The position numbers and the translations under genes are program-made. This document shows positions 1 through 32,480 of a DNA stretch of 32,480 nucleotides, piece after piece. The notes under the pieces are model-generated. The model had not been told where the DNA came from. It saw only the letters and a program-made list of their open reading frames with translations, and ran no database searches. How positions within the stretch are numbered: the stretch's first letter is position 1; each line of letters begins with the position of its first letter. This DNA is from an uncultured Clostridia bacterium (GTDB lineage Bacteria > Bacillota > Clostridia > Christensenellales > Borkfalkiaceae): assembly GCA_944368215.1 (NCBI GenBank), contig CALVWX010000005.1, forward strand, positions 1 to 32,480. The letters are read 5' to 3'.

Positions 1-77
1 CAACTCTATTTTACCACAGATTTGTATGAACTACTTTTTTATTCATTATCTGTTGCACTTAATAGTATAATTCACCT

Positions 78-114
78 AAAAAACAAAGCGGCCGCGCCCT
101 TGGGCGCGGCCGCT
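78..114 (-). terminator. Rho-independent terminator of the phosphoglucomutase gene
   Basis: Read on the minus strand, a 13-bp perfect GC stem (AGCGGCCGCGCCC with its complement, loop of two) is followed by TTTGTTTTTT. It lies 12 bases beyond the phosphoglucomutase stop codon. Confidence 0.9.
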
Positions 115-125
115 CTTTATCACAT

Positions 126-1862
126 TTACTTTGATTTGGAAACCTTTTTAAGCAGGGCTTCGACGGCCGCCTGCAATTTTTTAAGCGCCGCTTCGGCGTC
201 TTCTTTGTTGTTTGCTTTTACGGAATAGTAAATCTTAAGCTTGGGCTCGGTGCCGCTGGGGCGCACGCACACAAAGCTGCCCGTCTTAAGTTCGTAGTAT
301 ACGCAGTTTGTCTTGGGCGAACCTATGGGGGTCACTTCGCCCGTGGCAAGGTCGGTCTTTTCGTCCTTGGAATAGTCGCGCACGCTGGCTATTTCGTAAA
401 TATCGAATTTATCTACTTTGGTTGTTTTGAGCGCGTCTACAACGGCGTTCATTTCCTTCATGGCGTTCAGGCCCTGATACTGAATAGAAACGTTGCAGTC
501 GAGCACGTAGCCGTATGTCTTGTAAATTTCGTTAAGCCTGTCGAACACCGTCGTGCCCTTGTAGGTGTAGTAGCATACCATCTCGGCGCACAGCATGGAA
601 GCGACAACGGCGTCCTTATCCCTTGCGTGCGTGCCGCGCAGGTATCCGCAGCTCTCTTCAAAGCCGAAGATAAAGGTGTGGCTGCCGTCCTTTTCCCATT
701 GCTTGATTTTTTCGCCTATGAATTTGAACCCTACGGGTACTTCAAAGAGCTCCACGCCGAAGTTCTGGCATATGGGTTTTGCCATGCCCGTGGTGACGAA
801 AGATTTGACCACCGCGCCGTTGGCGGGTATTGCGTTTTCTTCCTTCAGACGGGTCAGAATGTAATCGAGGAGGAGTATGCCCACCTGATTGCCCGAAAGC
901 GCTTCAAATTCGCCTTCGTCGTTCTTTACCGCCACGCCAAGACGGTCGCTGTCGGGGTCGGTGCCGAATACGACGGTCGCGCCTATCTTTTTGGCGAGCT
1001 CTATGCCCATCGAAAGCGTTTCCTTGAACTCGGGGTTTGGCACCTGTACGGTAGAAAATTCGGGGTCTTTTTTGGTCTGTTCCTCGACCACAGTGGCGTG
1101 AATGCCTAACTTTTTGAGTATGGTCGTTACAGGTATGTAGCCCGAGCCGTGAACGGGGGTGTAGACGAGTTTAAGGCTCTTTCCGCACGCTTTTACGGCC
1201 TTTTTGGAGAGAGTGAGCTTTGTGAGCGCCTTATAATATTTTTTGTCTACCGCCGCAGGGACGGGTTTTATGTATTTTTTGGCCTGCTCGGCGGTTGGTG
1301 CGGGACTGCCGAGGTAATCGGTTATCTTTTCTATGTTTTCCACGACCACCTGAGTGTCCTCGGGGCTCATCTGCGCGCCGTCTTCGCCGTATACCTTGTA
1401 GCCGTTGTACTGCTTGGGGTTGTGCGAAGCCGTTACCATTATGCCGGCTATCGTGTGCAGTTCCCTGACCGCGAACGAGAGCATGGGCACGGGATGAACG
1501 TCGGGGAAGACGTAGGCTTTTATGTCGTTTGCCGCAAGCACACCGGCGGCCGCCTTTGCAAATTCGTCCGATTTGAGACGCGTGTCGTACGAAATGACTA
1601 CGCCCCTTGCCATGGCGTCGGGGCCGAGACCCTTGATAAAGGTTGAAAGACCTTGGGTTGCGCGCATAACGGTGTAGATGTTCATTTTGTTGGTGCCGTA
1701 ACCAATTATGCCGCGCATGCCCGCCGTGCCGAATTCGAGCTCGGCGCCGAACGAGTATTCAATCTCTTCCTGGTTGCCTTTAATAGCTTCAAGCTGTTGT
1801 TTGCCTTCGGGGCACAGCCGGCCGTCGTTCAGCCAGCTTTCGTATGCCGCTTTATAATCCAT
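126..1862 (-). CDS. pgcA: Phospho-sugar mutase (phosphoglucomutase, PgcA/YbbT-like)
   Basis: Alpha-D-phosphohexomutase of about 578 aa, the usual length for the long bacterial phosphoglucomutases. It is expected to interconvert glucose-6-phosphate and glucose-1-phosphate in the cytosol, supplying UDP-glucose for envelope polymers. Seen in the protein: the phosphoserine loop TASHNP (serine near residue 146), the metal loop GTDPDSDR, the sugar-binding loop GFEESCGY and the C-terminal phosphate-binding RPSGTEPKLK. I start at the ATG at 1862 (MDYKAAYE) because GGGGGA lies at SD distance upstream; the in-frame ATG at 1877 overlaps that site. It is monocistronic, with its own promoter and terminator. 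Phosphomannomutase activity cannot be excluded from sequence. Confidence 0.93.
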   Translation of the reverse strand: MDYKAAYESWLNDGRLCPEGKQQLEAIKGNQEEIEYSFGAELEFGTAGMRGIIGYGTNKMNIYTVMRATQGLSTFIKGLGPDAMARGVVISYDTRLKSDEFAKAAAGVLAANDIKAYVFPDVHPVPMLSFAVRELHTIAGIMVTASHNPKQYNGYKVYGEDGAQMSPEDTQVVVENIEKITDYLGSPAPTAEQAKKYIKPVPAAVDKKYYKALTKLTLSKKAVKACGKSLKLVYTPVHGSGYIPVTTILKKLGIHATVVEEQTKKDPEFSTVQVPNPEFKETLSMGIELAKKIGATVVFGTDPDSDRLGVAVKNDEGEFEALSGNQVGILLLDYILTRLKEENAIPANGAVVKSFVTTGMAKPICQNFGVELFEVPVGFKFIGEKIKQWEKDGSHTFIFGFEESCGYLRGTHARDKDAVVASMLCAEMVCYYTYKGTTVFDRLNEIYKTYGYVLDCNVSIQYQGLNAMKEMNAVVDALKTTKVDKFDIYEIASVRDYSKDEKTDLATGEVTPIGSPKTNCVYYELKTGSFVCVRPSGTEPKLKIYYSVKANNKEDAEAALKKLQAAVEALLKKVSKSK

Positions 1863-1889
1863 ATAATATTCCCCCATAAAATTTTTAGT

Positions 1890-1922
1890 CGGCCGCGCCG
1901 CGCTCCACGGACGGCGCGGCCG
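1890..1922 (-). other. Stable hairpin in the phosphoglucomutase 5' leader
   Basis: An 11-bp perfect stem (CGGCCGCGCCG and its complement, loop of 11) lies in the roughly 95-nt leader between the promoter and start codon. No U-tract follows, so it is not an obvious attenuator. It resembles the gene's own terminator stem at 78-114. Function unknown. Confidence 0.5.
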
Positions 1923-1965
1923 CTCTTGATTGATTTTAAGTGCGTCGCCGCACTGTTGCTACTAT

Positions 1966-1994
1966 ATTATACAAAAAAAATCCCCCCTTGTAAA
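1966..1994 (-). promoter_or_regulatory. Sigma-A promoter of phosphoglucomutase, overlapping a terminator
   Basis: On the minus strand, TTTACA (1994-1989), a 17-bp spacer and TATAAT (1971-1966). The -35 box is the loop of the terminator hairpin of the preceding operon and the spacer is its U-tract, so one 35-bp stretch ends one transcript and starts the next. Confidence 0.75.
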
Positions 1995-2000
1995 GGGGGG
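1973..2000 (-). terminator. Terminator of the rdgB-yfcE-membrane protein operon
   Basis: Minus-strand hairpin CCCCCC-TTTACAA-GGGGGG followed by A and eight T. It lies 24 bases after the stop of the last membrane-protein gene. Confidence 0.85.
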
Positions 2001-2024
2001 TGACAAAATATTTTAACCTAATTT

Positions 2025-3008
2025 TCAAATTTTATCGCTGTCGTCGCCCTTGAAGAATCTTTCTTTGGTCATAACGGGCTCGCGCTCGGGTTTTACAACT
2101 GTGTTCTTGTCGGCAAAATACTTTATCTCGTTATTGTCGCAGTAGTTTACGAACTCGAAGCAGATAAGTATCACATAGCTTGCGGGCAGGGTTAAAAACA
2201 GTCCCGCGCCGAAGGTAAGAAAAATTGCCGCCACGTTGAGCGCAAAGATGATAAGCACCAGCACAACGTAGTTTGAAAGAACTCCCGCAAAATTCTTCCC
2301 CCCGGCAGTATAGTCGAACGAATACGCTATCGCGCCGCGGTTGGTCTTCTTTCCGTAAACAAGCGCGGGCAGCCAGTCGCTTGTAAACGTCATCTTTATC
2401 ACATACAGAAAAACTATAACCGTCGAAAACAGCACTATGAGTAGCAATATAGGCGCGTCGGCGACCATCAGCCCGTAAACTACGGCGCCGGTGGCGGCGA
2501 AGATCAGCACGTCGTATGCAAACGAAAGCGGCACATATATAACGTTGTAAAGGCTGGCCTTGCCAAGATTTTTGATGAGCGTGCCTATAAACGGCGAGTT
2601 TGCGCGCATGGCCATTTTGTCGTTTATCAGCGCCCCCGCCGTATAGTTGCCGAGGCCTAAAAGGAACTTCTGCACAAGGTGAACAATAATTATTATCACG
2701 ACGGTCAGCACTACCGAACCGACCATCGCCCCCAGCATCTCTAACAGCCCGGCGAAGGCTTCGCGTATTGCCAGCCAGCCGTTCTGCATGGCCGCGAAAT
2801 CGAGGTTTGCAAACGCCGACCCGAAGGCGGCCAGCGCCTCCGACAGCGCTAAAAACTGCGTCGTGTCGCTGATTCTGCTTATAAAGGGAATTATCACCGC
2901 CGTATAAAGGCACAGGCAGAGAAGAAGTATTATAATTCTGTAAAGCAGCACCTTATAAGTGATGTTGAAGTTGTCCACAAAAACGTTTAATGCGTGTCTG
3001 AATTTCAT
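2025..3008 (-). CDS. Hypothetical multi-pass membrane protein
   Basis: 327 aa with about six hydrophobic segments: near residues 20-45, a long one at about 95-125, then around 165-190, 195-215, 245-270 and 275-295. The tail is charged (KPEREPVMTKERFFKGDDSDKI). No catalytic motif or named family was recognised. Layout, size and a shared middle stretch (charged DK..., then a LY-containing helix) suggest it is a distant paralogue of the upstream neighbour at 3057-3860. The start ATG at 3008 has AGAGAGG at good SD distance. It is the last gene of the rdgB-yfcE-membrane-membrane operon, followed by a strong terminator. A role in transport or envelope assembly is possible but unsupported. Confidence 0.8.
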   Translation of the reverse strand: MKFRHALNVFVDNFNITYKVLLYRIIILLLCLCLYTAVIIPFISRISDTTQFLALSEALAAFGSAFANLDFAAMQNGWLAIREAFAGLLEMLGAMVGSVVLTVVIIIIVHLVQKFLLGLGNYTAGALINDKMAMRANSPFIGTLIKNLGKASLYNVIYVPLSFAYDVLIFAATGAVVYGLMVADAPILLLIVLFSTVIVFLYVIKMTFTSDWLPALVYGKKTNRGAIAYSFDYTAGGKNFAGVLSNYVVLVLIIFALNVAAIFLTFGAGLFLTLPASYVILICFEFVNYCDNNEIKYFADKNTVVKPEREPVMTKERFFKGDDSDKI

Positions 3009-3056
3009 ATATTTGCCTCTCTTTGTCCTTGATGAGGTTTCATCCGCGTTAAAAAA

Positions 3057-3860
3057 TCAATATTTTCTCAGGTCTTCGCGCTCTATGCCTTCCACGTCGG
3101 CGTAAGCCATGTAGCTTTCAACGACTATCAGCATGTAAGAGCAGCCGAAGCATACCGCGCCCGATATAAGGGCTGCCACCGTGCCGAGGAATGCGCCGCA
3201 CAGCGAAATAATCAGAACTGCGGCCGCGAGCGGCAGCGCTATCGCGGCGAACAGTTTCCACCTGACCGTGCGCGCCTGGGCATATGAGGAGTACAGAGCC
3301 TCGCTCATTCTGAATCCCGTTATCTCCGCGCATGGCAGCCAAAGGAAGAAGTGCGAGGCTATGAACATGAAAACCAGTATAATTATCGCGCAGATTATCA
3401 CTCCCGCGATGAAAACATACGCCGGGGCGAGTGCAAAAGTTTTCATAACGACCGCCAGAAGAACGGCAAGTATCACGCAGGCAACGCCTATGATGACCAT
3501 GCATATCAGCCCGTATAAAAAGTTTATCGTAAAACTTGAAATTATAGAGCGGAAGGACTTGCTGCCGAATCTTATGTGCTTGTCCACCATTGAATGAATG
3601 AACGCAATGTCGACGACGAGCGCAACGTAAGCGACTATGCTTAAAACTATTGTCAGCCAGTTGTGCGTGTTGAATGGCAGGAAGAGTTTGAACCACGCCG
3701 TAAAGCTGTCGGTAATTTTGCCCGCGGAGTAAGAATCTATTATGAATTCGGCCGCGGTATAGTCGATTATCGGCGCAAAGGCCAGTATGGCCACGGCCAG
3801 CGCAGGCAGAAGCAAAAGGTTGCTTTTAAGGTATTTTATCGTTTCAATTATGTATTTCAT
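3057..3860 (-). CDS. Hypothetical multi-pass membrane protein
   Basis: 267 aa, with roughly six membrane segments: about residues 15-32, 67-90, 110-135, 147-170, 200-220 and 225-245. A conserved-looking cytosolic stretch (HSMVDKHIRFGSKSFRSI) lies before the third segment. No known family was recognised. Its ATG overlaps the stop of yfcE by four bases (ATGA), so the two are translationally coupled. The 48-bp gap to the next gene supports one operon. The pairing of two similar membrane proteins suggests a heteromeric membrane unit, which is inference only. Confidence 0.8.
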   Translation of the reverse strand: MKYIIETIKYLKSNLLLLPALAVAILAFAPIIDYTAAEFIIDSYSAGKITDSFTAWFKLFLPFNTHNWLTIVLSIVAYVALVVDIAFIHSMVDKHIRFGSKSFRSIISSFTINFLYGLICMVIIGVACVILAVLLAVVMKTFALAPAYVFIAGVIICAIIILVFMFIASHFFLWLPCAEITGFRMSEALYSSYAQARTVRWKLFAAIALPLAAAVLIISLCGAFLGTVAALISGAVCFGCSYMLIVVESYMAYADVEGIEREDLRKY

Positions 3861-4330
3861 GATATCTCTACGATTTTTCCGGTAAATTTCCCGTCGTACA
3901 CGGCGAGATACAGATAGCTTTTTTGTGCGGCATAGCGCGACAGCGTTCCGGGGTTGAACAGCGTAACCTTTCCGTGCGTCTCCTCCGTAGCCCTGTGCGT
4001 GTGTCCGTAAAGCGCAATTTCCGCGCCTGATTCGGCCGCCTTTTGTGCAAGGCGTTCGTTTCCGCGCTTTACGCCGTATCTGTCGCCGTGACAGGCAAAA
4101 ATTTTTACGCCCTCTTCGGTTAAGAGAATTTCGTCCTCGCCCAGCCTCGGAATGTCGCAGTTGCCGTTTAAAAGAATTACCTTGCCGGGGAAAGCGCTGC
4201 GTATGCGCGCCCCGTCGGACGAAGTGTCCCCGAGGTGTATTATAAGGTCGCTTTCGGAAAATACGGGATACAGCTTTTCAATGTCTGCGCGGTTCCCGTG
4301 CGTGTCCGAAATCACTATAATGCTCTTCAA
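3857..4330 (-). CDS. YfcE/MJ0936-type metallophosphoesterase
   Basis: 157 aa, the usual size of small calcineurin-like phosphodiesterases. All metal-site blocks are visible in order: SDTHGN (near residue 8), HLGDTSSD (about 32), NGNCD (about 55), CHGDRYG (about 79) and YGHTHRA (about 107). The family hydrolyses phosphodiester bonds using two divalent metals; the natural substrate is uncertain. It overlaps the rdgB stop codon by four bases and the next gene by four, so it is tightly coupled in the operon. Neighbouring rdgB is a common arrangement in Firmicutes (fused or adjacent in some genomes). Confidence 0.9.
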   Translation of the reverse strand: MKSIIVISDTHGNRADIEKLYPVFSESDLIIHLGDTSSDGARIRSAFPGKVILLNGNCDIPRLGEDEILLTEEGVKIFACHGDRYGVKRGNERLAQKAAESGAEIALYGHTHRATEETHGKVTLFNPGTLSRYAAQKSYLYLAVYDGKFTGKIVEIS

Positions 4331-4899
4331 AGCTTGCTCCTCAGATCTTCCAGCGCGCGGAAGCGGTGAGATACGCCGTTTTTTTCTTCCTCGGACGCCT
4401 CGCCGAAGCTCTTTTCAAGGTCGTCGGAATAAAACAGGCTGTCGTAGCCGAATCCGTTGTCGCCGCGCTCTTCAAAAAGTATGCGTCCGTAAGTTTTTCC
4501 CACGCCGAACAGCGTTTTGCCGCCGGGCGAATACATGCACACCGCGCACTCGAAGTGCGCGCGCCTGTCGTCCAGCCCTTCCAGCCGCTTTAAAAGCAAC
4601 GCTCTGTTGCCTGCGTCGCCCTCGCCGGAAAAGCGGGCGGAATATATCCCGGGCGCGCCGCCCAGCACGTCGACGCACAGCCCCGAATCGTCTGCAAGCG
4701 CGGTTACGTGCAGTGCCTCGGCCACGGTTCTGGCTTTGATAAGCGCGTTTTCCTTAAAGGTCTTTCCGTCCTCAACTATGTCGCCGTCAAAGCCGGCGTC
4801 CTTCATGGAAATAATCTTGTATCCCTTTAAAATGTCGCCTATTTCGTCAATCTTGTGCGCGTTGCCGCTGGCGACCACTATGGCAGTCTTTTGTTCCAT
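4327..4899 (-). CDS. rdgB: RdgB/HAM1 non-canonical purine NTP pyrophosphatase (dITP/XTP diphosphatase)
   Basis: 190 aa from the ATG at 4899 (MEQKTAIVVASGNAHK). The family hydrolyses dITP, ITP and XTP to monophosphates and so keeps deaminated purines out of nucleic acid. Diagnostic motifs: SGNAHKIDE near the N terminus, ADDSGLCVD in the middle, ARFSGEGD, and GFGYDSLF near residue 150. A longer reading frame begins at a TTG at 4914, but the TATAAT promoter box lies between it and the ATG, so the ATG is preferred. There is no SD. The ATG is six bases after TATAAT, meaning transcription should begin at or next to the start codon, a leaderless arrangement. First gene of the operon. Confidence 0.92.
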   Translation of the reverse strand: MEQKTAIVVASGNAHKIDEIGDILKGYKIISMKDAGFDGDIVEDGKTFKENALIKARTVAEALHVTALADDSGLCVDVLGGAPGIYSARFSGEGDAGNRALLLKRLEGLDDRRAHFECAVCMYSPGGKTLFGVGKTYGRILFEERGDNGFGYDSLFYSDDLEKSFGEASEEEKNGVSHRFRALEDLRSKL

Positions 4900-4905
4900 G
4901 AATCC

Positions 4906-4934
4906 ATTATACAATAAAAAATTTCAAAAGTAAA
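4906..4934 (-). promoter_or_regulatory. Promoter of rdgB giving a predicted leaderless mRNA
   Basis: Minus strand TTTACT (4934-4929), 17-bp spacer, TATAAT (4911-4906), then GGATTC and ATG. The expected start point (+7 from the -10 box) falls on the start codon. Confidence 0.65.
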
Positions 4935-5010
4935 GGGGCAAGCGCAATATTTGTTCCAAACGGCGATAAAGAACCGTCCGCGCCGCAGACATGGCGCCGC
5001 GCTCCGTGGC

Positions 5011-5049
5011 AAACGCCCGCGCCGCGCTTTGCGCGCGGCGCGGGCGTTT
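5011..5049 (-). terminator. Long GC hairpin downstream of trmL
   Basis: A 17-bp perfect stem (AAACGCCCGCGCCGCGC and its complement) lies 75 bases after the trmL stop. Only three T close the stem, so it is a weak intrinsic terminator or an RNA 3'-end stabiliser. Confidence 0.5.
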
Positions 5050-5123
5050 ATGTGTTTACCGGCACATATTGCTGGGTCAATTAAAAATTGCGCGGGCAAT
5101 GACGGCGCAGTGGAGGAAGATTT

Positions 5124-5621
5124 TCAGTCGTCCCACTTCAGACGGTGCAGCTCGCCCGCCTTGTTCATGCTTTCAAATCCGCCCTGCCTCAGCCCCTCGT
5201 AAACGGCTATCGCCACCGAGTTTGAAAGGTTTAAAGAGCGAAGTTCGCCCATCATGGGAATTCTAACGCAGCTTTCAGGGTTGGCCTTTAGCAGTTCTTC
5301 GGGCAACCCCTTTGTCTCCTTGCCGAAGACGAGAAAGTCCCTGTCGCGGTAACTTATGTCGGCATAGCACTTTCTCGCCTTCGTGGTAAAGTAAAAATAT
5401 CTACCGCCCGGGTGCGCGGACTTGAGTTCGTCAAAGCTCTCCCATATTTTAACGTCCACAAACTGCCAGTAGTCAAGTCCCGCGCGCTTCAAGTACTTGT
5501 CGCTCACCTCAAAACCCAGCGGTTTTACAAGGTTTAGGCGGCACCCCGTCGCTGCGCACGTGCGCGCAATGTTGCCCGTGTTCTGCGGAATTTCGGGCTC
5601 AATGAGTACAATCTCAAACAT
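5124..5621 (-). CDS. trmL: tRNA (cytidine(34)-2'-O)-methyltransferase TrmL (YibK, SPOUT family)
   Basis: 165 aa, matching TrmL length. It methylates the 2'-O of the wobble nucleotide in certain tRNA-Leu species using S-adenosylmethionine. SPOUT knot motifs are visible: EPEIPQNTGNIARTCAATG near the N terminus (substrate Asn in NTGN), LVFGKETKGLP near residue 90 (SAM loop) and RSLNLSNSVAIAVYEGLRQ near 130. The ATG is preceded by AGAGGAAA at SD spacing. It is transcribed alone from its own promoter about 55 bases upstream. Confidence 0.93.
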   Translation of the reverse strand: MFEIVLIEPEIPQNTGNIARTCAATGCRLNLVKPLGFEVSDKYLKRAGLDYWQFVDVKIWESFDELKSAHPGGRYFYFTTKARKCYADISYRDRDFLVFGKETKGLPEELLKANPESCVRIPMMGELRSLNLSNSVAIAVYEGLRQGGFESMNKAGELHRLKWDD

Positions 5622-5676
5622 AATTTCCTCTTATAAAGTTAGTGCAGCGCAACCGCGCAAGCATATATTATGTTAT

Positions 5677-5705
5677 ATTATAGATAAAGAAAAGGCTTTT
5701 ATCAA
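5677..5705 (-). promoter_or_regulatory. Promoter of trmL
   Basis: Minus strand TTGATA (5705-5700), 17-bp spacer, TATAAT (5682-5677), leaving a leader of about 50 nt with a clear SD. Confidence 0.65.
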
Positions 5706-5800
5706 GCTAAAACCGCACGGTAACTGATATTTGTGTAATCAAATTGTTCATATAATAAATATTGTCAGCGTTGCATCTGCTATCGCTTTATTTTTAATAA

Positions 5801-5986
5801 ATTATGTTTTGCCCCAAAACTGCGCTTTTGGGGCAAAGGCCCCAATTTGCGAACCCTTTCGCCTCAGCACAGTGAATTGCCGCGACTATTTTTATATTAG
5901 GGCTATCTTAAGGTCGCGGCAAGAGCGCGTGGCGCTTAAAATAACGGCGGTTTGTGTACGGCCGCCAGCGCACAAACCGCGTTAAT
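5801..5986 (+). repeat. Structured repeat family A, copy A1
   Basis: Five hairpins in fixed order. P1 is a 12-bp perfect stem TTTGCCCCAAAA (5808-5819/5826-5837) with six-base loop CTGCGC. P2 is the small GCG...CGC region near 5849. P3 is GCCGCGAC/GTCGCGGC (5879-5886/5913-5920) with a 26-base loop containing AGGGCTA. P4 is AGCG/CGCT (5924-5936). P5 is GCGGTTTGTG/CACAAACCGC inside TAAC...GTTA (5942-5984), with GGCC in the loop. The same plan with different stem sequences recurs at 13370, 24275 (minus) and 30742. It lies just upstream of the Na/Pi transporter promoter. Function unknown; it may be an RNA or a mobile repeat. Confidence 0.7.
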
Positions 5987-6005
5987 GATTTTTATTTTAC
6001 ATTTA

Positions 6006-6036
6006 ATTGACAAACCTGTTACAAAGCTGTTACAAT
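6006..6036 (+). promoter_or_regulatory. Promoter with PHO-box-like 11-bp repeats upstream of the Na/Pi transporter
   Basis: TTGACA (6007-6012), 18-bp spacer, TACAAT (6031-6036). CTGTTACAA occurs at 6016 and again at 6027, exactly 11 bp apart, and TTGACAA at 6007 is a third, weaker unit in phase. PhoB/PhoP sites are 11-bp direct repeats (CTGTCAT-like in Enterobacteria, TTAACA-like in Bacillus). The downstream gene is a phosphate transporter, which supports phosphate control. Confidence 0.6.
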
Positions 6037-6072
6037 TAATATTGCAAAATATACTATGGAGAGAAAATTCAG

Positions 6073-7794
6073 ATGAGTATCGATGGCGTTCTTCAGATTG
6101 TCTACGCTCTGTTCTACCTTCTCGGCGGCATAACCGTGTTCATGATCGGCATGGACATTTTGGGTTCCAATCTCGAAAAAGCTGCGGGCAGCAAAATGCG
6201 CAGCCTCATCGGCAAGGCCACCAAAAACAAATTTCTCGGCATCGGCACAGGTACGGTAATCACGGCTATAATCCAGAGTTCGTCGGCAACCACCGTCATG
6301 GTCGTCGGCTTTGTCAATATCGGCCTCATGACGCTCACCCAGGCCACGTCCATTATAATGGGCGCCAACATCGGCACTACGATAACGGCCTTCATTTCCG
6401 CACTGTCGATGGGCAATTTCGAACTCGACATAACCGCCGTGTTCGCCCTCATCGCATTCATAGGCTTGATGATGACGCTCTTTGCCAAAGAGGAAAAGAA
6501 CAAGCGTATAGGCTATATCCTCGCCGGTCTCGGCATGATATTCGTCGGCCTTTACACAATGTCTTTCTCGGTTTCCAACCTCACCGAAACCCCGGGCGAG
6601 GTGCGCGACGCAATAGTCAATATGTTCGCGTCGATAGGCAATAATAAGACTACGCTCACGTGGGAAATCCCCGTGCTCTTCCTTTTGGGGCTCGTATTGA
6701 CGGGCATAATGCAGTCCTCGTCGGCCGTCACGGCAATAGTCATAACGCTGGCGAGCGAAGGCCTCATCAGCATCCATATGGCGATATTCATAGTGCTCGG
6801 CACTAACATAGGCACGTGCTTCACGGCAGTAATCTCGTCTATAGGTACCACTACAAACGCCAAGCGCGCCGCATGCATTCACCTTTGTTTCAACATAATA
6901 GGTTGTATAATTTTCTCTATTCCCACAATAATATGGGGCCGCCAGATATCTGAATTTCTCGAATATATCATGCCCGGCAACGTAACGTGGCAGATAGCTA
7001 TTTTCCATCTGTTCTTCAACGTAACCACAACGCTCATTCTGATGTGGTTTATTCCTCAGCTCGTCAAGCTTTCAACCATTATCGTGCGGGACAAGAAGGG
7101 CGGTAAAAACGAGGAAGAGGGCGAAAAAGACGAAATGCTCGACATGCGCCTGCTCAAAACTCCAGCAATCGCAGTCGGTCAGGCCCGCAAGGAAATCGTC
7201 AAGATGGGTCAGATAGCCTTCTCTAATTATAAGCTCGCAGTAAATATGCTTCTCAGTTACGACATAAGCAAAAAGTCGGAGTTTGCAGAAAACGAAAAGC
7301 GCATCAACGAACTCAATAAATACATTACGCAGTTCCTCGTAAAGCTCTCTTCCGAAGATATCTCAGATATAGACGAAAGTAAAGTTTCTTCTTTCTATCA
7401 CGTCACAAGCGATATTGAGCGTATAGGCGACTACGCCGAAAACATCGTCGAATATACCGAGGAAATGCGCAAAACCAACGCTAAATTTTCTGAAAGCGCC
7501 GTAGCCGAAATCAACGAAATGGACGGGTATCTTTCCGAGCTGTATAAAAATGTCGAAATGGCTTTCGCAAACCATAATTTAAGCTATTCGCAGAATATAG
7601 ATATGGCGGAAAGATCCGTAGACTTAATGTGCGAAAAGATGAAGGAAGCCCATATCAGCCGCACAAACGAAGGGCTGTGCACTCCCGAGGCCGGTTCGGT
7701 TTATCTCCAGCTTGCAGTCAATATGGAGCGTATCGGCGATCATATGAACAATATTGCCAACTCAATCAAGGCGTACGTCCAGCCCGATTCATGA
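6073..7794 (+). CDS. Na/Pi-cotransporter family protein (NptA type) with C-terminal PhoU-like domain
   Basis: 573 aa. Residues 1-340 form the duplicated transporter core: each half carries the signature QSSS (about 68-71 and 214-217) followed by GANIGTT or GTNIGTC. The cytosolic part (about 355-565) is helical, with two PhoU-like repeats (SDIERIGDYAENI and VNMERIGDHMNNI). The family moves inorganic phosphate with sodium across the membrane; the PhoU-like tail is thought to sense or tune transport. ATG at 6073 follows GGAGAG. Monocistronic, with a terminator at 7862. A PHO-box-like promoter suggests induction by low phosphate. Many Clostridia carry this gene; export or signalling roles are also possible. 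Confidence 0.92.
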   Translation: MSIDGVLQIVYALFYLLGGITVFMIGMDILGSNLEKAAGSKMRSLIGKATKNKFLGIGTGTVITAIIQSSSATTVMVVGFVNIGLMTLTQATSIIMGANIGTTITAFISALSMGNFELDITAVFALIAFIGLMMTLFAKEEKNKRIGYILAGLGMIFVGLYTMSFSVSNLTETPGEVRDAIVNMFASIGNNKTTLTWEIPVLFLLGLVLTGIMQSSSAVTAIVITLASEGLISIHMAIFIVLGTNIGTCFTAVISSIGTTTNAKRAACIHLCFNIIGCIIFSIPTIIWGRQISEFLEYIMPGNVTWQIAIFHLFFNVTTTLILMWFIPQLVKLSTIIVRDKKGGKNEEEGEKDEMLDMRLLKTPAIAVGQARKEIVKMGQIAFSNYKLAVNMLLSYDISKKSEFAENEKRINELNKYITQFLVKLSSEDISDIDESKVSSFYHVTSDIERIGDYAENIVEYTEEMRKTNAKFSESAVAEINEMDGYLSELYKNVEMAFANHNLSYSQNIDMAERSVDLMCEKMKEAHISRTNEGLCTPEAGSVYLQLAVNMERIGDHMNNIANSIKAYVQPDS

Positions 7795-7861
7795 TTTTGT
7801 CAAAGGCGTGCCGCCGCGTAAGCGGAGGCAGCCCAAAATATCCCCACCCATCCGGGGAATA

Positions 7862-7894
7862 AAAAACACCGCCGCGGCGGTGTTTTTCTTTTTG
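7862..7894 (+). terminator. Terminator after the Na/Pi transporter
   Basis: CACCGCCG/CGGCGGTG palindrome flanked by A6 and followed by TTTTTCTTTTT. It could act in both directions. Confidence 0.85.
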
Positions 7895-8145
7895 TAAAAC
7901 AAAGTTTATTTAAAGCCTGCATGTGCGCGGCGCCTCGTGCATGCGGCCATGATATTTGCTGCGAATTTTTACGTTTCCCCGCATATATGGCGCGGTTAAC
8001 GACATTTTTTGCCGCGCTTTTCAGCGCCGGTTAAGTTGTGGCGTCAGCTTTGCTCTGCCGTTTTTCGCTGGCTGTTGTAAAATTTTGCCGATTTTTATGT
8101 GCATATCACATTTTTTATTTGTCGTCGGCCGCGGCTTCCAAATTG
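7895..8145. other. Intergenic stretch without a recognised gene
   Basis: About 250 bases between the transporter terminator and the MarR promoter. Mixed GC-rich and T-rich sequence. No ORF with a plausible SD, no tRNA and no family A/B/C repeat was seen. Confidence 0.5.
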
Positions 8146-8174
8146 TTGACAAATCAACCATATAAGTATATAAT
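8145..8174 (+). promoter_or_regulatory. Promoter of the MarR-degV operon, with a small palindrome on the -35 box
   Basis: TTGACA (8146-8151), 17-bp spacer, TATAAT (8169-8174). GTTGA-CAAA-TCAAC (8145-8158) is an inverted repeat covering the -35 box and could be an autoregulatory MarR operator; the short arms make this tentative. Confidence 0.7.
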
Positions 8175-8203
8175 TTCTTCATAATATTTTCGGGCGGCTC
8201 CTT

Positions 8204-8647
8204 ATGGAAGACTTGTTTGAAAGGTTTACTTTAAGCATTTTAAAACTCAATAAGCTCGTTCAGCGCATAAAGGTATACGAAATGAAAAAATTCGGCCTCA
8301 AGTCGGTTCATGTAATGTGCCTTTATTATATGAATAACCATCGCGAAGGCGTTACCGCCGGCGAACTTGTAAAAATCACTCTCGAAGACAAGGCAGCAAT
8401 CTCCCGCGCGCTCGCCACCATGCGCGAAAAAGGTTACGTCGAGTACGACCCGGCCTCGCACAATGCCGCGGCAAAACTCACGCCGGAGGGCATAAAACTC
8501 GCCGAGTACATTGTCGGCAGGGCGTCCTCAGCCGTCAATGCGGGGAGTGCGGATTTTTCTGATGAACAGCGCGATTTTTTCTATAAATCGCTCGTCACCA
8601 TATCTGATAACCTCGAAAATTATTACGACAATTTAAGCAAAAAATAA
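8204..8647 (+). CDS. MarR-family transcriptional regulator
   Basis: 147 aa, typical for MarR. A winged helix-turn-helix spans roughly residues 40-110: MNNHREGVTAGELVKITLEDKAAISRAL reads as the recognition region and MREKGYVEYDP... as the wing. Flanking helices would form the dimer interface. It probably binds the palindrome over its own -35 box and represses itself and the downstream DegV gene, which begins 12 bases later. The ligand is unknown. The SD is poor (GGCGG some distance before the ATG), and the leader predicted from the promoter is only about 23 nt. Confidence 0.88.
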   Translation: MEDLFERFTLSILKLNKLVQRIKVYEMKKFGLKSVHVMCLYYMNNHREGVTAGELVKITLEDKAAISRALATMREKGYVEYDPASHNAAAKLTPEGIKLAEYIVGRASSAVNAGSADFSDEQRDFFYKSLVTISDNLENYYDNLSKK

Positions 8648-8659
8648 AGCGGAGTATCT

Positions 8660-9508
8660 ATGATTAAAATTCTGGTCGACTCTGGTTGCGATATCGAAAA
8701 AGATCAGGCGCAATCTCTCGGCATAACCGTTCTGCCGTTTTCCGTACGCTTCGGCGACGAGGAATACCTCGACGGCTTCACCCTTTCCCATGAGCAGTTT
8801 TTCGAAAAACTCATCGAAAACGCCGAACTTCCCCAAACCAGCCAAATTAACCAATTCACCTTCGAGGAAAAATTTTCTTCGCTCACCGCCGACGGAAGCG
8901 ATGTCATCGCAATTACCATTTCCTCCAAGCTGTCCGGCACATATTCTTCGGCTGTAAAAGCCGCAAAAAAGTTCAGTGGAAAAGTCTTCGTAATCGACAG
9001 TCTCAACGCCTGCATCGGCGAAAGAATTCTTCTCGACTACGCCATCCGCCTCGTCGACGAAGGTAACCTTACGACCTCTCAGATAGCGGATGAGCTCAAC
9101 GCCAAAAAGGTCAAAATTCAGCTTCTGGCCGTTCTGGATACGTTAAAGTATTTAAGAAAGGGAGGCAGAATCTCTTCTGTCGCCGCCGTCGCGGGCGAAA
9201 TGCTCTCCATTAAGCCCGTAATTTCGGTCGTGGGCGGCGAGGTTAAGCTCGTCGGCAAGGCCATCGGCTCGCGGAAGGGCAACAATCTTTTAAACCAGCT
9301 CGTCGCCAAATGCGGAGGCATAGATTTCTCCATGCCGTACGTTTTAGGTTATTCGGGGCTTTCCGATGCGTTTTTAAAGAAATACATAACCGACAGCGCC
9401 AACCTCTGGAAGGGCAAGGCCGAAAGTATTCCTTATTATCTCATCGGCAGCACTATAGGTACGCACGTCGGCCCCAACGCCATCGCCGTCGCATTTTTCG
9501 CCAATTAA
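8660..9508 (+). CDS. DegV family fatty-acid-binding protein
   Basis: 282 aa, the family's normal length. DegV/FakB proteins bind a fatty acid and present it to the kinase FakA for phosphorylation and entry into phospholipid synthesis. Visible family features: N-terminal VDSGCDI (usually TDSxxDL), SQINQFTFEEKF near residue 60, the loop ISSKLSGTYSSA near 95, and the conserved LKYLRKGGRIS near 165. SD GGAG precedes the ATG at 8660. It is cotranscribed with the MarR regulator, consistent with lipid-responsive control, but no fakA is present here. Which fatty acid it prefers cannot be read from sequence. Confidence 0.9.
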   Translation: MIKILVDSGCDIEKDQAQSLGITVLPFSVRFGDEEYLDGFTLSHEQFFEKLIENAELPQTSQINQFTFEEKFSSLTADGSDVIAITISSKLSGTYSSAVKAAKKFSGKVFVIDSLNACIGERILLDYAIRLVDEGNLTTSQIADELNAKKVKIQLLAVLDTLKYLRKGGRISSVAAVAGEMLSIKPVISVVGGEVKLVGKAIGSRKGNNLLNQLVAKCGGIDFSMPYVLGYSGLSDAFLKKYITDSANLWKGKAESIPYYLIGSTIGTHVGPNAIAVAFFAN

Positions 9509-9520
9509 CATAAATTTATC

Positions 9521-9557
9521 AACGCCGCGCAAATTTTTAATTTGCGCGGCGTTTTTT
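9521..9557 (+). terminator. Terminator of the MarR-degV operon
   Basis: Stem AACGCCGCGCAAAT with complement (9521-9553), followed by TTTTTT. Confidence 0.88.
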
Positions 9558-9636
9558 AACAACATTCCTTACATACAATTAATTCCTTACTTTAATCGAA
9601 CCGGCAACCCATCATTTGCCATTGTGGGCGTTTATG

Positions 9637-9673
9637 CAAAAAACGGCGCGGCAGTTTTAAAACTGCCGCGCCG
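9637..9673 (-). terminator. Terminator of the small membrane protein gene
   Basis: Minus-strand 30-base palindrome (arms CGGCGCGGCAGTTTT) followed by TTTTTTG, 21 bases after the stop codon at 9694. Confidence 0.85.
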
Positions 9674-9693
9674 AATAATAATTTTTTACAATT

Positions 9694-10275
9694 TTATGTA
9701 TTATTTGTATTAATTGTGTTTGTATTAATTGTATTATCTGGTTTATCTGTATTATTAATTTGTGCCCCGGTATTTGTGCTGCCACCAGTTTTTTGCGCCT
9801 TCAGTGTATTGATTTTGCGCTTAATATCTTCGGGTTCACGCAAGTATTTCACTCTGTAAAGGGTATTTGTTCTGTCGAATATTCTCAAAACGCCTCTGTC
9901 GAGGATCGACCGCATGGAGGTATATGCGCTTGTCTGTCCGTTCGTGCGCACTTCGTCCAAATCGGTAAAGCTCAATTTGTTCCATTTTCTGCCGGAGAAG
10001 AAGTACAGCGCGCATTCGTCAATTTTTATGCACTCTTCGGGAGTTAAAAAGTAATTAATAGACTCAAGAATGCACATCAGCAAAAATACCGCTGAAATTA
10101 CTATTATAAGAGCAAAAAGCCCGCTCGCATTCGCGTAAAAAATTATGCTCAGCGTTAGAATTATTATCCACATCAGCGCAAAAAGTCCTATAGCAAGCAA
10201 AAACGAGCGTTTTTTATTCCCTATTGTCTCGGCCGTAGTCAAAACGGTTTTATCAAAATTTTTTTCAGCATTCAT
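9694..10275 (-). CDS. Hypothetical membrane protein with PH-like region and Asn/Thr-rich tail
   Basis: 193 aa. Two hydrophobic helices (about residues 25-48 and 52-75) form a hairpin anchor. They are followed by a roughly 85-residue beta-rich region (ECIKIDECALYFFSGRKWNKLSFTDLDEV...) resembling the bacterial PH-like domains found after such anchors; this is a resemblance, not an identification. The last 25 residues are low-complexity NNT/INTNT repeats encoded by an iterated attaattgt pattern, which may vary in length by slippage. There is no SD: the ATG is nine bases after TATAAT, so the mRNA would be nearly leaderless. No operon partner. Confidence 0.75.
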   Translation of the reverse strand: MNAEKNFDKTVLTTAETIGNKKRSFLLAIGLFALMWIIILTLSIIFYANASGLFALIIVISAVFLLMCILESINYFLTPEECIKIDECALYFFSGRKWNKLSFTDLDEVRTNGQTSAYTSMRSILDRGVLRIFDRTNTLYRVKYLREPEDIKRKINTLKAQKTGGSTNTGAQINNTDKPDNTINTNTINTNNT

Positions 10276-10284
10276 TATATAATA

Positions 10285-10312
10285 ATTATACGCCTTTTGC
10301 GCCTCCCGTCAA
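10285..10312 (-). promoter_or_regulatory. Promoter of the 9694-10275 gene (near-leaderless)
   Basis: Minus strand TTGACG (10312-10307), 16-bp spacer, TATAAT (10290-10285); the ATG begins nine bases later. Confidence 0.6.
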
Positions 10313-10379
10313 GCGCTTTAAGCTTTCACGTCGATTTCACTGTTTATCTTGCGCAAAATTATTTAACCTGTACGGGAGT

Positions 10380-10556
10380 AAACGAACAAAAGCGTGCACC
10401 TGCGCAAGCAGGAGCTTGCGTAAGTGAAGTTTGCTTTGCGCGGAGCGCACAAATAAGTTCAATAATCTCGCGCAAAACCGTGGCTTTTGCGCGAAAGAGG
10501 AGCCGCAGGCGTAAAAAGCAAACAAGCCGGGAAAATCCCGGCTTGTTGCAAAATTC
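10380..10556. repeat. Hairpin-rich repeat family B, copy B1
   Basis: About 177 bp matching copy B2 at 10667. Hairpins in order: GCGCAAG/CTTGCGT; TGCGC/GCGCA; TCGCGCAAAA/TTTTGCGCGA; and a terminal CAAGCCGGGA/TCCCGGCTTG. On the minus strand the terminal hairpin is followed by TTTGCTTTTT, so it could terminate minus-strand transcripts. Conserved blocks between copies include AAACGAACAAAAGCGTGCAC. The short ORFs across it are not convincing genes. Confidence 0.65.
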
Positions 10557-10666
10557 ATACTGTGCGATGTGTTATTAGAGAACATATAATGCTACGCTAT
10601 TTTTACTTTTTTTACTCTCGCTAAGAGTTTTCGACGTGCTTGCACGGAGAAAACTCCATACAGAAG

Positions 10667-10838
10667 CAAACGAACAAAAGCGTGCACCTGCTTATGCAGG
10701 GGCTTGCATAAGTGAAGCTTGCATTGCGCGGAGCGCACAAGTTCATAAGCCTCGCGCAAAACCGTGGCTTTTGCGCGAAAGAGGAGCCGCAGGCGCAAAA
10801 GCAAACAAGCCGGGGAAATCCCGGCTTGTTGCAAAATT
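10667..10838. repeat. Hairpin-rich repeat family B, copy B2
   Basis: Second copy of the B1 repeat. Most blocks are near-identical, but the first stem differs by compensating changes (CTTATGCA/TGCATAAG here, GCGCAAG/CTTGCGT in B1). An extra hairpin (GAGTTTTC...GAAAACTC, 10626-10655) stands just upstream. Confidence 0.65.
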
Positions 10839-10853
10839 CGCCTTGCGGCGACG

Positions 10854-11005
10854 TGGTGAAGATGATAGGACTCTCCGCTTGAGCGCGGCGCACGGTTGAC
10901 AGCCCAAGCCGAGGGCTGTCAAGTCGGCGGTAGAGCCCGCCGACCTGCGGCAAAAAAACTATGTTTTTAGCCTTGCCTCCCCTCGAGTCCTATAGCGTCT
11001 TACCA
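10854..11005. repeat. Element bounded by inverted copies of the tRNA-Val 3' end
   Basis: Positions 10854-10873 (TGGTGAAGATGATAGGACTC) are identical to 11054-11073, the 3' end of the tRNA-Val gene including CCA. At 10985-11005 a diverged inverse copy (GAGTCCTAT...TTACCA) closes the segment. Inside are two perfect hairpins: TTGACAGCCC/GGGCTGTCAA (10896-10922) and GTCGGCGG/CCGCCGAC (10923-10944). It may be a remnant of an element that used the tRNA 3' end as attachment site, or a tRNA-derived repeat. Confidence 0.55.
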
Positions 11006-11051
11006 AGAAAAATGCAGGGAAGTCTGTACCAAAAGTACAGACTTCCCTGCA
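11003..11051 (-). terminator. Terminator of the tRNA operon
   Basis: Minus-strand 19-bp perfect stem (AATGCAGGGAAGTCTGTAC and complement, five-base loop) followed by TTTTCTT. It begins two bases after the encoded CCA of tRNA-Val. Confidence 0.9.
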
Positions 11052-11053
11052 TT

Positions 11054-11130
11054 TGGTGAAGATGATAGGACTCGAACCTACGACCTCTACCATGTCAAGG
11101 TAGCGTTCTAACCAACTGAACTACACCTTC
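11054..11130 (-). tRNA. tRNA-Val (anticodon GAC)
   Basis: 77 nt with encoded CCA. Acceptor GAAGGTG/CATCTTC, anticodon arm CTACC-TTGACAT-GGTAG giving GAC, T-arm GTAGG-TTCGAGT-CCTAT. Last gene of the four-tRNA operon. Confidence 0.95.
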
Positions 11131-11201
11131 ATGTGTTTCCCCGCGGATAAAGGGGGAAATAATGTAAACGGGAATACAACTGAAAAGCTGCACTCCCGTA
11201 G

Positions 11202-11276
11202 TGGTGACCCGTACGGGACTCGAACCCATGATACCACCGTGAAAGGGTGGTGTCTTAACCGCTTGACCAACGGGCC
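11202..11276 (-). tRNA. tRNA-Glu (anticodon TTC)
   Basis: 75 nt with CCA. Acceptor GGCCCGT/ACGGGTC, anticodon arm CCACC-CTTTCAC-GGTGG giving TTC, T-arm ATGGG-TTCGAGT-CCCGT. Confidence 0.95.
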
Positions 11277-11348
11277 TTAAATGTGATTGGTACGGGAATA
11301 TCCCGCAGACAATCTGTATATAATCGCCTTTGCGGCGCATTTTTTAAA

Positions 11349-11426
11349 TGGTAGCGACGGGTGGATTCGAACCGCCGACCTGCCGGGTATGAACCGGCCG
11401 CTATAGACCAACTAAGCTACGTCGCC
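11349..11426 (-). tRNA. tRNA-Met, elongator (anticodon CAT)
   Basis: 78 nt with CCA. Acceptor GGCGACG/CGTCGCT, anticodon arm GCCGG-TTCATAC-CCGGC. General resemblance to Firmicute elongator tRNA-Met rather than tRNA-Ile2. The T-stem GGCGG/CCACC has a central C-A mismatch. Confidence 0.9.
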
Positions 11427-11452
11427 AAAAAGTGAACGTGCGTAAACATAAT

Positions 11453-11530
<78 letters not shown>

Positions 11531-11560
11531 ATAAAGTGTTGCGCACGTTCAAGCTTTATT

Positions 11561-11589
11561 ATCATATAGTAATCGCGCATTTTTGTCAA
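11561..11589 (-). promoter_or_regulatory. Promoter of the tRNA operon
   Basis: Minus strand TTGACA (11589-11584), 17-bp spacer, TATGAT (11566-11561), about 30 bases before tRNA-fMet. Confidence 0.8.
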
Positions 11590-11651
11590 CTGTTTTTTGG
11601 CAAATTATGAAAAAAATCGCAAGAATTATTTTTTAAAAATTTTTTTTAATA

Positions 11652-11681
11652 TTGCCAAATAGCGCGCGCTTGTGGTATAAT
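11652..11681 (+). promoter_or_regulatory. Promoter of tilS giving a predicted leaderless mRNA
   Basis: TTGCCA (11652-11657), 18-bp spacer, extended -10 TGGTATAAT (TATAAT at 11676-11681), then CATTCT and the ATG at 11688. Confidence 0.65.
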
Positions 11682-11687
11682 CATTCT

Positions 11688-12971
11688 ATGAATATAAATC
11701 TCTCCCGCCTGGCGGGCAAAAACATATGCGTGGCCTGTTCCGGCGGCAGGGATTCGATGGCGCTGTTGCATTATATATTAAAAAACGGCCCTTCATCCGG
11801 CATAACTCTTTCGGCCGTCAACTGTGACCACGGCATGCGCGGCGAAGACTCCGCGCGCGACAGCGCGTTCGTTTCAGATTACTGCAAAAAGTCAGGCATA
11901 CCCGCCGCATTTTTCAAAGCTTCGGGTTTTAAAAGCGAAGGGGAGGCCCGCGCATGGCGCTACTCATGCTTCGCGCAGGCGGCTGAAAAATTCAACGCCG
12001 CCGTGGCAACGGCGCATCACCTCGGTGACAATGCCGAAACGGTTCTCTTCAATCTCGCGCGCGGTTGCGCTCTTTCGGGCGCGTGCGGCATTTCGGAAGG
12101 CACTGTCCGCTCGGCTTTGCCCGACGGCCGCACGGCTGAGTTTCAGGTCGTTCGTCCGCTGCTCGATTGCTCGCGCGCACAGATAGATGAATATATCGCC
12201 GCAAACGGCGTTCCCTTTGTCGACGACGCAACAAATTTTTCCGACAAATATACCCGCAACTATATCCGCCACAACGTTCTTCCCGCCCTCGAAAAAGCCG
12301 TCCCCGGCGCGGCCGCAAGCATAAGACGGTTCTGCCGTCTCGCCGCAGAGGATGAAAGCTTTCTCTGTTCGCTCGCATCGGAAAAGTACGCCATATATCG
12401 GGGTGTATGCTATATTTACGACTGCTCCGAACGCCCCGTTTTCGGCCGCGCCGCCGCGGCGGTAGTCAGGGACGTTTACGGTAAAAAGAACTATACTTCC
12501 GCGCATATAGATTCGCTCTATGCCCTTCAGGGCGCAAAAGCGGGCAAAAAATTCTGTTTTCTCGGCCTTACGGCGTGGAGGGAGGAGGGCAGGATAGCCG
12601 TAACGCGCGATGATGAACGCCCCGCTCCCATGCCTTTCGGTCAATTCGCAGGCACATATGGCGCGGTCAATCTCAATATTTCCTTTTCCCCGCTCGGGGG
12701 CGCGCTGCGCTTCGACGCCGATAAAATCCCGCAAGGCGCAGTAATCCGCACGCGGCAGAACGGCGATAAGTTTACAAAGTTCGGCGGCGGCACCAAGAGC
12801 CTCGGCGACTTCCTGACCGATAAAAAAGTCGCTCCGCACCTGCGCGACCGACTGCCCGTCATCGCCTGCGGCAATATAATTTACGCCGTCTGCGGCGTCG
12901 AAATTTCCGACCGGATAAAGGTGGACGGGGACACGAAGAATACGGGTTACATTCTCTGCAAAGCTGACTAA
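11688..12971 (+). CDS. tilS: tRNA(Ile)-lysidine synthase TilS
   Basis: 427 aa. It adds lysine to C34 of tRNA-Ile2 (CAU) using ATP, switching its identity from Met to Ile; essential in most bacteria. The PP-loop SGGRDS sits at residues 18-23, and HHLGDNAETVLFNLARG, typical of TilS, at about 105. The C-terminal third (from about residue 320, ending ...VKVDGDTKNTGYILCK) fits the TilS C-terminal domain with its GDKFTKFGG motif. A longer frame opens at a TTG at 11652, but that is inside the promoter, so the ATG at 11688 is used. No SD; the start codon is six bases after TATAAT. It heads tilS-MIF-like-hpt-DUF378. Confidence 0.93.
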   Translation: MNINLSRLAGKNICVACSGGRDSMALLHYILKNGPSSGITLSAVNCDHGMRGEDSARDSAFVSDYCKKSGIPAAFFKASGFKSEGEARAWRYSCFAQAAEKFNAAVATAHHLGDNAETVLFNLARGCALSGACGISEGTVRSALPDGRTAEFQVVRPLLDCSRAQIDEYIAANGVPFVDDATNFSDKYTRNYIRHNVLPALEKAVPGAAASIRRFCRLAAEDESFLCSLASEKYAIYRGVCYIYDCSERPVFGRAAAAVVRDVYGKKNYTSAHIDSLYALQGAKAGKKFCFLGLTAWREEGRIAVTRDDERPAPMPFGQFAGTYGAVNLNISFSPLGGALRFDADKIPQGAVIRTRQNGDKFTKFGGGTKSLGDFLTDKKVAPHLRDRLPVIACGNIIYAVCGVEISDRIKVDGDTKNTGYILCKAD

Positions 12972-12992
12972 ATTTAATTGGAGGCCATATAT

Positions 12993-13334
12993 ATGCCCTT
13001 TATCGATTGTAAAGTAACAAAAGAACTGACCGAAAAACAAAAGGATGAAATAAAATCCGCTCTCGGCAAAGCCATAACAAACATGCATAAAACCGAAAGT
13101 TACCTTATGGTCGGTCTGTGCGACGGTTACGACCTGTATTTCGGAGGCAAAAAGCTGGAAAGCGGCGCGTTCGTTGATGTCCGCGCTTTCGGCGGCGTAA
13201 CCCCGTCCGACTGCAACAAAATGACGGCCGCCATATGTTCTGTATTGAGCGAGTGCGCCGGCATCCTGCCTCCGGAAGTATACGTCACCTATCAGGGCTA
13301 CGAAAACTGGGGCTGGAACGGCAGTAATTTTTGA
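12993..13334 (+). CDS. MIF/phenylpyruvate tautomerase-like protein
   Basis: 113 aa, close to the 115 aa of macrophage migration inhibitory factor (MIF). N-terminal MPFIDCKV supplies the catalytic proline after Met removal. A Lys near residue 31 with YLMVGL matches the KxxxYxxV block, and the end YVTYQGYENWGWNGSNF closely follows the MIF tail (YINYYDMNAANVGWNNSTF). The family tautomerises keto-enol substrates in a trimer; the physiological substrate in bacteria is unknown. The ATG at 12993 follows GGAGG; an upstream TTG is rejected. It lies 21 bases after tilS and separates tilS from hpt, which are usually adjacent. Its last codons are duplicated at 13556-13588. Confidence 0.85.
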   Translation: MPFIDCKVTKELTEKQKDEIKSALGKAITNMHKTESYLMVGLCDGYDLYFGGKKLESGAFVDVRAFGGVTPSDCNKMTAAICSVLSECAGILPPEVYVTYQGYENWGWNGSNF

Positions 13335-13369
13335 TAAAGGACACAAATTTGATAAAAGATATAAAAATT

Positions 13370-13555
13370 ATTACGTTTTCACCCAAAATCACGCTTTTGG
13401 GTGAAAGGCCCCGATTTGCGAACCCTTCGCCTCGGCAGGTGAAGCGGGTGCAATTATAAACTGTCAGGGCACTTAGGATTGCGCCCGCGAGGGCAGCGCC
13501 CTTCAAATTAACGGCGAATTGGTGCATGTCCTCTAATGCACAATGAGCGTTAATA
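13370..13555 (+). repeat. Structured repeat family A, copy A2
   Basis: Same five-hairpin plan as A1 with compensating changes. P1 TTTCACCCAAAA/TTTTGGGTGAAA (13377-13388/13395-13406), loop TCACGC. P3 GCGGGTGCAAT/ATTGCGCCCGC (13444-13454/13478-13488), loop with CAGGGCA. P4 GGGC-AGC-GCCC. P5 from TTAACG to CGTTAA, with TGCAT/ATGCA and loop GTCCTC. It lies between the MIF-like gene and hpt, inside the operon. Confidence 0.7.
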
Positions 13556-13588
13556 TAAACTGGGGCTGGAACGACAGCAATTTTTAAT
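13556..13588 (+). pseudogene. Duplicated 3' end of the MIF-like gene
   Basis: About 30 of 33 bases match 13304-13336. In frame it would encode NWGWNDSNF-stop, the tautomerase tail. It directly follows repeat copy A2. It is either a long flanking duplication made when A2 arrived or the remnant of a second tautomerase gene. Confidence 0.75.
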
Positions 13589-13708
13589 ATTTTACATTTA
13601 CACACGCGCATATTGCGCGGATACCGTCCGTTTTCAGGGCGCGTCAATCGTTACTATGCGGCCGGGCCGCGATGAAAATAATATAAAGCACAAAGGAGAA
13701 AAGTATCT

Positions 13709-14248
13709 ATGCATCCCGATTGTAAGGAAATCTTGCTCACAGAACAGCAGATAAGAGAGCGCGTCACCGAGGTGGCGAAGCAGGTGGACGCCGACCTTGC
13801 GGGCAAGTTTCCCGTTGCTGTCGGCATTTTAAAGGGCAGCATAATTTTTTATGCCGACTTCATCCGTTGCCTGACGGTACCCCTCGAACTCGACTTCATG
13901 GCCGTCTCTTCGTACGGTTCGGGCACAACCTCGAGCGGCAACCTCAAAATACGCAAGGACCTCGACGGCGACGTCAAAGGCAGGGACGTAATCGTCATCG
14001 AAGACATAATCGACAGCGGCTTTACCCTCGCATGCCTCAAAAAACTGCTTTTGGAGCGCGGCGCCGCCTCGGTCACGATAGTGACTCTGCTTGACAAGCA
14101 CGAGCGCCGCACCGAAGACATCGCGCCCGATTATAACTGCTTCGAAATTCCCGACGCGTTCGTCGTCGGCTACGGTCTCGACTATAACGAAAGATACCGT
14201 TCGCTGCCGTATATAGGCATATTAAAGCCCTCGGTATACGAAAAGTAA
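13709..14248 (+). CDS. hpt: Hypoxanthine phosphoribosyltransferase
   Basis: 179 aa, the standard size. It transfers phosphoribose from PRPP to hypoxanthine or guanine in purine salvage. The PRPP-binding signature VIVIEDIIDSGFTL lies near residues 95-108, with ELDFMAVSSYGSGTTSSG (flexible loop) near 55-72 and the late FVVGYGLDYNERYRSLPYIG block near 150-170. The ATG at 13709 follows GGAGAA. The tilS-hpt order is common in Firmicutes (often followed by ftsH, absent here). The repeat A2 in its leader region could influence expression. Confidence 0.93.
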   Translation: MHPDCKEILLTEQQIRERVTEVAKQVDADLAGKFPVAVGILKGSIIFYADFIRCLTVPLELDFMAVSSYGSGTTSSGNLKIRKDLDGDVKGRDVIVIEDIIDSGFTLACLKKLLLERGAASVTIVTLLDKHERRTEDIAPDYNCFEIPDAFVVGYGLDYNERYRSLPYIGILKPSVYEK

Positions 14249-14329
14249 TACGAGTTTCCTTTATTAATTTTTCCCTGCGGCGTATAAAATGCATTCAGCG
14301 GGCAAAAATTATTGTAAGGAGATTTGTAT

Positions 14330-14572
14330 ATGGTAGTAATCAATTTCATTTCTTACATTCTCGTGCTTCTCGGCGCCATAAACTGGGGCTTGTTCGGCAT
14401 CTGGGATTTCAATCTCGTCGGCTGGATATTTCAGGGTCCCCGCACGGTCGGCTCCATCGTGGTCTACATCATCATAGCCGTTGCGGCGCTCTGGCTCATC
14501 ATCTCGCCCATCATCACTGGCAGGGGCTTGCTTCTTACAATGCACGGCCGCGAAGAGCACGCGGAAAACTGA
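14330..14572 (+). CDS. DUF378 family membrane protein
   Basis: 80 aa with two strong transmembrane helices (about residues 3-22 and 42-62) and the family signature LLGAINWGLFGIWDFNLVGWIF. The function of DUF378 is unknown. AAGGAG (14316-14321) sets the ATG at 14330; a TTG six bases earlier is less likely. It follows hpt by 81 bases and ends at a strong terminator. Confidence 0.85.
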   Translation: MVVINFISYILVLLGAINWGLFGIWDFNLVGWIFQGPRTVGSIVVYIIIAVAALWLIISPIITGRGLLLTMHGREEHAEN

Positions 14573-14590
14573 ATTCTTCAACGCTGAAAA

Positions 14591-14626
14591 AACGCGCGCC
14601 CGTCTGCAGACGGGCGCGCGTTTTTT
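14591..14626 (+). terminator. Terminator after the DUF378 gene
   Basis: Perfect 28-base palindrome (arms CGCGCGCCCGTCTG) followed by TTTTTTT. Confidence 0.92.
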
Positions 14627-14730
14627 TATTGCTGAATCCCCTTTAGGCGACTGAGCCGCAAAAGTTTTTTAGCATACAAATGCAGAAAGGTTTGTTTTTT
14701 ACAAATAGTAATAAAATTTTGCTGTTTCTA

Positions 14731-14908
14731 TTGAATTATTTAACACTTTGATGTATAATGATATAAACTCACCATAAACTTTTTTGTCTGTTTAGCTTCG
14801 TTGCTCACGAAAACAGCTGCAATTTTCGCAGGTATGCCAAAATTTAACAAGGATTTCACATTTACATTATATTGTATGCATTTAAAAAGTTTATACTGAG
14901 TTTATAAT
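14731..14908 (+). promoter_or_regulatory. Promoter and 11-bp-phased inverted operator array of the ABC transporter operon
   Basis: A promoter TTGAAT-17-TATAAT (14731-14759) is followed immediately by ATAAACT twice in 11-bp phase (14762-14784). The reverse complement of that segment recurs at 14884-14906 with 21 of 23 bases matching. The second arm overlaps another TATAAT (14903-14908). Direct repeats spaced 11 bp are the site type bound by OmpR/PhoB-class response regulators, which often control peptide-sensing ABC exporters. No two-component genes are in the window. Confidence 0.55.
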
Positions 14909-14978
14909 ATATACGGAAAGGCTCGTTTGCACGGCGCATGCCCTGCAACGTTTAAATAAAAATACAGGCAGGTTACGT

Positions 14979-15692
14979 ATGGACGGCAAACTAAATTTTC
15001 TTACTCTTACGGACGTCAGCAAAGATTATAAGGTGGGCAGCATAACCGTAAACGCGTTAAAGCATGTGTCGTTCGAACTCAACGACGGCGAATTTGCCGT
15101 GGTGGTGGGCAGTTCGGGCGCCGGCAAAACTACCCTTTTAAATCTCCTCGGAGGCATGGACAGCGCCACCGGGGGACAGATAGTGCTTGACGGCAAGGAA
15201 CTCACCAAACTCAACAGGCGCGGCCTTACGGATTACCGCCGCAACGACGTTGGATTTGTCTTTCAGTTTTACAACCTCATGCCCAACCTCACCGCGCTCG
15301 AAAACGTCGAAATAGCGGTGGAAATATGCAAAAATCACCTCGACCCCAAGGAAGTTTTATCCGAAGTCGGCCTTGCGGAAAGGCTCAATAACTTTCCCTC
15401 GCAGCTTTCGGGCGGCGAACAGCAGCGCGTATCCATCGCCCGCGCAATCGCTAAAAACCCCAAGCTTCTGCTCTGCGACGAACCGACGGGCGCGCTCGAC
15501 TACGAAACGGGCAAAAAGATTTTAAAGCTTTTGTATGACGTTTCCAAAAAGCGCAACAGGCTGGTTATCGTCGTTACGCATAACTCCGCGCTCAAAGCCA
15601 TGGCTGATAAGGTTATATATATCCGCAGCGGCGAAATTGAAAAAATCGAATATAATTCCCGTCCCACGCCCGTAGAACTCATCGAGTGGTAA
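14979..15692 (+). CDS. ABC transporter ATP-binding protein (LolD/MacB/BceA type)
   Basis: 237 aa nucleotide-binding domain. Walker [10 protein letters not shown] at 44-52, Q-loop in [11 protein letters not shown] near 96, signature LSGGEQQR at 143-150, Walker [13 protein letters not shown] at 163-174, and the switch His in VVTHN. The TGALD and FYNL variants are typical of the MacB-like group that drives FtsX-fold permeases. It is cytosolic and pairs with the permease 12 bases downstream. The SD is weak (AGGCAGGT before the ATG). The operator array upstream suggests control by a response regulator. Likely export or sensing of antimicrobial peptides or lipids, by family analogy only. Confidence 0.92.
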
Positions 15693-15704
15693 GGAGGGAA
15701 AGGC

Positions 15705-17690
15705 ATGAAAACTTATTTAAAGACCCTCGGGCGCATGTTTTCAAAGCACGTCACCCGATTTATATCGATAATATTCATAGTGCTTATCGCCGTCGGATTC
15801 GCTTCGGGCGTCGGCGCGGCGACAGATAAAATCAACCATTCGCTCGATGAATATTACCGCTCGGCCAACGTCATCGATTTCATAATCAAAAGCTCGGCCG
15901 ATGAAGGCTTTTCCGACGAGGACATAGCCGCCGTCGAAGATTTGTTTACGCAGACCGAAGACGGCAAAACTTATTCGCCTACCGTAGCTTCGGGTATGTC
16001 GGTGGACGTCAATCTCGAAATAGAGGGGCAGACCTCGCTCACGAGAATATATTTCCTAGATAATTTCCCCGATTTTACCGTAAATATCCCCGATATAAAG
16101 AACAGTACCGAATACAGCGGCGAAAATCAGGTTGCTTATGCGCAGCAGGGCAATAAGTCCATAAGAGGCATTCCCCTCGGTGCGACGATTAATCTCGATT
16201 TTGTCGATATTTTGGACCAGCTCTCCGTTCAGGACACGGGCGAAGGCCTGTCCGATACTTATAAAGATCTGCTCAACCGCCTTGTCGACGATGTGAATTT
16301 AACCACTACACAGACCGTTCAGAGTCCCCTTCTGATCGCGCTCGACGGCGAGCCCAGCTACATCAACGGCGAGGATGTCGAACTGCCCGAAACGGGCTCG
16401 GGCCTCGGCGACCTCATTACCGTCGATAATGTAATTTATACCTCGTCAGACGTTATTCCCTCGGTTATGGGAACGGCTCTTTTAAATACGGGCGACATTT
16501 ATGTGTCTTTGGGAAACCGCGACCTGTTTAATTGTTACAGCGGAGGTTATAATGATTATGTCGGCGAAATGACCGAAAAAATAACCGCGCTCTTTACGGA
16601 TGACGACGGGCAGAGCACCGTTCAGGTCATCACGCTTTACGACAATTTTGCGCTCTATTCTCTCTACAGCTATTCCGAAAAAGTCGAAGCCCTCGGCTGG
16701 GTGCTCGTCGTCGCCTTCCTGTTCGTAACGGCGCTCGTCGTGTATTCCAACATCTCGAGGCTGGTCGAAGAAGAGAGAAGCCAGATAGCCTGCATGCGCA
16801 CCATCGGCTATTCGGCCTTCAAAATAATCTTCAAATATGCGCTGTTTGCAGCCATTGCGGCCGGTATCGGCGGTTTCGGCGCATACTTCGTCGGCGAAGG
16901 GCTGGCGCAGCTCATCTATTATGTGTTCAACTTCTCATATGTAATGCCGGCAATGTCGCTGTACTTCTCTGTCACGTTCTTTGTGATAGTGTTTACAATA
17001 ATTGCCGCGACGATTTTAACTGCCACAATCATCTCCGGCATAAGAATGACGAGCGCAATGCCTGCCGTTCTGCTCAGGCCCAAGCCTCCCAAGGCGGGTA
17101 AAAAGGTCATTTTCGAGCGCATCCCCTGGCTGTGGAATCTGTTGCCGTTCAAATATAAATCGACCGTTCGCAATGTTTTAAGATACATGAGCAGATTCCT
17201 TATGACGGTCATTGCCGTCGCCATATCCATGGCGCTCGTCATGGCGGGGCTGGCCATACTTGATTTGTGCCTGTTCGGCTCGCTTAATTCTTCGGCCATA
17301 ATCGCCATCTCGGCAATAATCATAATCTTTGCGGGGCTGCTCACGGCAACTGTAATATACACGCTCACCAACATCAACATAAGCGAGCGCAACCGCGAAC
17401 TGGCCACGCTCATGGTTTTGGGCTATCAGGACGGCGAAGTTTCGGGATATATCTTCCGAGAAATTTATATCGATACTTTAATCGGCATAATTTTCGGCTA
17501 TCCTCTGGCCGCGCTCCTCATATGGGTGGTCTTCAACATGATAGGCCTCGGCACCCTCGGCGGCGTCAGCTGGTTCATGTGGCTAATCGCCCCCGTGGTC
17601 GTAGTGCTGTTCACGTTCCTCGTAACTATTCTTCTGCGCCGCAAAATCGTGCGCGTTGACATGAACGAAAGCCTGAAGGCCATCGAATAA
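15705..17690 (+). CDS. ABC transporter permease, FtsX-fold
   Basis: 661 aa. One N-terminal membrane helix (about 15-38) is followed by a large extracytoplasmic domain (about 40-330). Then comes a first FtsX block (about 340-460, with VEEERSQIACMRTIGYS in the coupling region) and a second (about 500-655, with SERNRELATLMVLGYQDGEV). This mechanotransmission layout is shared by MacB- and YknZ/SalY-type exporters, which extrude substrates without passing them through the membrane. AGGAGGG precedes the ATG. It is coupled to the ATPase gene by a 12-base gap. Substrate unknown; no accessory periplasmic adaptor gene is adjacent. Confidence 0.9.
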   Translation: MKTYLKTLGRMFSKHVTRFISIIFIVLIAVGFASGVGAATDKINHSLDEYYRSANVIDFIIKSSADEGFSDEDIAAVEDLFTQTEDGKTYSPTVASGMSVDVNLEIEGQTSLTRIYFLDNFPDFTVNIPDIKNSTEYSGENQVAYAQQGNKSIRGIPLGATINLDFVDILDQLSVQDTGEGLSDTYKDLLNRLVDDVNLTTTQTVQSPLLIALDGEPSYINGEDVELPETGSGLGDLITVDNVIYTSSDVIPSVMGTALLNTGDIYVSLGNRDLFNCYSGGYNDYVGEMTEKITALFTDDDGQSTVQVITLYDNFALYSLYSYSEKVEALGWVLVVAFLFVTALVVYSNISRLVEEERSQIACMRTIGYSAFKIIFKYALFAAIAAGIGGFGAYFVGEGLAQLIYYVFNFSYVMPAMSLYFSVTFFVIVFTIIAATILTATIISGIRMTSAMPAVLLRPKPPKAGKKVIFERIPWLWNLLPFKYKSTVRNVLRYMSRFLMTVIAVAISMALVMAGLAILDLCLFGSLNSSAIIAISAIIIIFAGLLTATVIYTLTNINISERNRELATLMVLGYQDGEVSGYIFREIYIDTLIGIIFGYPLAALLIWVVFNMIGLGTLGGVSWFMWLIAPVVVVLFTFLVTILLRRKIVRVDMNESLKAIE

Positions 17691-17751
17691 ATTATTTCCC
17701 TCCGGTAAGGCAGGACATTATTCTGTCTTAAAATATTTCCCATCTTTACTA

Positions 17752-17779
17752 CGTTGCCCGCGGCATATGCCGCGGGCAA
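17752..17779 (+). terminator. Perfect palindrome after the ABC permease
   Basis: 28-base palindrome GTTGCCCGCGGCAT and its complement, followed by GCCCGTTTT. It is probably the end of the transporter transcript, although the T-run is short and offset. Confidence 0.55.
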
Positions 17780-17805
17780 CGCCCGTTTTCCGTCAAAGGC
17801 GAAAG

Positions 17806-17849
17806 GCGCGCGCCCGTCGGTTGACGGGCGCGCGCATATATAGTATAAT
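17806..17849 (+). promoter_or_regulatory. Hairpin-embedded promoter of the GNAT gene
   Basis: TTGACG (17821-17826), 17-bp spacer, TATAAT (17844-17849). The -35 box begins in the four-base loop of a 13-bp hairpin (GCGCGCGCCCGTC and complement). Confidence 0.65.
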
Positions 17850-17874
17850 ATCCGCGGAATATAAGGAGGAATAT

Positions 17875-18321
17875 ATGAAAATACGCCCTTTTGCCCCGTC
17901 CGACGGCGAGGCGACTTATAAACTGTTCTGTAAAACCGTGCATACCGTCAACCGCGCCGACTATTCGCCCGAACAGCTCGACGCGTGGGCGGACGGAAAG
18001 AGGGATATATCCGGTTGGACGGCCTCATTCGACGGCCGCACATCGCTCGTTGCCGAGCAAGGCGGCCGCATAATCGGTTTCGGCGACATAACCGATGAAG
18101 GCTACCTCGACAGATTATACGTCGCGCATGGGTTTACCGGCAGGGGAGTAGGCGGCGCATTGTGCGATGCCCTCGAAGAACCTTTTACTCGCATAGAGGT
18201 GCACGCTTCGATAACGGCTAAGCCCTTTTTCGAAAGGCGCGGCTATAAAACCGTCCGCCCCAACACGGTTATACGAAAGGGTGTGGAACTTACTAATTTT
18301 ATAATGGTAAAGGATAAATAG
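17875..18321 (+). CDS. GNAT family N-acetyltransferase
   Basis: 148 aa. The acetyl-CoA-binding motif A is LDRLYVAHGFTGRGVGGALCDALE near residues 80-104 (R/Q-x-x-G-x-G/A type), with a typical FFERRGYKTV motif B near 120. The N-terminal KIRPFAPSDGEATYKLFCKTV is characteristic of the YitH/PhnO-like small acetyltransferases. Substrate unknown. The ATG at 17875 follows AAGGAGG; an upstream frame reaching back to 17767 has no SD and crosses the promoter. It is monocistronic with two successive terminators. Confidence 0.88.
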   Translation: MKIRPFAPSDGEATYKLFCKTVHTVNRADYSPEQLDAWADGKRDISGWTASFDGRTSLVAEQGGRIIGFGDITDEGYLDRLYVAHGFTGRGVGGALCDALEEPFTRIEVHASITAKPFFERRGYKTVRPNTVIRKGVELTNFIMVKDK

Positions 18322-18327
18322 TTTAAA

Positions 18328-18367
18328 TGTGCGGGGCGCGGATATTTTCGCGCCCCGCACATTTTTT
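18328..18367 (+). terminator. Terminator after the GNAT gene
   Basis: Stem GTGCGGGGCGCG/CGCGCCCCGCAC followed by ATTTTTT. Confidence 0.88.
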
Positions 18368-18383
18368 CTTCTGTCAAAACCGT

Positions 18384-18424
18384 GTTGGTCCGCACATATA
18401 TTGCGGCCAACGCGCTTTTTTGTT
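18384..18424 (+). terminator. Second terminator before the spoIIA operon
   Basis: GTTGG(T)CCGCA/TGCGGCCAAC hairpin followed by GCGCTTTTTTGTTTT. It insulates the sporulation operon from upstream reading. Confidence 0.7.
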
Positions 18425-18517
18425 TTCGCCTGAATGTTCCGTAACCCGACAAAAATGCATAAATTTTGCGCCGCCGGTTGCGGTATTATTTGCATAAACC
18501 GTAAGGAGGAACTCAAA

Positions 18518-18826
18518 TTGAAAGTTCAGACGGCGCGCTCGGGCGGGGTTCTCAGGATAAAGCTCAGCGGCGAAATGGACGAATATTCCGCCCCGCAGGT
18601 CAGGGCGGCGTGCGATTCGCTTATAGATAAAAACCCCGACGCGCGGCAAATTATCATCAATCTCGAGGATGTCGCCTTTATGGATTCCACGGGCATAGGT
18701 TTTTTAATAGGAAGATACAAAAAGGCCAAGCGCGGAAACATGACGCTCAAGGTCGAAAATCCCAATTTCGCCGCAGACAAAGTGCTGTCTTTAAGCGGTA
18801 TTTATACGTTGATACCCAAGGTGTAA
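18518..18826 (+). CDS. spoIIAA: Anti-sigma F factor antagonist SpoIIAA
   Basis: 102 aa from a TTG start at 18518, fixed by AAGGAGG eight bases upstream; the longer frame from 18434 has no SD. STAS-domain protein: the phosphorylatable serine lies in FMDSTGIGFLIGRY (Ser57; Ser58 in Bacillus subtilis). In the forespore, unphosphorylated SpoIIAA binds SpoIIAB and frees sigma-F; SpoIIAB re-phosphorylates it. The SpoIIE phosphatase that reverses this is not in the window. First gene of the tricistronic spoIIA operon. The TTG start may keep its level low, which is inference. No clear sigma-H promoter was found upstream. Confidence 0.93.
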   Translation: MKVQTARSGGVLRIKLSGEMDEYSAPQVRAACDSLIDKNPDARQIIINLEDVAFMDSTGIGFLIGRYKKAKRGNMTLKVENPNFAADKVLSLSGIYTLIPKV

Positions 18827-18828
18827 GT

Positions 18829-19266
18829 ATGACAAAAAATTATTTAAAACTCCAGTTTTATTCCCTCCCCTGCAATCAGGCGTTCGCGCGCGACGCGGTC
18901 GCCGCGTTCTGCGTCGACTGCAACCCCTCGCTTTCGGTGCTTTCCGACATAAAAACCGCCGTGTCCGAGGCGGTGACAAACTGTACCGTCCACGCATACA
19001 AGGGCAATCTCGGAATAATCACCGTCGAGTGCGAAATCGAAGACAACGCTCTACATATCAAGGTCAGCGACACGGGCAGGGGCATAGACGACATAGAAAA
19101 AGCCGTCCAGCCCTTTTACACTACCCTGCCGGACGACGAACGCTCGGGCATGGGTTTTACCATCATGCAGACCTTTATGGACGATTTTAAAGTCAATTCC
19201 ATAAAGGGCGAAGGCACCGTCGTTTACATGACCAAACAACTTAACCCGGAAGTGGAGAATGTTTGA
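18829..19266 (+). CDS. spoIIAB: Anti-sigma F factor SpoIIAB (serine kinase)
   Basis: 145 aa GHKL-fold ATPase. N box AVSEAVTNCTVHAY near residue 45, G1 box VSDTGRGIDD near 83, G2 region ERSGMGFTIMQTFMD near 105. It holds sigma-F inactive and phosphorylates SpoIIAA. The start ATG at 18829 lies two bases after the spoIIAA stop with AAGGTG as SD, and the 3' end overlaps sigF by eight bases, so the three proteins are translationally coupled. Confidence 0.95.
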   Translation: MTKNYLKLQFYSLPCNQAFARDAVAAFCVDCNPSLSVLSDIKTAVSEAVTNCTVHAYKGNLGIITVECEIEDNALHIKVSDTGRGIDDIEKAVQPFYTTLPDDERSGMGFTIMQTFMDDFKVNSIKGEGTVVYMTKQLNPEVENV

Positions 19267-19984
19267 CATAGAAGCGACAAACGCTTACATCGACGCAGCA
19301 AAGGCGGGGGACGCCTCCGCCAAGGAAAAACTTTTAAAGGATAACGAAAATTTAATAAAGTCTATAGTCCGCCGCTACCTCAATAAAGGGGTGGAATACG
19401 ACGATTTGTACCAGCTAGCGGGCATGGGCCTTTTAAAGGCCATAAACGGCTTCGACAAATCTTACGGCGTGCGCTTTTCAACTTACGCCGTGCCCATGAT
19501 TGCGGGCGAGATAAAGCGCTTCATGCGCGACGACGGCTCCATAAAGGTCAGCCGCTCGATTAAGGCCGCGGCCAAGCGCATAAACGCCTTTGTCGAAAGT
19601 TATTCGGTCGAACACGGCGTCCAGCCGACGGTGAAGATAATTTCGGAGCAATTCGGTATTCCTCCCGCCGAGGTCGTGTTCACAATGGGCTCTTCGCGCA
19701 TGCCCCTTTCGCTCTTCGCGCAGTCGGACTACAAGGATGAAAAATCCCAGCTCCTTCTCGATAAACTGTCCTCGGACGACAATCAGGAGGACATGATAGA
19801 AAGTTTAGAGCTCCGTTCGGCCATAGCCGAACTTCCCGAGCGCGAAAAAAAGGTCATAATGCTGCGTTACTTCCGCGACATGACGCAGTCGGAGGTGGCT
19901 TCCATGCTCGGCGTGTCGCAGGTTCAGGTTTCGCGCATAGAAAATAAAATCATGGACGAATTCCGCAAAAAGCTCACGGGCTGA
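19259..19984 (+). CDS. sigF: RNA polymerase sporulation sigma factor SigF (SpoIIAC)
   Basis: 241 aa sigma-70 family protein without region 1. Region 2 includes DDLYQLAGMGLLKAINGFD and FSTYAVPMIAGEIKRFMRDDGSIKVSRS (about 45-100). Region 3 follows with VEHGVQPTVKIISEQFGI. Region 4 carries EREKKVIMLRYFRDMTQSEVASMLGVSQVQVSRIENK near 195-233. The position after spoIIAB identifies it as the forespore factor sigma-F rather than sigma-G. It would direct early forespore transcription. GTGGAG serves as SD within the end of spoIIAB. A terminator-like hairpin follows at 20010. Confidence 0.94.
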   Translation: MFDIEATNAYIDAAKAGDASAKEKLLKDNENLIKSIVRRYLNKGVEYDDLYQLAGMGLLKAINGFDKSYGVRFSTYAVPMIAGEIKRFMRDDGSIKVSRSIKAAAKRINAFVESYSVEHGVQPTVKIISEQFGIPPAEVVFTMGSSRMPLSLFAQSDYKDEKSQLLLDKLSSDDNQEDMIESLELRSAIAELPEREKKVIMLRYFRDMTQSEVASMLGVSQVQVSRIENKIMDEFRKKLTG

Positions 19985-20009
19985 CCTGCGGGAAAAATTC
20001 AGCACTTTA

Positions 20010-20053
20010 AAAAGCGTGGCGGCGGCAAATGCGATTTGCCGCCGCCACGCTTT
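20010..20053 (+). terminator. Terminator hairpin after sigF
   Basis: Stem AAGCGTGGCGGCGGCAAAT with complement, three-base loop, then TTT. Its closing T-run is also the start of the next promoter's TTTACA box. Confidence 0.7.
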
Positions 20054-20079
20054 ACACTTATAAAAATATGTGCTATAAT
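20051..20079 (+). promoter_or_regulatory. Promoter of the aminotransferase gene
   Basis: TTTACA (20051-20056), 17-bp spacer, TATAAT (20074-20079); the leader is about 26 nt with GGAG. The -35 box abuts the sigF terminator stem. Confidence 0.75.
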
Positions 20080-20111
20080 AATTGCCGTAAAAAAACAAAC
20101 GGAGTACTTTT

Positions 20112-21296
20112 ATGATAAACCAGACAAGCGTTCAGTTAGGCTCGGTCCGCTCGGTTATCCGCGAACTTTTCGAATACGGCAAAAAGCGCAAGGCGCAGAT
20201 AGGCGAAGATAACGTCTTCGATTTCTCCCTCGGCAACCCCTCAGTAGCTCCCCCCGCAATCGTCGAAGAGACTTTGGTCGATATTCTCACCCACGGCGAC
20301 CCGGTGGCTATCCACGGCTATACCTCGGCTCAGGGCGACGTCTCCGTAAGGCAGGCCATAGCCGATTATATAAACAGCCGCTTTTCGGTCGGCATAGGCG
20401 CGGACAACATCTATATGACGTGCGGCGCCGCGGCCTCGCTGTGCATAACGCTCAACGCCCTCTTAAACGAGGGGGACGAGGTGATAACCATTGCGCCCTA
20501 CTTCCCCGAATATAAAGTGTTTACCGAACACGCCCGCGGAAAATTAGTGCCCGTTCAGGGCACGGAAGGTACCTTCCAGCCAGATATCGTGGCGATAAAG
20601 GCGGCAATCACGCCCGATACAAAGGCAATTTTAATCAATTCACCCAACAATCCCTCGGGCGTGGTCTACACAGAACAGGCCATAAAGGATATATGTAAGA
20701 TTTTACAGGAATGTAAGGAAAACGGGCAGACCATATATTTAATCTCCGACGAGCCCTACCGCGAGCTCGTTTTCGGCGGTGTAAAGGTGCCTTATATAAT
20801 GAATTACTATGCGGACAGCATCGTCTGCTATTCATATTCAAAATCGCTCTCTCTCCCCGGCGAAAGGATAGGCTACATAGCCGTAAATCCCGCATGCGGC
20901 AACGCCGCTGAAGTTTACGCCGCAGTCTGCGGCGCGGGCAGGGCTCTCGGCTATGTGTGCGCGCCCAGCCTCTTCCAGCACTTAATCGCCCGCGTCATCG
21001 GCACCACGTCCGATATTTCCGTTTACGAGCGCAACCGCAACCGCCTCGCTTCCGCTCTCGAAAGCTACGGTTTTGAAGTCGTCAGGCCTGACGGCGCGTT
21101 CTATCTGTTCGTCAAATCGCTCGAGCCCGATTCGGACGCCTTTGCCGAACGCGCAAAGCAACACGAGCTTTTAATCGTCTCGGCCAAATCTTTCGGAGTG
21201 GAGGGGTATGTGCGCGTTTCGTACTGCGTCGAGCCCGATATGATAGAGCGTTCGCTCCCCGCATTCAAAGCCCTTGCAAAAAGCTACAAAAAGTAA
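20112..21296 (+). CDS. Pyridoxal-phosphate-dependent aminotransferase (fold type I, class I/II)
   Basis: 394 aa, about the size of AspC-like aminotransferases. The Schiff-base lysine is K244 in SYSKSLSLPGERIGY. Other PLP contacts: the MTCGAAASL phosphate loop (about 102-110), NSPNNPSG near 176 (substrate/PLP Asn) and SDEPYREL near 212 (Asp and Tyr). It transfers amino groups between an amino acid and a 2-oxo acid; aspartate or aromatic amino acids are most likely, but specificity cannot be set from sequence. SD GGAG before the ATG. Monocistronic between its own promoter and terminator. Confidence 0.9.
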   Translation: MINQTSVQLGSVRSVIRELFEYGKKRKAQIGEDNVFDFSLGNPSVAPPAIVEETLVDILTHGDPVAIHGYTSAQGDVSVRQAIADYINSRFSVGIGADNIYMTCGAAASLCITLNALLNEGDEVITIAPYFPEYKVFTEHARGKLVPVQGTEGTFQPDIVAIKAAITPDTKAILINSPNNPSGVVYTEQAIKDICKILQECKENGQTIYLISDEPYRELVFGGVKVPYIMNYYADSIVCYSYSKSLSLPGERIGYIAVNPACGNAAEVYAAVCGAGRALGYVCAPSLFQHLIARVIGTTSDISVYERNRNRLASALESYGFEVVRPDGAFYLFVKSLEPDSDAFAERAKQHELLIVSAKSFGVEGYVRVSYCVEPDMIERSLPAFKALAKSYKK

Positions 21297-21363
21297 ACGC
21301 GCGTCCTGCGGCAGGCCGTCGGTCAGAAAAAAACGCAGGCCCCTAAAAAGTAAAATAAAAAAG

Positions 21364-21401
21364 TTCCGCTTGCGGCAAAGCCGCAAGCGGAATATTTTTT
21401 T
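21364..21401 (+). terminator. Terminator of the aminotransferase gene
   Basis: Stem TTCCGCTTGCGGC with complement, then TATTTTTTT. Confidence 0.9.
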
Positions 21402-21539
21402 AAAGGATAATCAAAATTTATATCAAAAAATTAAATACTCAGAAATTTTAAAAGATTAATTTTATTTGCAATAAATTCAGAGCGATTAAAAATTAAAAGA
21501 TTTTAATTTCAAAGATTAAAAATAATGAAAACCTTTTTT

Positions 21540-21685
21540 TCAAATAAACCGTCGCAGTAAACCACGGCGGTTCTGCCGCTTTCGCGGCTGTAAAGAGGGC
21601 GGGTGGCCGTTCTCGTCACCCTCGCATCGGTTCACCGTTTGCCGCCGCCCTACGCCACATAAAGCGGCGACGGTGTCTGATACTT
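21540..21685 (-). ncRNA. Candidate small RNA 1
   Basis: Minus-strand promoter TTTACT-17-TATAAT (21720-21692) predicts a start near 21685. The RNA can close ACCGTCGC (near its 5' end) with GCGACGGT (near 21555-21548). It contains a GNRA hairpin GCCGC-GAAA-GCGGC, CGG-TGAA-CCG, and the words ATGTGGCGT and CTCTTTACA shared with candidate 2. No ORF with SD. The 3' end is uncertain: no clean U-tract. Confidence 0.45.
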
Positions 21686-21691
21686 GCCTTT

Positions 21692-21720
21692 ATTATACAA
21701 CCCTTTAAATCATAAGTAAA
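21692..21720 (-). promoter_or_regulatory. Promoter of candidate small RNA 1
   Basis: Minus strand TTTACT (21720-21715), 17-bp spacer, TATAAT (21697-21692). Confidence 0.6.
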
Positions 21721-21823
21721 GGATTTAAGGCGTGTTTTTGTCATAAAAGTAAAATTTTTTCATAATTTGAAAATTTATACAAAATATCTTGTCATTAAAT
21801 AACAACGCCCTGCAATCAGAGTA

Positions 21824-21975
21824 CAAAAATTGCCCGCGCGCATATAGCGCGCGGGCAACCGACCGCGTTGCGGCCGGTTGTAAAGAGGAGAGCGGCAAAC
21901 CTTTTCCGCCCCCGTAAAAACGCACTCGTGCCGGGGTGAAACACGCCACATATTTCACCTTCGTGCGTATTTATC
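21824..21975 (-). ncRNA. Candidate small RNA 2
   Basis: About 152 nt between a consensus promoter and a strong intrinsic terminator (stem TTGCCCGCGCGC and complement, 21830-21858, then TTTTTG). It shares ATGTGGCGT and CTCTTTACA, in the same order, with candidate 1. Internal stems include GGTGAAA/TTTCACC and ACCG...CGGT. No credible ORF. The family was not recognised. Confidence 0.6.
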
Positions 21976-21981
21976 GACAAT

Positions 21982-22010
21982 ATTATACATCATTAAGTGG
22001 TGTATGTCAA
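21982..22010 (-). promoter_or_regulatory. Consensus promoter of candidate small RNA 2
   Basis: Minus strand TTGACA (22010-22005), 17-bp spacer, TATAAT (21987-21982). The spacer contains operator 1 of the neighbouring XRE regulator. Confidence 0.75.
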
Positions 22011-22035
22011 ATATTTTACATCAGTTTGTGGTATT
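21986..22035. promoter_or_regulatory. Twin operators between small RNA 2 and the XRE gene
   Basis: TACATCA-N5-TGGTGTA at 21986-22004 and TACATCA-N5-TGGTATT at 22017-22035 share arms and spacing and are centred 31 bp apart, about three helical turns. The first covers the small RNA 2 promoter spacer; the second covers the likely extended -10 (TGGTATTAA) of the XRE gene. Confidence 0.6.
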
Positions 22036-22043
22036 AAATAGGT

Positions 22044-22250
22044 GTGAATATTTCAAAGATGGTCGGCGAGAATTTAAAAGCCGCAAGAAAGGCCGCAGGG
22101 CTCACCCAGTCGCAGGTAGCGCAAAAAATGCTCATGACGCAGCAACAATACAGCCGCTTCGAAAACGGTGTTTTTCAGCTCAATTACGAGCAGATTTTAA
22201 AGCTCTGCGAACTTTTCGACGTCACTCCCGACTATCTCTTCGGCTATTGA
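22044..22250 (+). CDS. Small XRE-family helix-turn-helix regulator
   Basis: 68 aa, essentially a single Cro/CI-type DNA-binding domain: NLKAARKAAGLTQSQVAQKMLMTQQQYSRFENGVFQLNYEQILKLCELFDVTPDYLFGY. The recognition helix lies about residues 33-44. I take the GTG at 22044, which follows TATTAA by six bases, like the leaderless genes elsewhere in the window. An ATG at 22059 (MVGENLK) is an alternative, and neither has a clear SD. It probably binds the twin operators at 21986-22035, repressing itself and small RNA 2. A stand-alone regulator of this kind can be phage-derived or housekeeping; no phage genes are nearby. Confidence 0.85.
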   Translation: MNISKMVGENLKAARKAAGLTQSQVAQKMLMTQQQYSRFENGVFQLNYEQILKLCELFDVTPDYLFGY

Positions 22251-22253
22251 AAA

Positions 22254-22295
22254 ATAATGCGCGGCGCGCAAAAATTTGCGCGCCGCGTAACTTAT
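22254..22295. terminator. Shared bidirectional terminator between the XRE gene and argH
   Basis: 13-bp perfect stem CGCGGCGCGCAAA/TTTGCGCGCCGCG (22260-22287). T-rich sequence follows on both strands (ATTATTTTT on minus, TTATTTTT on plus). Confidence 0.8.
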
Positions 22296-22303
22296 TTTTA
22301 AAA

Positions 22304-23683
22304 TCAGTACTGGTATTTTTTGAGCCGCTTTTTAATCGAGCGCAGATTTTCCTTTACGCTCGCCGCCGAAGCCCCGCCGTACGAAGTTCTCGCGTCGGCG
22401 CAGGCCTGCGCCTTCACCACGTCGCAGATGTCGCTTTCAAACACATCCGAAAAACTTTTGTATTCCTCGGCCGTCATGCTCTGCAGAGTGCGCCCCACGG
22501 CTATGCACCGGCGTACAATTTTTCCCGTAACGGCGTGCGCCGTGCGGAAGGGCACGCCCTTCTTTGCAAGATAGTCGGCCACGTCCGTCGCGCAGCAGAA
22601 CTCGGCCTCGGCCGCCTTGGCCATACGCTTTTTATTCAGCTTTATCGAAGGCAGCATCTCAGCCATTATGTTTATGCAGTTTATCGTCGTCCTTTCGGCG
22701 TCGAAGAAACCTTCCTTGTCCTCCTGCAAATCCTTGTTGTATGCAAGGGGGATGGCCTTTATAATGGTGAGTATGCCCATCAGGTGTCCGTAAACGCGCC
22801 CCGTCTTTCCTCGCATCAGCTCGGGAATGTCGGGGTTCTTTTTCTGCGGCATGATGGAAGAGCCCGTCGAATACTCGTCGGCTATCTCAAAGTATCCGAA
22901 TTCCTCTGTGGAGTAGAGTATTATGTCCTCGCACAGGCGCGAAAGGTGGGACATTATCATCGAACAATCGAACAAAAACTCCGCAACGAAATCGCGGTCC
23001 GAAACGCCGTCCAAAGAATTTTCGCACGGCCTGTCAAATTCCAGAAGGTCGCAGGTTATGTCGCGGTCAATGGGGTAGGAGGTGCCCGCCAGCGCCCCGC
23101 TGCCCAGCGGCATTACGTTTGCCCTGTCGCGCGAAGCCCTCACGCGGTCTAAATCCCTCAAGAACATTTCGGAATACGCGTTGAAAAAGTGTCCCGCGCA
23201 CATGGGCTGGGCCTTTCTTAAATGGGTATAGCCGGGCATAATCATCTTAAGCCCCTCCGCGGCCTTGCCGCAAAGGCTCTCTATAAGCCACACAAGGCTG
23301 TCCGTCAGGCAGTCGAATGCGCCCCTTGCGTACAGGCGGAAGTCGGTCGCCACCTGATCGTTTCTCGAGCGCGCAGTGTGCAGTTTCTTGCCTGTGTCGC
23401 CTATGCGCTTTACCAGCTCGTTTTCGACAAAGGAGTGTATGTCCTCCGCACCCTCAATCTCAAGCTTTCCGTCGGCAATATCCTGCGCAATGGCGTTCAG
23501 TCCGTCGCATATCGCCTTGCTTTCTTCGGCGGTAATTATTCCGCAGTTGCCCAGCATTGTAGCGTGCGCGATGGAGGCGGCTATGTCCACCGCCCAAAGG
23601 CGGCAGTCGAAGGGCAGCGAATCGTTAAAAAGGTCGGCGTTTTTTGCGGTGGGCGCGTCAAAACGCCCTTCCCATAGTTTCAT
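22304..23683 (-). CDS. argH: Argininosuccinate lyase
   Basis: 459 aa, the usual length. It cleaves argininosuccinate to arginine and fumarate, the last step of arginine synthesis. Superfamily signature GSSIMPQKKNPD (about residues 275-286, catalytic Ser loop), TARSRNDQVATDFRLY near 103 and GYTHLRKAQPM near 151 (catalytic His) are all present. The ATG at 23683 has AGAGG as SD. It is alone on its strand; argG is not in the window. Its promoter overlaps the divergent ruvC promoter. Confidence 0.95.
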   Translation of the reverse strand: MKLWEGRFDAPTAKNADLFNDSLPFDCRLWAVDIAASIAHATMLGNCGIITAEESKAICDGLNAIAQDIADGKLEIEGAEDIHSFVENELVKRIGDTGKKLHTARSRNDQVATDFRLYARGAFDCLTDSLVWLIESLCGKAAEGLKMIMPGYTHLRKAQPMCAGHFFNAYSEMFLRDLDRVRASRDRANVMPLGSGALAGTSYPIDRDITCDLLEFDRPCENSLDGVSDRDFVAEFLFDCSMIMSHLSRLCEDIILYSTEEFGYFEIADEYSTGSSIMPQKKNPDIPELMRGKTGRVYGHLMGILTIIKAIPLAYNKDLQEDKEGFFDAERTTINCINIMAEMLPSIKLNKKRMAKAAEAEFCCATDVADYLAKKGVPFRTAHAVTGKIVRRCIAVGRTLQSMTAEEYKSFSDVFESDICDVVKAQACADARTSYGGASAASVKENLRSIKKRLKKYQY

Positions 23684-23706
23684 ATTATAAAAACCTCTGT
23701 AAAAAA

Positions 23707-23754
23707 TTGACTTAAAATCTATTTCATTATATAATATTTAAGTAAACTAATCAA
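23707..23754. promoter_or_regulatory. Overlapping divergent promoters of argH and ruvC
   Basis: Plus: TTGACT (23707-23712), 17 bp, TATAAT (23730-23735). Minus: TTGATT (23754-23749), 17 bp, TATAAT (23731-23726). The two -10 boxes overlap by two bases in ATTATATAAT, so polymerase can occupy only one at a time. Confidence 0.7.
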
Positions 23755-23782
23755 GTTAAATGCGCAAAAGACAGGCAAATTT

Positions 23783-24280
23783 ATGATAATTCTGGGCATA
23801 GACCCCGGCTACGGCACAATGGGCTACGGCGTCATTGAAAAACTTAAAAACGGCAACATAGTCCCCGTCGATTACGGCGTGGTAAAAACGCCGCCTTCCG
23901 AAAGTTTTCCTGTCCGCCTCGCCATGCTCGAAGACGGCCTGAATAAAATTTATGCAAAGTTCAAGCCCGAAGAAATAGCGGTGGAAGAACTCTTCTTCAC
24001 CAAAAACGTCACAACGGGCATACCCGTCGCGCACGCAAGGGGGGTAATACTCGCCTCTGCCGTCAGGTACTGCGGCAGGCTCTACGAATACACCCCTATG
24101 CAGATAAAACAGGCGCTCACTGGTTACGGCAAGGCCGATAAGGTGCAGATGATGCACGTGGTAACTTCGCTTCTGCATCTAAAATCCATTCCCCGCCCGG
24201 ACGATGCGGCCGACGCACTCGCCGTCGCGCTATGCCACGCCCACACCAACAGGTTCGGGGATATGTTCGGAATTCGTTAA
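23783..24280 (+). CDS. ruvC: Crossover junction endodeoxyribonuclease RuvC
   Basis: 165 aa. It cleaves Holliday junctions by paired nicks once RuvAB has migrated them. Catalytic acids are visible in ILGIDPGYGTMGYG (Asp7), AVEELFF (Glu near 68) and the C-terminal DDAADALAVALCH pair. The SD is weak (AGG before the ATG), and the leader from the shared promoter region is about 40 nt. Its final codon and stop (CGT TAA) also form one arm of structured repeat A3. It starts the ruvC-ruvA-ruvB-queA-tgt series, with unusually long gaps filled by repeats. Confidence 0.95.
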   Translation: MIILGIDPGYGTMGYGVIEKLKNGNIVPVDYGVVKTPPSESFPVRLAMLEDGLNKIYAKFKPEEIAVEELFFTKNVTTGIPVAHARGVILASAVRYCGRLYEYTPMQIKQALTGYGKADKVQMMHVVTSLLHLKSIPRPDDAADALAVALCHAHTNRFGDMFGIR

Positions 24281-24456
24281 CGAAAGTCTCGGCAGGCCGT
24301 GCCTGCGACTTTCGTTAGTTTGGGGAGCCAGCTCCCCTTTGCGCGATTTATAAGGGCCCACTATTATATAATCGCGCAAATTCCCCACGGTGAGCCGCAA
24401 GTTTGCGCAAATTGTGGCCTTTGCCCCAAAAGCGCGGTTTTGGGGCAAAACGTAAT
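24275..24456 (-). repeat. Structured repeat family A, copy A3 (minus strand)
   Basis: Read on the minus strand: P1 TTTGCCCCAAAA with complement, loop CCGCGC. P2 GCGCAAACTTGCG. P3 TTTGCGCGAT/ATCGCGCAAA, loop with GGGCCC. P4 GGGGAGC-TG-GCTCCCC. P5 TAACGAAAGTC/GACTTTCGTTA, loop with GGCC. It fills the ruvC-ruvA gap in antisense orientation, and its final GTTAACG overlaps the ruvC stop. Confidence 0.7.
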
Positions 24457-24523
24457 TATGCGCCGAAGGCGCGACTTCGCTTGCAACATAATCGATGCGC
24501 CGGCGGAGCTTACCTTCCCCTTT

Positions 24524-24576
24524 GTCATCGTGAGCCTAGTCGAAAGATCTCGGAGCGATAGCGACGGACAAAAAGA
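24524..24576. repeat. Short repeat family C, copy C1
   Basis: TTTGTCATCGTGAGC...AGTCGAAAGATCTCGGAGCGATAGCGACGGACAAA. Shares TGTCAT-N-NTGAGC and AGTCGAAAG with 26426 and 27673. This TGTCATnnTGAGC type of intergenic palindrome is common in many bacterial genomes. Confidence 0.6.
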
Positions 24577-24604
24577 AAAAATTATAACTTTAAAGCAATA
24601 GTAT

Positions 24605-25198
24605 ATGATAGGTTATTTGAAAGGCAAACTGTTATATTCCACTGCCGATACGGCATTAATCGAAGTCAACGGCGTCGGGTACGAGGTATATTGTTCGGCT
24701 TCGGCGTTCTCCAAAATGACGGTGGGAAACGCGTGCGAAGTGTACACCTACCTTCAGGTCAGCGAACAAAACGGCATAACGCTATACGGTTTTTCCTCTG
24801 TCGAGGAAAAAAACATGTTCTTAAAGCTCATTTCCGTCTCGGGCGTCGGTCCCAAAATGGGCATAGCCGTGCTCTCTTCAATGGACAGCTCGTCCCTCGC
24901 CGCGGCAATCGCCACGCAGGACGTAAAGCGCCTTTCCTCCGTCAAGGGCCTCGGCAAAAAAACGGCAGAGCGCATTATTTTAGAGCTCCGCGAAAAAGTC
25001 GGTGCCCTTCCCCAGCCTGCCGCATCAAAGGGCGTTGCCCCCAATATATTGCCTGACGACGGCGATGAAGACGCCATCGTCGCCCTTCAGACCCTCGGCT
25101 TCACCCGCGCCGAAAGCGTCAAAGCCGTGGCCGCCGCAAAGGCAAACGGCGCCAAGGGCATAGAAGAAATTATCATGCAGGCCCTTAAAAGCATTTGA
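24605..25198 (+). CDS. ruvA: Holliday junction branch migration protein RuvA
   Basis: 197 aa with the three RuvA domains: N-terminal OB fold (residues 1-62, MIGYLKGKLLYSTADTALIEVNGVGYEV), tandem helix-hairpin-helix (ISVSGVGPKMGIAVL and LSSVKGLGKKTAERIILEL, about 75-130), and the C-terminal RuvB-contact domain (about 148-197, VALQTLGFTRAESVKAV). It tetramerises on four-way junctions and loads RuvB. Start ATG at 24605; no good SD is seen. Confidence 0.95.
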   Translation: MIGYLKGKLLYSTADTALIEVNGVGYEVYCSASAFSKMTVGNACEVYTYLQVSEQNGITLYGFSSVEEKNMFLKLISVSGVGPKMGIAVLSSMDSSSLAAAIATQDVKRLSSVKGLGKKTAERIILELREKVGALPQPAASKGVAPNILPDDGDEDAIVALQTLGFTRAESVKAVAAAKANGAKGIEEIIMQALKSI

Positions 25199-25343
25199 GA
25201 GCAAGGGCATAGGGCACAGGTAATTGGGAATAGGGAAGGTAAAATGGCATGCGGCATGCGCCGCCTGCTGACCTACCATTCAGATACTCTCTTTCCATCC
25301 CTAACCCCTAATCCCTAAAAATCCTAATCCCCAAGGTACACTA
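25199..25343. repeat. Imperfect inverted repeat in the ruvA-ruvB gap
   Basis: GGTAATTGGGAATAGGGAAGG on one side is met by CCATCCCTAACCCCTAATCCC on the other, around an inner GGCATGCGGCATGCGCCGCC segment. It is low-complexity and transcribed with the operon. Function unknown. Confidence 0.45.
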
Positions 25344-26414
25344 ATGTTTTTCGACGACGAAGAATATACAACTCAAGACGAAGAGCGGCTGGTTCAGTCG
25401 ACCAAAGGCGAGTACGACGCTGAAGAAAACGTCCTGCGCCCCAAAACGCTGGATGCTTACGTCGGTCAGAGCAAGGTAAAGGAAAATCTGACTGTCTACA
25501 TGAACGCCGCCAAAAAGAGGGGGGAGGTGCTTGAGCACGTCCTTTTATACGGCGCGCCCGGCCTCGGCAAAACCACCCTCGCGCACATAATCGCCAACGA
25601 AATGGGCGGCCAGCTTAAAATGACTTCCGCTCCAGCCATAGAGCGCAGCGGCGACCTCGCCGCCATTTTAACAAACCTGAATGAAGGCGATGTGCTGTTT
25701 ATAGACGAAATCCACCGCCTCAATCACAGCGTGGAAGAAATTCTGTATTCCGCCATGGAAGACTACGCCCTCGACATAATCGTCGGCAAGGGCCCTTCGG
25801 CGCGCAATATCCGCTTTTCGCTTAAAAAATTCACTCTCATCGGCGCGACCACGCGCGCTGGCATGATTGCCAATCCCCTGCGCGACCGATTCGGCATAGT
25901 CTGCCGCCTCGAAATGTACACGCCCGAAGAGCTCAGGGAAATTGTCACACGCTCGGCCAGAACGCTGGGCATAGCCATCGATGACGACGCCGCGGCCGAA
26001 ATTTCCAAACGCTCGCGCGGCACTCCCCGAATAGCCAACCGCCTTTTAAAGCGCGTGCGCGACTTTTCAACCGTAAGCGGCAGTTCGTCCGTTACGTTAA
26101 AGGACGCGCGCTTCGCACTCGGCCGCATGGAAATTGACGAACTCGGCCTCGACGAGATTGACCGCAGTCTTTTAAAGGCAATGATAGTCAAGTTCGACGG
26201 AAAGCCCGTCGGTCTTGAGACGCTCGCCGCCACCATAAACGAGGACGCGGGCACCATAGAGGACGTCTACGAACCTTACCTTCTCCAGCTCGGCTTTATC
26301 GCCCGCACGCCCCGCGGCAGAGTAATATTGAAGGGCGGTTACGAACACCTCGGCTATACGCCCACCGTCTCCCAGTCCGAACAGATAACCCTGTTCGACA
26401 AAAAACAGGATTGA
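25344..26414 (+). CDS. ruvB: Holliday junction branch migration ATPase RuvB
   Basis: 356 aa AAA+ motor, hexamer driving branch migration. Walker [12 protein letters not shown] near 70-80, Walker [10 protein letters not shown] near 118, sensor 1 GATTRAGM near 170, sensor 2 arginine in the [15 protein letters not shown] helix near 230, then a C-terminal winged helix ending [14 protein letters not shown] before the ATG acts as SD. The usual LRPK-xx-xYVGQ start block ([14 protein letters not shown]) begins near residue 29. Confidence 0.96.
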
Positions 26415-26425
26415 TTAATCCCCGG

Positions 26426-26544
26426 TTGTCATACTGAGCAGAGCATGGCGACAGCCATGCGCAGTCGAAAGTATCTTGCCTGATAAGCAACCAAACAAGA
26501 TCCTTCGGCTCCGTTCGGGTTGCTCACTGCGCTCAGGATGACAA
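26426..26544. repeat. Repeat family C, copy C2 (long palindromic form)
   Basis: Ends TTGTCATACTGAGC and GCTCAGGATGACAA are inverted repeats. Inside is the hairpin GCATGGC-GACA-GCCATGC and a CTTCGGCTC segment. MITE-like in shape; it fills the ruvB-queA gap. Confidence 0.65.
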
Positions 26545-26576
26545 AGGAAAAAATACACAATTTGCGTTAAAACAGT

Positions 26577-28962
<2,386 letters not shown>

Positions 28963-28990
28963 ATTAAAAGTGCGCCGTTTGGCAAAGCGT

Positions 28991-29047
28991 CCCCTCAAAC
29001 TAACGGCAAGTTGGTTTGCGGCCTCCGGCAAACAACTTGCGTTGATA
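28991..29047 (+). repeat. Structured repeat family A, fragment A5
   Basis: Only the 3' module of family A: CTCAAACTAACG, then GCAAGTTG(G)TTTGC/GCAAACAACTTGC with loop GGCCTC, then GTTGA. Upstream hairpins P1-P4 are absent. It lies between tgt and the yajC promoter. Confidence 0.6.
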
Positions 29048-29095
29048 GCTCTCAGCGAAAATTAAGTGAAAATGCATTTTGGTTTGCAAAATCAC

Positions 29096-29124
29096 TTGCC
29101 AATTTCTGCCAAAAATATTATTAT
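29096..29124 (+). promoter_or_regulatory. Candidate yajC promoter
   Basis: TTGCCA (29096-29101), 17-bp spacer, TATTAT (29119-29124). The -35 touches a hairpin AAGTGA...TCACTT (29064-29096). Confidence 0.5.
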
Positions 29125-29158
29125 TAAAAGGAAATAAATATCTCGGAGAATTATAACA

Positions 29159-29641
29159 ATGTTCAATCTGATTCTTTCAAGCGACGGTTCGGGCAGCAGC
29201 AACTGGATGTCCTATGTGCTTCTCGCCGTGCTCGTCGTTGCCATCATCGCCATGCTGGTAATCAGCACCCGCCGCAATAAAAAGCGCCAGCAGGAAGCCG
29301 AAAAGCTCATCAACGCCGTTAAACCCGGCAACAAGGTTAAAACCATAGGCGGCATATGCGGCATAGTCGTTGAAGTCGACGACGAAGAAAACACCTTCGT
29401 CCTCGAAACGGGAAGCGAAGCTTCTGGCAAGAGCTATATGAAGTTCGACAAGCAGGCCATCTATCAGACCGACGCGGTCGTTGAGCCCGACAATTCCAAG
29501 GAAGAAAAGGGTAAGGAAGAGTCCGGGCACGAAGGCGAAGAACCCTTCGGCGACGTTTCCGTCGACGCAGAACAGACAGCCGGGGGGACCAAGGCCGAAG
29601 AAAAGGCCGAAGAGTCCAAAGATACAACCGAAAATTCTTAA
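29159..29641 (+). CDS. yajC: Preprotein translocase subunit YajC
   Basis: 160 aa. One transmembrane helix (about 18-40) is followed by the RRNKKRQQEAEKLINAVKPGNKVKTIGGICGIVVEVDDEENTFVLETG domain typical of YajC, which associates with SecDF at the Sec translocon. Residues about 105-160 form a long, acidic Glu/Lys/Ser-rich tail that is not part of the core family and makes the protein longer than usual. SD CGGAGA. The Sec link fits the secD gene at the end of the window. Confidence 0.92.
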   Translation: MFNLILSSDGSGSSNWMSYVLLAVLVVAIIAMLVISTRRNKKRQQEAEKLINAVKPGNKVKTIGGICGIVVEVDDEENTFVLETGSEASGKSYMKFDKQAIYQTDAVVEPDNSKEEKGKEESGHEGEEPFGDVSVDAEQTAGGTKAEEKAEESKDTTENS

Positions 29642-29654
29642 AGTTCTAAATTGA

Positions 29655-29697
29655 TTTCCCTCCGCATACGGTAGTGTTAAGCGGAGGGGATTTTTTT
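29655..29697 (+). terminator. Terminator after yajC
   Basis: TCCCTCCGC/GCGGAGGGG hairpin with a 15-base loop, followed by ATTTTTTT. A second GC hairpin (GCGC..CCGCC/GCGGC..GCGC) follows at 29699-29728. Confidence 0.8.
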
Positions 29698-29781
29698 GCG
29701 CGCGCCGCCTTTTAAGCGGCGTGCGCAAGGGTATACCGCCCTCCGTATGACCCGCCGCGGCGGGCCGGAAGGGGTGGTTTT

Positions 29782-30150
29782 ATGATTAAAGATATTTTCA
29801 TTCAGGTCAGCAAGGCGGCGTGCGCCTCGGTGGTGTTTGTGCTCGTTTATTCGCTAATATTCGCGGGGATAATGGGGCTTTTCCCCGTCTCGCCGCAGGT
29901 AATAAAACCTGTCAATCAGGTGTTTAAAATACTGTCGATAGTTTTCGGCGGAATGCTTTTCCTCCGCGGCGAACGCGGCCTTCTAAAGGGTGCCGTTTTA
30001 GGCATTTCGGCAGTTATTCAGACGTGGCTGCTCTTTTCCACAATCGCCTGCTCGTTCTCTATCGGCTGGACACTCCTCCTTGAAATTATAATCGGTGCCT
30101 TTGCGGGCGCCATAACGGGTGTAATCGCCGTCAACTTAAAAAGGGCGTAA
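29782..30150 (+). CDS. TIGR04086-type small membrane protein
   Basis: 122 aa with four hydrophobic segments (about 12-33, 46-60, 67-90, 96-118) and few polar residues, matching the small membrane proteins (TIGR04086) often found between yajC and the SCIFF genes in Clostridia. Assignment rests on context, size and topology rather than a sharp motif. Function unknown. An SD-like GGAAGGGG lies before the ATG. Confidence 0.75.
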   Translation: MIKDIFIQVSKAACASVVFVLVYSLIFAGIMGLFPVSPQVIKPVNQVFKILSIVFGGMLFLRGERGLLKGAVLGISAVIQTWLLFSTIACSFSIGWTLLLEIIIGAFAGAITGVIAVNLKRA

Positions 30151-30213
30151 AGGATTAAAGCTTTTAAATATAGCGGTAAAGCCAAAAAGCCGCAAAATTA
30201 ATTACAAAAAGGC

Positions 30214-30242
30214 TTGATTTTTGTGCGCGCATAATCTATAAT
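30214..30242 (+). promoter_or_regulatory. Promoter of scfA
   Basis: TTGATT (30214-30219), 17-bp spacer, TATAAT (30237-30242), leader about 37 nt with CGGAGG. Confidence 0.7.
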
Positions 30243-30285
30243 ATAATAAAATAATATAATTACGTATATCGGAGGATATTGCAAG

Positions 30286-30444
30286 ATGATTAAAACAATA
30301 GCAAAACCCGCACAGAAAAAAGTTACCGCCTGCGGTGAATGCAGATCCACCTGCCAGTCGGCATGCAAAACCAGCTGCACCGTCGGCAACCAGAGCTGCG
30401 AAAGAATAACCAGAGAACAGAATCCCGAAAAGGACGTAAAGTAA
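30286..30444 (+). CDS. scfA: SCIFF ranthipeptide precursor ScfA
   Basis: 52 aa. Six cysteines within residues 16-38 (C16, C19, C23, C27, C31, C38), matching the 'six cysteines in forty-five residues' peptide and its core CQSACKTSCTVGNQSC. The radical SAM enzyme ScfB joins Cys sulfurs to the beta/gamma carbon of other residues (Thr or similar) to form thioether links; the peptide is near-universal in Clostridia and implicated in signalling. SD CGGAGG before the ATG. A weak terminator-like hairpin (GGAGCAGA/TCTGCTCC, 30469-30488) follows. Unusually, about 500 bp of structured sequence separates it from scfB. Confidence 0.95.
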   Translation: MIKTIAKPAQKKVTACGECRSTCQSACKTSCTVGNQSCERITREQNPEKDVK

Positions 30445-30740
30445 TTTAAATTTATAAAAAACTCACCGGGGAGCAGATAAATCTGCTCCTCATTTATTGT
30501 CAAATCGCTCAATCCGTACTCGCTTTGCTCCGTGCGGATTGCAGCGAAATTATTTTGTCGGACAACGCTTAACGGCAGAAGTAAATTCCGCCTGCGTTGT
30601 CTCGGCGTTATTCGTCTGAAAGTGATTTTTAATTAATTTGCGCCGCAAGGCGAATTTATTTCGCCGCAGCGGCTCGCAGCGAACGTAAGGGAATCGGCCG
30701 CTTTGGTCGCCGTTCGCGCGTATAATGCGTTCACTGTTCT
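30445..30740. other. Hairpin-dense gene-free stretch between scfA and scfB
   Basis: Contains, in order: GGAGCAGA/TCTGCTCC; CAATCCG/CGGATTG; GACAACGC/GCGTTGTC; GCCGC/GCGGC enclosing GGCGAA/TTCGCC; and CGAACG/CGTTCG enclosing a GGCC-containing segment. No ORF with an SD. It leads directly into family A copy A4. Confidence 0.6.
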
Positions 30741-30741
30741 C

Positions 30742-30933
30742 GCAAGGCAAAACAGCACACTGTGCTGTTTTGAGAAAAACCTTGCTCGTCTCAATTTGCG
30801 CATACCTGCGGCTCGCCGTGGTGAATTTGCGCGATTAAATAAAAGAGGGCTACATCAAAATCGCGCAAAGAGGAGCAGGCTCCTCAAATAACGCAAAATT
30901 GGTGCATGGCCTCTAATGCACAATTTTGGTTAA
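30742..30933 (+). repeat. Structured repeat family A, copy A4
   Basis: P1 is replaced by a longer variant, CAAAACAGCACA/TGTGCTGTTTTG enclosed by GCAAGG/CCTTGC. P2 GCGCATACCTGCG. P3 TTTGCGCGATT/AATCGCGCAAA (30826-30836/30859-30869), loop GAGGGCTA. P4 GAGGAGC-AG-GCTCCTC. P5 TAACGCAAAATTG...CAATTTTGGTTA, with TGCAT/ATGCA and loop GGCCTC. It ends 11 bases before the scfB ATG. Confidence 0.7.
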
Positions 30934-30943
30934 CAAGTTCTTT

Positions 30944-32266
30944 ATGGTTCACGTTTTCAAATACAAAAATTATAACTACATATACGACACGGGCAGCGGC
31001 AGTCTGCACACCTGCGACGACAAAACGGCCGCATACCTCGCAAAGCAGGAGGGACAGGAAGTTGATGCTTCTTTCCTCACCGAAGAAGATATCACTTCCA
31101 TAAAGGCCGACGTCGCCGCCCTCGAAAAAGAGGGTCTTCTCAACGCCGAAGAGGTAAAAACCTACCCTGTCAAATCGCATGAGGTAAAGGCCCTGTGCAT
31201 ACATATCTGCCACGACTGCAATCTCCGCTGCCGCTACTGTTTCGCAGACGAGGGCGCGTATCACTCCGCACGCGAATTCATGAGCGAAGAGACGGCCAAA
31301 AAGGCAATCGACTTCCTCATTGCAAACAGCGGTAACCGCTGCATACTCGAGGCCGATTTCTTCGGCGGCGAGCCTTTGATGTGCCTCGACGTCATCAAAA
31401 ACGTCGTCGCTTATGCGCGCGAACAGGGCGCAAAATACGGCAAAAAATTTCTCTTCACAACTACTACAAACGCCGTCCTTCTCGACGACGACGCCATCGA
31501 CTTTTTCAACCGCGAAATGGAAAACGTCGTGCTGTCCGTCGACGGCAGAAAGGAAGTGCACGACGCCATAAGAAAGACTGTCAACGGCAAGGGCTCGTTC
31601 GATATAGTTCTCCCCAAAATCAAAAAGTTCGTGCAAAGCCGCGGCGACAAATCTTACTACGTGCGCGGCACCTTCACGGCAAAAAATCTCGATTTTTCGA
31701 ACGACGTAATCTTCCTCGCCGAACAGGGTTTCGATTCCATATCCATGGAACCCGTCGTAACCGACATCGACGACCTCATGATAAAGCCCGAACATCTCCC
31801 CCGCATAAAGCAGGAGTACGAAACTCTCTGCGAAAAATACCTTCAGAAGTACAAGGAGGGCAAGGGCTTCAATTTCTTCCACTTCAACGTCGACCTGGAG
31901 GGCGGTCCCTGCCTTTCCAAGCGCGTGTCGGCCTGCGGTGCGGGCAACGAATATTTCTCCGTCGTGCCCAACGGCGACATCTATCCCTGCCACCAGTTTG
32001 CGGGCGACCCGGCATATAAAATGGGCAACGTTTACGAAGGCAAACTCGATGAAGGCATAAGGAACAAATTTGCCTCGTCCTGCCTGTTTACGCGCAAAAA
32101 TTGTCAGGATTGCTTCGCCAAATTTATATGCAGCGGCGGTTGCAGCGCCAACAACTATCACTTCACGGGCGACATCGAAACGCCCTACCCCATAACGTGC
32201 GAAATGATGAAAAAACGCGTCGAATGCGCCATGCACGTTTTAGCCGTCAAAAAAGGCATTGTATAA
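30944..32266 (+). CDS. scfB: SCIFF radical SAM maturase ScfB
   Basis: 440 aa from the ATG at 30944 (MVHVFKYKNY), matching the usual N terminus of this family; an upstream TTG at 30926 lies inside repeat A4. Residues 1-80 resemble the peptide-binding RRE region. The radical SAM cluster motif CxxxCxxC is C92-C96-C99 in CHDCNLRCRYC, followed by FFGGEPLM near 147. The SPASM/auxiliary cluster cysteines lie in CGAGNEYFSVVPNGDIYPCHQF and CQDCFAKFICSGGCSANNY, ending with CEMMKKRVEC. It forms thioether bonds in ScfA. No SD precedes the start, and repeat A4 occupies that position. Confidence 0.95.
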   Translation: MVHVFKYKNYNYIYDTGSGSLHTCDDKTAAYLAKQEGQEVDASFLTEEDITSIKADVAALEKEGLLNAEEVKTYPVKSHEVKALCIHICHDCNLRCRYCFADEGAYHSAREFMSEETAKKAIDFLIANSGNRCILEADFFGGEPLMCLDVIKNVVAYAREQGAKYGKKFLFTTTTNAVLLDDDAIDFFNREMENVVLSVDGRKEVHDAIRKTVNGKGSFDIVLPKIKKFVQSRGDKSYYVRGTFTAKNLDFSNDVIFLAEQGFDSISMEPVVTDIDDLMIKPEHLPRIKQEYETLCEKYLQKYKEGKGFNFFHFNVDLEGGPCLSKRVSACGAGNEYFSVVPNGDIYPCHQFAGDPAYKMGNVYEGKLDEGIRNKFASSCLFTRKNCQDCFAKFICSGGCSANNYHFTGDIETPYPITCEMMKKRVECAMHVLAVKKGIV

Positions 32267-32309
32267 CGCAATTATGCGCTAAAAATATTGCCAATCAACT
32301 CATAATCGT

Positions 32310-32338
32310 TTGACGGACGGTACATTTTTATTTATAAT
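32310..32338 (+). promoter_or_regulatory. Promoter of secD
   Basis: TTGACG (32310-32315), 17-bp spacer, TATAAT (32333-32338); AAGGAG at 32373-32378. Confidence 0.7.
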
Positions 32339-32385
32339 AATGTAGTATTAATGCCATTCAGGTTTATCCTTCAAGGAGTCTTTTA

Positions 32386-32480
32386 ATGAGCAAAGTAAAA
32401 TCTGCAATAATCACCGCATTCGTGGTAATTGCGATTATCGTCGCCGCAGTGTTCGGCGTTGCGTCGTTCAATGTCGGCGC
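32386..32480 (+). CDS. secD: N terminus of a membrane protein, probably SecD/SecDF (cut by the window end)
   Basis: Only 31 codons are visible: a short basic start (MSKVKSA) and one hydrophobic helix (IITAFVVIAIIVAAVFGVASF). AAGGAG fixes the ATG. The identity rests on the SecD-like N terminus and on synteny: yajC, SCIFF genes, then secD/secDF is a common Clostridia order. No diagnostic domain is within the window. Confidence 0.6.
   Translation, partial: MSKVKSAIITAFVVIAIIVAAVFGVASFNVG

Follow-up and report, generated by a model that had tools for sequence, protein, structure and literature searches.

Elements of the REP and IS200/IS605-derived kind show an orientation bias with respect to replication, and the BOX elements of Streptococcus pneumoniae have a modular build. 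The element analysed here resembles BOX elements, likened by description only, in being a modular, hairpin-forming dispersed repeat. With the bcr1-bcr3 repeats of the Bacillus cereus group (PMC3446304) it shares an intergenic location, many copies per genome, restriction to one group and a MITE-like character, and with bacterial MITEs (PMC10969869) its size, intergenic place, direct repeats (at few copies here) and lineage-limited amplification. REP/BIME sequences with TnpA-REP (PMC8266576) are likewise short intergenic hairpins with a stem bulge near a conserved tetranucleotide, a tandem arrangement and a folded single-strand substrate. Integron attC sites (PMC2727003) recall its last hairpin, P5, by a conserved structure with free sequence, an unpaired G after AAC (in the TAAC type of P5) and serial insertion.

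The window, a stretch of 32,480 nucleotides from an uncultured Clostridia bacterium, carries several copies of what we interpret, with a probability of somewhat under 60 per cent, as a mobile DNA element, non-autonomous and about 190 bp long, which among the sampled genomes is restricted to one uncultured Clostridia family. The preliminary description had placed four full copies and a fragment of a five-hairpin element here, and R1, a covariance model built from 20 sequences including window copies 1 and 3, matches all five. The features are as follows, P1 to P4 of copy 1 being read from the sequence.

5784-5985, + strand: full copy 1; R1 193.1 bits; P0-like AT hairpin, P1-P5, GTTAA at the end
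5808-5837, + strand: P1 of copy 1; 12-bp stem, loop CTGCGC; covarying helix
5849-5862, + strand: P2 of copy 1; GCGAA/TTCGC; covarying
5877-5922, + strand: P3 of copy 1; TTGCCGCGAC...GTCGCGGCAA, with GGGC inside a long loop
5924-5936, + strand: P4 of copy 1; AGCG/CGCT
5942-5985, + strand: P5 of copy 1; TAAC, bulged G (5946), stem, GTTA, then A; R2 61.7 bits
13304-13336, + strand: left flanking direct repeat of copy 2; 33 bp; end of the upstream reading frame (...NWGWNGSNF*)
13353-13553, + strand: full copy 2; R1 140.6 bits
13557-13589, + strand: right flanking direct repeat of copy 2; starts 3 nt past GTTAA
24277-24473, - strand: full copy 3; R1 167.1 bits
28987-29045, + strand: lone 3' part (P4 remnant and P5); R2 44.7 bits; R1 31.5 bits over 28929-29045
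30742-30933, + strand: copy 4, P2-P5 of the family; R1 115.3 bits over 30760-30933

Copies 1-3 are complete. Copy 4 (30742-30933) is not, its P1 having been replaced by a foreign hairpin, the end of another repeat (GCAAGGCAAAACAGCACA..., about 30735-30790), which also interrupts copies L026 and L028:1809. The lone P5 has counterparts elsewhere, as about a dozen of the 64 P5 matches in the genome lack an adjoining P1-P3 (lists compared by eye). Single-stranded DNA folding gives z-scores of -5.06, -4.79, -7.06 and -6.18 for copies 1 to 4. Together with 41 blastn matches of copy 1 across its own genome and 54 strong matches (at least 77 bits) among the 82 R1 rows in this 1.67-Mb genome (G000), these scores indicate that the copies are not due to chance.

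The covariance-model search thus confirmed a dispersed family, its copies lying in the intergenic regions of this gut lineage and present in 23 of the 25 genomes of the genus examined, with 0 to 61 matches per genome. In an order-wide sample (297 genomes, E 1e-6), matches were confined to the element's own family of Clostridia; a weak match outside it, in G029 at 24 bits, owes its pairing largely to P1 and an end hairpin. Known phages and plasmids gave no match to copy 1 at E 0.01. The preliminary description had not recognised the element as a described RNA or repeat class, and the Rfam comparison agrees as to RNA: at the gathering threshold Rfam 15 yielded four tRNAs only in the window and nothing on the copies, and when six copy-bearing loci were searched with relaxed settings, the four weak matches all lay outside the copies. 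A literature search, covering the accessible parts of publications, found none on the five-hairpin element.

Copies have diverged to a mean identity of about 71% in G000 (48 copies). For analyses across genomes we used a set of 140 copies, with exact duplicates, rows below about 77 bits and the interrupted copies L028:1809, L026 and L020 (100 to 140 bits) removed; relatives' copies were taken from the best-scoring matches listed, not every listed copy being included, so that decayed copies are under-sampled there. Among 119 compared, 46 of the 47 G000 copies and all four G001 copies form one supported group: the family is amplified lineage by lineage. Two marks of MITEs, dispersed copies and insertion polymorphism, are found, the latter in the variable copy number and in empty sites in the relative G001 at copies 1 and 2, the two of the four window copies that could be checked. 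The 33-bp repeat flanking copy 2 is single-copy in G001.

The 3' boundary is sharp, falling from 1.43 to 0.13 bits at GTTAA/GTGAA (43 G000 copies), and the 5' end is gradual. P5 ends are of two types, TAAC-G-stem-GTTA(A) and TCAC-G-stem-GTGA(A); the bulged G is present in 102 of 113 classifiable P5s, with 28 of 141 left unclassified. Terminal inverted repeats were sought by eye, and TTAACG/CGTTAA match in some copies only, not in the GTGAA types. Direct flanking repeats of variable length (16-75 bp) occur at 7 of 140 copies, the right one 1-7 nt past the element's end; at the other 133 none is convincing, and of 14 copies from G002, several young ones included, not one has a repeat that abuts the element. 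Eight of nine differences counted in the L052 flanking repeat are synonymous, an excess not expected of a duplication made by insertion and non-coding afterwards.

Left of P1, GTTAA or GTGAA lies within 39 nt in 31 of 140 copies (13.5 expected; shuffled maximum 28 in 500), the frequency in distant windows being 50/807. We read this as preferential insertion directly behind the P5 of an older copy. A motif fitted to copies already inspected occurs in 30/140 against 39/807 (p 1.6e-9). By eye, a left-hand P5 remnant often matches in type the P5 that belongs to the copy itself (L006, L007, L018, L022, L070, L090, L132), which partial loss from tandem duplications would also fit. Head-to-tail pairs of copies occur, with further head-to-tail sets in G270, G169 and G239. 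Tandem pairs are not in general fresh duplications: three of four compared were 73-76% identical, like random G000 copies; the fourth (L056), which a contig end truncates, shows no difference over the visible 50 nt. In several cases a copy adjoins the corresponding gene end in both of two species, with entire hairpins swapped between them.

All five hairpins covary. This had been claimed for P1, P3, P4 and P5, and P2 can be added, 27 of 39 stem pairs being altered on both sides (6 of 10 in P3, 3 of 4 in P4). Paired cells amount to 95.9%, against 80.9% when shuffled and 31-44% when slid, and genus-wide covariation extends to 8 of 11 and 11 of 13 pairs. The P3 stems had been called perfectly paired; that of copy A2 contains one T.G pair. 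The alignments behind the counts of pair types, pair retention in G000, close copies, P5 types and fold recovery were fitted to R1, which favours pairing in those analyses; within them, 45 of 66 distinct G000 matches, interrupted copies included, retain at least 34 of 39 Watson-Crick pairs, and 16 of the remaining 21 are short of pieces, five of those being antisense matches of single stems. Among 17 pairs of close copies (at least 90% identity), uncompensated changes affect 0.8% of stem pairs and unpaired sites from P1 on differ by 5.5%. The idea that the P1-P2 junction pairs with the P3 loop as a pseudoknot was rejected, since a copy's own pairs did not outperform swapped pairs (permutation p 0.27, 20 copies).

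The stem cells of 137 copies comprise 5078 Watson-Crick pairs, 70 G.T, 39 A.C and 77 others. G.T thus makes up 1.4% of canonical pairs, against 8.5% in tRNAs, the sole RNA class used as control (38/447, 22 tRNAs; p 5e-16). DNA parameters recover 77% of consensus pairs and RNA parameters 66% (133 copies, p 2e-10), + and - strands alike, and tRNAs show the reverse (64% with DNA, 72% with RNA). The excess of G.T over A.C across all stems (70:39) is in the direction expected from one-strand folding; without P1 the ratio is 31:22 (p 0.27). By a crude ORF-based gene call, the upstream gene lies on the same or opposite strand in 48 and 59 cases (p 0.33), the downstream gene in 47 and 62 (p 0.18), and both neighbours are same or opposite in 19 and 32 (p 0.09). 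The preliminary description had left folded RNA and single-stranded DNA side by side; because G.T is scarce, DNA parameters do better with the tRNA control reversed, and no gene orientation is significantly preferred, the evidence favours an element that would be kept as folded DNA more than as a working RNA. A coding role was rejected as well, since each of the six frames is open in somewhere between 8 and 61 copies, never in most of them. One forward frame is nevertheless open more often than chance would give, in 61 of 134 copies where letter shuffles give 7%.

Covariation had been taken as in itself the mark of selection on structure. In that form the claim is not supported: template switching in replication can also produce compensated changes, in one step, as documented for rRNA hairpins (PMC8794818). 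The copies might accordingly be functionless palindromic repeats whose stems hairpin-primed template switching keeps perfect with no structural selection, an explanation that we find rather unlikely. Near-absence of G.T intermediates speaks for it, being also what template-switch correction could leave, as do the 2:1 ratio of compensated to single changes even among the closest copies and the stem pairs that, at 85-90% identity, change nearly like unpaired sites (8.8% vs 9.8%, stem changes compensated only). Against it stand the hairpins' number and order, the P1 loop (CCACGC and kin), the junction AATTTG and the bulge in P5, all kept genus-wide and partly in other genera too, and the high pair retention in G000, where most of the poorer matches are incomplete; and loop-inverting switches are hardly seen, inverted forms of the commonest P1, P2 and P4 loops being absent save for one three-base loop. 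Loop-preserving switches are a possible source of compensated stem changes, and template-switch correction could lie behind part of the covariation. A structured non-coding RNA is unlikely, whether it be a family of dispersed small or regulatory RNAs or a SINE-like element spread by target-primed reverse transcription. Target-primed reverse transcription would give a precise 3' end, a gradual 5' end and variable duplications, which agrees with the sharp 3' end, the 5'-shortened copies and the flanking repeats, and covariation alongside conserved loops is what such an RNA would show; however, the share of G.T pairs is a sixth of that in tRNAs, the hairpins are recovered less well with RNA parameters, gene orientation bias is not significant, copy 1 lies upstream of a putative promoter (TTGACA) of the next gene, and 9 of the 25 genus genomes have 0-3 matches. 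The reverse transcriptase domain RVT_1 (PF00078), found in 11 of 25 genomes, was not detected in high-copy G000, G002, G006 and G016 (assemblies 92-95% complete), though it is present in high-copy G014.

Other candidate mobilisers fared no better. The Y1_Tnp domain (PF01797) occurs in 7 of 25 genomes including G000 and was not found in high-copy G002, G006, G014 and G016; REP_ORF2-G2P, in 9 of 25, has no link to copy number; and an integron integrase (TIGR02249) scored over cut-off in none of the 25. The presence of none of the four (Y1 transposase, reverse transcriptase, integron integrase, G2P-type Rep) tracks copy number in these 25 genomes, which speaks against them as mobilisers. The missing integrase weighs against a gene-less integron-type cassette with P5 as its attC site, as do the unit's lack of a gene and the CAC...GTG, not AAC...GTT, edges of 81 of 123 P5s; in view of these we consider such a cassette very improbable, even with the AAC...GTT edges and unpaired G after AAC in the TAAC type, compared with the attC description in PMC2727003, and the head-to-tail joining after P5. 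A distinctly doubtful proposal is a 'hairpin cassette', a gene-less unit on whose P5, folded as single-stranded DNA, a host recombinase (e.g. XerC/D) would act. Like integron cassettes it would insert one after another behind older copies, though without an integron integrase, and whole hairpin modules would be swapped between copies.

For the non-autonomous mobile DNA element that we prefer, P5 would be the end that a putative enzyme recognises and attaches to nicked target DNA. Joining at the opposite end may be imprecise, yielding variable duplications and 5'-shortened copies. Extruded or single-stranded hairpins would play a part in movement and would for that reason be kept as DNA, their upkeep probably aided by template-switch correction and by the swapping of hairpin modules among copies. 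Several observations weigh against this reading: the candidate enzymes that do not track copy number, the many copies with no convincing flanking repeat, the synonymous differences in the L052 repeat, the frequent compensated stem changes at 85-90% identity, the hairpins swapped at shared gene ends and the left-hand P5 remnants of matching type.

As a natural example of very strong covariation at genome scale that points towards structure in DNA, not in RNA, the family is a warning for RNA discovery by covariation. It shows how far a repeat can diverge within one genome with most copies' hairpins still paired. Should the hypothesis on P5 prove right, it would also become possible to test how orphan hairpin repeats are mobilised. 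The hairpin cassette, if true, would be a third class of folded single-stranded DNA mobile element beside integron cassettes and IS200/IS605-REP.

Set against the known systems, the element differs from integron attC sites in having no integron integrase, no gene cassette and no conserved AAC/GTT. Unlike MITEs, most of its types have no end-joining terminal inverted repeats; it has one sharp end, and its flanking repeats are long and variable. In contrast to REP and IS200/IS605-derived elements it shows no significant replication-strand bias (62 of 138 flanks have a positive GC skew, p 0.27), and the Y1 transposase, present in G000, was not found in four other high-copy genomes. From bcr1-bcr3, compared by description, it is set apart by five separate covarying hairpins, almost exclusively Watson-Crick pairing and another clade. 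Its unit, 190 bp with five hairpins, is also unlike that of REP/BIME, and the two tetranucleotides form the base of its hairpin by pairing between themselves (TAAC/GTTA).

The four copies and the fragment of the repeat proposed in the preliminary description proved to be real, as all are matched in the window by R1, a covariance model of the whole element built from 20 copies retrieved from the source genome by blastn. The element reads, 5' to 3', P0 (a variable, small, AT-rich hairpin) and then P1 through P5. The window carries:

5784..5985 (+), copy 1
13353..13553 (+), copy 2
24277..24473 (-), copy 3
28987..29045 (+), fragment, a lone 3' part
30742..30933 (+), copy 4
30735-30790, foreign hairpin repeat, GCAAGGCAAAACAGCACA...TGTGCTGTTTTGAG...CCTTGC, substituting for P1 of copy 4
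~24520-24590 (-), another dispersed repeat, GAGATCTTTCGACT...CTCACGATGACAAAGGGG; its type recurs beside several other copies in the source genome
~10800-11000 and ~11200-11600, around the tRNA cluster, short stretches with many high-identity matches in related genomes (query 6500-6700, 6900-7300)

Copy 4 is a chimera in which P1 has been swapped for the terminal part of another hairpin repeat; repeats of this foreign type also lie within P2 of two further copies (loci L026 and L028:1809-2123). Copies are mixtures drawn from a limited, tabulated repertoire of P1, P2, P3, P4 and P5 types. In four species pairs, the right flank is alike up to the element (77-88%) and the hairpins are wholly different, reflecting either module exchange between copies or one spot hit twice.

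The covariance-model search proposed in the preliminary description was run on the 1.67-Mb source genome (E up to 1), giving 82 rows, 54 of them of at least 77 bits, and on its relatives. Matches occur in 23 of the 25 same-genus genomes examined, the source included (0 to 61 per genome, about 60 candidates being scored in each). Outside the family, one of 16 genomes gave a match, a weak one (E 3.6e-5), and in an even sample of the order, 17 of 297 genomes matched at E 1e-6, all from three genera of the element's own family. When named genomes were scanned with a 25-base pattern, seven contigs matched; they belong to three MAGs whose title is uncultured Clostridia bacterium, two of which bear the label 'Lapin'. 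No match was found in Rfam, nor in phage and plasmid records searched with copy 1, and literature searches found no paper on the element. A full copy is present on one 84-kb IMG/VR contig (L273:1379-1669). It lies within an open frame that has at its start, by our reading, a membrane-anchor-like peptide and a good ribosome site, as if the repeat might be translated at that locus; a REP_ORF2-G2P Rep and a GmrSD-type gene are nearby.

The covariation of the stems claimed earlier is borne out. In the 20-copy alignment, pairing holds in 95.9% of 772 cells, against a mean of 80.9% after shuffling; both sides have changed in 27 of 39 pairs (14.6 when shuffled), and shifting an arm 1-3 columns lowers pairing to 31-44%. 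With other species included, compensated changes affect 8/11 pairs of P5 and 11/13 of P1/P2. At least 34 of the 39 Watson-Crick pairs are retained in 45 of 66 distinct source-genome matches; the other 21 comprise 16 with missing pieces (five of which match single stems in antisense) and five chiefly mismatched.

Selection for structure and continuous template-switch correction would each yield this pattern. Hairpin-primed template switching, a process described in PMC8794818, would keep palindromic repeats perfect without selection on structure. Among 17 pairs of close copies (at least 90% identity), the stem pairs that differ amount to 2.3% (0.8% one-sided, 1.5% both-sided) and the differing unpaired sites, counted from P1 onward, to 5.5%. 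For 50 pairs of 85-90% identity, the values are 8.8% (2.0% one-sided) and 9.8%; stems therefore evolve almost as quickly as loops, nearly always by compensated change, a pattern that such switching alone could give. The commonest loops have no inverted forms, save one three-base loop, so loop-inverting switches are not operating; the hairpin-primed kind could account for part of the compensated changes.

The preliminary description allowed either folded RNA or single-stranded DNA; the evidence favours the latter. Stem cells of 137 full copies comprise 5078 Watson-Crick, 70 G·T, 39 A·C and 77 other combinations, whereas G·T makes up 38 of 447 canonical pairs in 22 tRNAs of the same stretches. 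When 133 copies are folded to minimum energy, single-stranded DNA parameters recover 77% of the consensus pairs and RNA parameters 66% (p 2e-10), equally on both strands; for the tRNAs the values are 64% and 72%. The z-score of copy 1 is weaker for RNA (-2.95) than for DNA (-5.06). P1 is missing from its minimum-energy DNA structure and present in the centroid. Copies show no significant preference with respect to GC skew or neighbouring-gene strand, with a slight tilt toward the opposite strand. Together, the Watson-Crick-rich stems, the folding and the lack of significant strand preference argue for pairing at the DNA rather than the RNA level. This reading is limited by the excess of G·T over A·C overall (70:39), which is not seen outside P1 (31:22), and terminators and other short, strong RNA hairpins may likewise be poor in G·U, our control being tRNAs.

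The relative G001 has no element at the places of copies 1 and 2, the two compared, on its syntenic contig. When 119 copies drawn from ten genomes are placed in a tree, 46 of 47 source-genome copies cluster with all four of G001 (support 100/100), those of G002 group with G016 (98/76), and those of G014 and G006 are intermingled; very short branches lead to some of the G002 copies. Copies thus multiply inside lineages. The 3' boundary is abrupt in the source genome (1.43 to 0.13 bits), where 39 of 43 copies with a recognisable end terminate in GTTAA or GTGAA, although in G002 the first base beyond still holds 0.85 bits; the 5' boundary, unlike the 3', is gradual.

Flank repeats scoring at least 12 occur at 10 of 140 copies (1.4 expected). 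Leaving out L056 and L123 (tandem-like neighbours) and L091 (weak match to a dispersed repeat), we accepted seven (L027, L019, L157, L052, window copy 2, L185, L025), six of them from the source genome. They measure 16 to 75 bp, the right repeat beginning 1 to 7 nt past the element; that of L157 is 39/39 identical, yet itself of dispersed type. By reading, the left repeat is the upstream gene's end at window copy 2, L052, L185 and L027. At L052 (source contig C31), the two gene ends differ at nine sites by our count, eight of them synonymous, as if derived from two coding alleles rather than one duplication. None of 14 G002 copies inspected has a repeat abutting the element. In the left flank of seven of these 14 (L134, L135, L138, L139, L140, L143, L147), directly before the element, stands another kind of palindromic repeat, CCTCCCCT...AGGGGAGG, whole or partial.

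Later units seem to insert behind older ones, because 31 of 140 copies have GTTAA or GTGAA in the 39 nt to the left of P1 (13.5 in shuffled windows; 50/807 in distant windows) and three of the four head-to-tail pairs compared are no more alike than random copies. Tandem duplication with partial loss would also explain the P5 remnant on the left, which, judged by eye, frequently matches the P5 of the copy itself in type.

Four candidate mobiliser families were surveyed in the 25 genus genomes; where a genome is incomplete, non-detection is not proof of absence. The Y1 transposase was found in the source genome and not in the high-copy G002, G006, G014 and G016; reverse transcriptase, and likewise REP_ORF2-G2P, was found in G014 and not in the source genome, G002, G006 or G016; integron integrase exceeded the cut-off in none of the 25.

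We therefore regard the repeat, with a probability of roughly 0.57, as a lineage-limited non-autonomous mobile DNA element of unusual anatomy, with five hairpins paired almost exclusively by Watson-Crick pairs. Although the membership tests for REP and for attC place the element outside both classes, its 3' end may function somewhat like REP hairpins and like attC hairpins.
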